From contig NZ_FSRT01000003.1 of the NCBI RefSeq assembly GCF_900143015.1, forward strand, positions 124,001 through 188,000: 64,000 nt of DNA, in the 5' to 3' direction. The first letter of the stretch is position 1. Each line of letters begins with the position of its first letter. This DNA comes from Fibrobacter sp. UWB11 (GTDB lineage: Bacteria; Fibrobacterota; Fibrobacteria; Fibrobacterales; Fibrobacteraceae). A model generated the notes under the pieces. The model was not told the origin of the DNA. It did not search any database and worked only from the letters and a program-made list of their open reading frames with translations. A program made the position numbers and the translations under genes. This document shows, piece by piece, positions 1 through 64,000 of the stretch.

Positions 1-65
1 CCCAGCGCCAGTACAACACCAATGCATACGCTCAAAAACGAAAAATGCAAACTCTTACCCTGCAT
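1..65 (-). CDS. N-terminus of an exported protein, cut by the window edge
   Basis: An ATG at 63-65 on the minus strand opens a frame that runs off the left edge (21 codons visible). The visible residues begin MQGKSLHFSFLSVCIGVVLA, a short basic start followed by a hydrophobic run, which looks like a signal peptide. A Shine-Dalgarno-like GAGGTG lies a few bases upstream. It starts 20 bases after the M16-like gene ends, so the two are probably co-transcribed. Degenerate M16 subunits are often paired with a catalytic M16 subunit, but nothing visible here proves that identity. Confidence 0.6.
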   Translation of the reverse strand, partial: MQGKSLHFSFLSVCIGVVLAL

Positions 66-85
66 AGACACCTCGCTTTTAAAGA

Positions 86-1606
86 TTAACGGAACTCAAG
101 ACTATCCAAAGGAATCACCGTAAATGGCTTCAGCGATTCGAACATGGAGACAGGACCGACAATCGAAATCGTCATCTTGTCCTTACCAAAATACTTAGCT
201 ATCATCGCCTTGACCTGTTCCGCAGTCACAGCCGTGATTTCCTTCACATAATCTAAATAATGATCATCCGATTTGCCAAGAAGTTCACCCTTTGCAAAAA
301 TGGATGCTGTCGAAGACGGTGTGTCAAAAAGGCTCGGCAAACTTTCGACCAAAGACTTCTTGGCCTGTTCCAGTTCTTCTGCCGTGGGGCCATCTTTCGC
401 AAGCTTTTCAACCTCTTCGAAAATGAGCTTCAGCGCAAAATCAATCGTTTCCACTTTCGTCTGAAGAGCAATAGTTGTCATCGCCGTGTCGCGGTAATCG
501 TTACCGACCGTACTGTAGACGCTGTAAGCAAGTCCTTCATCGCTACGGACTCGATTCATGAGTCTAGAACTAAAGCTGCCACCGCCCAAAATAAAGCTAG
601 CCACGGCAGTCGGATAGTAATCCGGATGCGGGCGCTGAACGAACGGCTGGTTCATGGTGATGTTAGCCTGCGTAATATCCTTGTCGACCACATACACACC
701 GGGCTTGCGTGCAAAGGTAAGCGGTGTCGGCTTTGGCTTTTCGGTCTTCGCAGGTTCTACTTTCCAGTCCGCAAAGAACTTCTTGAGAGCCACAACAGCA
801 GAATCCTTGTCCACGTCGCCAGCAAGAGCAAAGACGATGCGTTTAGAGGAGAACACTCCCTTAGCAAGGCGCTTTACATCGGCTGCAGTCACAGCCTTGT
901 ATTCGTTGGCGTTTGCATCCCAAAGGCGCGGATTCGGGGCGTAATTGACCTTGGACTTGAGTGCAGCAAGCACCTTCGCCGGAGTTTCGTAACGGCGTTC
1001 GTAAGACGTGACAAAGTTTGCCTTTACAATTTCTAGCTGAGTCTTGTCGAACGCAGGCGCCGTAAGCACTTTCTTCGAAAGTTCGAGCATCGACGGGAAA
1101 TCTTTAGAAAGGCAGTTAATGTCAAAAGCGGAAAGGTAAGTTCCGACGCTTGTAGAAATCGAGGCACTCACAAATTCAAGAGAGTCTTCAAGGGCATGTG
1201 GAGTAATTCCACCACCCGAACCACGACGGATCATGGAACCGACCATTTCAAAGGCGGCCTTGTCTTTGAGGACCTGCGGCAAATTATTTTCTTCAAAATA
1301 AACCGTAAAGTCTACGAGCGGAAGCGTCTTGTCGCTTACAATATAGCCCGTGATACCATCAGCAATTTCCACACGGAAATCCTTCGGATACGGAGCTACA
1401 TATTTGTATTCAGGAAATTCAATCTTGCTATAATGTTCGGGCAAGCCTGCCCAAGAACTCGACACATTCGCAGAATCCTGAGCAGCCGCGGCATACACAT
1501 CCACCGTATTACGGGAATTCGAGCCATTTTTCGGCATCAGGGAACATGCGGTCAAAACAGCCAAAGAGGCCAAAAACGCAGTAGAAACTAAATATTTCGT
1601 ATTCAT
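86..1606 (-). CDS. M16 peptidase-like lipoprotein without the zinc motif
   Basis: A 506-residue protein with a lipoprotein signal (LAVLTACS, Cys about 21). The body has the two-lobed layout of bacterial M16 (insulinase/processing peptidase) proteins. The second lobe carries the glycine-rich FILGGGSFSSRLMNRVR stretch and the RSDEGLAYSVYS element (about residues 340-365) that shape the substrate site in M16 enzymes. The first lobe, where a catalytic subunit would have HXXEH, reads DKAAFEMVGSMIRRGSGGG, so the zinc ligands are absent. By family precedent such chains act as the non-catalytic partner of an active M16 subunit; the next gene at the left edge could be that partner but is not visible. 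The ATG at 1606 is preferred over an in-frame TTG at 1609. A TATTTT box ends only seven bases upstream, suggesting a leaderless or near-leaderless mRNA. Confidence 0.85.
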   Translation of the reverse strand: MNTKYLVSTAFLASLAVLTACSLMPKNGSNSRNTVDVYAAAAQDSANVSSSWAGLPEHYSKIEFPEYKYVAPYPKDFRVEIADGITGYIVSDKTLPLVDFTVYFEENNLPQVLKDKAAFEMVGSMIRRGSGGGITPHALEDSLEFVSASISTSVGTYLSAFDINCLSKDFPSMLELSKKVLTAPAFDKTQLEIVKANFVTSYERRYETPAKVLAALKSKVNYAPNPRLWDANANEYKAVTAADVKRLAKGVFSSKRIVFALAGDVDKDSAVVALKKFFADWKVEPAKTEKPKPTPLTFARKPGVYVVDKDITQANITMNQPFVQRPHPDYYPTAVASFILGGGSFSSRLMNRVRSDEGLAYSVYSTVGNDYRDTAMTTIALQTKVETIDFALKLIFEEVEKLAKDGPTAEELEQAKKSLVESLPSLFDTPSSTASIFAKGELLGKSDDHYLDYVKEITAVTAEQVKAMIAKYFGKDKMTISIVGPVSMFESLKPFTVIPLDSLEFR

Positions 1607-1613
1607 CAACTAG

Positions 1614-1643
1614 AAAATAGCAAACTAAAGCGGAACATTCCAA
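1614..1643 (-). promoter_or_regulatory. Promoter of the M16-like gene, probably leaderless
   Basis: On the minus strand TTGGAA (1638-1643) and TATTTT (1614-1619) are separated by 18 bases. The -10 box ends seven bases before the ATG, so transcription would begin at or very near the start codon. Inferred from sequence only. Confidence 0.45.
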
Positions 1644-1706
1644 AATAGACCAATCATTTTGAGGATTATTGCTCCCCATTCCGCAAATAGACATATATTA
1701 ATACTT

Positions 1707-1851
1707 GAGCCTTCCTAGTGGCCACAACACGCGTAGTAAGCCAACCTCCGGCTTCCGCACAGTTCTCCAGTCGAGACACAAGCCCCACCAGGAAGGCTTC
1801 TTCAATCCCTCCTATGAAAAAGACCCGACGCATGCGCGCCGGGCCTTTTTT
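1707..1851 (+). ncRNA. Candidate structured small RNA with anti-Shine-Dalgarno segments
   Basis: Between two minus-strand genes lies a plus-strand unit with all parts of an independent small RNA. TTGCTC (1669-1674) and TATATT (1694-1699) form a possible promoter with a long 19-base spacer, predicting a start near 1706. A closing stem of 14 consecutive pairs, one of them G-U, joins 1708-1721 and 1785-1798. Inside it AAGCC (1738-1742) pairs with GGCTT (1750-1754) around loop AACCTCC, and TCTC/GAGA-type pairing is possible at 1764-1775. A linker with CCCTCCTA (1807-1814) leads to a terminator hairpin. Both C/U-rich segments are complementary to Shine-Dalgarno sequences. I could not match it to SRP RNA, tmRNA or RNase P. 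The same stem forms if the minus strand is transcribed as a leader. Confidence 0.5.
1817..1851. terminator. Rho-independent terminator, usable in both directions
   Basis: An interrupted GC-rich stem (CCCG/CGGG plus CGC/GCG, 1822-1845) is flanked by five A on the left and six T on the right. It can end the candidate small RNA on the plus strand and batB on the minus strand. Confidence 0.75.
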
Positions 1852-1862
1852 CAAACCAACAA

Positions 1863-2891
1863 CTAACTGAACCTTCCGTTCAGCTGCTTGCGGCGACGGC
1901 CACGTTCCGAAACAATAGCTTCAATCAAGAACAGCAAAGCGGCAAGTCCGAGGAATATCTGGTAGCGGTCCTGGTAATTTTCCATGCGGTCGCTGCTCTG
2001 ATCCTTCTTTTCGAGCGTCGAGATTTCAGTCAAGACCTTTTGCAACTGGAACTCGCCCGGACTAGCATAGAAGTAAAGCGCTCCGGTCACATTTGCAATT
2101 TCTTGGAGAGTTCCTTCTTCAAGGCGGGTCGTCACGATATTACCCTGCATGTCCTTCTTGTAAACGCTTCCGCCGTTTTTGTCCTTGAGCGGTATAGGAA
2201 CACCTTCGCGGGAACCGATACCAATCGTATAAATCTTGATGCCCATTTCGGCAGCTTCCTTCGCGGCATTGACTGCGGCAGCCTCAAGTTCTTCGCCATC
2301 GCTCATGAGAATCATGATCGAATGTTGGCTTGCCCCACCGGAGTTTTTGAACAAAGTCATACCCTTACGAATAGCCTTTTCCAAGTTCGTACCCGGCATG
2401 AGCCAGCCCGGATTGAGTTCACGGAGCACCATCTGCACCGTACCGTAATCCAGTGTCAAAGGAACCATGACCTGAGCTTCACCACTGAATGCCACCAAGC
2501 CCACACGGTCACCCGAGAGCGATTCGAGGAAGGACGAAATTTCGTGACGGCTACGAACCAAGCGGTTCGGCTTTACGTCTTCGGCAAGCATCGAAAGCGA
2601 AACGTCCTGCACGAGCACAAGATCTTGCCCACGGCGTTCCACATGTTCCATCTTGCGCCCCCACTGCGGACGGGCAAGCGCCACAAACAAAAATGCAATA
2701 GCCAGGAGCAAAAGCAGCATTTTGGTCAGGCGGCGCCACGGAGAAACGCTCGTAGAAAGTTTCGAAAGCATCGAAAGCGATACAAAACGTGCTGCAAGTT
2801 TTTTACGACGATGATATGCATACACAAAGAGAAGCGCAAAGAGAGGCAGAGTAAAAAGGCCCCACAAAAAATTCGGTTCTGCAAATCTCAT
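1863..2891 (-). CDS. batB: BatB-like VWA-domain membrane protein
   Basis: A 342-residue inner-membrane protein with two N-terminal hydrophobic segments (about 10-27 and 56-73), a von Willebrand factor A domain (about 88-290) and a C-terminal membrane helix (about 312-330). The metal-ion-dependent adhesion site is complete: DVSLSM near residue 95, MPGTN for the threonine and MSDGEE for the aspartate. The DVSLSMLAEDVKPNRL wording is typical of BatB of the Bacteroides aerotolerance (Bat) operon. The VWA domain would face the periplasm and bind a protein partner; the role in stress tolerance is family knowledge and is not well defined. GGAG seven bases upstream supports the start. The related batA is 1.5 kb upstream on the same strand, separated by an opposite-strand gene. 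No moxR or batCDE was found in the window. Confidence 0.85.
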   Translation of the reverse strand: MRFAEPNFLWGLFTLPLFALLFVYAYHRRKKLAARFVSLSMLSKLSTSVSPWRRLTKMLLLLLAIAFLFVALARPQWGRKMEHVERRGQDLVLVQDVSLSMLAEDVKPNRLVRSRHEISSFLESLSGDRVGLVAFSGEAQVMVPLTLDYGTVQMVLRELNPGWLMPGTNLEKAIRKGMTLFKNSGGASQHSIMILMSDGEELEAAAVNAAKEAAEMGIKIYTIGIGSREGVPIPLKDKNGGSVYKKDMQGNIVTTRLEEGTLQEIANVTGALYFYASPGEFQLQKVLTEISTLEKKDQSSDRMENYQDRYQIFLGLAALLFLIEAIVSERGRRRKQLNGRFS

Positions 2892-3180
2892 TATCTACTC
2901 CGATAAAATTGCATCATTTCAAATAGGCAAGAAGAATATACAAAATTCGAAGTTACTAGACACTAGTCAACAGTTACTAGTTCGTGTTTTAGAAAGTGGT
3001 TAGGAATGAAAAATTAAAAGTTAAAAACGAATAATGGGAAATTAATCTTTCGTTCTTCATTTTTCATTCTTCATTTTATTATCCTGTTTACAAACCACTG
3101 CCTACTTCCTACTGTATGCATTTCTTTTCATACAAAAACCTTTCAATTATTTATATTTCCTCTAAGGTTAAGGTTGCGAG
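2892..3180. other. AT-rich intergenic region with inverted repeat
   Basis: The 289 bases between batB and the GGDEF-like gene hold a TATATT box for batB (minus strand, 2935-2940), TACTAGT-type repeat words near 2955-2985, and an 11-base inverted repeat GAATGAAAAAT (3004-3014) / ATTTTTCATTC (3059-3069). A TATATT at 3152-3157 could be the -10 of the plus-strand gene at 3181. No small gene was seen. Confidence 0.5.
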
Positions 3181-4350
3181 ATGTCATACGTAGGACTGAT
3201 AGAAATAAATATCATCTGTATAGCAGTGCTAATTATTACGCTGCTACAGTTTAAAGACAGTATCCTTAGGCATCTAGAAGAGCGTATTCTCGGCTTTACC
3301 ATCATCGATACTATCATCTACATCGTCTTGAGCACGGTGACCAAGATGCTTTATTCGGTCCATGCACAAAGCGACCTTTACTTGAGCAACCAAAAGATTT
3401 GCGTCATTTATGCAATCATGTACGCTTTGAGCCTGAGTTCCTCGTTACTCCTCGCCCAGCTATGGTTCTCGTTCATCTTCCTCCGAATCCGCAAAAGCGT
3501 CTATTCTTACAAGCACCTGTTCCCACTATTTTCGACCCCAAGCATCATCGGCATATTCATTTGCATCGGCATAAGCATTTATGGATTCACAAACGATTGC
3601 CACACGACATCACTCCAGTTCAGAAGGCTTTTGCCATTCCTTATCGGGCTGAATTTCCTCTACATTCTCGCGACCATGATTTTGGGCATCCAGCATGCCT
3701 TTTCGCAAAAGAATTCCACGAATAGAAAAGAAGCGTTCTATCTCTCGTTCATAGCCCTTGTCCCAAGTTGCTCCTGCATTATTCAATATTTCGTTCCAGA
3801 CATTCCGCTCACCGACCCTATTTTTGCTTTAACCCTTTTGCATGTTTACGTCACGCTCCTCAAGTACAGAATTACTTCGGACCCGCTTACCAACGTAAAC
3901 AACAAAATACGCTTGACCGAATACCTCCAGTTCATCACACAGCACCAGGATCCTAGCAAGCGACTGTTCTTGCTCGTCATGGAAGTGGACTACTTCAAGG
4001 ATATCGTCCGCAATTTTGGTTATGAAATGTCCGACCGTGTGCTTGTAGATATTTCGTCATTCTTTAAACGCCAATGTAGAGGGCAAAACGCATTCCTGGC
4101 AAGAACTGGCGAAAGCCAATTTGCAATTGTGATGGAACGCGACGAAGTCTCTGAAATCGAAGCGTTCTGTCAAAAGCTTATCCGCGAATGTGACCGCGAC
4201 AGCATGCAAGCAGACATGACAACGTGGAAGATTTCATTCAGCCTGCATTTTGCCGAAATTTCGAACATTTCGACAAGCAATATTTCCAAGATTTTCGCCG
4301 AAGCAAAGAAGAACTGCTACAAGCCCGAAACTCCAGCACCGAAGGAATAG
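3181..4350 (+). CDS. Membrane protein with degenerate GGDEF domain
   Basis: A 389-residue protein. The first 225 residues contain about six or seven hydrophobic helices; the rest aligns with diguanylate cyclase domains (DPLTNVNNKIRLTEYL, then VMEVDYFKDIVRNFGYEMSD). The signature GG(D/E)EF is replaced by GESQF (RTGESQF, near residue 312), so the catalytic loop is lost and cyclic-di-GMP synthesis is unlikely. Such domains may act as sensors or receptors; that is inference. The gene sits in opposite orientation between batA and batB. AAGGTTGCGAG just upstream of the ATG is a weak ribosome site. An intact relative with the same general architecture is at 38830-39987. Confidence 0.8.
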   Translation: MSYVGLIEINIICIAVLIITLLQFKDSILRHLEERILGFTIIDTIIYIVLSTVTKMLYSVHAQSDLYLSNQKICVIYAIMYALSLSSSLLLAQLWFSFIFLRIRKSVYSYKHLFPLFSTPSIIGIFICIGISIYGFTNDCHTTSLQFRRLLPFLIGLNFLYILATMILGIQHAFSQKNSTNRKEAFYLSFIALVPSCSCIIQYFVPDIPLTDPIFALTLLHVYVTLLKYRITSDPLTNVNNKIRLTEYLQFITQHQDPSKRLFLLVMEVDYFKDIVRNFGYEMSDRVLVDISSFFKRQCRGQNAFLARTGESQFAIVMERDEVSEIEAFCQKLIRECDRDSMQADMTTWKISFSLHFAEISNISTSNISKIFAEAKKNCYKPETPAPKE

Positions 4351-4363
4351 TAAAACTTAACTG

Positions 4364-4380
4364 GATGGGGCAAGCCCCAT
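4364..4380. repeat. Hairpin copy of the TGGGGCAAGCCCCA repeat
   Basis: CTGGATGGGGCAAGCCCCAT forms a tight TGGGG/CCCCA hairpin with a CAAG loop in the gap between two convergent genes. The same words open the longer repeats at 8444 and 22158. It lacks a T-run, so it is not a typical terminator. Confidence 0.6.
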
Positions 4381-4405
4381 GACGAGTGAAGCGTCAGATG
4401 CCGAA

Positions 4406-5509
4406 TCACGGGATTCTCACGAATCTTGTATTTGCGAGGATGAGTTCGAGCAAAATGAGGAGAGCGCCAACCAACAGCCACGGGTAGAATTTTTCGGCAT
4501 AGCGGGCATAGGCGATTGTCTCGATTTCAGTCTTTTCAAGTTCATCGATTTCAGAATAAATCTTTTCAAGTTCGGCCTTGTTTTCGGCACGGTAGAATCG
4601 TCCACCAGTCTTTGAAGCAATCGACTTGAGCACGTCTTCGTCAATGCCTTCTTCGGGCGTGATATCGCGTTCACCCCAAGAAATATCGCCAGTCCACGGG
4701 TTCTGCTGGAACGCAAGAATCTTGCCATTCTTTTTGCCGACGCCAACAGTGTAAACCTTCACGCCCAGGGACTTCGCCACTTCAGCAGCACGCACCGGCG
4801 GGACAACACTCGCATTGTCACGACCATCAGTCAAGAGAATCACAACGCGGGACTTGGCATCGGACATCTTGAGTCGAGCAAGAGCGTTCATCAAGCCATC
4901 GCCAATGGCGGTCCTGTTATTCACAAGCGTATCGCGGGCAAGATCATCGCTAGCCTTCAAGATTTCAAGCAGGGAACCGTAATCCATCGTAAGCGGGCAC
5001 TGCGTAAACGAACGAGCACCAAATGCCGAAAGACCAATGCGATCGCTATGGCGTTTGCCAATGAATTCAGCAATCACATCCTGAGCATAGCCCAAACGAC
5101 TGTACTTCCAAAAATCGCCGTTTTTCCAAAAACGTTCGGCATTCATCGTACCAAGTTTTGACTGTTCCGCATTCGTAAGCATGTCAAGCGTACTCATGGA
5201 ACCGGAAACGTCAAGCGCAAGCATAATATCCACACCATCGGTCGAAGTGTATTCGACTTCCATCGCGTTCTGCGGACGCGCAAGAGCCACCACAAAGCAA
5301 ACAAGGGCCGCCAATCGGAGCGCCGGTACAATATGCCTAAACTTCACGCGACGGCTCGGCACCGCCTTCTTTGCAAGCGCAAGCGCCGGGAACTTGATTG
5401 TACTCTTGCGGCGCTGCTGGCGATAAACATAAAGCGCAATCAACAGCGGTACGAACAACAACAGCCAAAAGGCCTCGGGATTTTGAAAATGAAGGGCTCC
5501 AATATCCAT
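4406..5509 (-). CDS. batA: BatA-like VWA-domain membrane protein
   Basis: A 367-residue paralogue of batB. It has an N-terminal BatA segment with two membrane helices (about 12-28 and 60-77), a VWA domain with complete metal site (DVSGSM near residue 100, threonine in NNRTAIGDG, LTDGRDN) and a C-terminal helix (about 340-358). It would be anchored in the inner membrane with the VWA domain outside. Together with batB it likely forms part of the Bat complex, but here the two genes are split by a plus-strand gene, so they cannot be one simple transcript. An AATATA (TATATT on the coding strand) at 5551-5556 may be its -10 box. Confidence 0.87.
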   Translation of the reverse strand: MDIGALHFQNPEAFWLLLFVPLLIALYVYRQQRRKSTIKFPALALAKKAVPSRRVKFRHIVPALRLAALVCFVVALARPQNAMEVEYTSTDGVDIMLALDVSGSMSTLDMLTNAEQSKLGTMNAERFWKNGDFWKYSRLGYAQDVIAEFIGKRHSDRIGLSAFGARSFTQCPLTMDYGSLLEILKASDDLARDTLVNNRTAIGDGLMNALARLKMSDAKSRVVILLTDGRDNASVVPPVRAAEVAKSLGVKVYTVGVGKKNGKILAFQQNPWTGDISWGERDITPEEGIDEDVLKSIASKTGGRFYRAENKAELEKIYSEIDELEKTEIETIAYARYAEKFYPWLLVGALLILLELILANTRFVRIP

Positions 5510-5609
5510 TTCAGCTCCAAAATAACGAAAAACGATAAATTACACGCAAGAATATACAATTTAGCGAATGCAGAAAACCGCATTTCAATAAAAAATAAAT
5601 GTTAAAAGG

Positions 5610-5695
5610 CTTGAACTTAGTTACTAGTTAATAGTTAGTAGTTACTAGAGATTGCGATATAAACATTTCTAGTAACTAGTAACTCTTAACTTCAA
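5610..5695. repeat. TACTAGT-rich intergenic repeat
   Basis: Words of the type TTACTAGTTA, TAGTTACTAG and CTAGTAACTAGTAACT occur several times on both strands in this short gap, forming alternative inverted repeats. Related words occur near 2955-2985. The origin is unknown. Confidence 0.5.
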
Positions 5696-5697
5696 AC

Positions 5698-6018
5698 TCA
5701 CAGAAGCATGAGTCCGTCAACGCCGAGCACGGTAAGGCACGAGACCACAGCAACGGTCACAAGGCCACCGCCAAGGAGCGAAGCAACCACCGCAGCAAGG
5801 AGAGCGCAGGCGCCCGTCAAACGGCTATCTGTCGCAAAGAAAATTGCAGGCATAGTCATTGCACTAAGCACCGTATAGGGCACATAAGCGAGGAACGAGC
5901 TCCAGAACACGCTTTTGAGTTTCTTGCGGAGCAAAATGAACGGCACGGCACGCAAGAACAGCGTCACGCCAGCCATGACCAGCAAATAAATCACGTAAGT
6001 CTGCATGTCGATATTCAT
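5698..6018 (-). CDS. azlD: AzlD-type branched-chain amino acid export subunit
   Basis: A 106-residue, almost wholly hydrophobic protein with about three to four helices, typical length for AzlD/YgaH small subunits. It overlaps the upstream azlC by four bases, which implies translational coupling. AzlCD pairs form an inner-membrane exporter of branched-chain amino acids or analogues by family knowledge; the exact substrate cannot be told from sequence. Confidence 0.85.
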   Translation of the reverse strand: MNIDMQTYVIYLLVMAGVTLFLRAVPFILLRKKLKSVFWSSFLAYVPYTVLSAMTMPAIFFATDSRLTGACALLAAVVASLLGGGLVTVAVVSCLTVLGVDGLMLL

Positions 6019-6728
6019 TTGCCGGCTCCTTCATCTTCGTTATTGAGGTTTTTCATGGGGAACAATGCGGCCGCCACAAGGGAAGCCACCAAGGCGCAAA
6101 TGATAATCGCAAAACCCACAGAAACGCAGCTGAGCGCAGGGACAAACTTGAAGGCACAGCTCAATGCCACAGCAATAGCCACGGCAAAGATTGTCGGCTT
6201 ATGCACCTTCATCTGCGGAACGACAATAGCCACAAACATTCCATAAAGCGCAACGCCAAGAGCATTCGTCACAATTGCCGGGAGAATCTCGCCGCAAATA
6301 GCACCGACCGCCGTTCCCGAAGACCAGCCAATGTAAGGGAGCGTCATGAGTCCAAAGAAATAAATCGGAGTCACGCGTTGTTTTGACATAGCCACGGCAA
6401 AAATTTCATCGGTAATGCCCGTAGCCAAAAGCAAACGCTTTCCCGTTCCGAAATCAGAAGAAACTTTCTGCGACAAAGAAATAGCCATCAGCGAATAGCG
6501 GAGGTTGATGAAGAACGTCGCAAGAGCCATTTCGATAAACGTACCGGCGGCATCCGTCATGATCTGGAGCCCCGCAAATTGCCCTGCCGATGTCAAATTC
6601 GTCATGGAAATAAGCGTTACGAGCGGCCACGACAAGAAATTCGAGCCTGCAATACCGAACGAGAACGAAACTGCAAAATAGCCAAGCCCTATCGGAAGCC
6701 CGTCTTTTACACCATCTGAAAATTTCAT
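6015..6728 (-). CDS. azlC: AzlC-type branched-chain amino acid export protein
   Basis: A 237-residue integral membrane protein with the AzlC family pattern: an N-terminal GLPIGLGYFAVSFSFGI segment, TSAGQFAG near residue 45, and NLRYSLMAISLS near 77. It is the large subunit of the AzlCD exporter and is followed at once by azlD. There is no Shine-Dalgarno before the ATG. Instead a TATCTT box ends seven bases upstream, so the mRNA is probably leaderless. Confidence 0.87.
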   Translation of the reverse strand: MKFSDGVKDGLPIGLGYFAVSFSFGIAGSNFLSWPLVTLISMTNLTSAGQFAGLQIMTDAAGTFIEMALATFFINLRYSLMAISLSQKVSSDFGTGKRLLLATGITDEIFAVAMSKQRVTPIYFFGLMTLPYIGWSSGTAVGAICGEILPAIVTNALGVALYGMFVAIVVPQMKVHKPTIFAVAIAVALSCAFKFVPALSCVSVGFAIIICALVASLVAAALFPMKNLNNEDEGAGK

Positions 6729-6735
6729 GGACGCA

Positions 6736-6765
6736 AAGATAGTATTTTTAGGCGATTTGCGGCAA
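6736..6765 (-). promoter_or_regulatory. Leaderless promoter of azlCD
   Basis: TTGCCG (6760-6765) and TATCTT (6736-6741) on the minus strand are 18 bases apart, and the -10 box ends seven bases before the azlC ATG. Confidence 0.5.
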
Positions 6766-6814
6766 TGATTTATGCAGATATTTAAATATATGCAATTTTA
6801 GTAGGTTGAAGGAT

Positions 6815-6843
6815 AAAAAAAGCCCGCAGCGCTTAGCCGCGGG
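6815..6843 (-). terminator. Terminator after the small secreted-protein gene
   Basis: On the minus strand CCCGC and GCGGG enclose a GC-rich inner stem, followed by seven T. It lies 25 bases beyond the stop codon of the gene at 6869. Confidence 0.8.
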
Positions 6844-6868
6844 TCAAACATTCGCGAATGAAGAGCAA

Positions 6869-7312
6869 TTAGTTTTCGCCGTTGCTCATTTCAATCGTTT
6901 CACGGTCCATCGTGTGCTGCAAGTATTCCTTGAAGTCACGGTCGATGTTCACACCGTCGAAGTCGATATCGTCGTTTTCCAACACGAACACGGCGCTCGG
7001 GTTATCGAGCCAGCCCACAATGTCCACGTCTTCCAACTTCATGGACTTGTCGCCAGCCTTCTGGGCAACGTATTCAATCTTGGACTTCGGAACCCAGCCC
7101 TGACCGCAGGCGCCCTTCACGAGGACTTCGGTATCGCCTTCTTTCAAGACGGTCATTTCGTCGTTAAAGCTAGCCGTGCAGACTACGGAGCCACCATCTT
7201 TTTCTTTGGTGAGTTCCACGTCGCCAATCTTAGACTTGACCTTCTTGGCTGCAAAGGAAGAGGCAACCAACAAAGCGAAGGCGACAAACATAATTTTTTT
7301 CATCATTTTCAT
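6869..7312 (-). CDS. Small secreted protein of unknown function
   Basis: A 147-residue protein with a clear Sec signal peptide (MKMMKKIMFVAFALLVASSFAA). The mature part has no family I recognise. It contains short beta-type segments (KIGDVELTKEKDGGSVVCTASF, quoted in two parts: KIGDVELTKEKD and GGSVVCTASF), two cysteines (VVCTAS and KGACGQGW) that could form a disulphide, and an acidic C-terminal half rich in D/E. A terminator follows and the gene is divergent from mltG, so it stands alone. Codon use resembles that of the neighbours. Confidence 0.75.
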   Translation of the reverse strand: MKMMKKIMFVAFALLVASSFAAKKVKSKIGDVELTKEKDGGSVVCTASFNDEMTVLKEGDTEVLVKGACGQGWVPKSKIEYVAQKAGDKSMKLEDVDIVGWLDNPSAVFVLENDDIDFDGVNIDRDFKEYLQHTMDRETIEMSNGEN

Positions 7313-7370
7313 AGCGAATCCTCAAAACAAGGGAAATATTCAACAATGCTATACGAATATACTTTTTATT

Positions 7371-7400
7371 TTGCCAATCCGTTGCATTTTCTTTTAAATT
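7371..7400 (+). promoter_or_regulatory. Leaderless promoter of mltG
   Basis: TTGCCA (7371-7376) and TAAATT (7395-7400) are 18 bases apart. The box ends eight bases before the mltG ATG and no Shine-Dalgarno sequence is present. Confidence 0.5.
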
Positions 7401-7408
7401 TTTACGCA

Positions 7409-8422
7409 ATGAAGAAGATTTTTTCAATTACCGCCATTATCCTCGTTCTAATCGCTGTTTTTGCGTATTTCCACGTAAATCAACGGTTGAGCGCCGTTTC
7501 ACTCAACGAAAATACCGTCATTTTGGAGATTCCAAAGGGCAGTTCCCCCACAAAAGTTTTACAAATTTTACAAGAAAAGAACGTCTGGGACGACGAACTT
7601 GCCTTCACTTTGTGGTGCAAAATGAACAAACCGTCCCTCAAAGCCGGCTGGTACGAAGTTCCCGCCCAACAGACGCTCGATGAACTCGGAGCCCTGTTCC
7701 AAAGTGGCAAAAGTGCTGTCCGCAAGGTGACCATCCCCGAAGGTCGAGCCTCCTGGGAAATCCCTGCCTACCTGCAAAAAAGTTTCCCGAACCTCGACAC
7801 GGCTCGGTGGAACAAGCTCGTCCAAGACCCGAAGTTTGCCCAATCTCTTGGCATCGAAGGAAAATCGCTCGAAGGCTACCTCTTGCCGGACACCTACCCC
7901 TTCGCCATCGACTCCGACGAAGAGTCCATACTCAAGCAGATGGTCGCAGCAAACCTCAAGGTCCGCGACGAGATGAAGCAACGTAAAGGTTCCATGTGGG
8001 AAACGCTTGGCAACTGGCACCGCGTGTTGACACTCGCAAGCGTGGTCGAAGAAGAAACGGGCATCCCGGAAGAACGCCCGCTCATTGCCGGAGTATTCCA
8101 CAACCGTCTCCGCATCGGTATGCCGCTTGGGGCAGACCCGACAGTGAGGTTCATTTTCAAGAACTTGACAGGCCCGATCTACAAGAGTCAGCTGAATAGC
8201 GATAACCCGTACAACACCCGCAAGTTCCCGGGGCTCATGCCCGGCCCGATTTCAAATCCGGGTCGCAAGGCCATCGAAGCAACGCTGTTCCCCGCCAAGA
8301 CCGAAGCACTTTACTTTGTCGCAAAGGATGACGGTTCGCACACGCATTTCTTTAGCACGAACCTCGCCGACCACAACAAGTATAAAGATGTCGCCGCAAA
8401 GAATCGCGGCGAAAAGAAGTAA
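7409..8422 (+). CDS. mltG: Endolytic murein transglycosylase MltG
   Basis: A 337-residue protein with one N-terminal membrane anchor (MKKIFSITAIILVLIAVFAY) and a periplasmic YceG/MltG domain. The catalytic glutamate context LASVVEEETG (about residue 215) and the following FHNRLRIGMPLGADPTV block match the family. MltG cleaves nascent glycan strands inside the membrane-proximal peptidoglycan and so helps set strand length. The frame is open for a further 201 codons upstream, but that part is antisense to the preceding gene and lacks homology, so the ATG at 7409 is chosen; it also gives the expected membrane anchor at residue 1. Length is normal for the family. Confidence 0.93.
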   Translation: MKKIFSITAIILVLIAVFAYFHVNQRLSAVSLNENTVILEIPKGSSPTKVLQILQEKNVWDDELAFTLWCKMNKPSLKAGWYEVPAQQTLDELGALFQSGKSAVRKVTIPEGRASWEIPAYLQKSFPNLDTARWNKLVQDPKFAQSLGIEGKSLEGYLLPDTYPFAIDSDEESILKQMVAANLKVRDEMKQRKGSMWETLGNWHRVLTLASVVEEETGIPEERPLIAGVFHNRLRIGMPLGADPTVRFIFKNLTGPIYKSQLNSDNPYNTRKFPGLMPGPISNPGRKAIEATLFPAKTEALYFVAKDDGSHTHFFSTNLADHNKYKDVAAKNRGEKK

Positions 8423-8443
8423 GCTTAGCCTCAAGAATTGACT

Positions 8444-8518
8444 GGATGGGGCAAGCCCCAACTCCTTGGCTCGGTCATGCCCATGCAAGCATGGTCGCGA
8501 CACTAGCCTTTTGAGTTG
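8444..8518. repeat. Branched hairpin repeat, copy A
   Basis: A tight hairpin (TGGGG/CCCCA, 8447-8460) leads into an outer stem CAACTC (8459-8464) / GAGTTG (8513-8518) that encloses hairpin CCATGC/GCATGG (8481-8494). Copy B at 22158-22234 has the same plan with compensating base changes. It lies between the convergent mltG and patatin-like genes. Confidence 0.7.
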
Positions 8519-8548
8519 TCTTCGCTGCGCTCAGGATGACGCAGTACA

Positions 8549-10813
8549 TTAAAACAGATTGTAATCGCCGATACGGATAAAGTATCGGTAATTTTTTATA
8601 CGCTTGATATCGGCAAAAGTCTCTGTATCCACAACGCGATTGAGCCCGGCATAAACCGTAAACGAACGGTATGCATAGCGAAGAGCGGGCTCTATTACAA
8701 ATTTATTTGAATTGAGCATTGCCGTTGCCTTATCCTCAAAATCGTGGATATACGCAAACGAGAGCCAGGCGCCAAATCCTTGGCGGTGAACGCCTCCGTT
8801 CACGCGAAGCATCGCATACCCATGCGATGAGAGCTCTGGGTCGAGCCAGTCTCCTGACCATGGCGTTGCAGCAACATGCAGGCGATACCTATCTTCCATA
8901 GCAGTATTGTCAAAGTTCTTGGGGAACTTGAAATGTCCATCACGATAAGCATCAAAGCCCATCGCGGCACCAACCGTCACTGACGTGTATTTCGTCGGCG
9001 CATAAGAGAACCTTCCGTCAAAAGAATAAATCCCGTAAATCGGACTTCTCTGGTGGAATCCGTACCCAATTAAATTCAAGCCAATAGACGCATTTGCAGC
9101 ATATCCCTTAGATGCAAACCATGGGTCATCCTCACCGTTCAACAAGGAATAATGGACACTTTGTGTCACCGGACTTGTCTCGTAATTACTGCTTGTATTT
9201 ACAATTTCATCATCAAAAAAGTCAATTTCTGGCACAGCCTTGGGAGACAATTCAAATTCACGGCTACCAAACAAGAACTTGACCTCGACAGATTGCATTT
9301 TGTCGATTGCATACTTTGCCGACAAATAAAGGTCATTCCTCGTTTCGTATTTAAAGCGGTTTACACTGGGGACATTATCGTTTTCGAACGCTTTTAAAAA
9401 GCGAAGCTTCATCAAGTCGTAGCTAAAAGTAAACTTCCAATGACGATTTATCAGATTGGAAATATCAAGATGCGGACGGAATCCATAGGAAGACGTTCCG
9501 TAAAAACCGGCCAATGTCAAGGAAATTTCCATTTGGTTCACATAATTAAGCGTCAATTCGCCGTATGCATTTGCGCCAATCACATTCGAGCCAAAACCGC
9601 CTACAGCAACGTCTACCGTCGGATGCACGCCTACATCAATCAACAAACTGCCATCGGATTGCATATTGAACGAAATCGTATCGTACGGAGCCTTAGATGC
9701 AATCGAATAAGCAAAATTTGCAGGAGCTACAAACCCAGTATCTTTGGGATTCCAGTACGAAAGCACAGCCGAATGGTGTTCCGAAGAAAGACTGTCAAAC
9801 ACTGGATTGAATTCAAACCAAGCTTCGGATTTTTGCTTGTCGGAATATTCCCTACGGCCATCAACAATCGGAATAATTTCGCGCAAGGCATGTTCCACTG
9901 CCGAAAAACCCGCTTGAATCATGGATTTGCGGGATGTATCGCGAATAGAATGAGCCCTTATAAAAACACCTTGCACATCGCCCAATTTCGTCAAAACATC
10001 TTTTTTGAGCGTACGCAATTCAGCATTTCCCTCGAGTTCGTAACGTATGGGGTCCGAGATAACGATTAACGAAGCCTCTTGGGGATTTTTTGCCAAAGGT
10101 ACAGTCTGGTACGGACAAAGTTCTCCCGACTTTTCATTACCCGCTAGCGGAAGCGAATTCACGATATCTGCATATAAAGGATTTTCAATAATGCTATCGC
10201 AAGTCAAGAGCGTAAAGGGGATACGATAAGTTCCACGCTGGCGGAAAAGAATTTCTTCAAACCGGAGGCGCGAAAGAGAGCGTTCAATAGACGCCGTATC
10301 TGGAACAAGCGCATGCATGCTGCGGTAAACATTCCCCGCCGTATCTGCATAAAACGAAAAACGTTCACGAAGCGACGGAAGCCCATCCACAGAAATCGGG
10401 AGTTTAAAGGCATCGTGTTCCGTCTTTGCATGTATCGAATTCACGCCCAATTGTTCGATGACATACGGATCCATCATCAAACGCTGGATATCATCAATCG
10501 ACACGCCAAGCGACCACAAAGCACCCATCCAGGCGCCCCACGAAGTTGCCACAATAGAATCTACAGGAATCTTGTATTCTTCCAATGCGTACAAAGCGCC
10601 CAAATGGAACCAAGGAGAGCGTTCTCCACCACCAAGGTAAAGCACAGACTTTGTCTTCTTTGCCTGCAGCGAATCGGGTACTAATTGCATAGCGCTCAAG
10701 AGCGTTTCATCAGCGGAATGTGCCGCCTGTACCGGCGTCACATAAACGGAGGCTACAGTAGCCACCGACAAAAGAAGCGCTTTCTTAAGCCAACCTAGCG
10801 GGATTGGAAACAT
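8549..10813 (-). CDS. Patatin-like protein with C-terminal outer-membrane barrel
   Basis: A 754-residue protein with a signal peptide (about 1-30), a patatin-like domain (about 55-330) and a long C-terminal region of alternating beta segments ending YFIRIGDYNLF, an aromatic-terminated end as in outer-membrane barrels. The order patatin then barrel recalls PlpD-like (type Vd) proteins. The patatin site is altered: the nucleophile motif reads ATSWGAWMG (Ser near residue 94, first Gly replaced by Ala), the oxyanion loop is LGGGERSPW, and the usual DGG/DGA aspartate motif seems replaced by SGE before LCPYQTVPLAKN. Lipase activity is therefore uncertain. It overlaps the upstream PilT-like gene by 29 bases; AGGTAGGT lies directly upstream of the ATG. 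It is the last gene of a six-gene operon. Confidence 0.8.
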   Translation of the reverse strand: MFPIPLGWLKKALLLSVATVASVYVTPVQAAHSADETLLSAMQLVPDSLQAKKTKSVLYLGGGERSPWFHLGALYALEEYKIPVDSIVATSWGAWMGALWSLGVSIDDIQRLMMDPYVIEQLGVNSIHAKTEHDAFKLPISVDGLPSLRERFSFYADTAGNVYRSMHALVPDTASIERSLSRLRFEEILFRQRGTYRIPFTLLTCDSIIENPLYADIVNSLPLAGNEKSGELCPYQTVPLAKNPQEASLIVISDPIRYELEGNAELRTLKKDVLTKLGDVQGVFIRAHSIRDTSRKSMIQAGFSAVEHALREIIPIVDGRREYSDKQKSEAWFEFNPVFDSLSSEHHSAVLSYWNPKDTGFVAPANFAYSIASKAPYDTISFNMQSDGSLLIDVGVHPTVDVAVGGFGSNVIGANAYGELTLNYVNQMEISLTLAGFYGTSSYGFRPHLDISNLINRHWKFTFSYDLMKLRFLKAFENDNVPSVNRFKYETRNDLYLSAKYAIDKMQSVEVKFLFGSREFELSPKAVPEIDFFDDEIVNTSSNYETSPVTQSVHYSLLNGEDDPWFASKGYAANASIGLNLIGYGFHQRSPIYGIYSFDGRFSYAPTKYTSVTVGAAMGFDAYRDGHFKFPKNFDNTAMEDRYRLHVAATPWSGDWLDPELSSHGYAMLRVNGGVHRQGFGAWLSFAYIHDFEDKATAMLNSNKFVIEPALRYAYRSFTVYAGLNRVVDTETFADIKRIKNYRYFIRIGDYNLF

Positions 10814-11792
10814 ACCTACCTGCCTCTTCGGGAGTCACTAAGCCAGAGCGGACATATTCAGCAAGGCAATCATCCATCAACAGCATGCCTTCCGAAGCGG
10901 AAGCCTCCATGATGGAAGGCAACTTGAAATGGTCTCCACTGCGTATGAGGGATGATACATTTTGCGTATTAAAAAGAATTTCCCAAGCTGGCGGAACCAC
11001 GGCACCTTCTTGTGCGGGAGGCAACAATCTCTGGACAACAACAGCCTTGAGTGCAGCGGCAAGCATCGTGCGGACCAGATCACGATTTTCCGAAGGAACT
11101 GCCGAGAGCAACGTATCGACAACACCGACCGCATTACCTGCAGTTACATTCATAACAACCAAGGCTCCCGCCTCAGCAGCACGCAAAATGGAGATTAACG
11201 CAGAACTGTCGAAATCGCCAAGCCAGAAAAGGTCCGTTCCGCTACGAAGTCCCTGCTCCAACTTTTCAGAAGTAGAGCCTACCGTATTTACAAGTTTCAG
11301 GCTCTCGCCAATCTTCACCGAAAGTTCATGGCCTTCGTCCAAATCGCAAAAACGCAAAATACCGGACTCGCACATGGCAGAAACGTACGATGTCGCCGTA
11401 ACCGTTTTTCCAGAGCAAGCAGGGCCTGCAAAAACAACCAAGCCGGAACTGAGTCCAAGCAAGCTATCGAGAGCAGCGGGCGCACCGAGGCTTGTAAATT
11501 CCGGACATTCCGCCATCAACGGGCGGAAAATCGCAGCGTTACCTAAAGCTTCGCGAAAATACTTTACACGCCATTTAGTATTCTGCCACGGACCGCCAAC
11601 AAACGTACCCGATTCACCATCAAGCGCTCCTAAAAATTCAAGCAAAGAGCCAAACGGAAGCGCAGTAGATTCGGGAATAGCGCATACACGCCCCGCAAAG
11701 CGGATAGCCGAAGGAGCCCCTTCAGTTACAATCAAGTCACTCGCCCCGACATTCAGGGCATATTCCAAAAGAGATTCAATTTCTGACGCCAT
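10785..11792 (-). CDS. PilT-like ATPase, second paralogue, atypical
   Basis: A 335-residue PilT/GspE-superfamily protein. Walker A is intact (GPACSGKT, about residue 125). The Walker B region, which in PilT reads DVVLIGEMRDLET, is here DLFWLGDFDSSALIS, so the catalytic glutamate position is changed. It aligns along its length with the gene just upstream (shared PSENR.. and VVVQ(R/H)L(L/I)P blocks). It overlaps the next gene by 29 bases and follows the paralogue after 14. A separate canonical PilT exists at 52852-53919, so this is probably not the pilus retraction motor. A structural or regulatory ATPase role linked to the adjacent exporter and barrel protein is inference. Confidence 0.78.
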   Translation of the reverse strand: MASEIESLLEYALNVGASDLIVTEGAPSAIRFAGRVCAIPESTALPFGSLLEFLGALDGESGTFVGGPWQNTKWRVKYFREALGNAAIFRPLMAECPEFTSLGAPAALDSLLGLSSGLVVFAGPACSGKTVTATSYVSAMCESGILRFCDLDEGHELSVKIGESLKLVNTVGSTSEKLEQGLRSGTDLFWLGDFDSSALISILRAAEAGALVVMNVTAGNAVGVVDTLLSAVPSENRDLVRTMLAAALKAVVVQRLLPPAQEGAVVPPAWEILFNTQNVSSLIRSGDHFKLPSIMEASASEGMLLMDDCLAEYVRSGLVTPEEAGRYVSNPARLA

Positions 11793-11806
11793 GACGAACC
11801 CCGCTA

Positions 11807-13429
11807 TTAAACCTTACGATAAGACGCAAAACGACGGCTATCGTTTGCACGTTTCCACGCTTCAACGCCATCGATATAACCAGAATCCACGCACATCTGC
11901 AAGGATTCGTCCAACGTAATGCCCTGATCCTTTCGACCGCTAATTGCAGAAACAATTTGCGACACATCACCCTTGCGGATCATTCCCGCAATTGTCGATG
12001 TTACCTTCATTGCTTCGGATGCAAGTACAAGCCCCTGGTTATTCACCACAGGAATCAAATGCTGAACGACAACGCCCTTGAGCTGGTCGGCAAGCGTACA
12101 TGCAAACGCATTGCGGTTTTCACTCGGCACGGACATGAGAAGTCTAGAAAGCAGCGCATGAATATTGTTACCGCTTGTCACAGCAAAGACAAGTGCGCCC
12201 GCGTTCGAAGCCTGCATGAGCAGAGAAAGTTCTTCCATCGTTTCGAGATGGTCAAAGAGAATCACGTCGGCACCGGTGCGGATGGCGAGTTCGATGCCAG
12301 CGGCACCGGAGCGCACATGCAAGCCCACCTCACGTTGAGCAATGGAACCATTCGGATTCAAAAGCAAACGCTCTACCGGTTTTTCGACCGTTTGTATAAA
12401 CACTTGCCTGTTTGCGGCAATGCATTCGGCAAACGCAGTCATCGTTGTAGAGCGGCCACTTGCAGACGGGCCCGCAATCAGCACAAGGCCGCTATTAAGC
12501 GTTGCAAACTGCATGCAGAATTCGGGCAGGTAAAGATTTTCGAGAGCAATCGATTCCATCGGAATTATGCGAATCGAAATACTCGGAGTCACGTCGTTCC
12601 ATGTGACAGAAATGCGAGCACGGCCAACACCCGGGAGTGCAAAAGTCTTGCTGACATTGCGACCGACTACAATTTTATAGCCGTCCGAAAAACCTTCCGC
12701 AGCTTCGGAAAGGCGGTCCATCAAATGCGATTTTTCAAGCACTTTTTCAGAGGCGATAAAAAGCAACCCTGATTGACGCATCGTGATTTGGCGGCCTGCG
12801 TACAAATAAACATCAGTCACATTGTACTTGCGGGCATAAGCAATCACTTTTGCAAGCGGTGTAATCGGATGCAAGACATCTGGAGCCTCGACTGCATTAC
12901 CTTCGCCAGTTGCAACGGCGAACTGTGACGGGAGTTCCTCAGATGCGCTTTCCTCGGCCGGAGCTTCGCTTTCCACCGGGACTTGCACATTCGCCATGCT
13001 CGTCGATTCAAGCCCTTCGACTTTTTCAATGACAACAGTCGAAGAAGACGCTTCACCATAAAGGCTACTGTTGCCTTCAATTTTGATAGCGGGCTCTTCT
13101 GCTGGTTGAGGCGCAGGGGCTGCAGATTTTACCGCCGGAGCAGGTGCTGCTTGCGGCGCGGGAGTTGCCGGAGCGCTAGCCGGTTTTGCAGCAGGAGCAC
13201 TAGCCGGAGCCGAAGCATGCGCCGGAGTTGCAGGCTTTGCATTTTTTGCCTCGAGGTTTTGCACAAAAGCAAGAACCTTCTCGTACATAGACTGTTTCAA
13301 GATTCCTGCACGAACAAGAACCTGACCAATATCCATCGAGTCGGTTATTTCACCCCAGTGGGCCTTGACTTGATCCTCGGACACAACCTTGTTGTGAACG
13401 AGAACTTTTGCCATATATTGATTTCTCAT
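11807..13429 (-). CDS. GspE-N/PilT-like pseudo-ATPase fusion
   Basis: A 540-residue protein. Residues 1-65 resemble the N-terminal domain of PilB/GspE-type ATPases (KVVSEDQVKAHW, IGQVLVRAGIL). Residues about 70-165 are an Ala/Pro-rich linker, and the rest is a PilT-like core. Walker A reads GPSASGRS with Arg in place of the essential Lys, and the Walker B region reads DVILFDHLETMEE without the GEMRD glutamate. Nucleotide hydrolysis is thus unlikely. The ATG at 13429 is chosen because its ATGA overlaps the stop of the upstream permease and GGAGGG stands seven bases before it; an alternative start lies eight codons upstream. The protein is probably a partner of the next ATPase-like gene. Confidence 0.78.
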   Translation of the reverse strand: MRNQYMAKVLVHNKVVSEDQVKAHWGEITDSMDIGQVLVRAGILKQSMYEKVLAFVQNLEAKNAKPATPAHASAPASAPAAKPASAPATPAPQAAPAPAVKSAAPAPQPAEEPAIKIEGNSSLYGEASSSTVVIEKVEGLESTSMANVQVPVESEAPAEESASEELPSQFAVATGEGNAVEAPDVLHPITPLAKVIAYARKYNVTDVYLYAGRQITMRQSGLLFIASEKVLEKSHLMDRLSEAAEGFSDGYKIVVGRNVSKTFALPGVGRARISVTWNDVTPSISIRIIPMESIALENLYLPEFCMQFATLNSGLVLIAGPSASGRSTTMTAFAECIAANRQVFIQTVEKPVERLLLNPNGSIAQREVGLHVRSGAAGIELAIRTGADVILFDHLETMEELSLLMQASNAGALVFAVTSGNNIHALLSRLLMSVPSENRNAFACTLADQLKGVVVQHLIPVVNNQGLVLASEAMKVTSTIAGMIRKGDVSQIVSAISGRKDQGITLDESLQMCVDSGYIDGVEAWKRANDSRRFASYRKV

Positions 13430-14235
13430 AAGAAATCCCTCCGGCTGAACCACCAGCTCGCAATCGAGAGGAACACGCCAATATAACCAAGTGCATAAAC
13501 GGAATTCCAGAACAAATACATGTCCGGAAGCGCTACGCCATGTACAACATAGTTGGTTACGTTAAATCGATAAAGTCCAGGGAATACGGCATGGATTACA
13601 ACCGCAGCCTTTTCAAGAATTGCCGAGGAGGTGCTTTGAAGTTCACCCATGCGGCTTGCAAAACGGACTTGTTCCAAAAGCTGATCGCTCAAGTGCCCTG
13701 CAAAGTAAACGCCCAACGTAAAGAGCGCCGAAAGCACCGTGCTGCTAAAGCTGCTGAACAAAAGCGCCACCGCAATCACAACCGCCATTTCGCAGAAAAT
13801 CAAGTAAATAGCAGTCAAGAGGCTAATCGTCGGACTAGAACTCGTTACCCACAAGATGCAATAGTAAATACCTGTCAGCAAAAGCAGGTGGACGGCAACG
13901 ACAGCCAAAAGCCCAAAATACTTGCCCACAATAAATGCGGCACGGCTGATAGGCTTTGAGAGGAGCGTAAGTACGGTCCGGCGCTGGATTTCCTTTTGCA
14001 CAAGGCTTATGCCTACAAAGATGGAAATCAAAAGTCCCGAAAGGCTCATCACCGAAAGCGTCGTGGACTTAATGACATAAGCACGATCAAACACCGACCA
14101 TTCACCAAGCACAATGCTAAAAAGCGTAAGCGCAATCGCCAAAAAGCCGATATTATAAAGAATCTTGTCGCGAATAGATTCGCGGAACGTATTGAGGGCA
14201 ATAATGCCAATATGCTTAAGCGTCTGCACGGGCAA
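13426..14235 (-). CDS. ABC-2 type exporter permease
   Basis: A 269-residue protein with six hydrophobic helices and a long extracytoplasmic loop after the first, as in ABC-2 permeases of the NosY/GldF class (IALNTFRESIRDKILYNI at the start). It starts 20 bases inside the ATPase gene and ends in a four-base ATGA overlap with the PilT-like fusion. With the ATPase it would form an inner-membrane exporter; the substrate is unknown. Confidence 0.85.
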   Translation of the reverse strand: MPVQTLKHIGIIALNTFRESIRDKILYNIGFLAIALTLFSIVLGEWSVFDRAYVIKSTTLSVMSLSGLLISIFVGISLVQKEIQRRTVLTLLSKPISRAAFIVGKYFGLLAVVAVHLLLLTGIYYCILWVTSSSPTISLLTAIYLIFCEMAVVIAVALLFSSFSSTVLSALFTLGVYFAGHLSDQLLEQVRFASRMGELQSTSSAILEKAAVVIHAVFPGLYRFNVTNYVVHGVALPDMYLFWNSVYALGYIGVFLSIASWWFSRRDFL

Positions 14236-15139
14236 TTTCCTCCGTCAAAATATCTTCAAGACTCGGACGCTTATGGTCCATTTTTTCTACGGCAATACCG
14301 TTCGAGAGGCAGAAGCCGAGCAAACGGTCACGCGCCACATCATCAGCGCAAATGTATTCCTGCGGATGGCCCGTTGCAGAGACTCCTCGTGGCAAATCAG
14401 CAGCAAGGATAGCCTCACGAACACGAACATGATATTCAACTCCGCAAGATTCCGTAATTTCGTCAACAGTACCTTCGCGGACAATGTGCCCATCTACAAT
14501 CATCGCCACACGGTGGCTAATGGATTCCACATCCGAAAGCAAATGGCTCGAATAGAAAATCGTAACACCATCACGATTGAGTTGCTGGATAGCCTCGCGC
14601 ACGTCACGACGACCCATCGGGTCTAGGCCGCTCATCGGTTCGTCGAGAATCAAAAGCTTCGGCTTTCCGAGAATTGCCTGCGCAATGCCCACACGCTGCA
14701 TCATGCCCTTGGAATACGAACGCAATCTGCGATCGATCCAATCCTTGTTCGCATGCAAAAGTTCAAGAGCCCAGCCAATGCGGGATTCGAGTTCCGCCCC
14801 CTTAAGCCCCACAAGTTTGCCGTAAAAGCGCAAAAGTTCGCGACCTGTAAGGTAATCGTAAAAGTAAGGTTGCTCCGGAGAATAACCGATATACTGACGG
14901 CTCTTGGTGTCACGCGGAGAGATACCGTTTACAAGCACCTTGCCCGAATCAAAATTCAAAAGTCCCGTCAAAACCTTAATCGTCGTGGACTTGCCAGCAC
15001 CGTTAGGCCCAATAAATCCATACACCTTGCCTGTTTCAACATTGAAGCTCACATCCTTAAGCGCAAGCTTCGGCTTCATAGTAAAGCCACTGCGATACGT
15101 CTTGTGCAGGTGCTCAATTTCAATCATTAAATCACTCAT
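14216..15139 (-). CDS. ABC transporter ATP-binding protein
   Basis: A 307-residue ATPase with Walker A GPNGAGKST, signature YSKGMMQR, Walker B LLILDEPMSGLDP and the H-loop histidine in YSSHLLSDVE. The last 80 residues form an extra C-terminal domain common in CcmA/GldA-type exporter ATPases. It pairs with the permease immediately downstream. The ATG at 15139 (MSDLMIEIEHL) is chosen; a GTG at 15151 that overlaps the previous stop codon is also possible. Confidence 0.9.
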   Translation of the reverse strand: MSDLMIEIEHLHKTYRSGFTMKPKLALKDVSFNVETGKVYGFIGPNGAGKSTTIKVLTGLLNFDSGKVLVNGISPRDTKSRQYIGYSPEQPYFYDYLTGRELLRFYGKLVGLKGAELESRIGWALELLHANKDWIDRRLRSYSKGMMQRVGIAQAILGKPKLLILDEPMSGLDPMGRRDVREAIQQLNRDGVTIFYSSHLLSDVESISHRVAMIVDGHIVREGTVDEITESCGVEYHVRVREAILAADLPRGVSATGHPQEYICADDVARDRLLGFCLSNGIAVEKMDHKRPSLEDILTEEIARADA

Positions 15140-15147
15140 ACACGCAA

Positions 15148-15471
15148 TCACTTTTCGTTAGAATTATCGTCGCTATCATTATCGCGAGTTTCATCGTCGG
15201 ATTCATCGTCAGAACCGCTGAGGCCTGCAGCCTTGTAGGATTCCTCGATTTCACGACGACGGCGATCGGCCTTTTCTTTTTTATTGATGAAGAAGTATAT
15301 GACAGCTCCAATCAAGTACACTACGATGCCCGAATAGAAAATCGGATTAATGGACATACCCTCGAGACCGGGGAATAGATTCAAAATGATTTCATGGCCA
15401 AAAAGCGAAAGCAGGACCAAAATAAAGCCAAGTCCCCTGAGTACATAAGTAACAATCACAAGTTTTTGCAT
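15148..15471 (-). CDS. Small two-helix membrane protein with acidic tail
   Basis: A 107-residue protein with two membrane helices (about 4-24 and 45-65), a basic stretch KKEKADRRRREIEE, and a strongly acidic, probably disordered C-terminus (SGSDDESDDETRDNDSDD). I do not recognise a family. The ATG at 15471 has GAGG upstream and is preferred over a start 13 codons earlier that lacks a ribosome site. It is the first gene of the ABC/PilT-like/patatin operon. Confidence 0.7.
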   Translation of the reverse strand: MQKLVIVTYVLRGLGFILVLLSLFGHEIILNLFPGLEGMSINPIFYSGIVVYLIGAVIYFFINKKEKADRRRREIEESYKAAGLSGSDDESDDETRDNDSDDNSNEK

Positions 15472-15539
15472 CGTAAACCTCGAAACGATGCCGCGCAACA
15501 CGCACGGCACTCACATTTTGAATATATCTATTTATAAAT

Positions 15540-15561
15540 AAAAAAGACGAGCCCAAGCTCG
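15540..15561 (-). terminator. Terminator downstream of the small FISUMP gene
   Basis: On the minus strand CGAGC-TTGG-GCTCG is followed by TCTTTTTT. It lies 127 bases beyond the stop codon at 15688 and just ahead of the small membrane protein gene. Confidence 0.6.
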
Positions 15562-15629
15562 AATATCACGCGATTTTCGCGAAAAAAGGGAAATTTTGGC
15601 AGTTTTCCGCCATTCCTTCAAAAAAAGAA

Positions 15630-15673
15630 GTCACCCTGAACGACGTGATAGGGGCAATGCCGTTCAGGGTGAC
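15630..15673. repeat. Palindrome of the CAGGGTGAC type
   Basis: A 13-base stem GTCACCCTGAACG/CGTTCAGGGTGAC with an 18-base loop directly after the FISUMP gene. Its TGAC end resembles other dispersed palindromes in the window. Confidence 0.65.
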
Positions 15674-15687
15674 AGGTTTGTGTGGTT

Positions 15688-16215
15688 TTATTTAATCTTG
15701 ACGCAGCGGACAGAGGCGGCAATACTCTTGTTGTAATGTTCGTACGTTACTTTATCCTGTACACGCACCATCACAGCGCGGGAATCGTCGAATGCATCGG
15801 CAGTCCAGAAACTGGCGCTCACATTTTCGTCAGCAAATTTTCCGTCGTAATAGCGGAAGCCATCCTTGCCGATGTTGAGCACCTTTAGGTCAGCGCTTTC
15901 AAAGTCAGCCTGTTTCGGAAGTTCCCAACCTGTGGGGCATGCATCGTTTGCAGATTTCCAATCGTAAAGGCGTCCATACTTTTTGCAATTGTCGAGGTTA
16001 TTGCCATAGCAATAGCTAGAATCGAAATTCACGAGGTTGGCGTTTTCGGCCATCCAGATACGGCCACCCGTTTCAACGGTAGCGTACGTTTGACCTTGGC
16101 ACTTGAGCGTCTTGGCAGCTTCATCATAGTGGCAGTTTTCCACTTTTTCGCAAGCGGCAAACAGAACTGCCGTAGCGATAATAAGGGCCGCCATTTCAAT
16201 GAACTTGAACTTCAT
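15688..16215 (-). CDS. Minimal FISUMP-domain lipoprotein
   Basis: A 175-residue lipoprotein (signal ends LFAACE, Cys near 22) that is almost only a FISUMP domain: GGRIWMAENANL, YGRLYDWKSA, CPTGWELPKQADFE, and the terminal SVRCVKIK. The domain is thought from its shape to be a C-type-lectin/FGE-like fold displayed outside the cell; function is unknown. AAGGAG upstream supports the start. Unlike the large FISUMP proteins it has no regulator beside it. Confidence 0.88.
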   Translation of the reverse strand: MKFKFIEMAALIIATAVLFAACEKVENCHYDEAAKTLKCQGQTYATVETGGRIWMAENANLVNFDSSYCYGNNLDNCKKYGRLYDWKSANDACPTGWELPKQADFESADLKVLNIGKDGFRYYDGKFADENVSASFWTADAFDDSRAVMVRVQDKVTYEHYNKSIAASVRCVKIK

Positions 16216-16416
16216 ATATTCAATCTCCTTAAGATTGTTTTTAAGATGAATTTTTCAAGAGCTCTTTTTTTCGGGCACAAATGTAGATGGAATTAGCCGT
16301 TTTGACTAATACTTTCTTTCAATTGGATTCATAACTTTTTTTGATGAATTGGTGCTTTTCTATAAAAAGCAACGCACTTGCGGACCATTCGGCACTACGC
16401 ACTAATGCGACGCTTT

Positions 16417-17172
16417 TTAGCCTTTCACGTGGATTGCGGCAGCGAATTCCTTAAGCAAGGCAGGATCATTGACCTTTTCCCAGAGGGTTCCGGTCACGAT
16501 AATCTGCGCACCTGCAGCAACGCGAACGGCAGCAGTCTGCGGGTCCTTGATGCCACCACCGGTGATGATGGTCATTTCGGTTGCCTTGCGAGTGTAGGCA
16601 ATGTGTTCGACCGGCACGGGTTCCTCGGCGCCGCTACCAGCTTCGAGATAAACGTAACGCATGCCCATCAATTCTGCAGCAATGGAGTTCACCATGCTGA
16701 GCTTGGGCTTGTTTGCAGGCACGGGCATCGTACCGCTGATGTATTCGACTGTCGTGCGTTTGCCGCTGTTGATGAGCTGGTACGCCGTCGGAATAGCTTC
16801 CATGTTGAGTGCACGCACAAGCGCACCACCACGAACCTGTTCGTCGATAAGATAGTTCGGATTACGACCGCTCACAAGAGTCATGAAAAGCATGGCATCA
16901 AAGCCAGGAACAACCTGCGATGCTCCACCCGGGAAAAGAATAACCGGCAAATCAACGGCAGCCTTGAGCGCCGCTACCTGCTTGGGGAGTGTAAAATTAC
17001 CCAAATAGGAACCGCCCACCAAAAGGAGGTCTGCTCCATTTTCCGCAGCCAATGAACCGGCCTTTACAAACGCCGCCTCGTCCGAAGTATCCGGATCCAA
17101 CAGCACAGCAAACAAGGCACCACGCTTTTCAATTTCTGCATTCAAACGGAGTTCAGTTTTCCCAGGTTTCAT
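16417..17172 (-). CDS. GGGP synthase family (PcrB-like) prenyltransferase
   Basis: A 251-residue TIM-barrel protein of the geranylgeranylglyceryl phosphate synthase family: AVLLDPDTSDE (substrate-binding start), GGSYLGNF, ILFPGGASQV, YLEAGSGAEEPVP and ITGGGIKDPQ with the phosphate-binding loop. The family joins glycerol-1-phosphate to a prenyl diphosphate, the first ether-lipid step in archaea; bacterial members exist in Bacteroidetes-related lineages with less clear roles. The ATG at 17172 has AAGGA upstream and begins at the conserved domain; a start 35 codons earlier falls in the promoter region. No glycerol-1-phosphate dehydrogenase gene was seen nearby. Confidence 0.88.
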   Translation of the reverse strand: MKPGKTELRLNAEIEKRGALFAVLLDPDTSDEAAFVKAGSLAAENGADLLLVGGSYLGNFTLPKQVAALKAAVDLPVILFPGGASQVVPGFDAMLFMTLVSGRNPNYLIDEQVRGGALVRALNMEAIPTAYQLINSGKRTTVEYISGTMPVPANKPKLSMVNSIAAELMGMRYVYLEAGSGAEEPVPVEHIAYTRKATEMTIITGGGIKDPQTAAVRVAAGAQIIVTGTLWEKVNDPALLKEFAAAIHVKG

Positions 17173-17224
17173 AATAAGTCCTTTTTGCACATGACGCGCA
17201 AGATAGGTTAAAGATACAATATTT

Positions 17225-17254
17225 AAAAAAGAAGGCGGGGCGTACCCCGTCTTC
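17225..17254 (-). terminator. Cassette 1 terminator (shared GAAGACGGGG type)
   Basis: On the minus strand GAAGACGGGG pairs with CCCCGCCTTC (one G-U) around TACG and is followed by six T. It is preceded by CCTCGTGTGAG and TTAGGAGGAAATG, a ribosome-site-like sequence, also found before other cassette terminators. Confidence 0.85.
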
Positions 17255-17289
17255 TGTCCCTCATTTCCTCCTAACACTCACACGAGGGA

Positions 17290-19062
17290 TCAATCTTTCA
17301 TGCAACGGACGAACGAGGTCACAATGCCCACACCATAACCAACCTCAGGGTTACGCGGTTTATAGCTCCAGGCCCACAGCTGATATTGATAATCAGCCAA
17401 AAATTCTGGTTTCATAGCGAAATAAACATCGCCCTTCGTATCAACAAATCCGCTTTCTTCGTCTACCCGAGCAATAGTTTTCAATCCAAAGCCCGAGGGA
17501 TCGCCCAACAAGGTGTCACCCATGCTTATACCGTCTAAAAACTTCCACAAAGTTCTCCATTCTTTACCGGTCGGAATATGCCACCCATCAGGGCAAATTC
17601 CCTGAACATGACCGTCAGCTTTTTCAACAGAATCTGCCCATGCCGTAATTTTTTGTTCATTCAAATGCGTGTAATAACAAGATTCTCGAATTTGATTAGA
17701 ATCAATAACAGCAGCCCCTTCGTCCCGCCAATATTTGACATAATTCGCCACACACGTATCAAATACGTTTTCCCTTAAAAATGTCGTATCCAACATAAAC
17801 GCATCATAAGCCCTATACACGCCACCATAAACACCACAGCCCGACGATTCAGCAAGTTTAAGATCATCAAAGGCAAGATAATTCAGAGCATGATTTTTCG
17901 GTTTGAGATCAAGGCACCATTCCTTATGTTCACCATTTCCAAAATCCAAATTTTCCGCCATCACCGTCAGCGGCGAACCATCAATGTTATATGTAACAGT
18001 CTTGTACATTTTTCCATTACGGTTATCAGTCATCGTCCCAGTAGAATATCCTACCTGTTTGAATCCATTTTTTGTCATTTTCCATTGGGATTCATGGCAT
18101 TGAATACTGTAGTAACCTTCTTGAATTTCATAATTGGTACCTTCTTTTTCAGCAGTGCATTTGCCAAAGTCGTTCAAGGCAGACAAGAAATTTACCGCAA
18201 AGCGAATACGATTGTATGAATATTGGTAATAGTCTGTTTTGTCAATGGTTTCGTAGTATTCATAAGGAAGCTCTAGACCGAAATCGCCAACATCAATCTC
18301 GGATTCAGCCCAATTAATAAGCGCATCCTTAAGCCAGCTATCTAGATTTCTAAACATTCCGTTTTGGCCAAAAGACTCCGTCACCGGATCCACCACAACA
18401 TATATAAAATACGTCCCTACAAAATTCAAATAATCTTTAACATGTTCATCATCATTCTTGTCGTAATCAGGGGATTTGTCGTACATGCCAAAAGCATCCA
18501 AGACCTCGCGCTGAGCCATCGCCTTCGCGGAATCAAAAGGCACGCCAGACTGTACCAAGTAACGCAATCGGAAACTTTCGAAATGCGTGAGCAAGTTGAC
18601 ACTCACATTACTCGCCTTTCGCACATCAATAATCAATCTAGGACTAATTTGCATACGCGAACTTTTTGCGGGCTGAGTTTCAATCATCACATAGGGGCTT
18701 TTTAGCGATACACTGTCAAAGCTAAAGTTTCCATTCGTATCGAGAATATAACTCCTCCAAACTTTTCCCGTAGTATCAAGCGTCACCGAATCTAGCTCAT
18801 ACATTCTCACTTTGGACGCCAACTCGAAATTAAGAAACTCATTTTTTACGCCATTGTCCATATTCGACAAATTAACGGCACGTCCATCCACGTGAACGCA
18901 GTTCAAATCTACAACCAAAGACGTTTGAGCTGAACCTCCTTCAGTCCCCATCTGCGAAGACACAATCGGCGCTAAAGCATTAGCATCTTCATTAGAGCAA
19001 GCCAAAAGCATAAGCGGTAACGCGACGCAACCATAAACTATTTTCTTTTTCCAGTCAAACAT
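17290..19062 (-). CDS. FISUMP lipoprotein, second in cassette 1
   Basis: A 590-residue lipoprotein (PLMLLACS, Cys 22). After a short GG-containing linker comes a beta-sandwich-like domain with the family words MYELDSVTLDTTG and SLKSPYVMIE, then VDVRKASNVSV (IDVRKASNVSV), then a helical part with AMAQREVLDAFGMYD. The FISUMP domain runs from about residue 343 (MTDNRNGKMYKTVTY) through CPDGWHIPTGKEW to SFVRCMKD at the end. It follows the first lipoprotein of the cassette after eight bases, with TTAGGAGGAAG before the ATG. Location is outer membrane or surface by signal type. Function is unknown. Confidence 0.87.
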   Translation of the reverse strand: MFDWKKKIVYGCVALPLMLLACSNEDANALAPIVSSQMGTEGGSAQTSLVVDLNCVHVDGRAVNLSNMDNGVKNEFLNFELASKVRMYELDSVTLDTTGKVWRSYILDTNGNFSFDSVSLKSPYVMIETQPAKSSRMQISPRLIIDVRKASNVSVNLLTHFESFRLRYLVQSGVPFDSAKAMAQREVLDAFGMYDKSPDYDKNDDEHVKDYLNFVGTYFIYVVVDPVTESFGQNGMFRNLDSWLKDALINWAESEIDVGDFGLELPYEYYETIDKTDYYQYSYNRIRFAVNFLSALNDFGKCTAEKEGTNYEIQEGYYSIQCHESQWKMTKNGFKQVGYSTGTMTDNRNGKMYKTVTYNIDGSPLTVMAENLDFGNGEHKEWCLDLKPKNHALNYLAFDDLKLAESSGCGVYGGVYRAYDAFMLDTTFLRENVFDTCVANYVKYWRDEGAAVIDSNQIRESCYYTHLNEQKITAWADSVEKADGHVQGICPDGWHIPTGKEWRTLWKFLDGISMGDTLLGDPSGFGLKTIARVDEESGFVDTKGDVYFAMKPEFLADYQYQLWAWSYKPRNPEVGYGVGIVTSFVRCMKD

Positions 19063-19070
19063 ACTTCCTC

Positions 19071-21062
19071 CTAATCCTTAATGCAGCGGACAAACAAATT
19101 TTTATAATAAGGGTTAATCGAAACCACATCGTAACCAAATGAATACGCCGTATTCATCAGCGGTATTGATTTGATGTAACCGGTATAAGAGTTACTCATA
19201 TAACGATCATTCCAAATCACAATATACTCCGCCCGCTTTTTTTCAATTTTCAAAGAATGGTTACCAGCCCATTCCATCACAACAGTATTGTATAAATTAA
19301 ATCCAAACGGATCTCCTATAGAAGGCGCAGTAAGCAAGAAAGAAGCCTCAGTATTAGAATGCCATCTTTGATCAATGTATGTATAGACAGTTTCCCAATC
19401 ATCAACTGTGGGGATTCTCCAACCATCCGGGCATACGCCTTGAGTCCCAGCGAGACTATCCAAGTTCACCTTATTAACATCAATAAACTTCGACGTTTCA
19501 CTCATAATCTGTTCGCAGCGTTCCTGAATTTCCGCATCATATATAACTCGTAAAGAGTCTATATTAACGTGGATGGCGCCGCCATAATATTCACATTTTT
19601 CAATATCATATTCATCAGGTTCTTCCAATTCAGCAATACATTTTGCGATATACGCAGAATCGTACGGTATCGTATCTGTTGAATAGCGCTTAGATATGGA
19701 ATCCTTGCATTCTTGCATAGATTCATATTCACTAGTTAGAACAGATTCATCTAGCCCCACGACATCCAGCCAATTGTATCGACGGCCATAGATAGCGCAA
19801 TTTTGTTCATTATCATCGAGGCAACTTGTATTTACACCGCTATAATTCAGGTTCTCGGCCATCCATGTTTGCGTTTTATTGCCAAAGTCTATAGTTACAG
19901 TTTTGTAGACCTTACCATCGCGAGCATCCGTCATGGTTCCAAACGTATGGGGGACCTGTCCATAAGTCAAGTGCCAATTTCCTGAACGGCAAACGATTTT
20001 GAATTTCACATCATCCGAGCTATAAATTCCTCCAGTAACATCTACGGTTGTTTCTTCCAATTCGGAAGTGCATCGTCCAGATTCAAGCACAACAGACATC
20101 ATCCCTGCAAGGTATTTTTCATAAAGTAACATCGCTTGATATTCTTTCGCCACCTGCGGCCCCATGTTATCATAGACACCTTGCGGAATACTCAGCTTGA
20201 ACTTCAAATCTTTAACAACACTCATCACGCCGTTTTTCACAGTCTCTTTTCCTCTCATGAAAGTTCCCGTCTGTTCAAACGCTTTTGCAACAGAGGAAAC
20301 CTCCTTAGAATTTTCATAACCATACGAATTAAGCATGACTCTAACAAATACCGACTGCATCGCATAGTAATCAAGCCCCGAAACATCCAAACTGTCAAAT
20401 ACAATTCCATAAAGTCCAAAAGCTTCAAGAATTTCTCGTTTCGCTTGAGCCATCGCATCGGCAAAATCATTTCCAATCAACGTCAAAACACGCACACGAT
20501 ACGCTATCAAATCAGAGAAAATATCAACAGTAACAGGCGTTGTATCACGGACATCCACAAAGGCATTCAAGCTAAGCGTACTACCTTGTCCATCTTCACC
20601 ACATCCATAATATTCACAACTAACACTCATAGTTAAAGGTTTCCGTTCAACAGCCGTAATCCAGACATACGGAGACCTTAGCGTCACGCCCTGAATGTTG
20701 AACAAGCCGCCATCGTTATCAATCGTATCGGCATAAGACACGCCCGTTTTTTCGAGCGAATCGGCATCAAGTTCATAAAGAGTTACGATGGAACCCTTCG
20801 GCATTCCGCTTATAGACAGATCTACTTCTTGTTTAGAAGAATCCAACGGTTCGCGCCGCATACTTGCCATAGCAAGCCCCTTCACAGTAATATTTTCGAG
20901 CGAAGCTGTTTCTTCCGTAGAACCGCCCTCATGCGCTAACGGAGAATGATTAATTTCTTCGGAACAACCGACATACATCATAACAAGAGCAAACGCCATA
21001 ATCAAACAGAACGCAGCTCCAATAAAATCTCGCAACAGCGAGTTTTGTTTTGAATGCTTCAT
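19071..21062 (-). CDS. FISUMP lipoprotein, first in cassette 1
   Basis: A 663-residue lipoprotein (MMYVGCSE, Cys 33) with the GG-S-TEE linker motif right after the signal, the beta domain (LYELDADSLEKTG, LRSPYVWI), a VDVRDTTPVTV strand and helix words AQAKREILEAFGLYG. The FISUMP domain starts near residue 375 (GTMTDARDGKVYKTVTI, TWMAENLNY), contains a long acidic/Cys insert around YDIEKCEYYGG and ends LFVRCIKD. It begins nine bases after the regulator stop codon, with TTAGGAGGATATC before the ATG, so the two are surely one transcript. Confidence 0.87.
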   Translation of the reverse strand: MKHSKQNSLLRDFIGAAFCLIMAFALVMMYVGCSEEINHSPLAHEGGSTEETASLENITVKGLAMASMRREPLDSSKQEVDLSISGMPKGSIVTLYELDADSLEKTGVSYADTIDNDGGLFNIQGVTLRSPYVWITAVERKPLTMSVSCEYYGCGEDGQGSTLSLNAFVDVRDTTPVTVDIFSDLIAYRVRVLTLIGNDFADAMAQAKREILEAFGLYGIVFDSLDVSGLDYYAMQSVFVRVMLNSYGYENSKEVSSVAKAFEQTGTFMRGKETVKNGVMSVVKDLKFKLSIPQGVYDNMGPQVAKEYQAMLLYEKYLAGMMSVVLESGRCTSELEETTVDVTGGIYSSDDVKFKIVCRSGNWHLTYGQVPHTFGTMTDARDGKVYKTVTIDFGNKTQTWMAENLNYSGVNTSCLDDNEQNCAIYGRRYNWLDVVGLDESVLTSEYESMQECKDSISKRYSTDTIPYDSAYIAKCIAELEEPDEYDIEKCEYYGGAIHVNIDSLRVIYDAEIQERCEQIMSETSKFIDVNKVNLDSLAGTQGVCPDGWRIPTVDDWETVYTYIDQRWHSNTEASFLLTAPSIGDPFGFNLYNTVVMEWAGNHSLKIEKKRAEYIVIWNDRYMSNSYTGYIKSIPLMNTAYSFGYDVVSINPYYKNLFVRCIKD

Positions 21063-21071
21063 GATATCCTC

Positions 21072-21902
21072 CTAATCCTTATCAACACTCTTTTTTGTCA
21101 TCGGGAAAAACTGCACGTTCAAGCGATAAACTTCGTCGGCAGCATCATTTTTCGTTGCAATCGCAATAATTCTTTTACGGAATTCCGCAATTTCCTGAAC
21201 GATTTCATCGTATGCACTTTGAGTAATGCCAAGCGTAAGGCCCGAGAAATGGCGTTCTTTTTGCGGTACACCTTCGATTGCGTCAAGCGCAAATTCTCCC
21301 ATTTGGCGGTGCATTCCACGAACGGCCACAGGAGTCACATCCATGGGGCCGGTCGTCACAGATTTTTCAGTCTGTACGTAATTTCCGTCTTCGTCCTTTT
21401 GGAGCAAATTTGCCTTGATTAAAAAACTAAGCGATTCACTGACTTCGGCAGCGGTGATTTTAGGACGACAAGCACGAGCAAGAGCAAGCGGCTTTGCACC
21501 GGGCATCGCAGGAGCGAGTTCACGGAGCACCGGATTTTTCCAGCTGTCGAAATAACGGAACGAATCGCCTTCAATGATTCTGACTTTATGCACATCGGCA
21601 ATGGCAAGCATTCTATTGAAGGCAAACTTTTTTTCTTCGTCCGTTTTGGCGTGGTCGAACTTGACCATTTCGGCAAAATATTCTTGTTCGTAACCCGAAA
21701 GGCCCATCGCAAACGCGACTTGACCTGCGGTTTCTTCGCTCAAATTCGAGCGGCCTTCGCTCACGTATTTAAGGAACACAGGCGATGAAAATCCTGCCGC
21801 CTGCGTAAAAGTTTGCCAAGTAAACGCAGATTTCGCCTTTTTCTCGGCGTAGTAATCCGCGATGTACTGGTGGTAATTGGTGTACTCTAGTACATCCTTC
21901 AT
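21072..21902 (-). CDS. TIGR02147/DUF4423 regulator-like protein, cassette 1
   Basis: A 276-residue protein of the second-largest Fibrobacter paralogous family. It opens with the family signature MKDVLEYTNYHQYIADYYAE. Residues about 25-65 (WQTFTQAAGFSSPVFLKYVS, then NLSEETAGQVAFAMGLSGYE) look like a helix-turn-helix. The C-terminal DUF4423 part contains TTGPMDVTPVAVRGMH and ends with the common YRLNVQFFPMTKKS. No signal or membrane segment, so it is cytoplasmic. A transcriptional role is inferred from the HTH-like part and its place as first gene of the unit. AGGGGGG precedes the ATG at 21902; an upstream in-frame ATG seven codons earlier lies before this ribosome site. Confidence 0.87.
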   Translation of the reverse strand: MKDVLEYTNYHQYIADYYAEKKAKSAFTWQTFTQAAGFSSPVFLKYVSEGRSNLSEETAGQVAFAMGLSGYEQEYFAEMVKFDHAKTDEEKKFAFNRMLAIADVHKVRIIEGDSFRYFDSWKNPVLRELAPAMPGAKPLALARACRPKITAAEVSESLSFLIKANLLQKDEDGNYVQTEKSVTTGPMDVTPVAVRGMHRQMGEFALDAIEGVPQKERHFSGLTLGITQSAYDEIVQEIAEFRKRIIAIATKNDAADEVYRLNVQFFPMTKKSVDKD

Positions 21903-21960
21903 CGTATCCCCCCTACAGAACAACCTCTTGATCCGAAGACCCGTGTCGTTTCCAAATTGA

Positions 21961-21989
21961 AATATAATCTCTAAAATTTAAAAAGTCAA
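21961..21989 (-). promoter_or_regulatory. Cassette 1 promoter
   Basis: TTGACT and TATATT on the minus strand with a 17-base spacer, preceded by AACTA. The same layout occurs before all five TIGR02147 genes. Confidence 0.75.
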
Positions 21990-22157
21990 TAGTTATTATG
22001 ATAAATAATTAGCGTTTTTAGAGAAATTCAAGCATTTTTACAAAAATCAATAAAAAATTAAAGAATTTAAGGATATAAATAAAATAATTTATAAATTCAA
22101 GAAATAATGGATTCTTCCGCCTTTGGCGTCAGAATGACGTATGTTTGAAATAATGGA

Positions 22158-22234
22158 CTGGGGCAAGCCCCAACCTCTCCGGCTCGGTCATATCCATGCA
22201 TAAGTATGGATGCGACTCTCACCTTTCGAGGTTG
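22158..22234. repeat. Branched hairpin repeat, copy B
   Basis: TGGGG/CCCCA hairpin (22159-22172), outer stem CAACCTC (22171-22177) / GAGGTTG (22228-22234) and inner hairpin ATCCAT/ATGGAT (22192-22211). Both stems differ from copy A at 8444 yet stay paired. It is flanked by GCCTTTGGCGTCA-type repeat words at 22116 and 22241. Confidence 0.7.
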
Positions 22235-22253
22235 CTCTTCCGCCTTTGGCGTC

Positions 22254-22285
22254 AAAAAAAAGAAGGCGGGGCGAACCCCGTCTTC
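22254..22285 (-). terminator. Cassette 2 terminator
   Basis: GAAGACGGGG/CCCCGCCTTC hairpin with TTCG loop followed by a T-run on the minus strand; the preceding sequence is GTTAGGAGGAAAGG. Confidence 0.87.
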
Positions 22286-22324
22286 CCTTTCCTCCTAACA
22301 AATAATTGTATTACGTTTTAAGAT

Positions 22325-23992
22325 TTAGTCCTTGATGCAGCGAACATACGATTCAGCCATACTCGGAAATTCATCTCCATAGCAACTGTATCTATCTACC
22401 GCAGAGCATGCCCTATTGTATTCATCAACCACGTAAAAATCATACTCGTCCAAAGTCAGCCCAAATCCAGTCGGATTACCCAAGAAAGTACGATGCAAAT
22501 AATCCCCGACCAACCCTTTTCTGTCAATATTTTCGTGCTTCTTCGGAACAGTCGGATTATACCATTCCACCATATAATCCAGCAAAGAATCCATTTCCCC
22601 ACGCGTGGGAATATGCCAGCCATTGGGGCAAACGCCTTGATACACGCCCTTTTCAACCATAACAGAATCCATATGTTGACGATACTTCAATGTATCAAGA
22701 CTCCGTTCAAGGCCTTCTTCACACTCATTCCAGAAATCAGACTCTTCACACTCCGGGCAATCTTTCAAATGGCGCTGAAAGCACATTTCTCTTGTTTCAA
22801 TTATCGAAGTGTCCAAGCTAAAAGCGCCACCGACATCGTACATGCCACAACAGCTCGCTCGATGTTCGCAAGGCACCTGCAATTCAGAAGCGTTATAGTC
22901 CAAGCGTTCTGCGAGCCAAGTCTGCGTTTTTCCATTTATATCATAGGTCACGGTCTTATACGTTTTTCCATCACGTTCATCCGTCATCGTTCCCATGGAA
23001 TGTTTCATTTCTTTATACGAAAATTCCCATCCCTCTGAACGACATGTCAACATAATGTTTTTGTCGAGAATTTCAAAAGCTTTTCCCTCATTTTCCGCAG
23101 TGCACAAGCCCGCATCAAGCAAATGAGCTACGAAGGATTTCAAGAAGAGAAGATTCCGACGAGCTTTCTCAACAGACAGCACGGCATATTGATCCTGTTC
23201 TTCAACACTCTCCGCATAAGTCAAGATTTCGCTAAGCTCTTTTAGCATATTCAATGATTCTGTCAAAAAGCGTTTCTTCAAAAACTCCGTACCGCAAGTG
23301 AGATTGCCACACTTTTCAAGTTTCGCAACAACAGTATCTTCGGTCGTGTATTTCATAAAATCTTCGATAAACGCCATATAGATTCTATAGCTAGGATCCT
23401 GTACATTTTCAACTTCGGGTTTATCAAATAAATCAACATAAAAGCCAAACGACTCAAGAACTTCCTTGCTTGCCTGTTTTTTGGCTTCAGCAAAACTCAT
23501 TCCAGATTTCATCAGATAACGAGCTCGAATACTTTCAAAGTACGTCTTCTTGTCAACGGCAAAGGCATTCGCATCCCGAACATCAACAATATTATAGCGT
23601 CGATTGGAATAATCCGTCGAAAGCATAACATAAGGACTTTTCAAAGATAAACTATCAATAACAATGCTATCGATATCAGGAGTTACCAAATACAAAGGTT
23701 TACTACTAAAATTCCAACTATAAGGAACTCTTCTCGTGGTATCAAAAGTTACAGAATCAAGTTCATATATCTGAACAGACCCATATGGAGCAGTATAAAC
23801 GTTCATTCCCCTATAAACTACATCCGAGCCGTCAAACACAACACTCGAACTTGAAGCAGGAGCTTCATCGCTACTCGATGACAAACCATACGGCTCGCCC
23901 GAAGGAGCATTCGGCACCAAGCTATCGACTTCAGAACAAGCGATTAACGCAAGCGGCGTCAAAAACGCCATGAGCCACTTTTTAATATTCAT
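22325..23992 (-). CDS. FISUMP lipoprotein, second in cassette 2
   Basis: A 555-residue lipoprotein (LALIACSE, Cys 19). It differs from its relatives in having a serine linker (LSSSSDEAPASSSS) after the signal. The beta domain has IYELDSVTFDTT and SLKSPYVMLS, followed by VDVRDANAFAV and AKKQASKEVLESFGFYV. The FISUMP domain starts near residue 335 (GTMTDERDGKTYKTVTY, TWLAERLDY), contains a Cys-rich loop (MCFQRHLKDCPECEESDFW) and ends SYVRCIKD. AAAGGAGGAATG lies before the ATG. It follows the first lipoprotein of the cassette after 18 bases. Confidence 0.86.
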   Translation of the reverse strand: MNIKKWLMAFLTPLALIACSEVDSLVPNAPSGEPYGLSSSSDEAPASSSSVVFDGSDVVYRGMNVYTAPYGSVQIYELDSVTFDTTRRVPYSWNFSSKPLYLVTPDIDSIVIDSLSLKSPYVMLSTDYSNRRYNIVDVRDANAFAVDKKTYFESIRARYLMKSGMSFAEAKKQASKEVLESFGFYVDLFDKPEVENVQDPSYRIYMAFIEDFMKYTTEDTVVAKLEKCGNLTCGTEFLKKRFLTESLNMLKELSEILTYAESVEEQDQYAVLSVEKARRNLLFLKSFVAHLLDAGLCTAENEGKAFEILDKNIMLTCRSEGWEFSYKEMKHSMGTMTDERDGKTYKTVTYDINGKTQTWLAERLDYNASELQVPCEHRASCCGMYDVGGAFSLDTSIIETREMCFQRHLKDCPECEESDFWNECEEGLERSLDTLKYRQHMDSVMVEKGVYQGVCPNGWHIPTRGEMDSLLDYMVEWYNPTVPKKHENIDRKGLVGDYLHRTFLGNPTGFGLTLDEYDFYVVDEYNRACSAVDRYSCYGDEFPSMAESYVRCIKD

Positions 23993-24010
23993 AAAACATT
24001 CCTCCTTTAT

Positions 24011-25690
24011 TTAATCCTTAACACAACGAACAGAAACTTCATTTTCACCTAGATATTCTGATTGCGTAGCTTTAAATTTCGCTTTTCGACTTATATAAGT
24101 CCATTTAGTTCCATTGCTATAAATCGAGATTACCGTAGAATTCACAAGATCAGTATTATTTAAAACTTTAAACGTGCTATCAATTTTTACAGCATACTTA
24201 GCTCCAATTTTTTTATCAGATTCTCCAAATCCGGCAATCGCCATCATATCCATTCTATAATCCAACATGCGAACATTTACTTTTCCTTCCACATAAGCAC
24301 GCAACTTTTTCCATTCATTTGCATCTGGAAGATGCCATCCATCAGGACATATACCTTGATAGTTTTTCCCAGTCGCCTTGACAGAATCCGTTATAGCCCA
24401 AAGTCTCTCGTAATCAAGATTGCTTTTTTCCGCCTGCAGGCGATCGCAATTCGTATAAGAATCTTCTTCAATACAATCCTCATAAGGAATCAACGCAACA
24501 GAATCAGGCAAAGCCATTGCATCATTCCAGAAATAAATACCATCTGCAGATTTATACTTCAAATTTTCTGCAAGCCATGTTTGCGCACCGCCGTCAACAT
24601 TATATGTAACAGTCTTATATTTCGATCCATCACGGGAATCCGTCATTTCGCCCAAAATAGCACCGACACTATCAGGAACCACATAATGGACTAAATAGGA
24701 CCAAGCTCCATTTTTACAAACAAAATCAATATCTCTGTGTACATCATAGGTGAACGCAGTGCTATAGCCCTCATTTCCAGCAGAACACGGATCCAATTCC
24801 CACAAGCTCGCCATGAAGTTATGCATAAGGTCATGCAGACGAACCTTCACATCGTCGCCAATCCATTCGGCATCAAACCAGCTAACAATTCCTTCGACAA
24901 AGTCGTTCTTCACATTAGGTATTGCTTTAAAAGAGCCAGCTTTAGCAAACGCATTTGCCAAACCAGCCTCAGTTTTAGGTGTAAAGCCGACCACGTAACT
25001 CGCGAATAAGATTTCATCTTGATTTTCTTGAGACTCAGCCTTATCAAAACGATAAGGAACACCATAGATTCCCAAAGCACTGAGTATTTCACTTTCGGAT
25101 TGTCGTTTAGCATCCTCAAAACTCATTCCTTGGCCAATCAAGCCCAGCAGTCGTTTAGTCTCTATAGTCGTCGCCACATTGATACTGACATTCTTAACCT
25201 TTCGCAAATCAACTATCAAACTATACACCATATAATGAGTAGTTCCATTAACGACACAGCCGTCTATCCATCTACGTTCCTCATCCCCTATTCCGCATTC
25301 GTAAGGAGACAATTCGAGCATAACATAAGGGCTCTTTAGTGAAACGCTATCAAAGCTGAACTCGCCCGAAGTATCTTTAGATTGACTATAGTAAACCAAA
25401 CCCGTTGTGCTAAAATTGACAGAATCCAGTTCTGACATTCTTACAACAGAACCCACAGGAACTGAACTAACAAAATTGACCTTAGTAGTGTCATTTTCAT
25501 CAATTTTTGTTTCAAACAACCTTGCATACGCCACCACATTAATATTCTCAAGAGAAGCCTGTTCTTCTGTGTAACCGCCATCATGCGCAAGCGGAGAATT
25601 ACCAGGTTCTTCAGAACACGCTGCAAATATAAAGGCAAGCAGCATCGCCATTTTGCAGGCAATCTGCCCGCCAAATTTAGAGTAATTCAT
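24011..25690 (-). CDS. FISUMP lipoprotein, first in cassette 2
   Basis: A 559-residue lipoprotein (AFIFAACSE, Cys 25). The signal region MNYSKFGGQIACKMAMLLAF is nearly the same as those of the lipoproteins at 30032 and 34230, while the mature parts diverge. Beta domain words are MSELDSVNFSTTG and SLKSPYVMLE, then VDLRKVKNVSINV and AKRQSESEILSALGIYG. The FISUMP domain begins near residue 350 (EMTDSRDGSKYKTVTY, TWLAENLKY) and ends VSVRCVKD. It starts eight bases after the regulator stop with TTAGGAGGAATC before the ATG. Confidence 0.87.
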   Translation of the reverse strand: MNYSKFGGQIACKMAMLLAFIFAACSEEPGNSPLAHDGGYTEEQASLENINVVAYARLFETKIDENDTTKVNFVSSVPVGSVVRMSELDSVNFSTTGLVYYSQSKDTSGEFSFDSVSLKSPYVMLELSPYECGIGDEERRWIDGCVVNGTTHYMVYSLIVDLRKVKNVSINVATTIETKRLLGLIGQGMSFEDAKRQSESEILSALGIYGVPYRFDKAESQENQDEILFASYVVGFTPKTEAGLANAFAKAGSFKAIPNVKNDFVEGIVSWFDAEWIGDDVKVRLHDLMHNFMASLWELDPCSAGNEGYSTAFTYDVHRDIDFVCKNGAWSYLVHYVVPDSVGAILGEMTDSRDGSKYKTVTYNVDGGAQTWLAENLKYKSADGIYFWNDAMALPDSVALIPYEDCIEEDSYTNCDRLQAEKSNLDYERLWAITDSVKATGKNYQGICPDGWHLPDANEWKKLRAYVEGKVNVRMLDYRMDMMAIAGFGESDKKIGAKYAVKIDSTFKVLNNTDLVNSTVISIYSNGTKWTYISRKAKFKATQSEYLGENEVSVRCVKD

Positions 25691-25698
25691 GATTCCTC

Positions 25699-26532
25699 CT
25701 AACCTTTTTTATTAATACTTTTATTTGTCATTGGGAAAAACTGCACATTCAAACGGTAGACTTCATCCATACCGTCATCTTGCGTCGCAATCGTAATAAT
25801 CCTCTTGCGAAATTCAGCGATTTCCTGAACAATTTTTTCGTAAGCATTGTGCGTGATACCAAGTGTAAGCCCCGAGAAATGGCGTTCATCTTGAGCAACG
25901 CCTTCAATGGCATCCAAAGCAAACTCACCCATCTGTCGATGCATTTCACGAACAGCAATAGGAGTCACCTCCATAGGGCCCGTCGTCACGCCTCTTTCGG
26001 TCTGCTTATAATTACCGTCTTTATCCTTTTTGAGCAAATCCGCCTTGACAAGGAAATTCAGCGCTTCGGTCACTTCGGCAGCCGTAACTTCTGGGCGGCA
26101 GGCACGGGCAAGCGCAAGCGGCTTTGCACCGGGCATCGCTGGGGCAAGTTCACGGAGCACCGGATTTTTCCAGCTTTCGAAATAGCGGAATGAATCACCT
26201 CCGATGATTTTCGCCTTGACAGTATCTGCAATCGAAAGCATTTTGCTAAAAGCGGCTTTTTTCTCGGCATCCGTTTTTGCGTTGTCAAACTTGACCATTT
26301 CGCAAAAGTAATCTTGTTCGTAGCCGGCAAGATGCATGGCCTGTGCCACGCGCAGTGCGGCAGCATCACTCAGGTTGAGCTTGCCTTCGCTCGCATACTT
26401 CAAATGAACCGGCGAAGAGAATCCCGCAGCCCGCGTGAACTCCTGCCAAGTGAACGCGGATTTGGCCTTTTTGTCGGCGTAGTAATCCGCAATATACTGA
26501 CGATAACTAGTGTATTCTAGTATATCTTTCAT
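25699..26532 (-). CDS. TIGR02147/DUF4423 regulator-like protein, cassette 2
   Basis: A 277-residue family member starting MKDILEYTSYRQYIADYYAD. The HTH-like region is WQEFTRAAGFSSPVHLKYAS plus NLSDAAALRVAQAMHLAGYE; the C-terminal part has TTGPMEVTPIAVREMH and YRLNVQFFPMTNKS. TTAGGAGGAAACC precedes the ATG. Sequence is very close to the cassette 1 and 3 paralogues, which argues for recent duplication or gene conversion. It may regulate its own operon or the shared promoter set; that is inference. Confidence 0.87.
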   Translation of the reverse strand: MKDILEYTSYRQYIADYYADKKAKSAFTWQEFTRAAGFSSPVHLKYASEGKLNLSDAAALRVAQAMHLAGYEQDYFCEMVKFDNAKTDAEKKAAFSKMLSIADTVKAKIIGGDSFRYFESWKNPVLRELAPAMPGAKPLALARACRPEVTAAEVTEALNFLVKADLLKKDKDGNYKQTERGVTTGPMEVTPIAVREMHRQMGEFALDAIEGVAQDERHFSGLTLGITHNAYEKIVQEIAEFRKRIITIATQDDGMDEVYRLNVQFFPMTNKSINKKG

Positions 26533-26591
26533 GGTTTCCTCCTAACACAAACAGCATCTCGACTTGTAAGTCCGTGCCGTTTACAAAACCA

Positions 26592-26620
26592 AATATAAAT
26601 CATAAATTTCAAAAAGTCAA
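26592..26620 (-). promoter_or_regulatory. Cassette 2 promoter
   Basis: TTGACT - 17 bases - TATATT on the minus strand, with AAAACTA just upstream of the -35 box. Upstream AT-rich words (AAAACGCTAA) are shared with cassette 1. Confidence 0.78.
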
Positions 26621-26730
26621 TAGTTTTATCATAAATTTTTAGCGTTTTTAGTAAAATTTAAGCAATTTTTAATAGACATCAAAATTTTAGCATATTTAGA
26701 TAATACAAATAAAGTATCAATTCAGAATAT

Positions 26731-26759
26731 AAAAAGAAGGCGGGCCGAAGCCCGTCTTC
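26731..26759 (-). terminator. Cassette 3 terminator
   Basis: GAAGACGGG/CCCGCCTTC hairpin followed by TTTTT on the minus strand, preceded by GTTAGGAGGAAAAGG. Confidence 0.87.
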
Positions 26760-26769
26760 CCTTTTCCTC

Positions 26770-26829
26770 CTAACCCTCACACGAGGGATTTATGACATTT
26801 TCGTCTGACGTACTCCCCATCATTTCCAT
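26770..26829 (-). CDS. Possible 19-residue peptide at the end of cassette 3
   Basis: ATG at 26829 is preceded by TTAGGAGGATAAT, as good a ribosome site as those of the cassette genes. The frame encodes MEMMGSTSDENVINPSCEG and stops inside the sequence GTTAGGAGGAAA that precedes the terminator. It could be a real small peptide, the decayed start of a lost gene, or chance. No equal peptide is visible in the other cassettes, although cassette 1 has a short ATG frame after its own TTAGGAGGAA. Confidence 0.3.
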   Translation of the reverse strand: MEMMGSTSDENVINPSCEG

Positions 26830-26870
26830 ATTATCCTCCTAATAAACAATGGTTTTTCGTTCTAAGAATT

Positions 26871-28859
26871 TTATTTCTTTATACAGCGCACAAAAGCCGA
26901 ATAATAGTTATCTCCAGGCGTAAAGAACGTCGGTTCGTGGCCATCAGAATACCCCAGCTTGTTTAATGGCAAGCCCTCATTTTCCCTAAAGAACCCGATA
27001 CTATATACCGCAGCATCAGCGACAAGGAATCGAACCCACCAGGAATTGTCTATAGAAATCCAACCGAGCTCTTCATTTATATACATATCGGTGACAACTT
27101 TTTCCATTCCAAAACCAGTTGCATAATCATCATAAAGGACTACCCCCGATTCAAGAGGTTCAACACCATACGCATCACCCATAATATGCAACAATTTTCT
27201 CCAATCATCCGCCGTGGGGATCCGCCATCCATCAGGGCATACACCTTGATAGTCATCCTTGTTTTTATCCGACATATATTCAACATAACCATACGACCAA
27301 TCAAGCGACGGTAGCATTTTATCGCCATACAAAGAATCACAAGTCGTTTTCACTTTTGCTAGGCATTCATAATCATTCTTGTCGCACTCTAGATATTTTT
27401 CATCTACGCATTTTTTCTCTGCTTCATAATCGCCAGGAATCTCGCGAGACCAAGTATACAAGGTATCACAATGATCTTTAATTTGGTTCTGCAAATTCAT
27501 GCAATCATAATCTTCATCCGGGCACTCTTTCACTTTGGCATCATAACATTGCTGTTCCAAGAACAACGTATCGCCATTTGCTTCAACAGAATATATCCTA
27601 AAATCATTTTCACCGATATTCATCGCGCCAATCCACGAATAATAACGGCCATACAATTTACACTCTGGATCATAAGCCTTGCATAGCGAATGTCCCGGCA
27701 AATTAACTTTCAACGCACTATCCGCAGTCAATGATGTATCCGAAAAATTCAAATTCTCGGCCATCCACGTTTGCGAAACACCTCCAACATCATACGTAAC
27801 CGTATTATAAATTTTGCCATCGCGCGGGTCTGTCATCGTTCCTTTCGTATAATCCATCTTTTTAAAACCTATAGTCCATTTTCCAGAACGGCATACAATC
27901 GAAACAGGAGTGCCATCATAATCATCTAAATACTGAACTTCATTTTCGCGCGATTCCGTACAACGTCCATAGCCCTTTTCTTTTGCAAAGTAGCCCACTC
28001 GATAATAGCCCATCTTTATGGTATTCATATAAAGTCGTTCAACCGTGCTTCCTCTCCCAGAGATTAATTCGGGTGAATTAAACAACAGCTTATCATAAAA
28101 TTTATTAAGATCCAAGAAAATCTTAAATGCAGAATAAGGCCTCGAATCACCAGCTATTTCTTCCAAAAAGGGCAAATCCGAATTTTCATCGGCAGCTTCT
28201 TCAAAAGCGCCCAAGTTCTCGTAAACACCAAAGTTTTCAAGAACTTCGCTTTCAGCCTTATCACTTGCGGCCGCGACATTCATCCCTTCGGCAACATATT
28301 TTTGCCACAACGGAACTTTCATACTTGTCAATGTATTCACACTAATTTTTTTGATTTTCCGCAAATCCACAATAGCTCTGACCACTTCCATGTATACAAC
28401 ATTACTTCCATCCGTAAATACGGAATCCCAATCCACTCGATTTTTACACATAAGGCAAGTCGAAGAATTAAATGATCTTTGGTTTTCAATTAGCACATAA
28501 GGACTTTGCAAAGCAATCTCTTCGAACGCAAAAAGACCTTCTTCGCTTTTTATTGGACTAGTAAAACTACGACCCGTCTTAGCAAGCGTTACAGAATCCA
28601 ATTCGAAAACGACAACAATCGCGCCCGGCTGAGCAATCAAAGCCTCACCCGAAATCGAATCAGCCTTCTTCTCTCGCAACATTTTCGGGACATCATCGCC
28701 AATTCGCCCAGACAAGACATAGGCAGTTTCTTCTTCGGTGCCGCCCTGAGATGCAAGCGGACGTACAGTTCCGTCATCCGACGAGCAAGCTGCAAGCATT
28801 AAAGCAAACAGCATAATCCATTTGCAAATAAATGGCGTATAAACTTTTGAATTAAACAT
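26871..28859 (-). CDS. FISUMP lipoprotein of cassette 3
   Basis: A 662-residue lipoprotein (LMLAACSS, Cys 25) with GGTEEETA linker motif. The beta domain has VFELDSVTLAKTG and LQSPYVLIE, then VDLRKIKKISVNTLTS and the helix words ASDKAESEVLENFGVYE. The FISUMP domain starts near residue 341 (GTMTDPRDGKIYNTVTY, TWMAENLNF) and ends AFVRCIKK. Between about 425 and 505 there is a repeated Cys/Asp-rich insert (KECPDEDYDCMN, then LECDKNDYECLA), longer than in other members. It starts nine bases after the regulator with TTAGGAGGACA before the ATG. Confidence 0.87.
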   Translation of the reverse strand: MFNSKVYTPFICKWIMLFALMLAACSSDDGTVRPLASQGGTEEETAYVLSGRIGDDVPKMLREKKADSISGEALIAQPGAIVVVFELDSVTLAKTGRSFTSPIKSEEGLFAFEEIALQSPYVLIENQRSFNSSTCLMCKNRVDWDSVFTDGSNVVYMEVVRAIVDLRKIKKISVNTLTSMKVPLWQKYVAEGMNVAAASDKAESEVLENFGVYENLGAFEEAADENSDLPFLEEIAGDSRPYSAFKIFLDLNKFYDKLLFNSPELISGRGSTVERLYMNTIKMGYYRVGYFAKEKGYGRCTESRENEVQYLDDYDGTPVSIVCRSGKWTIGFKKMDYTKGTMTDPRDGKIYNTVTYDVGGVSQTWMAENLNFSDTSLTADSALKVNLPGHSLCKAYDPECKLYGRYYSWIGAMNIGENDFRIYSVEANGDTLFLEQQCYDAKVKECPDEDYDCMNLQNQIKDHCDTLYTWSREIPGDYEAEKKCVDEKYLECDKNDYECLAKVKTTCDSLYGDKMLPSLDWSYGYVEYMSDKNKDDYQGVCPDGWRIPTADDWRKLLHIMGDAYGVEPLESGVVLYDDYATGFGMEKVVTDMYINEELGWISIDNSWWVRFLVADAAVYSIGFFRENEGLPLNKLGYSDGHEPTFFTPGDNYYSAFVRCIKK

Positions 28860-28868
28860 GTTGTCCTC

Positions 28869-29702
28869 CTAATCCTTTTTTCCAACACTCTTTTTTGTTA
28901 ACGGGAAAAATTGCATATTCAAGCGGTACACTTCTTCGGTAACATCGCTCCGTCGTGCAATAGCAATAATGCGTTTGCGGCACTCAGCAATTTCCTGAAC
29001 AATTTCATCATAAGCATCACGCGTGATGCCAAGCGTAAGGCCCGAAAAATGACGTTCCGACTGCGCAACGCCTTCAATTGCCTCTAGCGCAAGCTCGCCC
29101 ATTTGATGATGCAATGTTCGAACCGCCACCGGGGTCGCCGTCAACGGGCCTGTTGTCACAGATTTTTCAGTCTGTACGTAATTTCCGTCTTCGTTCTTTT
29201 GTAACAAATTAGCCTTGAGCAAAAAATTCAATGAATCGCTGACTTCGGCGGCGGTAATCTTTGGGCGGCACGCATGAGCGAGCGCCAACGGCTTTGCACC
29301 GGGCATAGAGGGAGCAAGTTCACGGAGCACCGGATTTTTCCAGTCTTCGAAAAAGCGATACGAATCGGCCTCTATGATTTTCACTTTATGCGAATCTGCA
29401 ATCGCAAGCATCTTGTTGAAGAAAATCTTTTTTTCTTCGTCTGTCTTGGCGTGATCAAAATTGACCAATTCTCGGAAATATTCCTGTTCGTAATCAGCGA
29501 GAGACATTGCAGAAGCAACACGAGCAACTGCATTTTCACTCAGATTAAAGCGCCCGTCACTTACATACTTCAAGTAAACGGGCGAAGAGAAGCCCGCACT
29601 TTTGGCAAATTCCTGCCAGGTAAACGCAGATTTTGCCTTCTTTTCGGCATAGTAATCCGCGATATATTGGCGGTAGCTAGTATACTCTAGCACGTCTTTC
29701 AT
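28869..29702 (-). CDS. TIGR02147/DUF4423 regulator-like protein, cassette 3
   Basis: A 277-residue family member (MKDVLEYTSYRQYIADYYAE). HTH-like region WQEFAKSAGFSSPVYLKYVS with NLSENAVARVASAMSLADYE; C-terminal TTGPLTATPVAVRTLH and YRLNMQFFPLTKKS. TTAGGAGGAACAG precedes the ATG. It is co-directional with the lipoprotein nine bases downstream and has its own copy of the shared promoter. Confidence 0.87.
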   Translation of the reverse strand: MKDVLEYTSYRQYIADYYAEKKAKSAFTWQEFAKSAGFSSPVYLKYVSDGRFNLSENAVARVASAMSLADYEQEYFRELVNFDHAKTDEEKKIFFNKMLAIADSHKVKIIEADSYRFFEDWKNPVLRELAPSMPGAKPLALAHACRPKITAAEVSDSLNFLLKANLLQKNEDGNYVQTEKSVTTGPLTATPVAVRTLHHQMGELALEAIEGVAQSERHFSGLTLGITRDAYDEIVQEIAECRKRIIAIARRSDVTEEVYRLNMQFFPLTKKSVGKKD

Positions 29703-29771
29703 TCTGTTCCTCCTAACACAATGACCCCATAAATTCGCCTAAAGCAAAAAGCGGAATCATTTTCAAAAACA

Positions 29772-29800
29772 AATATACGATTAAAATTTCAAAAATGCAA
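29772..29800 (-). promoter_or_regulatory. Cassette 3 promoter
   Basis: TTGCAT - 17 bases - TATATT on the minus strand, preceded by AAAACTA as in the other cassettes. Confidence 0.75.
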
Positions 29801-29940
29801 TAGTTTTCACAATAAGAAAATGCAATTTTTATTAAAATTTCACAATTTATGTCAAAAATTCAAAAATTTTAATCAATTTTCACAATATACAGAAACAATA
29901 AAAAGACAACAGAAATCAATAAGCAATTGTAAAGATGACG

Positions 29941-29969
29941 AAAAAGAAGGCGGGGCGAACCCCGTCTTC
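29941..29969 (-). terminator. Cassette 4 terminator
   Basis: GAAGACGGGG/CCCCGCCTTC hairpin and TTTTT on the minus strand, preceded by TAAGGAGGAAAGG. Confidence 0.87.
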
Positions 29970-30031
29970 CCTTTCCTCCTTACACAAAAACTGACTCTTC
30001 CTATAAAATCACCCTTAAAAAAACGGGAGAA

Positions 30032-31831
30032 TCAATTTTTGATGCAACGGACATTCAGTTTATCTAAAGGAGGTATATTAAAATAGCTTTCTTCATATTC
30101 GCGATCCCCGGGAGTTCTAAATCCAAAGCCGTATCCGGTTGAATACCCTCCAAAGAATTGAACTCTAGACAAATGCTCATCCGTCACTACAAACATATCA
30201 TTAAAAACACCATTTTGACTCACAACAACACGGCCTTCATTATCCACAACAAGCCCTTCATGTGTACTATACAAACCAAACCCTGTCGCAGTCTCATCAT
30301 AAAGGACAGGCACGGCTTTAGCATAATCAACTCCATACTGTTCTCCCAAATTCTGCAACAAAGTTCTCCAGTCACTCGTAGTCGGAATACGCCAACCATC
30401 TGGACAAATTCCTTGATGAGCATTCAAATTCGACCGCAGCAAAGGATTGGTATAGACATAATCCCAATGCCCGCCAAGACTTCCTTGCATACAGGTTCCC
30501 GGGACAACTGAATCCAAGTCACCAGAAAATACTTTTAGACAATCCTGGTAAGAGACCGTATCCCCTCCTTGCCAACGGATCCAAAACATATTCACATCAT
30601 CCAACCCAATATCCATCGCGTGCAACCATACATATCGACCGTTCTCTCTGCAAGCGGCATAAGATTTATCAATATAATCTTGACATGCTGGGTGCGTAGA
30701 ATCCGCATAAACAAGGTCCTCCGCCATCCAAGTCTGCGATGTTCCGCCCAAATTATACGTCACCGTCTCATAAGATCTACCATCTCGATTATCGACCAAC
30801 AAACCCTTCGTATGTTCCACCGATTTAAAACCCATCGTCCACTTTTTAGAGCGGCACACCACATTAACATAATTTGGGGTATAAAAAAGTTTAATTTCGC
30901 CTACATCATTTTCACGCGCTTCAGTGCACTGACCCAATCCATCAACTTTAGCCAAGAAGCCTATTCTATAATCTATCATTTTCTTCATATTCTGATAATA
31001 TTTTTTCATTTGCGCATTCCCCATAAAATCTTTGGGAGAAACATAATTGCCCATCACATCCTTCCAAACAAGCATCTCGCGTGCACTTGAATCAGTATAT
31101 CGAATCAACTCATTCACATAAGACAATTCAGAATCATCATCAAACATTTTTTCAAACGAGCCCAAGTCTTCGTATATTCCATAATCTTCAAGAATTTTGC
31201 GTTCAGCCATTTGGCTCGCTTCAGCAAAGGTCTTTCCTTCGGCTATATATTTTTGCAAAAGCGGAACCTTAGCCGTCGTCAACGAATTAACACTTATTTT
31301 TTCTTTTTTTCGCAAATCCACAACAGCGCGAAATTCTTTCGCCTTTAACGTCCGTTCAAAGCACTGAGTTTCCGAAGAAGGATTTTCTAGCTTTTCGTAC
31401 CGTAGCTGATTTTCTACTAGTGGTAGCAGCCAATCGCTTACATACAGGCACGTATCACGGGCAGGCACAATTTCTTCAATCAATACATACGGGCTATCAA
31501 AATCAAGGCTATCAATCACAAAACGCCCTTCATCGTCATTAATCGAGCTAACAAAAGAACGTCCCGTCGTATCGAGCGTCAAGGAATCTAATTCATAAAC
31601 AGTGATAGAGCTGCCCTTAGGCGCCTGCATCGAATTTTCATCCACCGCCAATAACAATTTGGGATACACATCACCCACGCGACCAGCTAAAGCGTAAACG
31701 CCCTGTTCTTCGGCGGCACCGCCATGAGCACCATTTATCGGTGAATTGTCTTCGGAGCAAGCTGCGAACACAAAGGCGAGCAGCATCGCCATTTTGCAGA
31801 CAAATTGTCCGCTTATTTTTGAATAATTCAT
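30032..31831 (-). CDS. FISUMP lipoprotein of cassette 4
   Basis: A 599-residue lipoprotein (AFVFAACSE, Cys 25) with signal MNYSKISGQFVCKMAMLLAF. It shares YALAGRVGDVYPKLL after the linker with the cassette 5 protein. Beta domain VYELDSLTLDTTG and SPYVLIEE, then VDLRKKEKISVNSLTT and ASQMAERKILEDYGIYE. The FISUMP domain starts near residue 345; its first word is LLVDNRDGRSYETVTY where others have TMTDxRDGK. It then has TWMAEDLVY and CPDGWRIPTTSDW, and ends LNVRCIKN. CTAGGAGGAAACC precedes the ATG nine bases after the regulator. Confidence 0.87.
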   Translation of the reverse strand: MNYSKISGQFVCKMAMLLAFVFAACSEDNSPINGAHGGAAEEQGVYALAGRVGDVYPKLLLAVDENSMQAPKGSSITVYELDSLTLDTTGRSFVSSINDDEGRFVIDSLDFDSPYVLIEEIVPARDTCLYVSDWLLPLVENQLRYEKLENPSSETQCFERTLKAKEFRAVVDLRKKEKISVNSLTTAKVPLLQKYIAEGKTFAEASQMAERKILEDYGIYEDLGSFEKMFDDDSELSYVNELIRYTDSSAREMLVWKDVMGNYVSPKDFMGNAQMKKYYQNMKKMIDYRIGFLAKVDGLGQCTEARENDVGEIKLFYTPNYVNVVCRSKKWTMGFKSVEHTKGLLVDNRDGRSYETVTYNLGGTSQTWMAEDLVYADSTHPACQDYIDKSYAACRENGRYVWLHAMDIGLDDVNMFWIRWQGGDTVSYQDCLKVFSGDLDSVVPGTCMQGSLGGHWDYVYTNPLLRSNLNAHQGICPDGWRIPTTSDWRTLLQNLGEQYGVDYAKAVPVLYDETATGFGLYSTHEGLVVDNEGRVVVSQNGVFNDMFVVTDEHLSRVQFFGGYSTGYGFGFRTPGDREYEESYFNIPPLDKLNVRCIKN

Positions 31832-31840
31832 GGTTTCCTC

Positions 31841-32674
31841 CTAGTCCTTTTTATTTAAACTTTTTTTCGTCATCGGGAAGAACTGCACGTTCAAACGATA
31901 GACTTCGTCTGTTGCAGGTTCACGAGTCGCAATCGCGATAATTTCTTTGCGGAATTCGGCAATTTTCTGCACGATTTCATCGTAAGCTTCGCGCGTGATA
32001 CCAAGCGTAAGACCTGAAAAATGTCGTTCGTCCTGTGGAACATTTTCAATGGCATCGAGAGCAAATTCGCCCATCTGGTGATGCAATCCACGAACCGCGA
32101 GCGGAGTGATATTCATAGGACCGGTCGTCACAACTTTTTCAGTTTGTGCGTAATTGCCATCTTTATCTCTTTTGAGAAGGTCCGCCTTGACCAAGAAATT
32201 AAGCGATTCAGAAACTTCTGCGGCTGTAACTTCGGGGCGGCAAGCATGAGCGAGCGCAAGCGGTTTTGCGCCAGGCATGGCGGGGGCAAGTTCACGGAGC
32301 ACCGGATTTTTCCAGTCTTCGAAAAAGCGGAACGATTCGCCTTCTAGGATTTTCGATTTGTGAGCATCGGCAATCGAGACCATCTTGCTGAACGCAGCAC
32401 GCTTTTCGGCATCGTTCTTTGCGTGGTCAAACTTGACCATTTCAACAAAGAAGTCGCATTCGAAATCTGCGAGACGCATGGAACGCGCCGTGCGAACCGC
32501 AGCTTCTTCGCTCAAGTTGAAGCGACCTTCACTAACATATTTAAGGTAAACCGGCGACGAGAACCCCGCCGCAGCGGCAAACTCCTGCCAGCTGAACGCA
32601 GACTTGGCCTTTCGATCGGCATAGTAATCTGCGATATACTGGCGGTAGTCCGTATATTCAAGTATATCTTTCAT
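31841..32674 (-). CDS. TIGR02147/DUF4423 regulator-like protein, cassette 4
   Basis: A 277-residue family member (MKDILEYTDYRQYIADYYAD). HTH-like region WQEFAAAAGFSSPVYLKYVS with NLSEEAAVRTARSMRLADFE; C-terminal TTGPMNITPLAVRGLH and YRLNVQFFPMTKKS. AAGGAGGAAAA precedes the ATG. First gene of its unit, driven by the shared-type promoter at 32729-32757 and divergent from the GSCFA gene. Confidence 0.87.
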   Translation of the reverse strand: MKDILEYTDYRQYIADYYADRKAKSAFSWQEFAAAAGFSSPVYLKYVSEGRFNLSEEAAVRTARSMRLADFECDFFVEMVKFDHAKNDAEKRAAFSKMVSIADAHKSKILEGESFRFFEDWKNPVLRELAPAMPGAKPLALAHACRPEVTAAEVSESLNFLVKADLLKRDKDGNYAQTEKVVTTGPMNITPLAVRGLHHQMGEFALDAIENVPQDERHFSGLTLGITREAYDEIVQKIAEFRKEIIAIATREPATDEVYRLNVQFFPMTKKSLNKKD

Positions 32675-32728
32675 TTTTCCTCCTTACAAAACGGCCTCTT
32701 ATTTGGCGTACCGTTTGCAGATGTTACA

Positions 32729-32757
32729 AATATAGCCTCGTTTTCTACAAAAATCAA
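32729..32757 (-). promoter_or_regulatory. Cassette 4 promoter
   Basis: TTGATT - 17 bases - TATATT on the minus strand, preceded by AAAACTA. The remaining bases up to the GSCFA gene (32760-32974) are AT-rich, then GC-richer from about 32860, with no further gene seen. Confidence 0.75.
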
Positions 32758-32974
32758 TAGTTTTACAATATAAAAGTTTATTTTTACGTAAAATTTTACA
32801 GAATTTCATAGAATATTAAAATTTTAGTAATTTTCACAATATGGATTAAAATGTTTAAAACGCGATTGAAATGTCGCGAGAACGCGGCGAGATTGTGCGC
32901 AAAAGACATGGGGAATATGCAGGGAATGCGCGAAACGGCATGGGAAACGCGCGGGGATTTACTAGCTTTTCAAC

Positions 32975-34069
32975 ATGAATTTCTTCACAAAAATTGATAT
33001 TCCCGCATCAGATTTGCTCATTAACTACAAATCGCAAATTGCATTTTTCGGATCGTGTTTTGCGGATAATATTTCTGCGCAATTTGCATCGCGAAAATTC
33101 AATGTTTTGGCAAATCCATTCGGGACCGTGTACAATCCACTTTCAATCGCAAAACAGATTAAGGCCATTGCAGACGGAAAAGTTTTTGGAGAAGAGGATG
33201 TTTTTCAGGATATGCGCTTTGGCAACAGCGTTTGTTTAGGCAACCGCAGCAGCGAGGAATACGGCGCAGCCCCATGGCATTGCTGGGATGCGCACAGTTC
33301 GCTTTCCGGGAAAAGCCGCGAAGAATGTATCGCAAAACTGAACAACGCAGCTACACAAACACGAGATTTTTTGCGCAACGCAGACGTCGTATTTATTACT
33401 CTCGGGACTTCGTTCGTTTATTTTTTAAAGTCGCAGGTTGTTGCAAATTGTCACCGGCAAGATCCGAGACTTTTTGAACGCCGGATGATTTCTATCGAAG
33501 AAGCTGCAGACGCGCTCAAAGAAATTGTTGAAAGTCTACGTAAAATAAAAAGCGACTGGATTGCTTCGCCAGACGTAAGTGCAGTTTGCAATGACGAGCG
33601 TGGCGAGAATCGTAAACTTCACATCGTGTTTACAATTTCGCCGTTACGCCACATGAGCGATGGAGCCCACAACAACACGCTTTCGAAAGCAACATTGCAG
33701 TTAGCGATCAATAAAGTAATTCAAGAGATTGCTTCGCCTTCGGCTCGCAATGACGTGGGAGCCGAGACCATCAGTTATTTTCCGAGTTACGAAATCGTGA
33801 TGGATGAATTGCGCGACTACCGATTTTACGACGATGACATGATTCATTTGTCAAAAACGGCAGAAGGCTACATCTTTGAGCGCATGGCAGAAACTTATTG
33901 CAGTGAAAAAACGCGCGAAGATATCCGCAAGGTGGAAAAGTTCATGAAAATGGCAAACCACAGAATTCAAGACGAGAGTTCGACAGCCACCGCGACTTTT
34001 CTTCAAAAGCTACACGCAGAAGCGGAAAAGCTCGAAAGTCAAATTGCGGGACTTGAGTTAAACGTGTAG
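32975..34069 (+). CDS. GSCFA-domain protein with two short insertions
   Basis: A 364-residue cytoplasmic protein with the GSCFA signature near the N-terminus (IAFFGSCFADNIS) and family blocks ANPFGTVYNPLSI, FITLGTSFVY, TISPLRHMSDGAHNN, LSKATLQLAI and YFPSYEIVMDELRDYRFY. GSCFA proteins are related to SGNH-fold hydrolases and are common in Bacteroidetes; the reaction is not established. Two stretches, about residues 191-209 (WIASPDVSAVCNDERGENR) and 250-260 (ASPSARNDVGA), seem additional to the family consensus as I recall it and coincide with palindromic DNA resembling the dispersed repeats. The gene lies between cassettes 4 and 5 in the opposite orientation. Confidence 0.85.
   Translation: MNFFTKIDIPASDLLINYKSQIAFFGSCFADNISAQFASRKFNVLANPFGTVYNPLSIAKQIKAIADGKVFGEEDVFQDMRFGNSVCLGNRSSEEYGAAPWHCWDAHSSLSGKSREECIAKLNNAATQTRDFLRNADVVFITLGTSFVYFLKSQVVANCHRQDPRLFERRMISIEEAADALKEIVESLRKIKSDWIASPDVSAVCNDERGENRKLHIVFTISPLRHMSDGAHNNTLSKATLQLAINKVIQEIASPSARNDVGAETISYFPSYEIVMDELRDYRFYDDDMIHLSKTAEGYIFERMAETYCSEKTREDIRKVEKFMKMANHRIQDESSTATATFLQKLHAEAEKLESQIAGLELNV
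33560..33596. repeat. Palindrome-like element inside the GSCFA gene, copy 1
   Basis: ATTGC (33560-33564) and GCAAT (33588-33592) bracket an element ending GCAATGACG, like the end of the intergenic TGACA repeats. The reading frame stays open through it. Confidence 0.45.
33725..33755. repeat. Palindrome-like element inside the GSCFA gene, copy 2
   Basis: GAGATTGC ... TTCG ... GCAATGACG has the same frame as the intergenic repeat GGAGATTCCC..TTCG..GGGAATGACA at 37208. It is translated in frame as EIASPSARND. Confidence 0.55.
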
Positions 34070-34071
34070 AA

Positions 34072-34101
34072 GGAGATTCCCCGTCGGAGCGGGGAATGAC
34101 A
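34072..34101. repeat. Dispersed GGAGAT..ATGACA palindrome
   Basis: GGAGATTCCCCG and CGGGGAATGACA flank a four-base loop-like centre. It lies just after the GSCFA stop; a related CTTCGGCGT..GGATGACG word follows at 34117-34145. Confidence 0.75.
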
Positions 34102-34159
34102 TGCAAGATTTTACCAAACCCTTCGGCGTTTCACGCCTCAGGATGACGCATGACAATGC

Positions 34160-34188
34160 AAAAAGAAGGCGGGCCGAAGCCCGTCTTC
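34160..34188 (-). terminator. Cassette 5 terminator
   Basis: GAAGACGGG/CCCGCCTTC hairpin and TTTTT on the minus strand, preceded by GTTAGGAGGAAAAGG. Confidence 0.87.
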
Positions 34189-34229
34189 CCTTTTCCTCCT
34201 AACAGTATTTCCGTTAAGTTTTCATTGGT

Positions 34230-36092
34230 TTAGTTTTTGATGCAGCGGACAGCGGCAGAAGTATACGGATCGGCCAAAGAACTCTGACGCATTTCTGGAT
34301 TATTGTATTTGTAAAGAAGGACGTGCCACCTATCCGGATAAGACAGATTGAACCCACTGAATTTTTTCCACATGTTGAAAAATTCAGCCGTATAATAGGA
34401 AGCATCTGCCATGACAAAATAATTGTAAAAACTAAAACCTTGCACTACCACATGATCAAATTCTACGCCCAAAATCTTTGCAATATTATTCAATCCAAAA
34501 CCAGTTGCGGCCTCATCATACAGCACCATCACAACGTTTCCATAATCAACGCCATATTGTTCGCCCAAATTTTGCAACAAAGTCAACCAATCTTCAAGCG
34601 TTGGAATTCTCCATCCATCCGGACAAATTCCTTGATAAGAATTTTGATTCGAAGGCGTAATAAAGTCTGAATAATTCCAAGTCCACGTCCTCGAAGAATT
34701 TTCTTCCGAATCATTTTCACCATACAATATAGTACCACAAGAATCTTCAACAGCCTCTGCAGAATCCCCAGGAAGAAGACTACGATTACGAATTGCATCC
34801 ATGCATTTTTCACTTACTAGCAACGAATCGCCCTGAGCACCAACTGAATACGATTTTATATCATCGTCTCCGATATTCATTGCAGCCCTCCACAGATATT
34901 CATGTCCATAAGCACCACACCCTTCTTCATCATTATCCAAATAAGGTTCATGGTAGCAATATATACTTCCAGACAAATTCGCCCTTAACGAACTGTCAAC
35001 ACTCAAAGATGCCGTATCCGTAAAATCAAGATTTTCAGTCATCCATGTCTGCGAAGTTCCGCCAAAATTATACGTTACGGTCTTATACGTTTTTCCATCG
35101 CGGTTATCCGTCATAGTGCCCTTGGTATGTTCAACCGCTTTAAAGCCCATGGCCCATTTTCCAGAACGGCACACAACAGCAATATCACCGATGCGCCCCT
35201 TTACCATACTAGCCTCATTTTCGCGAGATTCAGTACAACGTCCTAAACTATCGATATGTGCCAAATAACCAATATCATAATCAATCATTTTCATAGAATT
35301 CAAATAGTACCGCTCCATTATCTCGCTTTTAGAGAACTCCTTGGGCGACATAAAAGAAAGAACAACACCCATAGTTTCCACATAATGACGCACATTGAGT
35401 TCATCTAACTGAGAGAGTTCATTTACAAAATCTAATTCGGAACCGTTTTCAGGCATTTCTTCAAAAGTTCCTAAATCCTCATATATTCCGAAACCTTCAA
35501 GGATTTCATGCTCAGCCATCTTTCCCGCTTCGGCAAAAGACTTGCCTTCTGCAAAATATTTCTGCAAAAGTGGGACTTTCATCGTTGTCAAGGTACTGAC
35601 ATTTACATTTTTCACGTTTCGCAAATCTACTATCGCGCTGTAGTTATAATACGTATAAACTATAGTACCCCGTTTATTGCGAGCGTCAGAAGGATACGCA
35701 TGCTCTCCAATTAACACATACGGGCTTCTTAGATTCATTTCTTTAAATTCAAAGCGGCCACTATCGTTATCTACGGTATCCTTAAAAAAGCGACCTGTCG
35801 TATCGAGAGTCAATGAATCGAGTTCATAAACAATTATAATCGATCCTTTTTCCGCAAACACCGAGCCTTCATATTTTGCAGTATCAGTGGGTTCTCCCGA
35901 TGGATCCGCCACTTTCAGCAACTTCGGATATACATCACCCACGCGACCCGCCAAAGCATAGACTCCCGTTTCTTCGACGGTACCGCCGGCAACGTTGTTT
36001 CCTGAATTTGTTTCCGAGCACGCTGCGAACATAAAGGCGAGCAGCATCGCCATTTTGCAGACAAGTTGTCCGCTAATTTTTAAGTAATTCAT
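34230..36092 (-). CDS. FISUMP lipoprotein of cassette 5
   Basis: A 620-residue lipoprotein (AFMFAACSE, Cys 25) with signal MNYLKISGQLVCKMAMLLAF and GG-TVEETG linker, then YALAGRVGDVYPKLL as in cassette 4. Beta domain VYELDSLTLDTTG and LRSPYVLIG, then VDLRNVKNVNVSTLTT and AGKMAEHEILEGFGIYE. The FISUMP domain starts near residue 327 (GTMTDNRDGKTYKTVTY, TWMTENLDF), with CPDGWRIPTLEDW and final AAVRCIKN. The gap to the regulator is 14 bases with CTGGAGGAAACA before the ATG. Confidence 0.87.
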   Translation of the reverse strand: MNYLKISGQLVCKMAMLLAFMFAACSETNSGNNVAGGTVEETGVYALAGRVGDVYPKLLKVADPSGEPTDTAKYEGSVFAEKGSIIIVYELDSLTLDTTGRFFKDTVDNDSGRFEFKEMNLRSPYVLIGEHAYPSDARNKRGTIVYTYYNYSAIVDLRNVKNVNVSTLTTMKVPLLQKYFAEGKSFAEAGKMAEHEILEGFGIYEDLGTFEEMPENGSELDFVNELSQLDELNVRHYVETMGVVLSFMSPKEFSKSEIMERYYLNSMKMIDYDIGYLAHIDSLGRCTESRENEASMVKGRIGDIAVVCRSGKWAMGFKAVEHTKGTMTDNRDGKTYKTVTYNFGGTSQTWMTENLDFTDTASLSVDSSLRANLSGSIYCYHEPYLDNDEEGCGAYGHEYLWRAAMNIGDDDIKSYSVGAQGDSLLVSEKCMDAIRNRSLLPGDSAEAVEDSCGTILYGENDSEENSSRTWTWNYSDFITPSNQNSYQGICPDGWRIPTLEDWLTLLQNLGEQYGVDYGNVVMVLYDEAATGFGLNNIAKILGVEFDHVVVQGFSFYNYFVMADASYYTAEFFNMWKKFSGFNLSYPDRWHVLLYKYNNPEMRQSSLADPYTSAAVRCIKN

Positions 36093-36106
36093 TGTTTCCT
36101 CCAGCT

Positions 36107-36937
36107 CTATTTTTTTAATTCTTGTTTCTGTGTCAGCGGGAAAAGCTGCATGTTCAGGCGATAGACTTCGTCTGTGGCCGCATTTTTCCGAGCAATGGCA
36201 ACAACCCTTTTACGGCAATCAGCAATTTCTTGCACGATTTCATCGTAGCCGTCTTTCGTGATACCGAACGTGACACCGGAAAAATTTCGTTTATCCGGAG
36301 AAACACCTTCAATCGCCTCAAGCGCGAGTTCACCCATTTGGCGGTGCATCGTGCGAACAGCCACAGGCGTTACCGCCATGGGGCCCGTTGTCAAGGATTT
36401 TTCCGTTTGTACGTAATTACCTTCGGCATTTTTAACCAAGAAGCCACCTTTGACAAGGAAATTAAGCACTTCGCTGACTTCAGCAGCGGTGATTTCAGGG
36501 CGGCATGCATGAGCAAGCGCAAGCGGCTTTGCACCTGGCATTGATGGAGCAAGTTCACGGATGACTGGATTTTTCCAACTTTCAAAAAAGCGAAATGCAT
36601 CGCCTTCCAATATTTTTGCTTTGTGAGCGTCTGCAATCGCAAGCATCTTGCTGAACGCAGCCTTCTTTTCATCATCCGTTTTTGCATGGTCAAAATGGAC
36701 CATTTCGGTGAAATATTCGCGTTCATAATCGACCAAGCGCATGGCATCTGCCACGCGAGCTGTCGCCGAATCGCTCAAGTTAAAGCGGCCTTCGCTCACG
36801 TATTTCAGATAAACACGCGAAGAAAAACCAGCTTCGGTCGCGAACGTCTGCCACGTAAATGCAGAACTCGCCTTTTTATCAGCGTAGTAGTCCGCAATAT
36901 ACTGGCGATAGCTCGTATATTCTAGTATTTCTTTCAT
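36107..36937 (-). CDS. TIGR02147/DUF4423 regulator-like protein, cassette 5
   Basis: A 276-residue family member (MKEILEYTSYRQYIADYYAD). HTH-like region WQTFATEAGFSSRVYLKYVS with NLSDSATARVADAMRLVDYE; C-terminal TTGPMAVTPVAVRTMH and YRLNMQLFPLTQKQ. AAGGAGGAAAA precedes the ATG. It is the most upstream unit of the array and slightly more divergent at both ends than the others. Confidence 0.87.
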   Translation of the reverse strand: MKEILEYTSYRQYIADYYADKKASSAFTWQTFATEAGFSSRVYLKYVSEGRFNLSDSATARVADAMRLVDYEREYFTEMVHFDHAKTDDEKKAAFSKMLAIADAHKAKILEGDAFRFFESWKNPVIRELAPSMPGAKPLALAHACRPEITAAEVSEVLNFLVKGGFLVKNAEGNYVQTEKSLTTGPMAVTPVAVRTMHRQMGELALEAIEGVSPDKRNFSGVTFGITKDGYDEIVQEIADCRKRVVAIARKNAATDEVYRLNMQLFPLTQKQELKK

Positions 36938-37027
36938 TTTTCCTCCTTACGACAATCCCCAAATTTTTTCAGGGTCCGTAAAAAAACGAATTGCGGCTCT
37001 TTTTCGTCCGTTTCGTTCCTGAAATCA

Positions 37028-37056
37028 AATATACAACATATTTTTCAAAAACACAA
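37028..37056 (-). promoter_or_regulatory. Cassette 5 promoter
   Basis: TTGTGT - 17 bases - TATATT on the minus strand, preceded by AAAACTA. Confidence 0.72.
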
Positions 37057-37207
37057 TAGTTTTACAACACAAAATATTGATTTTTACAAAATTTTTAAAG
37101 TTTTTGTAAAGTACTATCAAAATTTAAGCATTTTTCACAACACAAATGTATTGTAGGAATAAACCACTGGATCGCCTCTGCCCTTATAGAGTCTGGATGA
37201 AGTTATA

Positions 37208-37262
37208 GGAGATTCCCGCCTTCGCGGGAATGACAAGATGGCGGCTCTGAGGCCGCCATGAC
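37208..37262. repeat. Dispersed palindrome pair downstream of the helicase gene
   Basis: GGAGATTCCCGCC-TTCG-type hairpin ending GGGAATGACA (37208-37235) is followed by a second hairpin ATGGCGGC/GCCGCCAT (37239-37260). Either may help end the helicase transcript. The rest of 37060-37207 is AT-rich without a gene. Confidence 0.7.
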
Positions 37263-37264
37263 GC

Positions 37265-38785
37265 TTATCCTTGGCCTTGCGATTCGCGCATGCGGCGGCG
37301 AGCGCGGGAACCGGGGCGGTTACGGCGATGACGGCGACCACCGTTTTGCGGATTCGGGGTATTGTCGGCCGGAACGTTTTGTGAGTTCACGTTCTGGGCA
37401 GGATTGCGAGAGATCTGCTCGGAATTGCGCGGCGCATTGTTACGCTGCTGATTTTCAGCATTTGCATTACGGGCGTTCTCGCGATTTTCATTGCGGTTGT
37501 CCTTGCGACCGCGCGGTCCGCGATTAGCCTTCTGAGAACCGTTATTATTGCGAGTTTCTGCAGCACGAGCCTGAGCTTCTTCGCGAGACATGCGCCCGCG
37601 AGAATTGCGCATCAAACTTTCGGCTGTCTCTTTTTGCGGAGGCGGGAGTTTCTCGTAAATGCTCTGATCGCCTTCCGGGATTTTCACGCGGGTAAGTTTT
37701 TCAATCCCACGCAAATCGGATTCTTCGTCCGGAGAGCAGAACGAAATGGCGACACCTTCTTTGCCCGCACGCGCCGTACGACCAATGCGATGCACGAACG
37801 TTTCATGTTCATTGGGCAAGTCGTAATTGAACACATGGCTCACATCGTCCACGTCAATGCCGCGTGCCGCAATGTCTGTCGCCACAAGAACTCGAATTTG
37901 TTCGCACTTGAAATTTCCAAGAGCTTCTTGACGGCGGTTCTGGCTTTTGTTACCGTGAATCGCAGCACACTTGACACCAGCCTTTTCAAGCACGCGCACA
38001 ATTTTATCCGCACCATGCTTTGTACGACAGAAGACAAGCACCTTTTTCATTTCAGGGTGTTCCGCCAAGAGTTCCTTGAGGAGCGCACCCTTGCGGCGCT
38101 TGTCAATACGGTACAGTTCCTGTCGGATGCGTTCAATCGGAGTGCTCTGCGGAGCAACTTCTACCTGCACCGGGTTCGGGCGCAAAATCGTCGAAGCAAG
38201 TTTCAGAATTTCATCCGGCATCGTTGCGCTAAAGAACAAATTCTGTCTATCCGGCGGGAGCATCGCGACCACTTTGCGGATATCATGGATAAAGCCCATA
38301 TCCAACATGCGGTCTGCTTCGTCCAAAACAAAAAATTCCAATTTCTTTAGCGATACAGCCTTTTGCCCAATCAAATCAAGCAGGCGCCCCGGAGTAGCAA
38401 CAAGCACATCGACACCGCGAACAAGTTTTTGCTTTTGCGGATTGTCATTCACGCCACCAAAAATACACGTCGTCGAAATTGCCGTGAACTGCGCATATTC
38501 CTTGAAGCAGTCTTCCACTTGGATGGCTAGTTCTCGCGTCGGCAAAAGAATTAACGCACGGCAAGTTTTGGGAGAACGGAACTTCCCAGAATCAAGCAAG
38601 CGTTGCAAAATCGGGAGAGCAAATGCAGCCGTCTTACCGGTCCCCGTCTGTGCAATTCCCAAAAGGTCCTTGCCTTCGAGAAGGCTCGGAATAGAGCGTT
38701 CTTGAATCGGAGTCGGAGTTTCATAACCAACAGCGCGGATTGCCCGCTGCAACGGATTTGCCAAAGGAAGTTCTTCAAATTTCAT
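37265..38785 (-). CDS. DEAD-box RNA helicase (RhlE-like)
   Basis: A 506-residue ATP-dependent RNA helicase. Motifs in order: Q motif (YETPTPIQ), AQTGTGKT, PTRELA, VATPGR, VLDEADRMLDMG, FFSATMP, then HGNKSQNRR, VATDIAARGIDV and HRIGRTARAG. A basic, Asn/Arg/Gly-rich, probably disordered tail follows (about 400-506), typical of RhlE-type cold-shock and ribosome-assembly helicases. The ATG at 38785 gives the family N-terminus MKFEELPLANPLQRAI; no ribosome site is present, and TATCTT ends eight bases upstream, suggesting a leaderless mRNA. Confidence 0.93.
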   Translation of the reverse strand: MKFEELPLANPLQRAIRAVGYETPTPIQERSIPSLLEGKDLLGIAQTGTGKTAAFALPILQRLLDSGKFRSPKTCRALILLPTRELAIQVEDCFKEYAQFTAISTTCIFGGVNDNPQKQKLVRGVDVLVATPGRLLDLIGQKAVSLKKLEFFVLDEADRMLDMGFIHDIRKVVAMLPPDRQNLFFSATMPDEILKLASTILRPNPVQVEVAPQSTPIERIRQELYRIDKRRKGALLKELLAEHPEMKKVLVFCRTKHGADKIVRVLEKAGVKCAAIHGNKSQNRRQEALGNFKCEQIRVLVATDIAARGIDVDDVSHVFNYDLPNEHETFVHRIGRTARAGKEGVAISFCSPDEESDLRGIEKLTRVKIPEGDQSIYEKLPPPQKETAESLMRNSRGRMSREEAQARAAETRNNNGSQKANRGPRGRKDNRNENRENARNANAENQQRNNAPRNSEQISRNPAQNVNSQNVPADNTPNPQNGGRRHRRNRPGSRARRRMRESQGQG

Positions 38786-38793
38786 ACGGGGCA

Positions 38794-38821
38794 AAGATAG
38801 AAAAAGAGAAAGCGCACCCAA
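38794..38821 (-). promoter_or_regulatory. Leaderless promoter of the helicase gene
   Basis: TTGGGT (38816-38821) and TATCTT (38794-38799) on the minus strand, spacer 16; the -10 box ends eight bases before the ATG. Confidence 0.5.
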
Positions 38822-38829
38822 AGATTCGC

Positions 38830-39987
38830 CTAGTGTTTGCGGCGATCCATTCCTGCATGAGACGCGTAAAACGCCTTTTTGTCTTCGTACATGCGGGCAT
38901 CGATTACGTTAATAAACGTATCGACACTTTCCGTTTTCGCATGGAGTTTATGGGACCCGACCGAGACGGACAACACATAAGGTTTAGATCCACCCTTGTT
39001 AAATCCATCAAAACAAGTACGAATCTTGGCGATACACTTTTCTACATCGCCATCATTTTGCGTATTAAGTAATACAATAAATTCGTCACCGGCATAACGA
39101 ATAACACTTCCACCGTTGTTCACAGCAGACTTAAGGATTCGCGCCGATATCACCAACGCATCGTCACCCACAGCGTGCCCAAATTCATCGTTGATATGCT
39201 TGAAGCCGTTCAAATCTATCATAATCCCCGTAACTTCCATCTTGGGGTTTTGGACATACTTTTTCAGCAAATAAAGCAAGTAAGAGCGATTGAACAAACC
39301 CGTAAGTTGATCATAGTAAATCATCTCGTTTTGCAAACTTGCCAAGACACCTGCAATCGAAACAGCAATACTTGTGGGGATAACAGAAATTCCGTAGAAA
39401 AGCGACTGGATTATACCACCGACGAGAATTGGCACAATATAAACCCATATCGGGAAAAATTTGAGAGCTCCACCTTTCGCCTTGCTTTTAAAATAAATAA
39501 CCAAGCTATAGACTACTAGCGAGTAATCTATCAGCATATACAAAAAATACAAATAAGTTCTAGAATATAGGTTGTTATCGTCAATAGAGAATACGATTGG
39601 GACAAAGAAATTTATTACAAGTAAAATAAGACCCGTTCCGACAACTGAATTCACCACTATTCGCGAGCGGTTCGGCATTCCCCCGTTCAAATGGAACGAC
39701 AAGAATCGCACCCAAAAAAAGACAGCCAGCATGTTCGCAGCAAAAAGCCATGTACTCGTAAAATAGACCGCAATCTTAGGAAGCAGGCCAGTCACACCTT
39801 TCATGGTATAAGAAATGGGATCGGCAATACAACTAGTCATGGCCAGGAACATCATCATTAACAAGTTCCTGTTCGCCCGACTCCTCGTTTGAAAACGCCA
39901 CAAGTTACACACTATCATGACGGCAATCAAAACTATTCCGATTGCGTTTGTAACATATATGCTTTCTAGATTAAAAAGCGGCTCCAT
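38830..39987 (-). CDS. Membrane diguanylate cyclase
   Basis: A 385-residue protein with about seven N-terminal helices and a C-terminal GGDEF domain (about 225-380). The active-site loop reads RYAGDEF (near residue 300) and the metal-binding strand is MIDLNGFKHINDEFGHAVGDDAL, so it should make cyclic-di-GMP from GTP. No RXXD inhibitory site is seen five residues before the loop. It is the intact counterpart of the degenerate protein at 3181. GGTTGGA lies upstream of the ATG, with TATACT about 15 bases further up. Confidence 0.88.
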   Translation of the reverse strand: MEPLFNLESIYVTNAIGIVLIAVMIVCNLWRFQTRSRANRNLLMMMFLAMTSCIADPISYTMKGVTGLLPKIAVYFTSTWLFAANMLAVFFWVRFLSFHLNGGMPNRSRIVVNSVVGTGLILLVINFFVPIVFSIDDNNLYSRTYLYFLYMLIDYSLVVYSLVIYFKSKAKGGALKFFPIWVYIVPILVGGIIQSLFYGISVIPTSIAVSIAGVLASLQNEMIYYDQLTGLFNRSYLLYLLKKYVQNPKMEVTGIMIDLNGFKHINDEFGHAVGDDALVISARILKSAVNNGGSVIRYAGDEFIVLLNTQNDGDVEKCIAKIRTCFDGFNKGGSKPYVLSVSVGSHKLHAKTESVDTFINVIDARMYEDKKAFYASHAGMDRRKH

Positions 39988-40081
39988 ATATCCAACCTTA
40001 TCTATAAGTATACATTTTATTTAAGGAATCGAAAGCAAAGATATCTTCACAAACGAAGATTTTCATGTTATATGGATTTGC

Positions 40082-40107
40082 AAAAAAGGCGACCCTAAGG
40101 CCGCCTT
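40082..40107 (-). terminator. Terminator of alaS
   Basis: AAGGCG.CC/GG.CGCCTT stem with TTAG loop and six T on the minus strand, 26 bases beyond the alaS stop. Confidence 0.85.
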
Positions 40108-40132
40108 GAAATTTTTGAGATGGTGATTCTAA

Positions 40133-42781
40133 TTATGCACCCAACTTGGCTCTAATCCAGTTGTTCGCGTTGGCGATAGCACCGGCAATCTTTTCGACTT
40201 CCTTGGTACCAGCCTGAGCGCGGTCCGGACGTCCACCGCCGCGGCCACCACAAGCAGCGGCGAGATCCTTGACGAGGTCGCCAGCCTTGATGCCCTTGGC
40301 CTGAACATTCTTGCCGACCATCACAGCGATGCTACCGGCACCGTTATCCTTGTTTGCAATCACGGCTACGCTATCCAAGTCAAGCTTGTTCTGAACGCCG
40401 TCGAGCAAGTTCTTGTACTTTTCGTCCGGCAAGGAGAGTTCGCGCACGTAGAGGTTCACGCCCATCACGTTGATGCCACCGTTCAAGAGTTCGGCAGCAG
40501 CAAGCGTTGCAAGTTCGAGCTTCACAGATTGCAGACTCTTTTCCAAGTTCTGAGTCTTGGCAAACGTCTGCTGAATGCGGTCGAGAACTTCGGCGTCCTT
40601 GCAGCGGAGCTGTTCACGGAGAGCAGTGAGAATCTGCGTACCGGCGCGGAGGAGGCTCAAGGCGCCACGGCCAGAAACAGCTTCGATACGGCGCACACCA
40701 GCGGACACGCTTGATTCGCTCACGATCTTCACGAGACCGATGTTACCGGTATTCTGCACGTGCAAGCCACCGCAGAGTTCCTTGGAGAATTCTTCGTTGC
40801 AAGCGCCCATCTTCACAACGCGGACTTCATCGCCATACTTTTCACCGAACAGAGCCATAGCACCGCTTGCCTTAGCTTCGTCAACACCCATCACCTGAGT
40901 ATTGACCGGCAAACATTCCATGACCTTTGCGTTCACGATGTCTTCGACCTTCTGGATTTCTTCGGCGGTCATTGCGCTGAAGTGGCTGAAGTCAAAGCGG
41001 AGAAGTTCGTTCGAAACGAAGCTACCCTGCTGCTGCACGTGAGTGCCAAGCACCTGACGGAGAGCGGCCTGGAGCAAGTGAGTTGCAGAGTGGTTCTTGC
41101 GGATGTCGTTACGGCGGTCGTTATCGACAGTCGCCATGAACACGGCGCCCATCGTTTCTTCGTTAGCCGAACCCTTCTTCACCTTACCGCGGCAGAGGGC
41201 GGTATCATTCACCTTCACGGTGTCGAACACGTCAATTTCGAGGTCAGCAGAAACGAGCGTTCCCTTGTCGCCAACCTGACCACCCATTTCGGCATAGAAC
41301 GGAGAGGTTTCAAGCACGATGCTCAAAACGCCCTTGTCTTCACGCCAACGAACAACCTTCGTTTCGCAAGCGGAGAGTTCATAACCGACAAACTTTGTGC
41401 TAGCTTCGCTGTACTGCGTCCAGCCTTCGGTACCCATCGTGTTGATGCCCTGCTTCATGTTAGCGCGGGCGCGGGCCTTCTGTTCTTCCATGCACTTGTT
41501 ATAGCCTTCTTCGTCAATCGTAAGGCCTTTTTCTTCGGCGAGGATACCAGTGAGGTCCGGCGGGAATCCATAAGTATCATAGAGCAAGAACACCTTGTCG
41601 CCCGGAATCTTGTCGCCCTTCTTGAGTTCGGCAGAGATAGCAGCAAAGCGTTCGAGACCAGCGTCGAGCGTGCGGATAAAGCTTTCTTCTTCGCTCTTGA
41701 TCACGGAAGCGACGAATTCCTTGCGTTCGCGAATTTCCGGGAAGGCGTCACCCATCGTGTCGGCAAGCACCTGAACGAGCTGGCAGATGAACGGCTTCTT
41801 CTGACCGAGGAGGCGAGCAAAGCGGCTTGCGCGGCGGAGAATGCGGCGAAGCACGTAGCCACGGCCTTCGTTGCTCGGGAGAGCGCCATCGGCAATTGCA
41901 AACGAAATAGCACGGATGTGGTCGGCAATCACGCGGTGCGGAGTGCCGGCTTCGCCATCGTTGTACGGAACGCCAGAGAGTTCAGCAATCTTTGCAATGA
42001 TCGGGGTGAACACGTCGGTGTCGTAGTTGCTGGTCTTGCCCTGAAGAATAGCGCAGATTCGTTCGAAACCCATACCGGTATCGACGTTCTTAGCCTTCAG
42101 CGGAATCAGGGAGCCGTCGCTCACGCGTTCGTACTGCATGAACACGTTATTCCAAATTTCAATGTAGCGGTCGTTTTCGCCGTTCACGCCCTTGATCGGG
42201 TCCTTGAACGTTTCGGCCTGCGTAGCGAGGTCGCCGCGGTCATAGTGGATTTCGGAGCAGGGGCCGCACGGACCGGTGTCGCCCATTTCCCAGAAGTTGG
42301 AGTGAGCGTCAAAACGCATGATGCGGTCATCCGGAAGACCGGACACGTCCTTCCAAATCTGCCAGGCTTCGTCGTCATCCTGGTACACTGTTGCGAACAG
42401 ACGTTCCTTCGGGAGCTTCCAAACTTCGGTCAGGAGTTCCCAAGCCCAAGAAATCGCTTCTTTCTTGTAGTAGTCGCCGAAGCTCCAGTTACCGAGCATT
42501 TCGAAGAAGGTGTGGTGGTAGTTGTCGCGACCCACCACGTCGAGGTCGTTGTGCTTACCGGACACGCGAAGGCACTTCTGGCTGTTGCATGCGCGCTTCC
42601 AACCCTTCGGATTGTCACCCAGGAAGATAGCCTTGAACTGGTTCATGCCCGCGTTCGTGAACATGAGCGTCGGGTCGTCATGCGGAACCACCGGCGAAGA
42701 ACGCACAAAGAGGTGGCCCTTGGATTCAAAGAACTTGATGAAAGATTCGCGCACCTGCGCAGAAGTCATTTTTTCGGACAT
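40133..42781 (-). CDS. alaS: Alanyl-tRNA synthetase
   Basis: An 882-residue class II aminoacyl-tRNA synthetase, close to the usual 875. It has the catalytic core with FTNAGMNQFK and GDNYHHTFFEMLGNWSFGDYYKKE (quoted in parts: DNYHHTFFEMLGNWSFGDYY), the editing domain with HSATHLLQAAL and CGGLHV(Q)NTG, and the C-terminal DHHA1 domain with AAACGGRGGGRPDRAQAG. It charges tRNA-Ala with alanine. AAAGGAATAGCT precedes the ATG, and a TATCTT box 27-33 bases upstream may be the -10. It is a single-gene unit with its own terminator. Confidence 0.97.
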   Translation of the reverse strand: MSEKMTSAQVRESFIKFFESKGHLFVRSSPVVPHDDPTLMFTNAGMNQFKAIFLGDNPKGWKRACNSQKCLRVSGKHNDLDVVGRDNYHHTFFEMLGNWSFGDYYKKEAISWAWELLTEVWKLPKERLFATVYQDDDEAWQIWKDVSGLPDDRIMRFDAHSNFWEMGDTGPCGPCSEIHYDRGDLATQAETFKDPIKGVNGENDRYIEIWNNVFMQYERVSDGSLIPLKAKNVDTGMGFERICAILQGKTSNYDTDVFTPIIAKIAELSGVPYNDGEAGTPHRVIADHIRAISFAIADGALPSNEGRGYVLRRILRRASRFARLLGQKKPFICQLVQVLADTMGDAFPEIRERKEFVASVIKSEEESFIRTLDAGLERFAAISAELKKGDKIPGDKVFLLYDTYGFPPDLTGILAEEKGLTIDEEGYNKCMEEQKARARANMKQGINTMGTEGWTQYSEASTKFVGYELSACETKVVRWREDKGVLSIVLETSPFYAEMGGQVGDKGTLVSADLEIDVFDTVKVNDTALCRGKVKKGSANEETMGAVFMATVDNDRRNDIRKNHSATHLLQAALRQVLGTHVQQQGSFVSNELLRFDFSHFSAMTAEEIQKVEDIVNAKVMECLPVNTQVMGVDEAKASGAMALFGEKYGDEVRVVKMGACNEEFSKELCGGLHVQNTGNIGLVKIVSESSVSAGVRRIEAVSGRGALSLLRAGTQILTALREQLRCKDAEVLDRIQQTFAKTQNLEKSLQSVKLELATLAAAELLNGGINVMGVNLYVRELSLPDEKYKNLLDGVQNKLDLDSVAVIANKDNGAGSIAVMVGKNVQAKGIKAGDLVKDLAAACGGRGGGRPDRAQAGTKEVEKIAGAIANANNWIRAKLGA

Positions 42782-42825
42782 AGCTATTCCTTTGATTTTT
42801 TACGAGCCCAAAGATAGAAAAAAAA

Positions 42826-42855
42826 GGAGATGCCCGCACGGAGGCGGGCATGACA
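42826..42855. repeat. Dispersed GGAGAT..ATGACA palindrome
   Basis: GGAGATGCCCGC and GCGGGCATGACA around a short centre, upstream of alaS. A TAACTATTGACTAATGACTA-like simple repeat follows up to 42895. Confidence 0.72.
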
Positions 42856-42895
42856 AAGCACCAATAACTATTGACTAATGACTACTGACCAACAA

Positions 42896-43381
42896 CTAAT
42901 AAATCTTTTTCATGTCGGTGAGGTGGCCTTCTTTTTCATGGAAAAGCTTGAGCGAGCCACCCTGAATCTTTTGGAAAATCGAGGTCAACTTCGTCACAAC
43001 AGCAGCTTCTTCAAAGCCAACTTCGTTATAGGCAGTTTCGCCAATTACAATCCCGACATTCATCATATCCGGAGCTTTGCGGCGCAAATAGTCCAAGAAT
43101 TCTTCGTCGCTGTTAATCACATCTGTAGGCGTCAGCTTTTCAAATTCAGACGGGTCGCGCGTACTCACATGCAACGGATATATATCGTCAGCTACGACCT
43201 GTTTTGAATTCAAGTAAAGAACATTACCAACATACAAACTGATAGAATCATTCAGCACCTGACGCACTTCGACCAACACATCGCTCGTCACAGCCGCTTC
43301 TTGAATATCCAGTTTAGAGGGGGCGCAAGCCATAAAAGCAAGCGAAATTGCAGTAAGAGCCAATAAGGCAAGTTTTTTCAT
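42896..43381 (-). CDS. Lipoprotein of unknown function
   Basis: A 161-residue lipoprotein (SLAFMACAP, Cys 19). The mature part has no family I recognise: a likely beta segment SLYVGNVLYLNSKQVV, an acidic region, and FEEAAVVTKLTSIFQKIQGG near the end. It is transcribed after the two lipoproteins upstream but a terminator separates them, so it has its own promoter; TAAATATAG words lie 30-40 bases before the ATG and GAGG is nearer. Confidence 0.72.
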   Translation of the reverse strand: MKKLALLALTAISLAFMACAPSKLDIQEAAVTSDVLVEVRQVLNDSISLYVGNVLYLNSKQVVADDIYPLHVSTRDPSEFEKLTPTDVINSDEEFLDYLRRKAPDMMNVGIVIGETAYNEVGFEEAAVVTKLTSIFQKIQGGSLKLFHEKEGHLTDMKKIY

Positions 43382-43426
43382 GATAATCCTCTTTTGTAGT
43401 TGGTCTATATTTACAATCCAATATAT

Positions 43427-43453
43427 AAAAAAGGGCTAGCGCGCAGCCAGCCC
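43427..43453 (-). terminator. Terminator of the lipoprotein pair
   Basis: GGGCTGGC/GCTAGCCC hairpin with a five-base loop and a T-run on the minus strand, 30 bases after the stop at 43483. Confidence 0.8.
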
Positions 43454-43482
43454 AACTTTAACTTTTTCGATAAAAACAGAAT

Positions 43483-44001
43483 TTACATTCCGCCCGCGAT
43501 AAAGCCATCTTTCTGGAGCAATTCGGCGGTCTTGTTTATCGAACCATTGGCTGCATGGGTCTTACCAATACGGTTATAGGCTTCGTACTTAATTGTCGCT
43601 TTCCAGACAATCTTACGTTCAGCAATGGAGAGCAAAGCAAGTTCTTCATTAAACGTATCGATGGCGTTACCATAAAGGCCGATTTTCGTGAACGTCTTTA
43701 TCAAAACGTACTTTGCGTTATTCTGCTTGGCAAATTCCGCCAACGGGGATTCCGAAAGCGTCACTTCGTCGGTTTCGTGGAACGCAATGGCATTTACGCC
43801 ATATGTCCCACCAAGTGAACTCGCCATCATATCCGCAACTTTATTTGCAAAGTCCCTAAGTGTACTGTTAGCGGTAGCCATAACAACAACCGTTTCACCC
43901 TTAAGCGCATAGACCTTTTCGAAATTGGACTGTCCGATATTCGTGATGGAACAGCCAGCCAAAAGAAAGGAGACTAAGAGAACAGACAAAAGCTTTTTCA
44001 T
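43483..44001 (-). CDS. Lipoprotein, second of a related pair
   Basis: A 172-residue lipoprotein (SFLLAGCS, Cys 17). The word AERKIVWKATIKYE resembles DTRKVVWKMSIRTG of the gene just upstream, so the two are probably distant paralogues. Other visible parts are VVVMATANSTLRDFANKVADMM (in parts: VVVMATANSTL) and KTFTKIGLYGN. The ATG overlaps the stop codon of the upstream gene by one base (TAATG), indicating coupling. Function unknown; a periplasmic or outer-membrane location follows from the signal. Confidence 0.75.
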   Translation of the reverse strand: MKKLLSVLLVSFLLAGCSITNIGQSNFEKVYALKGETVVVMATANSTLRDFANKVADMMASSLGGTYGVNAIAFHETDEVTLSESPLAEFAKQNNAKYVLIKTFTKIGLYGNAIDTFNEELALLSIAERKIVWKATIKYEAYNRIGKTHAANGSINKTAELLQKDGFIAGGM

Positions 44002-44489
44002 TATTTGCTCCTTACAATCTTATTGGTTTTAAAGTCATTGACGATTTCCTTAACCAAGTAATGTCTAGCAAAGCTACCACCCGTCCTGATGGACATTTTC
44101 CACACAACCTTACGGGTGTCGCAGTTGAACATCGTTGGCAAATATTCAACCGTAACAGCCGAATTCATGGATTCAAGACCCATGCCAAGCACCATAGCAT
44201 AATTGCCGCCACAATTGTCGAGCACCTGAGAGATGGGCACTGGATTAATAGATAGTTTTTCGTTGTAAATAAATTCCGTTTCCAAATCCAAATCGGAAGC
44301 ATTCGCATTCCACACGGAATCTATCTTTTGCGTCAAATTTTCGTGCATGGCTCGTTCGTTCACAAGCACGTACAACTTTTTCCCAGAAATTTCAAGCCCC
44401 GGTTCCGAGACACGGTGAACTTCGTTTGCGGCGCAGCCAAATAAAGCAACGGCAAGCAAGGCAATAACGGCACAATATTTTATTTTCAT
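44001..44489 (-). CDS. Lipoprotein, first of a related pair
   Basis: A 162-residue lipoprotein (AVALFGCAA, Cys 17). The mature part includes KKLYVLVNERAMHENLTQK and TRKVVWKMSIRTGGSFARHY. The ATG at 44489 begins the signal peptide; a start 47 codons earlier would place an unrelated hydrophobic stretch before it and is rejected. Co-transcribed with the next gene. No known family recognised. Confidence 0.72.
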   Translation of the reverse strand: MKIKYCAVIALLAVALFGCAANEVHRVSEPGLEISGKKLYVLVNERAMHENLTQKIDSVWNANASDLDLETEFIYNEKLSINPVPISQVLDNCGGNYAMVLGMGLESMNSAVTVEYLPTMFNCDTRKVVWKMSIRTGGSFARHYLVKEIVNDFKTNKIVRSK

Positions 44490-44590
44490 GCGTTTATCCA
44501 ACAAGTAAAATGATTTATTACAAATTTTCCATTCAAAATAGAAAAAAAATTGTACTTGTCCATAAAACTTTATAAAAACGTCCAAGAATA

Positions 44591-44620
44591 AGAAAAGCCT
44601 CCTGGATTGCTCCAGGAGGC
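44591..44620 (-). terminator. Terminator of the GH16 gene
   Basis: A perfect ten-base stem GCCTCCTGGA/TCCAGGAGGC with loop GCAA on the minus strand, followed by TTTTCTTA. Confidence 0.87.
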
Positions 44621-44642
44621 GAACCATCACACCAATACTTTT

Positions 44643-45707
44643 TTAGTTAACTTCGTAGTCCAAGATGAGACGGCAAACACCTTTTTCGACGATGACGTTA
44701 TCCGGGCGGAGGTTGACACGTTCCATTTCCCAGTCGCCTCTTCCCCAGCGTTCGTAGTCAATATCTTCGCCATTGAAATCGTCCTGCCAGAGCATCGTGA
44801 AGCCCTTGGTTGCGGCATCATAAGAATAGACGCGGACGTAGTCAATTTGCTGTTCAACCGGAAGGCCAATTCCCTTGTTCCATGCACCGGTCCAAGCCGT
44901 GCTCTTGGATGCCCAGAGGTTAAAGCGGAGAGTCTGATCTTCGGTCAAGAAAGCAACCTGGTCAGCATCGGCGTGAGAACCACGGCTGAGTCCAATAGGA
45001 TCGCGGCGGATTTCGACACTGTCGATTTCCCAAGCAACGTATTCCGGAGTCCAGACGATTGCATAAAGGTGGAAATCCTGCGTAGCGTCAAAGCCATATT
45101 CGTGAAGCGGCTTGCTTTCAGAAGAAGTATTTGCCTTGATAGACGGGTCACCTTCACGGGTGATAATGTTGGACTGCCACTTGTCCGGGGCCTTGCCAAG
45201 CACTTCGATATCAATTTCGTTCCACGGCTTTTCACCCTTTTCCCAAGAATCATCGTAGTAAAGGAACATGGAGCTCACAGAACCAGAAATTGCAGCCATC
45301 TTCATGCGGGCTTCAAAACGGCCATACTTGAACTGGACCTTACCGGAAAGTTCTGCACCATAGAAGGAGTAAGTCTTCGTAGGATCAAGTTCCGTAAGTG
45401 TCGGCACAGCATAAGTAAACTGGGATGCTGCAGAAGAAGCAACCGAGCTAGAAGACAAATCCACCGGAAGAGCACCATTGGAGCTAGAAGATACGCCCGG
45501 AAGGACTGCGTCAGAGCTGGAGGAAAGGCCAGTCGGCGGAACTACAGCGTCAGAACTGGAGGATTCACCAGCCGGAACCGTTGCATTAGAGCTAGAAGAT
45601 ATAGCACCAGGCTGATTCTGAGCATTAGCAAAATTTGCAGTATCATTCGAATCGGAGCATGCAGTCATGAGCGCCACAGCTACCATCGGAAGAATAATCT
45701 TTTTCAT
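44643..45707 (-). CDS. Circularly permuted GH16 beta-glucanase lipoprotein
   Basis: A 354-residue lipoprotein (ALMTACSD, Cys 17) with a serine-rich linker made of SSSSNA/SSSSDA units (about 36-95) and a GH16 domain. The order is permuted: the block YGRFEARMKMAAISGSVSSM and the catalytic EIDIE motif (about residue 165) come first, and the strands that open ordinary lichenases (WQDDFNGEDIDYERWGRGDW) come last. This matches the permuted 1,3-1,4-beta-glucanase known from F. succinogenes, including EVLGK and SNIIT. It should hydrolyse mixed-linkage or related beta-glucans using the two glutamates, but unlike the secreted enzyme it is lipid-anchored and has the linker at the N-terminus. AAGAGG precedes the ATG. 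Confidence 0.92.
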   Translation of the reverse strand: MKKIILPMVAVALMTACSDSNDTANFANAQNQPGAISSSSNATVPAGESSSSDAVVPPTGLSSSSDAVLPGVSSSSNGALPVDLSSSSVASSAASQFTYAVPTLTELDPTKTYSFYGAELSGKVQFKYGRFEARMKMAAISGSVSSMFLYYDDSWEKGEKPWNEIDIEVLGKAPDKWQSNIITREGDPSIKANTSSESKPLHEYGFDATQDFHLYAIVWTPEYVAWEIDSVEIRRDPIGLSRGSHADADQVAFLTEDQTLRFNLWASKSTAWTGAWNKGIGLPVEQQIDYVRVYSYDAATKGFTMLWQDDFNGEDIDYERWGRGDWEMERVNLRPDNVIVEKGVCRLILDYEVN

Positions 45708-46075
45708 AATTGACCTCTTAATTTCTTAATCATAAGATACCTTTTGTTCTGATTCTGCGTATACACAGCAAGAGGAATTTCAGAACTAACCGTATCAACC
45801 GTATTTTACACATTTTGGTCGTAATTTTACATAAAAAATCATCTTTTTCAATTTTTGGTCAACCTTTGGCCATGTAAGCATTTCGTAAGCGAACTTTTGG
45901 GCGAAATTGGTGCATTTCATACCTTGCCCACCCCTTTTTAAATATGTATATTGCGTTTTACATTGAAAAAATGAAGAAAAAAAAGGAAAAGTCGTTGCAA
46001 AACCTTTTCCCCAACCAGAAAAGTTAGGTGATTTTTCAGTTGCATTAATGGTTTTGCACGAGCAAAAGAGGCTAT
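45708..46075. other. Regulatory region between GH16 and pflB
   Basis: This 368-base gap has a TATCTT 30-35 bases before the GH16 ATG (minus strand), AT-rich sequence, the pflB promoter (45924-45952), and in the pflB leader an inverted repeat GGAAAAG (45988-45994) / CTTTTCC (46007-46013). No small gene was seen. Confidence 0.5.
45924..45952 (+). promoter_or_regulatory. Promoter of pflB
   Basis: TTGCCC and TATATT with a 17-base spacer. The predicted leader is about 115 bases and includes the inverted repeat GGAAAAG/CTTTTCC and TTGCATTAATGG words that may bind a regulator. Confidence 0.55.
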
Positions 46076-48331
46076 ATGCAGGAAGCATGGACAGGCTTTA
46101 AAGGCGGTCGCTGGCAAGAAGAAATTAACGTCCGCGACTTTATCCAGAAAAACTATACTCCCTACGACGGTGACAAGTCGTTCTTGCAGGGACCGACTGA
46201 AGCTACGAACAAGCTCTGGGCAGAACTCCAGGAACTACAGAAGAGAGAAATTGCAAAGGGTGGCGTCCTCGACATGGACACAGACGTTGTCTCCACTCTT
46301 ACAAGCCACAACGCTGGCTACATTTCCGAAGAAACTAAGGATCTTGAAAAGATCGTAGGTCTCCAGACCGACAAACCGCTCAAGCGCGCATTCATGCCGT
46401 TCGGCGGCATCAAGATGGCTGAAGAATCTTGCAAGAACTACGGTTACACACCGAGCGAAGAACTTCACCGCATCTTTACTGAATTCCACAAGACTCACAA
46501 CCAGGGCGTTTTCGACGCCTACACGCCGGCAATGCGTATGGCCCGCAAGGCCCACATCATTACGGGTCTTCCGGATACTTACGGCCGTGGCCGTATCGTC
46601 GGCGACTACCGCCGCGTTGCTCTTTACGGTATCGATTACCTCATCGCCCAGAAGAAGGCTGACAAGGCTCTGACCGATGAAACGGATATGCGCGAACACG
46701 TGATCCGCGAACGCGAAGAACTTGCCGAACAGATCAAGGCCCTCGAAGGCATGAAGGTCATGGCAAAGATTTACGGCTATGACATTTCCAAGCCGGCAAC
46801 GAACGCACGCGAAGCTGTGCAGTGGCTCTACTTCGGTTACCTCGCTGCCATCAAGACGCAGAACGGTGCCGCCATGAGCGTTGGCCGCGTTTCTACCTTC
46901 CTCGACATTTACATGACCCGTGACTTGCAGAACGGCGTCATCAACGAAAGCGAAGCTCAGGAAATCATCGACCATTTCGTGATGAAGCTTCGCATGGTCA
47001 AGTTCGCCCGTATCACTAGCTACAACGAACTCTTCAGCGGTGACCCGGTGTGGGCTACGCTCGAAGTCGCTGGTCTCGGCCAGGATGGTCGCCATCAGGT
47101 GACCAAGAACGACTACCGCTTCTTGCACACGCTCGTGAACATGGGTCCGTCTCCGGAACCGAACCTCACGATTCTCTATAGCCCGCGCCTCCCGGCAAGC
47201 TTCAAGAAGTTCGCTGCAGAGATCTCCGTGAAGACCAGCGCCATCCAGTACGAAAACGATGACACGATGCGTCCGATCTGGGGCGATGACTACAGCATCT
47301 GCTGCTGCGTTTCTGCAACTCAGACTGGTAAGGAAATGCAGTTCTTCGGCGCTCGCGCAAACCTCGCCAAGACGCTCCTTTACGCCATCAACGGCGGTAA
47401 GGATGAATGCCTCGTGAAGGGTACGCAGGTTGGCCCGGAATATCCGCCTATCTCTAGCGAATACCTCAACTACGACGAAGTTGTCCACAAGTTTAGTCTC
47501 TACATGGATTGGCTTGCCCACTTGTACGTGAATACATTGAACTTGATTCACTATATGCACGACAAGTACTACTACGAAGCTGCCGAAATGGCTCTCATCG
47601 ATACCAACGTTCGCCGTACGTTTGCAACGGGTATCGCAGGCTTCAGCCACGTTGTCGATAGCCTTTCTGCAATCAAGTACGCCAAGGTCAAGGTCATCCG
47701 TGACCCGGCTACCGGCCTCGCTCAGGACTTCCAGATCGAAGGCGACTTCCCGCGTTATGGAAACGACGACGACCGCGCAGACGATATCGCCGTTTGGCTC
47801 CTCAAGACGTTCATGGCCAAGATTAAGCAGACGCCGACCTACCGCGACTCTGAACCGACCACATCTATCCTTACCATTACAAGTAACGTTGTTTACGGTA
47901 AGGCAACGGGATCTCTCCCGGATGGTCGTAAGCAGGGTGAACCGTTCTCTCCGGGTGCAAGCCCGAGCTACGGTGCCGAAAAGAACGGCCTCTTGGCATC
48001 TCTCAACTCTGTTGCCAAGATTCCGTACGAATACGCTCTCGACGGTATCAGCAATACGCAGACCATCAACCCGGATGCACTCGGTCATGATGACGAAGAA
48101 CGCACCAACAAGCTCGTGCAGGTTCTCGACGGTTACTTCGGCCAGAGCAGCCACCACTTGAACGTGAACGTGTTCGGTGTCGAAAAGCTCAAGGATGCCA
48201 TGGAACATCCGGAGAAGGAAGAATACCAGAACTTCACGATCCGCGTTTCTGGCTACGCAGTGCGCTTCATCAAGCTCACTCGCGAACAGCAGCTCGACGT
48301 GATTGCCCGCCAGGCACACGGCGTGCTCTAA
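46076..48331 (+). CDS. pflB: Pyruvate formate-lyase (glycyl-radical enzyme)
   Basis: A 751-residue enzyme, normal length. It starts [20 protein letters not shown] as PflB does, has the active-site cysteines in [12 protein letters not shown] (about residue 405-410) and the glycyl-radical loop RVSGYAVRF near residue 732. It converts pyruvate and CoA to acetyl-CoA and formate without oxygen, as expected for a rumen fermenter. GAGG lies before the ATG, and a strong terminator follows. Its activating enzyme is encoded 1.5 kb downstream on the same strand, separated by two minus-strand genes, so it is not in one operon with pflB. Confidence 0.97.
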
Positions 48332-48347
48332 TCGCTTGGAAAAGCTT

Positions 48348-48377
48348 AAAAAGGTTCCCGAAAGGGGACCTTTTTTT
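48348..48377 (+). terminator. Terminator of pflB
   Basis: AAAGGT.CCC-GAAA-GGG.ACCTTT stem followed by seven T, 17 bases after the stop codon. Confidence 0.9.
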
Positions 48378-48458
48378 GTTATTGGGGGAATGCCGATTTA
48401 TGAGGAAATGCGCGCGTTGAGATGCGGCGAAAAGACGCGGAAATGGGAAGGCGACGGT

Positions 48459-49148
48459 CTATGCCTCGATGTAATTTTCGTTCTTTTGGCGGCGGGCATA
48501 AACAGATTCCAGGAACTGGATAACAGAATCCTTGTCGCGTACAAGGCCACGCTTATGGCTCAAGCAAAAGCGCGATGCATTAAGCGACTTGAGCATTTTA
48601 ATTTGCTGTTCGAGAATCTGCACGTTATAAACATCCGGTTCCCCATGCCCTACCATCGGATAAGTCGCATCACCCAAAAACACGAAATCGTCGACAACAA
48701 GAATCAACGAACCTTTCGCATGGCTATTCGGAATCGGTAAAATCTCGATATGCACGCCATCGTCAAACGAAAGCGGTGATGTCACAGAAACCTTTTCGCG
48801 GTCGTTCATCTCGCCAACAACTTTCGATGCATGCGAGCCGACATAAAGCGTATCGAAATCTAGCGAGACCTCTCCATTGCAATGACGCACAACGTTCAAC
48901 AAGTGATCCCGATGGAAATGCGAAATGACGATATTCTTTTTCAGTGGAGCCGCGACATTACCATCACCTTTACAGGCCGCAAAAACGCGCGGCAAGGCAT
49001 TGATAAAATCGACCGCCATATCGCAGGCGCCCACGTCAAATATCCACCAAGCACAATCGCCACGCACGGCGACCACGTCCGCACTCAGCGGCTCGTACGA
49101 AACCTGCAAATATTGGATTCTATCGTTTAACTTAACAATTCTCGGCAC
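48459..49148 (-). CDS. Metallo-beta-lactamase-fold hydrolase
   Basis: A 229-residue cytoplasmic protein with the metal motif HFHRDH (about residue 80) and later LPIPNSHAKGS and FVFLGDATYP, which give the further metal ligands of the MBL fold. Related small proteins hydrolyse thioesters or other esters; the substrate here is unknown. It starts with GTG at 49148, seven bases after a TATCTT box, so the mRNA may be leaderless. It is downstream of the lipoprotein gene at 49173 by 24 bases. Confidence 0.8.
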   Translation of the reverse strand: MPRIVKLNDRIQYLQVSYEPLSADVVAVRGDCAWWIFDVGACDMAVDFINALPRVFAACKGDGNVAAPLKKNIVISHFHRDHLLNVVRHCNGEVSLDFDTLYVGSHASKVVGEMNDREKVSVTSPLSFDDGVHIEILPIPNSHAKGSLILVVDDFVFLGDATYPMVGHGEPDVYNVQILEQQIKMLKSLNASRFCLSHKRGLVRDKDSVIQFLESVYARRQKNENYIEA

Positions 49149-49172
49149 AACGCCAAAGATAGAAATTTTCCC

Positions 49173-49661
49173 TTACTCTTTATCCTTATAAACGATGGTG
49201 TAAACATCGTGAAATTCTAGGTACTTGACGCCAATATACTCTGCAGGGACTTTCACTCGATAATCGGCAAAACAAAGGCAATTATGCATGGGGCGACTAT
49301 CATAATCTGGATAATATTCAAAAACATCATTAACCAATAAAGTATCGTCATGACGTTCCAATTTAACATCTGTTACATGTCCATATTCGGCACAACCAGA
49401 AATCGTATTCAGGAAAAAAACAGCAGAGCCGTCTTCGTTCATCACGAAATCAATAGATTCATCCCCCCATTCTGCTCTTTTTTCCAAATGTCCACCGCCA
49501 CACGAACCTTCCCCCACCTCATAATCAGAGGATTTTTGAGATTCCGTGTTTAAGCCTGCAGAACCGCCAGCACCATTATCGACGCCAGAATCATCGGAAC
49601 AAGCAGTAAACATCACAAAAGTAGCTACAGCCGCCATCAAAACGAGCAATGATTTTTTCAT
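49173..49661 (-). CDS. Lipoprotein of unknown function
   Basis: A 162-residue lipoprotein (FVMFTACSD, Cys 21) with a Gly-rich linker and several cysteines (EGSCGGG, ISGCAEYG, HNCLCFADY). The mature part seems beta-rich. No family recognised. GAGGAAG lies upstream of the ATG. Confidence 0.72.
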   Translation of the reverse strand: MKKSLLVLMAAVATFVMFTACSDDSGVDNGAGGSAGLNTESQKSSDYEVGEGSCGGGHLEKRAEWGDESIDFVMNEDGSAVFFLNTISGCAEYGHVTDVKLERHDDTLLVNDVFEYYPDYDSRPMHNCLCFADYRVKVPAEYIGVKYLEFHDVYTIVYKDKE

Positions 49662-49834
49662 AAAGACTTCCTCCTCATCACTCTTTTAAATATAAATGAA
49701 CAAGCATTTAAAAGATGCATAATTTCCGAACAATATCGCACCAAAACCCGCCACGACCGACTTTTTTTTCGAGGTTTGTATTATATAGAACAAAAACACT
49801 TTCACGCGATGCAAGACTTTTTTATTTTTGGAGC

Positions 49835-50614
49835 ATGACTCTCGGAAGAATCAATAAGCTTGAAACGTTCGGATCGGTCGATGGACCGGGAATTCGATTT
49901 GTCGTATTTACGCAGGGCTGCCCCATGCGCTGCAAGTTCTGCCACAATCCGGAAACGTGGGACTTTGGTACCAAAAGCGCAAACGGAACACCAAATGAAT
50001 CGTTTGAAATAAGCGCCGAAGACTTGCTGAAAAAAGCCGTACGCTACAAGCCCTACTGGGGAACCGATGGTGGCATCACCGTAAGCGGCGGCGAACCTCT
50101 TGCACAAATCGATTTTATGATCGAGTTCTTCGAAGCTGCAAAAGCGGCGGGAGTCCACACGTGCGTCGACACAAGCGGCATCACGTTCCGACGCACCGGT
50201 GACGCGTTCGCAAAAATCGAACGCTTGATGAAAGCGACCGACCTTCTGCTCGTCGACATTAAGCACATTGATGGCGAGGCTCACAAAGAACTCACTGGCC
50301 TTGGTAATGAAAACATCATCGAATTTTTCCGTTACCTTGACCGTATCCAAAAGCCCATCTGGATCCGCCACGTGCTCGTGCCAGGCATCAGCGACAATGA
50401 CGAAGCCCTCACGCGCACCCGCGACTTCATCCGCACATTAAGCAACGTCAAGCGCGTCGAAGTCCTCCCCTACCACGCATTTGCTCTCAGCAAGTACCAG
50501 GAACTTGGCATCGATTACGCCCTCAAGGACACGCAAACGCCCACCGCCGAACGCGTCAAGAACGCGAACGAAATTCTCGAAACCGCAAAATACACCGGCT
50601 GGATGAAGAAATAG
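49835..50614 (+). CDS. pflA: Pyruvate formate-lyase activating enzyme
   Basis: A 259-residue radical-SAM enzyme. The iron-sulphur motif is CPMRCKFC (CX3CX2C), preceded by GSVDGPGIRFVVFTQG and followed by SGGEPLAQ, as in PflA. It uses S-adenosylmethionine to install the glycyl radical on PflB. The ATG at 49835 starts at the conserved MTLGRINKLETFGSVDG; 40 extra upstream codons are rejected as lacking homology. A TATTTT box stands six bases before the ATG. Confidence 0.94.
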   Translation: MTLGRINKLETFGSVDGPGIRFVVFTQGCPMRCKFCHNPETWDFGTKSANGTPNESFEISAEDLLKKAVRYKPYWGTDGGITVSGGEPLAQIDFMIEFFEAAKAAGVHTCVDTSGITFRRTGDAFAKIERLMKATDLLLVDIKHIDGEAHKELTGLGNENIIEFFRYLDRIQKPIWIRHVLVPGISDNDEALTRTRDFIRTLSNVKRVEVLPYHAFALSKYQELGIDYALKDTQTPTAERVKNANEILETAKYTGWMKK

Positions 50615-50631
50615 GAAGGATTGCGCTATAC

Positions 50632-50705
50632 GAGATGGCGATCCCGGCACAAGGCCGGGATGACAGCGCAAAAAAGGAGATGCCCGCTCGGAGACCGGCA
50701 TGACG
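50632..50705. repeat. Two adjacent dispersed palindromes
   Basis: Copy 1 (50632-50665): GAGATGGCGATCCCGG and CCGGGATGACA. Copy 2 (50676-50705): GGAGATGCCCG and CCGGCATGACG with an imperfect stem. Both belong to the same family as 34072 and 37208. Confidence 0.72.
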
Positions 50706-50715
50706 TTCATTTCAT

Positions 50716-50733
50716 ACAAGTAAGGTCACAAGC
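50716..50733. repeat. 18-bp direct repeat, left copy
   Basis: ACAAGTAAGGTCACAAGC, identical to 51383-51400. It ends six bases before the ATG of the AT-rich gene and might supply its AAGG ribosome site. Confidence 0.75.
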
Positions 50734-50738
50734 AGCAC

Positions 50739-51212
50739 ATGAAAAACATTAAAAATGCTTTAAAAAAAATCTTTTTGATTCTATTAATTCCAATTATCGC
50801 CCTTCTTTGTTTTACATTTAAAATAAAGGATTTCTCTATTTGTCTAAACCTAGAAAAATGTGCTATTGATGCTAGTATTTTATCGTATAGTCCTTTCGTA
50901 GATTCCCTAGATCTATTTGTTTTAAAAGGAGGAGAAGGAAACGCAACAGATTACTTCTTATACGATGGTTTCCGAATCCACTGCATTTCAGATAGTTCTT
51001 CTTTAACTCTAGACGACCGTAATGTTTGGGATGGAAAATTTGAAGGAAACAGCCTTGTATATCCAAGACCACATGTAGCCGACGATGTATTGCTATTTAG
51101 AATCCAAAGGATTCTAGACTTATTTTATCTTGTAGAAGTAAATGAGAATTTGATTGATATTACATATTGGTTTTTCACAAACAACAGCTGTAAAAAAGAT
51201 TTCGTTAATTAG
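50739..51212 (+). CDS. AT-rich orphan protein with one membrane helix
   Basis: A 157-residue protein with a basic start and one hydrophobic helix (FLILLIPIIALLCFTF, about 12-27), then a mixed soluble part (YSPFVDSLDLFVLKGGEG, GNSLVYPRPHVADDVLLFR). No family recognised. Base composition is clearly more AT-rich than the neighbours, and 18-bp direct repeats flank the gene, both of which hint at acquisition. No terminator or second gene belongs to it. Confidence 0.6.
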   Translation: MKNIKNALKKIFLILLIPIIALLCFTFKIKDFSICLNLEKCAIDASILSYSPFVDSLDLFVLKGGEGNATDYFLYDGFRIHCISDSSSLTLDDRNVWDGKFEGNSLVYPRPHVADDVLLFRIQRILDLFYLVEVNENLIDITYWFFTNNSCKKDFVN

Positions 51213-51382
51213 AACCCGTTTTATCAAAATTTCGCTCAAAACTTCAGCAAGAGGCAACATAAAAAAAGACGACCCCGGAATAAATCCGGGGTGACAATTC
51301 AACCGAGCTTTCGTTCAAAACCGAGCGAGAGCAGGAATCAACTTCGCGTAGCGTACCCACACATTCCAGCAAGGGATAAGAA

Positions 51383-51400
51383 ACAAGTAAGGTCACAAGC
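51383..51400. repeat. 18-bp direct repeat, right copy
   Basis: Identical to 50716-50733; no reading frame follows it. Confidence 0.75.
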
Positions 51401-51573
51401 TACATCTTGACACGGAAACAAGTTTCCGACAAGATATGTTTGCGACATCCTTCGACGAACAACGAACTACGTCCATTTCCCGCGCTAAAGCGCGGAGTCT
51501 CAGTAACAAGGCGTCGAATCCCCGAAGCCGTTTGCTTTTCAAATTTCGTTCAAAACCGAGCGAGACAAAGAAC

Positions 51574-51610
51574 GCTTTGGCGTAGCGTATAATAATACGT
51601 GAGCCAAAGC
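51574..51610. repeat. Two-part hairpin downstream of pilC
   Basis: GCTTTGGC (51574-51581) pairs with GCCAAAGC (51603-51610), and CGTAT (51586-51590) with ATACG (51595-51599). There is no T-run. It may stabilise the pilC mRNA end. Confidence 0.6.
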
Positions 51611-51645
51611 GTGATGCAGTATCGCGATGCGTTTTCAGCGAAATT

Positions 51646-52848
51646 TTAGCCCTTGATTGCGTCGCCCATCGAGAACATCGGCATATACATAGCAATTAGG
51701 AGGCCACCGACAGCGCCGCCCAAGAACACGATGATAAGCGGTTCAATCATACTCACGACGGCGTCCACGGCCGCGTCCACTTCTTCATCGTAGAAGTCTG
51801 CGAGTTTCAAAAGCATACCGCCCAAGTTACCAGTCTTTTCACCAACGCCCGTCATCTGGATCACCATGGGCGGGAAAATGCCCACTTCTTCCATCGGCTC
51901 GGCAATGGACTTACCACCTGCAATACCAATCGATATTTTATAAATTGCCTTTTCAACAACTTTATTACCTGCGGTTGTCGCAACGACCTTCAGAGCATCC
52001 ATCACAGACACACCGGCGTTCAAAAGCGTTCCAAGCGTTCTCGAAAAACCTGCCGTTGCGGACTTAATTTGCAAATCGCCTAGCTTGGGTAGTTTCAAGG
52101 TAAACTTGTCCATCGCAAATTGCGCCGCCGGTATTCGCATTATCATTTTATATGCAAAGATGACAATAACAAGTCCGATAAACATGAACGCGCCGTTATT
52201 TCGAACAAAGTCAGAAATATTCATCACGACCTGCGTCGGGGCAGGGAGTTCTGCGTCGAGAGCCGCGAACTGTTCAGCGAACGTCGGCACCACGAACGTC
52301 ATAAGTGCAATCACCACCACGATACCCACGATAATAACCATGATCGGGTAGGTCAAAGCTTTTTTCACCTTGCGTTTGAGGCGCTGGTTATTTTCGAGCG
52401 TTTCGGCCAAACGAGCAAGAATGCCTTCAAGAATACCGCCCGCTTCACCTGCGGCCACCATGTTGCAATACAGGGAGTCAAATACTTTCGGGTGTTGCGC
52501 CAAAGCATCGGCAAGCGAAGAACCACCGTTAATCGACTGCGTGAGTTTATGCACAACAGCCTTGAGTTCCGGGTTTTCACACTGCGCTTCAAGAATGTTC
52601 AAGCACTGCAACATCGGAAGACCAGCCGAGCACATAGACGAGAACATACGCGTAAAACGAGTAATATCTTCAGTCTTAATGCCCGAACCAATCTTGATCT
52701 TGATTTCAGTCGGCTTTTTCTTGAGGCTCGTGATAATCAAGCGACGACGGAGCAAAAGGGCTTCGGCTTCGGCCTTGTCCTTCGCTTCAAGAGTTCCTTC
52801 GAAGCTATTGCCCTGCGAATTTTGGGCTTTATACAAAAATTCAGCCAT
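51646..52848 (-). CDS. pilC: Type IV pilus/type II secretion platform protein
   Basis: A 400-residue PilC/GspF inner-membrane protein. Two T2SSF domains repeat in tandem (FTRMFSSMCSAGLPMLQCL near 65 and FSRTLGTLLNAGVSVMDAL near 270), with helices near 170-190, 215-235 and 370-390. It anchors pilus or pseudopilus assembly in the membrane beneath the motor ATPase. It follows pilT by three bases, so both are translated from one message. Confidence 0.94.
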   Translation of the reverse strand: MAEFLYKAQNSQGNSFEGTLEAKDKAEAEALLLRRRLIITSLKKKPTEIKIKIGSGIKTEDITRFTRMFSSMCSAGLPMLQCLNILEAQCENPELKAVVHKLTQSINGGSSLADALAQHPKVFDSLYCNMVAAGEAGGILEGILARLAETLENNQRLKRKVKKALTYPIMVIIVGIVVVIALMTFVVPTFAEQFAALDAELPAPTQVVMNISDFVRNNGAFMFIGLVIVIFAYKMIMRIPAAQFAMDKFTLKLPKLGDLQIKSATAGFSRTLGTLLNAGVSVMDALKVVATTAGNKVVEKAIYKISIGIAGGKSIAEPMEEVGIFPPMVIQMTGVGEKTGNLGGMLLKLADFYDEEVDAAVDAVVSMIEPLIIVFLGGAVGGLLIAMYMPMFSMGDAIKG

Positions 52849-52851
52849 TGA

Positions 52852-53919
52852 TTACACCCCTTCTTTTACGAACAACTGTTCCAACTGGTCCGGACTCGAC
52901 GAACGGGCTAGAGCATCAAAGCGGTCAATCTTGTGATTCTTGACAAGTTCACACAAGCACATATTCATCGTATTCATGCCGAACTTCTGACCAATTTCAA
53001 TCATGGATTCAATCTGATGAACCTTGTCATCACGGATTAGAGCGCGAATACCCGGCGTCACGTTCATGACTTCGTATGCCATCACACGACCACCGCCAAT
53101 TTTCGGCAAAAGGGTCTGACAGATAACGCCCTGAAGCACAAACGAGAGCTGCGTACGCACGGTCTGCTGTTCGCCCTTCGGGAAAGCGTCAACCACACGG
53201 TTAATCGTCTGGACGCAAGAGTTTGTATGAAGCGTTGCAAAAGTCAAGTGACCCGTTTCAGCAATAGTAAGGGCAGCACGAATCGTTTCCAAGTCACGCA
53301 TTTCGCCGATGAGCACCACGTCAGGGTCCTGACGGAGAGCCATCTTAAGAGCCTGGGCAAAGCTGTGCGTATCACTACCGACTTCGCGCTGGTTAATCAT
53401 GCACCCCTGGTGCTTGTGCAAAAATTCGATCGGGTCTTCAACCGTCAAAATGTGGTCGTGACGTTCCTTGTTGATTTTATCAATCATTGCAGCCAAGGTC
53501 GTCGATTTACCAGAGCCGGTCGCACCTGTCACAAGGACAAGTCCGGAAGGGCGGGTCGTAAATTCGGCCATGATTTTCGGAAGACCGAGGTCCTTAAAAG
53601 TCTTGATTTCAAGAGGAATAATACGGAGCGCAAGAGCCACACAACCGCGCTGCAAGTATGCGTTAGCACGGAAACGCGCAAGGTTTGCAATACCGAATGA
53701 AAAGTCACATTCCTTTTGTTGCTCAAAAGTCTTTTTCTGGGCTTCATTCATCAAGCTGTAAGTCATACGCATGGTTTCGTCGGGCTTGAGCTTGTTTTCT
53801 CCGATAGGAGTGAGCTTACCGGAAAGACGAATAAGAGGAGGCGAACCGGCTGTGATATGCAAGTCGGAAGCGCCCCGTTTAACCATTTCTGCTAAAAGAT
53901 CCTGAATGTTATATGCCAT
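52852..53919 (-). CDS. pilT: PilT twitching-motility ATPase
   Basis: A 355-residue ATPase with Walker A GATGSGKST (about residue 136), the Asp box around TVEDPIEFLHKH, Walker B VVLIGEMRDLET and the His box GHLTFATLHTNS. All catalytic residues are present, unlike in the two relatives at 10785 and 11807. It powers retraction of type IV pili. TATATT ends seven bases before the ATG, suggesting a leaderless mRNA. Confidence 0.95.
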   Translation of the reverse strand: MAYNIQDLLAEMVKRGASDLHITAGSPPLIRLSGKLTPIGENKLKPDETMRMTYSLMNEAQKKTFEQQKECDFSFGIANLARFRANAYLQRGCVALALRIIPLEIKTFKDLGLPKIMAEFTTRPSGLVLVTGATGSGKSTTLAAMIDKINKERHDHILTVEDPIEFLHKHQGCMINQREVGSDTHSFAQALKMALRQDPDVVLIGEMRDLETIRAALTIAETGHLTFATLHTNSCVQTINRVVDAFPKGEQQTVRTQLSFVLQGVICQTLLPKIGGGRVMAYEVMNVTPGIRALIRDDKVHQIESMIEIGQKFGMNTMNMCLCELVKNHKIDRFDALARSSSPDQLEQLFVKEGV

Positions 53920-53926
53920 ATTCTAG

Positions 53927-53932
53927 AATATA
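53927..53932 (-). promoter_or_regulatory. -10 box of pilTC, probably leaderless
   Basis: TATATT on the minus strand, seven bases before the pilT ATG; no clear Shine-Dalgarno sequence and only a weak -35. Confidence 0.4.
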
Positions 53933-53970
53933 ACTTAAAAAGCTCAAAAATTTCATAAATTCTTTACACA

Positions 53971-54489
53971 ATGCGTTCTTCCACTTATAAAATACTCGCA
54001 TGGGTAGGGGCAATCATTTTCTTCGCGTTTGCATTTTACGCGATTGAATCGCATTCCCGCCCAAAACTGAACTTCCCGGAGACGGTCGTGAATTTCACCG
54101 CCGACAACGTGATGGGGGGTAAGTCGGACTACGCAAGCGAGAAAGGGACAGCAACGCTCATTGTACTTACTGCATCCTGGTGCCCCGCATGCCGGGCTGA
54201 ACTGCCTGTACTCAAGCAGTTCTACGAAGAATTCGAGCCCAAGGGACTTAAAATCTTAATGATTGACGAGGACGATTCAAAAAAGGTCGCCCGCAAGTAC
54301 AAAAAAAGCATGGACATTCCGTGGACGATGCTCCACTGGAACTACGACGCCATCAAGGCACTTGGAAACCCGGGCGTGATTCCGGTCAGCTTTGTCGTGG
54401 ACAAGGACGACAAGATCCAGCATGTCGATGTCGGATCGCTGAATGAACTGAAAGTCCGCCACGAGCTAAAGAGACTGCTGGGATTGTAA
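53971..54489 (+). CDS. TlpA/ResA-like membrane-anchored thioredoxin
   Basis: A 172-residue protein with an N-terminal membrane anchor (AWVGAIIFFAFAFYAI) and a thioredoxin fold with redox motif WCPAC (in LTASWCPACRAELPVLKQFY). The cis-proline region is GNPGVIPVSFVVDK. It would reduce or exchange disulphides outside the membrane, as in cytochrome maturation or oxidative repair; the partner is unknown. TAAATT lies nine bases before the ATG. Confidence 0.88.
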   Translation: MRSSTYKILAWVGAIIFFAFAFYAIESHSRPKLNFPETVVNFTADNVMGGKSDYASEKGTATLIVLTASWCPACRAELPVLKQFYEEFEPKGLKILMIDEDDSKKVARKYKKSMDIPWTMLHWNYDAIKALGNPGVIPVSFVVDKDDKIQHVDVGSLNELKVRHELKRLLGL

Positions 54490-54494
54490 TACAA

Positions 54495-54526
54495 GATGGC
54501 GCCCCCGGAACTAGTCCGGGGTGACA
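54495..54526. repeat. Dispersed palindrome between convergent genes
   Basis: GATGGCGCCCCCGG and CCGGGGTGACA around ACTAGT; same family as 51269. Confidence 0.7.
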
Positions 54527-54546
54527 ATGTAAGGGGCTGTTGCGCG

Positions 54547-55518
54547 TTAAGCAATGGGGCTCGGGAACAAAATCACGTCAGCGATTTCTTCTTTGCCGAG
54601 GGCGAGCATGAACAGGCGGTCTAGCCCAAGCGCCACACCGGAACAAGCAGGCATTCCCGATTCAAGAGCAGCGAGAAAGCGTTCGTCCAGCGGAGGCAGA
54701 GGCTTGTTCATTGCACGGCGGATGTCCAAGTCAGCATTGAAGCGGCGGCGCTGCTCCACGGCATCTGTGAGTTCCGTATAACCGTTGCAGAGTTCCACCT
54801 GATTCACGAAAAGTTCAAAGCGGCGAGCCCACACACGACCGTCAGCGTCGGTGTAGGTCTGCGCAAGCGCAGCCTGCGATGGCGGATAATCCAAGATGAA
54901 CTCGGGGCCGTTACTCGCCAGCGCGGGCTCGACCAAGAATACCATCATGTAGTCCCACCACTCTTCGCGAGTGAGCGTTTCGCTCCCAACAGGCACCGGG
55001 ACATCACGTGCAGCACAAGCATCTGCAAAGTCCGAAAGTTTTTCGCAAAACGGATCGATACCAGCGTAGTTCTTAAACGCGTCAATCCAGCGGGTGCGGC
55101 GCGCGTTTAGTTTAGTCCCAATAATTTCGCTCACGAGGTCCTCGACTTCGTCCATGAGCTTTTCTTGCGGCATACCCACGCGGTACCATTCCACCATCGA
55201 AAATTCGTTGTTGTGGTGGCCGCCGAATTCATCCTTGCGGAACGATTTGGTAATCTGGAAAATGTCCCCGAAGTTCGCGGCAAGCAAACGCTTCATGTGA
55301 AATTCTGGGCTCGTCATCATGAACCGCTTCGGGTCTTCGATTTCAAAGTAATCAAGCTGCGGGTCCGTTCCACCATAGGCAGAAAGCACAGGCGTCTCGA
55401 CTTCGAGCGCATTACGACGAACAAAGAAATCACGGACTTTGGTCATCAGCGCTTGGCGCCTGATCCAAGTTTCACGCGAACAGGTGGGCGCAAATGCGCC
55501 CGACTTTAAATTTTCCAT
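54547..55518 (-). CDS. epmA: EF-P lysine ligase EpmA (GenX/PoxA)
   Basis: A 323-residue protein resembling the catalytic core of class II lysyl-tRNA synthetase without the tRNA-binding domain. Visible blocks are ALEVETPVLSAYGGTDPQL, MMTSPEFHMKRLL, FRKDEFGGHHNNEFSMVEWY and GVALGLDRLFMLALG. EpmA attaches beta-lysine to elongation factor P. No epmB or efp gene is in the window. Its ATG follows the stop codon of the upstream FISUMP gene directly (TAAATG), so the two are coupled, an unusual pairing. Confidence 0.92.
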   Translation of the reverse strand: MENLKSGAFAPTCSRETWIRRQALMTKVRDFFVRRNALEVETPVLSAYGGTDPQLDYFEIEDPKRFMMTSPEFHMKRLLAANFGDIFQITKSFRKDEFGGHHNNEFSMVEWYRVGMPQEKLMDEVEDLVSEIIGTKLNARRTRWIDAFKNYAGIDPFCEKLSDFADACAARDVPVPVGSETLTREEWWDYMMVFLVEPALASNGPEFILDYPPSQAALAQTYTDADGRVWARRFELFVNQVELCNGYTELTDAVEQRRRFNADLDIRRAMNKPLPPLDERFLAALESGMPACSGVALGLDRLFMLALGKEEIADVILFPSPIA

Positions 55519-56898
55519 TTATTCAGCTCCGGCTACACAACGGACAGCAAGATAGAAACTCGGGTCCACCGTGATAGAGCCAACATCCTTGTCTGAAGCA
55601 AACATGGTGCGAGCTTTGCCGCGAGAATCGGTATCGACATCCGCCGTCCAAAAATAGGCGCCATCGCCCATCGTCGTGCAGACGCCGCTCTTGTTGGCGT
55701 AACCGCCGAACATGGCCGTAAACGCGTAATCGTCGCTGCCGTTGCTCTTGAGTTTGAGAGCGGCTTCGCGAGAACCGCCTGCATAGTCTTCAAGCTTTTT
55801 CCAGTCTGCATCCGTAGCGAGATGATAGCCATCCGGGCAAGCAGTCTTGGCGGCTTCCTGCGTGTAGAGGCGGCCAAAGGTCTTGCAATTTCCATCATCG
55901 CGGTCATAGCACATCGAACCATCCTTGGCATCGTAATTCAAGTTTTCTACGAACCAATTAACACCGCCAATTTCCTTGACCTTATAAACTTGTTTGTCAC
56001 GTTTGTCAACAAAGTTTTTGAAAACAGGGCAACGAGTGCTGAAACCTTCGGCAGAAAGAATCGGATCCACCTTGCCTTTCCATGCCGTACAGAAGCGGAA
56101 CAACTGACCGCCTGGGAGCGACGATTTTGCAGCCTTGTGCTTCGCGGCCCAAGATTTCACATAATTCACGCCCGTCACAGCAGTATCCGGAATCGAGAGC
56201 ACCTTGGCATACTTGCTCGTGTAAGCGGCATACGTTCCGGCAACAGACATCGGAGCCTTCCAGAAGCCTTCCGTAAGACCCGTACGGAGAGCGGCAAAAA
56301 CCGGCGACGGCTTATAAACCTTGATTGTCTTATCGACCATCTGCTCCGGATTCTTTTTGCAGTCGACATCATGATTGATAGCCATCAAAGAATTTGCATC
56401 CACCTTGCATTGGGCAAGACACTTTGTTCGTGCCGCACCTTTCTTAGGGCACGGTTTCCAGACCGTCGTATCGACACTCACAAGGGACTGTTTTCCAAAA
56501 GCCTTTGTCTTCGTTGCAACCTTTGCCACTTCGTCAAGCGTCTTGAGAGCCTTGCCACTCCCCTTTTCGGCATCGTTAAACAAATACTTGATTACACCCG
56601 TGCAAGCATTGGCCGCATTGGCCATCCCGCAAACTTTTGTTCCAAATCCATACGCGAATTGCGATGGGCAAGCAGCAAAAGCTTCATCCGGCATCTGCTT
56701 GAAAACCTTTGCATAAATATTGGACGCGTTCTTTGCAGACATCTTGCCGCAATAAATTTCTTCCATTTCACCGGAATCAACAATTTTACGAACCTTTTTC
56801 CAGTTGTTCGAATCGACAGCGTTGCGGAGAGCCTCCTGCGCAAACGCCCCCTGAGCCAAAAATGCGGAAATCAAACCCGCCACAAAAAACTTCTTCAT
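55519..56898 (-). CDS. Secreted FISUMP-domain protein
   Basis: A 459-residue protein with a normal Sec signal (MKKFFVAGLISAFLAQGAFA), not a lipoprotein. Residues 20-290 form a helical, Cys-containing region unlike the cassette lipoproteins (EEIYCGKMSAKNASNIYAKV, GYGFGTKVCG-type words). The FISUMP domain begins near residue 296 (FVDKRDKQVYKVKEIGGVNW, FVENLNY), continues through YGRLY-like FGRLYTQEAAKTACPDGYHL and ends YLAVRCVAGAE. It is the promoter-proximal gene of a pair with epmA. Function unknown. Confidence 0.85.
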   Translation of the reverse strand: MKKFFVAGLISAFLAQGAFAQEALRNAVDSNNWKKVRKIVDSGEMEEIYCGKMSAKNASNIYAKVFKQMPDEAFAACPSQFAYGFGTKVCGMANAANACTGVIKYLFNDAEKGSGKALKTLDEVAKVATKTKAFGKQSLVSVDTTVWKPCPKKGAARTKCLAQCKVDANSLMAINHDVDCKKNPEQMVDKTIKVYKPSPVFAALRTGLTEGFWKAPMSVAGTYAAYTSKYAKVLSIPDTAVTGVNYVKSWAAKHKAAKSSLPGGQLFRFCTAWKGKVDPILSAEGFSTRCPVFKNFVDKRDKQVYKVKEIGGVNWFVENLNYDAKDGSMCYDRDDGNCKTFGRLYTQEAAKTACPDGYHLATDADWKKLEDYAGGSREAALKLKSNGSDDYAFTAMFGGYANKSGVCTTMGDGAYFWTADVDTDSRGKARTMFASDKDVGSITVDPSFYLAVRCVAGAE

Positions 56899-57127
56899 TT
56901 TTTCCTCTTTTTACCTTTACTGGATCCTGCTCCTTCGAACCTAACTCAACTAAGTCAACAAGTTGACTAGTTTCGTATATCGACTTCGCTCAGGATGACC
57001 ATTGAATAGTTTAAATATATTACGAATTATAACCAATACTTAACGCAGATGCAAAAAAATTGTTGCACACTAATAATATTTTACTATTGCTAGCCACCTG
57101 TTATGTAGGTTTTCTATCTTTGGCACC
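56899..57127. other. Intergenic region with a short palindrome
   Basis: The gap between divergent genes contains the palindrome AGTCAACAAGTTGACT (56953-56968), a CTTCGCTCAGGATGACC word of the dispersed repeats (56983-56999), and the sufS -10 box at 57115-57120. Confidence 0.5.
57115..57120 (+). promoter_or_regulatory. -10 box of sufS, probably leaderless
   Basis: TATCTT seven bases before the ATG; no ribosome site; the -35 is weak. Confidence 0.42.
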
Positions 57128-58354
57128 ATGTTTAATGCAGAACTCACACGCAATGAATTCCCGATGCTAGTCGCTGGCGACAAGGAGCAAAAGCCCCTCG
57201 CCTTTTTGGACAGCACCGCCACGACTCAAAAACCCGCCTGCGTCATTGATGCGATGGACGATTTTTACCGCGAACATTACAGTTCCGTAAAACGCGGCGT
57301 TTACCGCTTGAGCGCCCGCACCACGGAAGCGTTCGAAAAGACGCGCAAGGACATTGCGAAGTTCATCAACGCAAAAACCGAAGACGAAATTGTGTTCACC
57401 CGCGGCACCACCGAGAGCATCAATCTCGTGGCCTGGAGCTACGGACGCAAATTCTTTAACGAAGGCGACGAAGTCTTAATCAGCGCTTTGGAACATCACG
57501 CAAACATCGTGAGCTGGCAACTCGTTGCCGAAATGAAAGGCGCTAAAATCAAGGTCATCCCCGTCAAGGACGATGGCGACTTGGATTTGGCAGCACTTCC
57601 CAGCCTCCTCACGCCGCGCACCAAGATGGTCGCCGTTGCCCACGTAAGCAACTCCGTCGGCACAGTCAACCCAATTGAAGAAATCATCGCCACAGTACGC
57701 AAGTTTGCCCCACAGGCAAAAGTTTTGATTGACGCCGCCCAGAGTTCTAGCCACATCAAGATTGACGTGCAAAAGCTCGACTGCGATTTTCTCGCCTTCA
57801 GCGGTCACAAGATGTACGGTCCGACCGGAATTGGCGTGCTTTACGGCAAATACGATGTACTCGACAGCATGCCACCTTGGCACGGCGGTGGCGAAATGAT
57901 CAAGAACGTGACTTTCGAAAAGACAACCTACGCTGATGTGCCAGCCCGCTTTGAAGCTGGTACCCCTGCCATTGCCGAAGTTATCGGCCTTGGAAAAGCG
58001 GTGGAATGGCTGAACGAAAAAGGCCTCGACAACATCCGTGAACACGAAGCTCAAATTACGCAGTACGCCTTGAAGCAGCTCGCCGAAATTCCGCAAGTAA
58101 AAGTTCTTGGCAATCCGAAGGAACGTGGTGCACTCATCAGCATTACTTTGGACGGAATTGCCGTTGGTGATGCAGCGATGATTCTCGACGAAGAAAACGT
58201 CGCCGTGCGCAGCGGGCACCATTGCGCGCAACCCGTGATGGACCGCTTTGGGCTTGACGCCACGCTCCGCTTGAGCTTTGGCGCCTACACGCTCGAACGC
58301 GACATCGACCGTTTTGTTGCGGGAATCAAGCGCGTGATCAGGCTGTTCGCATAA
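57128..58354 (+). CDS. sufS: Cysteine desulfurase SufS
   Basis: A 408-residue class II (SufS-type) PLP enzyme. The PLP lysine is in FLAFSGHKMYGPTGIG, the aspartate in LIDAAQSSSH, and the persulphide cysteine in VRSGHHCAQPVM. It takes sulphur from cysteine for iron-sulphur cluster assembly. No other suf genes are adjacent here, and a terminator follows, so it is expressed alone. The ATG at 57128 gives the normal N-terminus. Confidence 0.94.
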   Translation: MFNAELTRNEFPMLVAGDKEQKPLAFLDSTATTQKPACVIDAMDDFYREHYSSVKRGVYRLSARTTEAFEKTRKDIAKFINAKTEDEIVFTRGTTESINLVAWSYGRKFFNEGDEVLISALEHHANIVSWQLVAEMKGAKIKVIPVKDDGDLDLAALPSLLTPRTKMVAVAHVSNSVGTVNPIEEIIATVRKFAPQAKVLIDAAQSSSHIKIDVQKLDCDFLAFSGHKMYGPTGIGVLYGKYDVLDSMPPWHGGGEMIKNVTFEKTTYADVPARFEAGTPAIAEVIGLGKAVEWLNEKGLDNIREHEAQITQYALKQLAEIPQVKVLGNPKERGALISITLDGIAVGDAAMILDEENVAVRSGHHCAQPVMDRFGLDATLRLSFGAYTLERDIDRFVAGIKRVIRLFA

Positions 58355-58422
58355 GAGACAAACGGCAAGCAATAAAACGCAGGACGCGCACGCGAAATTC
58401 GCAAGAAACGCGCAAAGATTTG

Positions 58423-58452
58423 AAAAGGTAGTCTAAGGACTACCTTTTTTTT
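58423..58452. terminator. Bidirectional terminator between sufS and the Rpn gene
   Basis: An 11-base perfect stem AAAAGGTAGTC/GACTACCTTTT with a four-base loop, eight T on the plus side and A-run on the other; it serves both convergent genes. Confidence 0.88.
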
Positions 58453-58461
58453 GTTACAGGC

Positions 58462-59370
58462 TCATTTATTTGACGCTTTTTCCTGCATCGCTTTGGCTTC
58501 CTGAATCTTTTCTTCAGGAATTCCAAGTTGGCGCATAACATCCAAAGCATTGTCGAAACCCTTTTCGAGTCCTTTTTCAAGACTAGCTTTTTCAGCGGCA
58601 CGGCGAGCATCCCCGGCGCTTACAAAGCCCATCCTCTGTCCGATACTTTTCCATGCCATCTGAAGATCCTCCACGGTACTTTCGTCAATATACTCTCCCA
58701 AATATAATATGATTTTTTCGATAAGGGTAGCCTGCTCGTCGCTAGGCATTTTTCGAAGTATAGTTTCGACATTCGGGATAGCCGCCTTAAAACCTTCAGG
58801 GCTGAAAGCGTACTTCATCGCCATCACCCCGACTGCCGCCGCAGGGGATTCGGATTCAACACAGGCAATATCATCAGCTGCGGCAAGATTCACAAGCACG
58901 CACTCAAAAGGAAGTTCGTTCCCCTGAAATTTAGCACGCGCCTTTTTGCGAAATTCCGCCAAAGGATCCCATCCGGTAGGGCCGTTGTAGATGATAATCG
59001 CCTTTGTCGGAATCCAGCTGAACACTTCGTCTTCGTGATCCATGATGACCCGAAGAGCGTAACGTCCGACTTGATTGAGTACGCTTTTCTCCTGTTTGGA
59101 CTTGTGTTCCAAAAGGATGCCGACATTGATTTCGCCGCCGCCCGAAAGATGAGCCTTGAACGCGATGTCAGCTTCGCCGCGTTCGCCAACTTCGCTGTAA
59201 GTGTCCGGCAGACGCACAAGCGAATCCAAGTCCACTTCGGCAAGGACTCTGTCGAGATTGCCGTTGTCCTTGCGGCAAATGTTCAGCAACGCCTTGGCAT
59301 TTTTGGGAACGCTATAGACATAACGGAAAAATCCGTCGTGGTCGCGCGACCGCATTTTATCTTGACTCAT
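58462..59370 (-). CDS. Rpn-type PD-(D/E)XK nuclease/transposase-like protein
   Basis: A 302-residue protein of the Rpn/YhgA (PDDEXK transposase-like) family: HDGFFRYVYSVPKNAKALL at the start, ADIAFKAHLSGGGEINVGIL leading to the catalytic LLEHKSK, and YALRVIMDHE. The C-terminus is a charged helix (EKGLEKGFDNALDVMRQLG) usual in this family. Rpn proteins are DNA nucleases that stimulate recA-independent recombination in E. coli; some homologues are linked with phage defence. AGGAGG precedes the ATG. It lies beside an accessory gene group. Confidence 0.87.
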   Translation of the reverse strand: MSQDKMRSRDHDGFFRYVYSVPKNAKALLNICRKDNGNLDRVLAEVDLDSLVRLPDTYSEVGERGEADIAFKAHLSGGGEINVGILLEHKSKQEKSVLNQVGRYALRVIMDHEDEVFSWIPTKAIIIYNGPTGWDPLAEFRKKARAKFQGNELPFECVLVNLAAADDIACVESESPAAAVGVMAMKYAFSPEGFKAAIPNVETILRKMPSDEQATLIEKIILYLGEYIDESTVEDLQMAWKSIGQRMGFVSAGDARRAAEKASLEKGLEKGFDNALDVMRQLGIPEEKIQEAKAMQEKASNK

Positions 59371-59393
59371 TTAGCCTCCTGATTCTGAAAAAA

Positions 59394-59418
59394 GAAAAAC
59401 ATCCGATTTTTTCGGATG
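59394..59418 (-). terminator. Terminator of the AAA ATPase gene
   Basis: CATCCGA/TCGGATG stem with an A-rich loop and five T on the minus strand, about 90 bases after the stop at 59507. Confidence 0.75.
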
Positions 59419-59506
59419 CCTGAGGCCATTTCAAGGGTCATGCAGTAATGTACCAATAATTGAATATAGTGGCAAGTGGCAATTTGTAACTTTACTGTAA
59501 AATAAA

Positions 59507-61810
59507 TTACAGTCCCAATCTGCGTCCTTGATGGTCATCTTTGTTGGCAATTTCTTCGAGCATGTTCTGCATAATCAGTTCTCGCGTGCGCAAGTCAGCG
59601 GGAACGTAGACAAGTTTACGGCGAACATTCTGAAAATCGCTAATGGACACATTATCGCAAGCAAGAACTTCTCTTGGGCATTTATCCCCAAAAAACGATG
59701 TCCATGTTTTCGAGACCTGCTTAGAGTCCATATAGTCAAACGACAGCTTCAGTTGAAAACGCCGACGGATAGCCCAATCCAAAACATTCTCGTAATTCGT
59801 CGCCGCAATAAGCATTCCGTTGAACGAATCCATCTGGCATATAAACTCATTTACCAAAGTCACTTCCCAGTGATTTTTCACATTGCTACGATTATCAAAA
59901 AAGCTATCAGCCTCGTCAACGAAAAGAATGGCATCACTCTGTTCAGCCTCTCTGAACATTTCACGAATATTGCGTTCCGTATCGCCCACAATGCCGCCAA
60001 GAATATCGCTTGCGCGTTTCACAAGCAAATCTCGTCCAAGAATATCATGAGCAATATGCTTTGCATAAGCCGACTTCCCCGTTCCCGGAGGGCCATACAA
60101 AAAGATATTCAAGTTTTCTCTGCGTCCATTCAATTTTGAAGCACGCCATTGCGCATCGAAATTTTTGAGCATCGGAACGACATAATCAATATTCTTTACA
60201 TCCCCGCTAGAAATGCGGACACATTCCATATTATACTCGTTTCCTTTAGCCTCTTGCGAACCCATCGATATGCCCAAAAGTTTGGCATGAGACGTCGCAA
60301 TTTCACGAACCACATTCAACGGGGAAAAATCCGCTGCCTGCATCCGCTGCGCCTGACGAACCGCCAAAGTAATACTCCCCGCCATCACGGGAATTTCCTT
60401 GGCGATATTTTCTATTTCGTCATTACACAAAATCGATTCCGCCTGTTGCGCTTTAAGAACAGACTGCCAAATCGCAACGCGTTCCTTATTACTGAACGTG
60501 AAAAATTCCAGCGAATAGTCAAACCGGCGACGAGTACTATTTTCAATACACGCAATATTATTCGTTATCCAAATGACAGGCGTTTTCAGATTTTCAAAAA
60601 TGATATTCAGCAAACCTTTCTCCGCTTGGTTCAAAACCAAATCAGCCTCGTCCATCAAGATTACGCCACCACCCCGCTCACATTCCCAATCAGCAAGCAA
60701 CATAGAACGCAAACGAGTCTGCAAAAGGGATTCCTTATCCATAGATTCATCGCCCATGCCCACAGCAAGCAAAGGGACATTCAACTCCTGAGCAAGCGCT
60801 TTCGCAAGTTCCGTTTTTCCAGTTCCTTCACGACCGTAAAAAAGGATGTTAAGAGGAGCGCCCTTCTGATGAGTTTTCAGCATCTGCAAAACAAAGGACG
60901 CCCGCGGATTCGTCTTGGAAATCTGAGCATAATCGACGCAAGGCTTTGGCGCCGTTTTCAAATCCATAATCCTCGACATATCCGAAAAGCCATACAGAAA
61001 ATCGCTAACCTCGTTCGCCAAATACAGTTCACGTCGCTTGATTCTTAAATCCGAATTTCGGAACGACTCCTCCATACACACCAACTGGAACTTGATAAGA
61101 GCACTCTCCTTAGAACAAAGATTATGCAGCACAGTCGAATCAAGCCCCGCAATCAAAGAAATTCGCCTAAACGATCCCCGTTCGGACGGATCAAAGTAAT
61201 CAAACATCTTTGAGATCTTTTCAACCTTAAAAAACATATTATGATGATCGCGCAGCCATAAATACAGCACAAGATCCAGGGCTTCATCCGAAAGATGGAA
61301 AAGACGCTTCAATTCAAAAGCCCTCTGCATCGACACATCACTTTCATCGCATCCACCAGCAAGCCAGTTTGCTGAACACTCTTGAATCGACTGAGAGAGC
61401 AACTGACGTGTATAAGCATCACCATCGCCCCAATGAGCAACAAAGTCCAGAAAATGCCTAGCAAAAATGATTCTTCGGCTTTTATGGAATTCTTCGAGAA
61501 GGTCCTTTGCCTTGTACCACTTATCCTCAATCTCCGTCGTAATTCCAGTAGGAAGTTCAATGCATTCACGGGATTCATACACTCTATCCAAAAAAGTCGC
61601 AACGCATTCATCCGTCATATACTTGTCGCAAAAGACTCTACAATCCCCATCTGGATAATACCGCATAAAGCGGCTCCAAAATTCCATGATTTTCAAGTCC
61701 ATAAAAGTCGGCTGACCGCTCAGAGACTTTTCAGAGACACCTTCTTTACCAAGCATTTCGCGCTTATTTTTAAAATAATTTTCAATTGTATTTTCGTAAT
61801 GTAACTGCAT
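59507..61810 (-). CDS. Large protein with two AAA+ ATPase modules
   Basis: A 767-residue protein. Residues 1-300 are a helical domain I do not recognise. The first AAA+ module has Walker A GREGTGKT (about 325) and Walker B VILMDEAD (about 385); the second has GPPGTGKS (about 572) and ILFVDEAD (about 630), with ATNYENVLDWAIRRRF as sensor/arginine-finger region. Both nucleotide sites look functional. Double-AAA architecture suggests an unfoldase or remodelling machine; no peptidase is adjacent. The ATG at 61810 has GAGG upstream; 15 further upstream codons are rejected. Neighbours are a nuclease-like and a UDG-like protein, so a defence role is plausible but unproven. Confidence 0.82.
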   Translation of the reverse strand: MQLHYENTIENYFKNKREMLGKEGVSEKSLSGQPTFMDLKIMEFWSRFMRYYPDGDCRVFCDKYMTDECVATFLDRVYESRECIELPTGITTEIEDKWYKAKDLLEEFHKSRRIIFARHFLDFVAHWGDGDAYTRQLLSQSIQECSANWLAGGCDESDVSMQRAFELKRLFHLSDEALDLVLYLWLRDHHNMFFKVEKISKMFDYFDPSERGSFRRISLIAGLDSTVLHNLCSKESALIKFQLVCMEESFRNSDLRIKRRELYLANEVSDFLYGFSDMSRIMDLKTAPKPCVDYAQISKTNPRASFVLQMLKTHQKGAPLNILFYGREGTGKTELAKALAQELNVPLLAVGMGDESMDKESLLQTRLRSMLLADWECERGGGVILMDEADLVLNQAEKGLLNIIFENLKTPVIWITNNIACIENSTRRRFDYSLEFFTFSNKERVAIWQSVLKAQQAESILCNDEIENIAKEIPVMAGSITLAVRQAQRMQAADFSPLNVVREIATSHAKLLGISMGSQEAKGNEYNMECVRISSGDVKNIDYVVPMLKNFDAQWRASKLNGRRENLNIFLYGPPGTGKSAYAKHIAHDILGRDLLVKRASDILGGIVGDTERNIREMFREAEQSDAILFVDEADSFFDNRSNVKNHWEVTLVNEFICQMDSFNGMLIAATNYENVLDWAIRRRFQLKLSFDYMDSKQVSKTWTSFFGDKCPREVLACDNVSISDFQNVRRKLVYVPADLRTRELIMQNMLEEIANKDDHQGRRLGL

Positions 61811-61850
61811 GGTTTTAACCTCAATTTTGCACCATGCAATATAAAAGAAA

Positions 61851-61873
61851 CGCACGACAATTGATGTCGTGCG
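61851..61873. repeat. CGCACGACA/TGTCGTGCG palindrome upstream of the AAA gene
   Basis: Nine-base perfect arms around ATTGA, just upstream of a TATATT box (61838-61843, minus strand) and between two minus-strand genes. Related copies are at 63130 and at the right edge. Confidence 0.7.
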
Positions 61874-61900
61874 AGAAGAAAAGTTAAAAAGGTTTAAAAT

Positions 61901-63067
61901 TTATGTTTGGTTCACTGCGTCATTTACAATATTTTCAACCTTTTTATACACATCGCATAGTTCACTTACAATTTTTCCATCATCACAAGCATCTAATTCT
62001 TTTACAACTACATACCATTTCCCACTAGTTTTATCGTCCTTCAATATTTCAAATGTATCTTTAAGTTTTGGACGATATAAATTAATCCTATTCTTTTGAT
62101 TATCCCATTTCCAGATAGATACAGAGATATTAAACCTGTTTTCTACAAGACTAGTAAATCCAGCTTCAATTCCCAATTCATATTGTTTATCACCTTTCTT
62201 AAAATGACCACCTAGATACAAGCCACCATTCCACCAATCTCCACTTAAAGAATCGTGTTCCTTTTGGTTCAAGCTCGATTGAATATTTTCAATCCGCTTT
62301 TCAAGCAATTTTTTTTGCTCCGACAAAAATTTTTCTCGACGTTCGAGCAATTCTCCCAATTCCTTATCTTTATCTATAAAGAAATTTCGCTCTTTTTCAG
62401 ACAGTTCTGACATATAGCCTCCCTTTCGTTCTAAAAAATGGATAAAATCGTTTAAATAAGAAAGATATTTTGAATTACAATGATTCAAATAATCGTTTAA
62501 ATTTTGTTTTAACTTTTCTAGAAATTCTCTATAATAAATCGTTTTAAAATTAGGATTTACATTTTCATATTCAGCCTTTTCACACAAAGCCAAAAGAATG
62601 CACACAGTATGTAAATTAAAAAGTTCACTTTCTTTTTTCGCACTATTATAATAATCGTCAAAGTCATTATTTGGAAACGCATCAATTTTATTCTCTACGC
62701 ATACTTTTAAGCAATCTGCTGTTAAGAGCAAATCCATACGATTTCCCTTTTCAGTACATTTTTCTGTTTCAGCGCAAACGCTTTGAGTATACAAAATGTT
62801 TTTCTTATCAAGCACCTCTATTGCCGCAGAATACTTTTCTTGATAGACCTCAAGAAGAGTATCGAAGAAAAGAGTTCCAAACCCATGCGGATTTCTAGTA
62901 TCGAAGAAAAAAGCAAACAATCTCGAACATATTTCTTCTAATCGTTTCCAGGGATACTCACAAAGTTCCAAGTAAGTCGGTTCATACACCGGTTTAGGTG
63001 GACACTTCTCCTTAAACTCGTCAAGAAGTTTATTAAATTCTGCCAGCTGTTTTTCGTCTTTTTCCAT
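61901..63067 (-). CDS. PD-(D/E)XK nuclease-superfamily protein
   Basis: A 388-residue, AT-rich gene product. The word NRMDLLLTADCLKVCVENKI has the D...(E/Q)xK order of the PD-(D/E)XK fold (Asp near 115, ENK near 128), as in PDDEXK_4-type proteins. A coiled-coil region (about 215-265, KELGELLERREKFLSEQKKL) and a C-terminal domain with WWNGGLYLGGHF follow. It lies 90 bases upstream of the AAA gene. It is likely a DNA-cleaving component of an accessory system; the target is unknown. AAGGATTTACTT precedes the ATG. Confidence 0.75.
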   Translation of the reverse strand: MEKDEKQLAEFNKLLDEFKEKCPPKPVYEPTYLELCEYPWKRLEEICSRLFAFFFDTRNPHGFGTLFFDTLLEVYQEKYSAAIEVLDKKNILYTQSVCAETEKCTEKGNRMDLLLTADCLKVCVENKIDAFPNNDFDDYYNSAKKESELFNLHTVCILLALCEKAEYENVNPNFKTIYYREFLEKLKQNLNDYLNHCNSKYLSYLNDFIHFLERKGGYMSELSEKERNFFIDKDKELGELLERREKFLSEQKKLLEKRIENIQSSLNQKEHDSLSGDWWNGGLYLGGHFKKGDKQYELGIEAGFTSLVENRFNISVSIWKWDNQKNRINLYRPKLKDTFEILKDDKTSGKWYVVVKELDACDDGKIVSELCDVYKKVENIVNDAVNQT

Positions 63068-63103
63068 AAGTAAATCCTTTTGTCATTAAATATGATTGTA
63101 ACA

Positions 63104-63147
63104 GACTATCAAGAATGTAGATTCAGCGCACGACAATTAATGTCGTA
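63104..63147. repeat. Shared upstream element with ACGACA/TGTCGT palindrome
   Basis: A 37-base segment (63104-63140) matches 63964-64000 with one difference; it continues into the palindrome arm TGTCGT (63141-63146). It lies upstream of the nuclease-like gene. Confidence 0.72.
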
Positions 63148-63172
63148 CGAGAAAAGAGAAAAAATTCAATTT

Positions 63173-63856
63173 CTATTTTTCAAGAATCCAATTTTCACGC
63201 AAAAAATTAAGGAAAACAAGACTATTCTTTTGACCATACATTTTGCCACGACGTAGTGGTCCATTCCATTCACTACTTCTTGATGGATGATTAAACGGTA
63301 AATAATTTATACCTTTTCTTTCTGTATAATCCCACAAATTTTCCCCCATATATGTTTTATAATCTTCCTCTGCAGAATCAAAAGCAAGAACACCAAAAAA
63401 TGCAACTAAATCCGGCGATAGAATTTCAAGAACATTATGAAAATTCAATACAGCTAGTTCACAATCTTTTTCCTCGCATATATCACGAAAAGAGGTACTT
63501 TCGTCCGCCGGTCGCAAAAAATAATTATACGCCGCAATTTCATCAAATCCTGAAGGGAAAAAATTTCTCAAAGCCGCTTCAATTGGAGCCTTAAATTTAC
63601 CATAACCCCTTTCTGAAGAATGTCTTGTATTACAGCATTCACATTCGTCATCTGTAATACCTTCCACTCCAGCATACCACCCTTCAATATTACGATGAAT
63701 TGTTGAATTTTGGTGTAAATAATGGCTCTCTCCCACAAGCAAAAGTTTCTTATGCTCAGGCGATTCATAGTTACACCCCACAAATGGCACCATATATGGG
63801 TGCGTTTTATAGAAAGGAATAGATTGAAATTTTGCATCATAAGTAGTGACAAACAT
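63173..63856 (-). CDS. Uracil-DNA glycosylase-like superfamily protein
   Basis: A 227-residue protein. Words LLLVGESHYLH near the start, SPDLVAFFGVLAF in the middle and FNHPSRSSEWNG near the end follow the order of UDG-superfamily motifs, but the assignment is tentative. A cluster ECECCNTRHSS (about 72-82) could bind metal. AT-rich. GAGGGGGG precedes the ATG and TATATT lies about 50 bases upstream. It is the first gene in view of the accessory group read leftwards. Confidence 0.6.
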   Translation of the reverse strand: MFVTTYDAKFQSIPFYKTHPYMVPFVGCNYESPEHKKLLLVGESHYLHQNSTIHRNIEGWYAGVEGITDDECECCNTRHSSERGYGKFKAPIEAALRNFFPSGFDEIAAYNYFLRPADESTSFRDICEEKDCELAVLNFHNVLEILSPDLVAFFGVLAFDSAEEDYKTYMGENLWDYTERKGINYLPFNHPSRSSEWNGPLRRGKMYGQKNSLVFLNFLRENWILEK

Positions 63857-63963
63857 ACATCCCCCCTCTGATTGTTAAAGAGATAACCACCGTATAATCT
63901 TTAAATATACGCTATTTTTCTAAAATTTCGTTTTTTTCAGCTCGTTCCTCTAAAAAATTTTCT

Positions 63964-64000
63964 GACTATCAAAAATGTAGATTCAGCGCACGACAATTAA
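63964..64000. repeat. Shared upstream element, copy at the window edge
   Basis: Same 37 bases as 63104-63140 apart from one base; the palindrome is cut by the window end. It lies upstream of the UDG-like gene. Confidence 0.7.

Follow-up and report, generated by a model that had tools for sequence, protein, structure and literature searches.

TIGR02147 genes of Fibrobacter sp. UWB11 are paired with lipoproteins that carry a common N-terminal tail

A tandem array of TIGR02147 and lipoprotein genes

The window analysed here is a stretch of 64,000 nucleotides from the plant-fibre-degrading bacterium Fibrobacter sp. UWB11 (contig NZ_FSRT01000003.1, positions 124,001 to 188,000). Between positions 17225 and 37056, it harbors five tandem units, all on the minus strand, and profile searches together with gene calls confirmed that these units are real and placed as an initial annotation, made from the letters alone, had claimed. 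Each unit runs from a promoter through a TIGR02147 gene and one or two FISUMP lipoprotein genes to an array-specific terminator. Unit A contains a TIGR02147/DUF4423 gene (21072..21902), whose start is the ATG at 21902 rather than the TTG at 21923 given in a program-made list of open reading frames, and two lipoprotein genes (19071..21062 and 17290..19062). Unit B likewise combines a TIGR02147 gene (25699..26532) with two lipoprotein genes (24011..25690 and 22325..23992), while there is one lipoprotein gene each in units C (TIGR02147 gene, 28869..29702; lipoprotein, 26871..28859), D (31841..32674; 30032..31831) and E (36107..36937; 34230..36092). The array is interrupted by a plus-strand GSCFA gene (32975-34069) that separates unit D from unit E.

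In a whole-genome search with the full profile, all five array regulators scored above the curated cut-off and are thus members of TIGR02147 (Fsuc_second)/Pfam DUF4423; that of unit A reached 313 bits (cut-off, 50), and its C-terminal domain matched DUF4423 (PF14394) with 112.6 bits (gathering score, 30). All seven array lipoproteins carry a C-terminal FISUMP domain (TIGR02145/PF09603, Fib_succ_major), with 53.8-104 bits to TIGR02145 against a cut-off of 41.65, and their genes start 8-18 nt past the end of the preceding gene.

The terminators, described initially as near-identical, are so, and they are specific to the array: the motif GAAGACGGG[GC]T[AT]CG[GC]CCCGCCTTC has five copies in the 349 kb of genome examined, one at the end of each of units A to E (17225..17254, 22256..22285, 26730..26759, 29940..29969 and 34159..34188, minus strand), and is directly preceded by AGGAGGAAA in four of the five. 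Direct repeats within the array show tandem duplication. The paralogous regulators are 70-79% identical and the first lipoproteins 30-52%. In our reading, the array arose by tandem duplication, terminators included, after which the lipoproteins diverged much faster than the regulators. Such a difference in divergence also fits diversifying surface proteins.

Pairing of TIGR02147 genes with tail-bearing lipoproteins

Outside the array, the FISUMP domain proved a poor predictor of the partner. A whole-genome search gave 39 TIGR02147 genes and 99 FISUMP matches, and the 2 kb downstream of the TIGR02147 gene contain such a match in only 10 of 39 cases; most FISUMP proteins of this genome are not paired with TIGR02147, and the majority of TIGR02147 partners have no FISUMP domain. 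In two distant genomes, which have 9 and 13 TIGR02147 genes, there is one FISUMP protein each, on contigs without TIGR02147. These observations rule out FISUMP as the defining partner, contrary to what the array had suggested.

What the neighbourhoods of all 39 genes have in common is a lipoprotein, which starts between -14 and +14 nt from the TIGR02147 stop codon in 38 of them; a single gene (L024) has no adjoining lipoprotein. Lipoproteins were called by a simple rule (a hydrophobic stretch followed by [GAS]C, no SignalP), according to which all partners have a signal peptide with a lipobox cysteine. With identical automatic gene calls, a close downstream lipoprotein was found for 36/36 TIGR02147 genes as compared to 10/39 among the remaining genes that have a co-directional neighbour close by (Fisher p 1e-12), which bears out the earlier argument that the pairing exceeds chance.

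This rule extends across the phylum. TIGR02147 is present in 141 of 151 sampled Fibrobacterota genomes, and in 201 of 208 cases examined, drawn as partly redundant samples from this genome (without the five units of the window), its genus, named Fibrobacter contigs and genomes of other genera, families and classes, a lipoprotein follows the TIGR02147 gene, 200 times within 20 nt. The proposed count over genomes hence upheld the pairing with a lipoprotein, though not with FISUMP. Besides L024, there are six exceptions. Two (L098) involve frameshift-like lipoproteins with an identical junction in two cassettes and probably reflect a chimeric assembly, another (L157) lies on a short contig of a record labelled Bacteroidales, and in a fourth (L107) the gene is split into two frames. 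In the last genome (G067), one TIGR02147 gene has a lipoprotein with an IAGGSGTETPN motif directly upstream, indicating that the gene order was swapped and the pair kept, while the second (L064) has no adjacent lipoprotein. Nearly all sampled genomes of one genus (g5) have a single TIGR02147 gene, and in both inspected genomes the tail of the lipoprotein that follows it reads AGG(G)TSEETNALA. Treponema- and Bacteroidales-labelled records with one TIGR02147 gene each, on short contigs, were treated as misbinned Fibrobacter. The earlier notion of a functional regulator-lipoprotein pair is thus supported by 38 of the 39 genes here, by the phylum-wide count and by the one case of swapped order.

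The partners have little in common except for the N-terminus of the mature protein, where the lipidated cysteine and a short spacer are followed by AG(G)xxExxN or a variant thereof (in unit E, lipobox and tail, AAC|SETNSGNNVAGGTVEETG, lie at 35949..36050, minus strand). The previously noted GG-T-EE linker was confirmed, residues G36, G37, E40 and E41 being invariant across 34 homologues. A loose expression for the tail fits 184 of 201 partners and 15% of random stretches in those same proteins. A profile built from 27 partner N-termini and searched against the whole genome yielded 30 matches at E<=1.5e-5, all inside TIGR02147 operons and four of them second or later lipoproteins from outside the training set; the next, weaker matches outside such operons were, where inspected, ordinary lipoboxes. 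The tail hence appears exclusive to TIGR02147 operons in this genome, to which the claim applies, the profile missing most known partners in distant genomes. Third codon positions of the tail vary freely, so that the constraint acts on the protein, and a nucleotide element is ruled out. Judged from sequence, the true partner of TIGR02147 is a lipoprotein with an AG(G)xxExxN tail.

Beyond the tail, the partners (198-778 residues) are diverse. At E<=0.01, 38 of them matched CarboxypepD_reg (12), FISUMP (10), Laminin_G_3 (2), CIA30 (2), pectate lyase (1) and CBM_4_9 (1). In the structure modelled for the lipoprotein of unit E (pLDDT 77.7), a disordered tail leads into a sandwich-type domain, which is followed by a helical domain and by FISUMP. 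The region of about residues 43-168 is transthyretin/prealbumin-like, with Z scores of about 6-8.5 to chains of pilin, transthyretin and rhamnogalacturonan lyase; Foldseek returned no match to this model at E<=0.001. As CarboxypepD_reg, SpaA and fn3_3 are names of similar sandwich domains, a common plan is possible, and many partners may consist of tail, sandwich and variable module. Substrate adhesion by the cassette lipoproteins, as first proposed, is plausible, and the pectate lyase, CBM and laminin-G modules would form its basis. FISUMP (TIGR02145) has been proposed as a cohesin analogue (PMC4704652), and the FISUMP protein FSU_2794 was listed in cellulose-grown cells and absent from the glucose-grown list (PMC4619616). 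In another study, 40 of 49 quantified lipoproteins decreased on cellulose, and several CarboxypepD_reg lipoproteins were among the lower ones and were assigned to peptidoglycan biogenesis (PMC6851124). Given that CarboxypepD_reg occurs in 12 of the 38 partners, these latter proteins merit a new look.

Promoters, leaders and the predicted regulator fold

The array promoters indeed have the same layout, ACTATTG-N~20-TATATTT, in each of the five units (minus strand; A, TTG-N-TATATTT at 21959..21989; B, 26590..26620; C, 29770..29800; D, 32727..32757; E, 37026..37056). TATTG-N14-22-TANNTT lies upstream of 17/39 TIGR02147 genes as compared to 2/91 others. When the motif ATTTTTnnTAAAAAT, derived from 20 non-array promoters, was applied to the five array promoters, which had been held out, it gave scores of 7.5-11.9; the 95th percentile lay at 6.7 among other genes and at 5.6 among shuffled promoters. 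Upstream of the -35 of unit C (29801..29900, minus strand), phased A/T-rich repeats (TTGTRAAAA and AAAATTTT) constitute a putative operator, and their layout recurs in the other four units. In array-type promoters, TTGTRAAAA recurs at around -10, -31, -52 and -82 upstream of the -35, with AAAATTTT in between, and the phased repeats gave 114 matches as compared to 13 in block shuffles. A search for one exact palindromic operator over the 39 promoters failed, with no 6-base dyad common to four or more. Besides, in 21/39 TIGR02147 genes and in 15/202 others, only 3-9 nt separate the end of a -10-like box from the start codon (Fisher p 1e-10), and this abutment predicts leaderless mRNAs for many TIGR02147 genes.

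The array genes differ from these leaderless paralogues in having leaders of ~50-90 nt with a Shine-Dalgarno site. Those of units A (21903..21954, where the site is purine-rich and Shine-Dalgarno-like), B (26533..26585), C (29703..29765) and D (32675..32722) contain a stem-loop, and that of unit E (36938..37021) contains two (all minus strand), with the Shine-Dalgarno site outside the stem. Over 22 array-type leaders, 89% of the cells of a two-part stem-loop are paired (slid controls, 24-47%), and 8 of 11 pairs have changes on both sides. G.U cells outnumber A.C cells by 28:12 and 70:34 (shuffles, 773:701), although, the rows being related, p-values are indicative only. This excess favours RNA over a DNA palindrome and speaks against the inverted repeat as a DNA operator. 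Single-sequence folds are modest, that of unit A being no better than shuffles, and Rfam gave no match. Both promoter and leader are conserved, as judged from sequence; stabilisation of the array mRNAs by the leader stem is the reading we prefer, as the probable one.

The designation of TIGR02147 as an HTH-like regulator agrees with the predicted fold of the unit C protein (pLDDT 87.5). In this model, residues 7-90 match Xre-type HTH domains (HigA, P22 c2, 434 Cro and DdrO; Z 6-9), residues 111-188 resemble ArsR/MarR winged helices (Z about 6) and the C-terminal part is alpha/beta. Foldseek alone found no match in the PDB at E<=0.001, and a PDB sequence search found no significant relative, so that the assignment as an Xre-type HTH plus winged helix is a supported prediction, not proof. 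Over 25 main-clade paralogues, conservation of the HTH recognition region ranks with the highest in the protein, and the recognition helices of the five array regulators are near-identical.

Proposed regulation, its rivals and known systems

We propose, with a probability of about 0.55, that TIGR02147 proteins are one-component regulators of their own lipoprotein operons, with probable cross-talk in the array. Fibrobacterota would then possess a large surface-lipoprotein system that regulates itself, with each unit as one of its operons. The TIGR02147 product would be a cytoplasmic transcription regulator, in which an Xre-type HTH is joined to a winged helix as second domain and to an alpha/beta C-terminus; it would bind the putative phased, A/T-rich sites that directly precede its own -35 and switch the operon in response to a signal. 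The lipoprotein gene, followed by further ones in some operons, lies at a translational-coupling distance; its product would be exported, lipidated at the cysteine and presumably displayed at the surface, with a flexible AG(G)xxExxN tail, in many cases a transthyretin/prealbumin-like domain, and a C-terminal module that varies, is FISUMP in the array and might serve adhesion. The RNA stem-loop before the Shine-Dalgarno site would stabilise the array mRNAs. Because the recognition helices are near-identical and the promoter sites common, cross-regulation within the array is to be expected. We count against this proposal the two TIGR02147 genes that lack a lipoprotein neighbour (L024 and L064), the modest co-divergence of regulators and partners (Spearman 0.24), the Foldseek result for the regulator and the possibility that the A/T-rich operator-like sites represent curved DNA or an UP element.

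Several other explanations draw on the same features. The tail sits right after the lipidated cysteine and is modelled as disordered, like known surface-export signals of lipoproteins, and it is also present in tandem second or third lipoproteins, which have no dedicated regulator; it could hence be a sorting or surface-export address of one lipoprotein class, the regulator genes marking a need for control without any regulator-tail interaction. We regard this as rather unlikely, since by itself it leaves the nearly one-to-one pairing unexplained, and it is compatible with one-component regulation. The near exclusivity of the tail and its constraint as protein, the spacing of stop and start codons, which is close enough for coupling, and the conserved stem-loop in the array leaders would also suit a regulator acting after transcription, which binds either the mRNA or the nascent or unexported prolipoprotein, with signal peptide and tail, and so matches production to export, the tail being the recognition element. 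The two predicted HTH domains of DNA-binding type, the common promoter architecture and the many leaderless cassettes without a stem-loop render this unlikely in our view. Antigenic diversification, suggested for the array at the outset, found no mechanism to support it. As an antigenic-variation or allelic-exclusion locus, the array would consist of mutually repressing cassettes, with one or few lipoproteins produced per cell; the higher identity of its regulators than of its lipoproteins and the operator-like sites common to its promoters are in line with this, yet a complete promoter and a terminator are present in every unit, and neither a reverse transcriptase nor slippage repeats were found, making it quite improbable. 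FISUMP resembles DUF1566 and occurs in target proteins of diversity-generating retroelements (PMC4159848); the array lipoproteins differ from such targets in that the genome has no match to the reverse transcriptase RVT_1, which rules out a retroelement of this kind, and its tandem repeats are only short and low-copy and hence unsuitable for phase variation by slippage.

The two remaining explanations seem to us very remote. HigA antitoxins are the best structural matches of the HTH, which might suggest toxin-antitoxin-like pairs with the antitoxin gene in front; however, the matched part is a generic HTH also found in phage repressors, several operons contain extra lipoproteins, and in place of the small intracellular toxins of HigBA systems, the partner genes encode exported lipoproteins with multiple domains, many of which include a binding or enzyme module. 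Equally hard to sustain is the idea that one neutral pair of genes, functionally unlinked, was duplicated in tandem: this type of duplication clearly produced the array, yet the pairing recurs in all but one of 34 further, dispersed copies in the genome and in phylum members from distant families and classes, and it survived one swap of gene order. Extending the preferred reading of self-regulated operons, one might imagine a phylum-specific display system with tens of cassettes per genome, in which AG(G)xxExxN is a dedicated address tag and a cross-talking TIGR02147 network chooses the displayed lipoproteins, coupling expression to export or substrate contact in a way unlike Sus, ECF/FecR or two-component control; this is a tentative and doubtful idea.

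In the F. succinogenes S85 genome, few recognisable transcription regulators were found near cellulase genes, and the control of degradation genes was left open (PMC3079729). The present work adds ~39 putative regulators, previously unrecognised, from a single genome, while a first look at another genome gave up to 88 candidates, and since each is tied to a defined lipoprotein, the control of degradation genes becomes directly testable. The pairing also offers a rule for choosing likely surface proteins from Fibrobacterota genomes, and it suggests dozens of self-controlled surface-protein modules in this phylum. In the literature searched, whose coverage excludes most subscription journals, we found no description of the TIGR02147 name or of the lipoprotein pairing; the TIGR02147/DUF4423 family had no assigned function, to which we add the lipoprotein partner, the tail, the promoter type and the predicted fold.

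Autoregulated Xre-type one-component operons are known from phage repressors, C proteins and HigA. The cassettes resemble them in that an HTH regulator comes first in its own operon, with operator-like repeats at the promoter, and differ in the predicted second winged helix and alpha/beta C-terminus, in the exported lipoprotein as the proposed controlled gene and in the tens of paralogues per genome. In the Sus-type glycan loci of Bacteroidota, many paralogous local regulators each lie beside surface lipoproteins for glycans. TIGR02147 genes, too, form many paralogous local regulators adjoining putative surface lipoproteins, yet their cassettes lack a TonB-dependent transporter, a sigma factor and a membrane sensor, and the regulator family is unrelated.

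Start codons and gene order of TIGR02147 loci

In the genome of Fibrobacter sp. UWB11, a -10-like TAnnTT[TA] box ends 3-9 nt 5' of the start codon in 21 of the 39 TIGR02147 genes, as in the neighbourhoods L001:2001 (plus strand), L014:7307 and L026:7301 (both minus strand), whereas the same holds for 15 of 202 other genes. The mRNAs of such genes, enriched in this family of putative regulators, are probably leaderless.

A single TIGR02147 gene of this genome (L024:1980-2828) has no adjoining lipoprotein; its neighbours are large secreted proteins that end in a basic tail (KGRRFEKQIPYRVMF). Besides, the usual order is swapped at L083:583-2355 in another genome (G067), where a lipoprotein with the tail IAGGSGTETPN lies directly 5' of TIGR02147.

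Sequences within and beside the array

Immediately 5' of the terminator hairpin, the array units carry a Shine-Dalgarno-like AGGAGGAAA with no evident gene downstream (minus strand; window 17225-17290, 22256-22325, 26730-26871, 29940-30032 and 34159-34230), which may have been left over from duplication. A GSCFA-family gene (PF08885; window 32975-34069) separates units D and E on the opposite, plus strand, and a similar gene at L098:7806-8936 is likewise flanked by two cassettes. Beyond the array, a small FISUMP lipoprotein (minus strand; window 15688-16215) is accompanied by no TIGR02147 gene and lacks the tail motif, AG(G)xxExxN.

Distribution across the phylum

Two Fibrobacter-type TIGR02147 genes were found on short contigs labelled Treponema sp. 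UBA4326 (L101) and Bacteroidales (RUG14682; L157). Each is the single match of its genome, and these contigs probably reflect misbinning.

Among the sampled genomes of the phylum, no TIGR02147 match was obtained in genera g22 (G066, G068, G070, G080, G082, G096, G097 and G106) and g18 (G062 and G086). As relatives from the same families have several matches, the distribution of the genes indicates that this absence is a secondary loss. Lacking TIGR02147, both genera represent a natural negative control.
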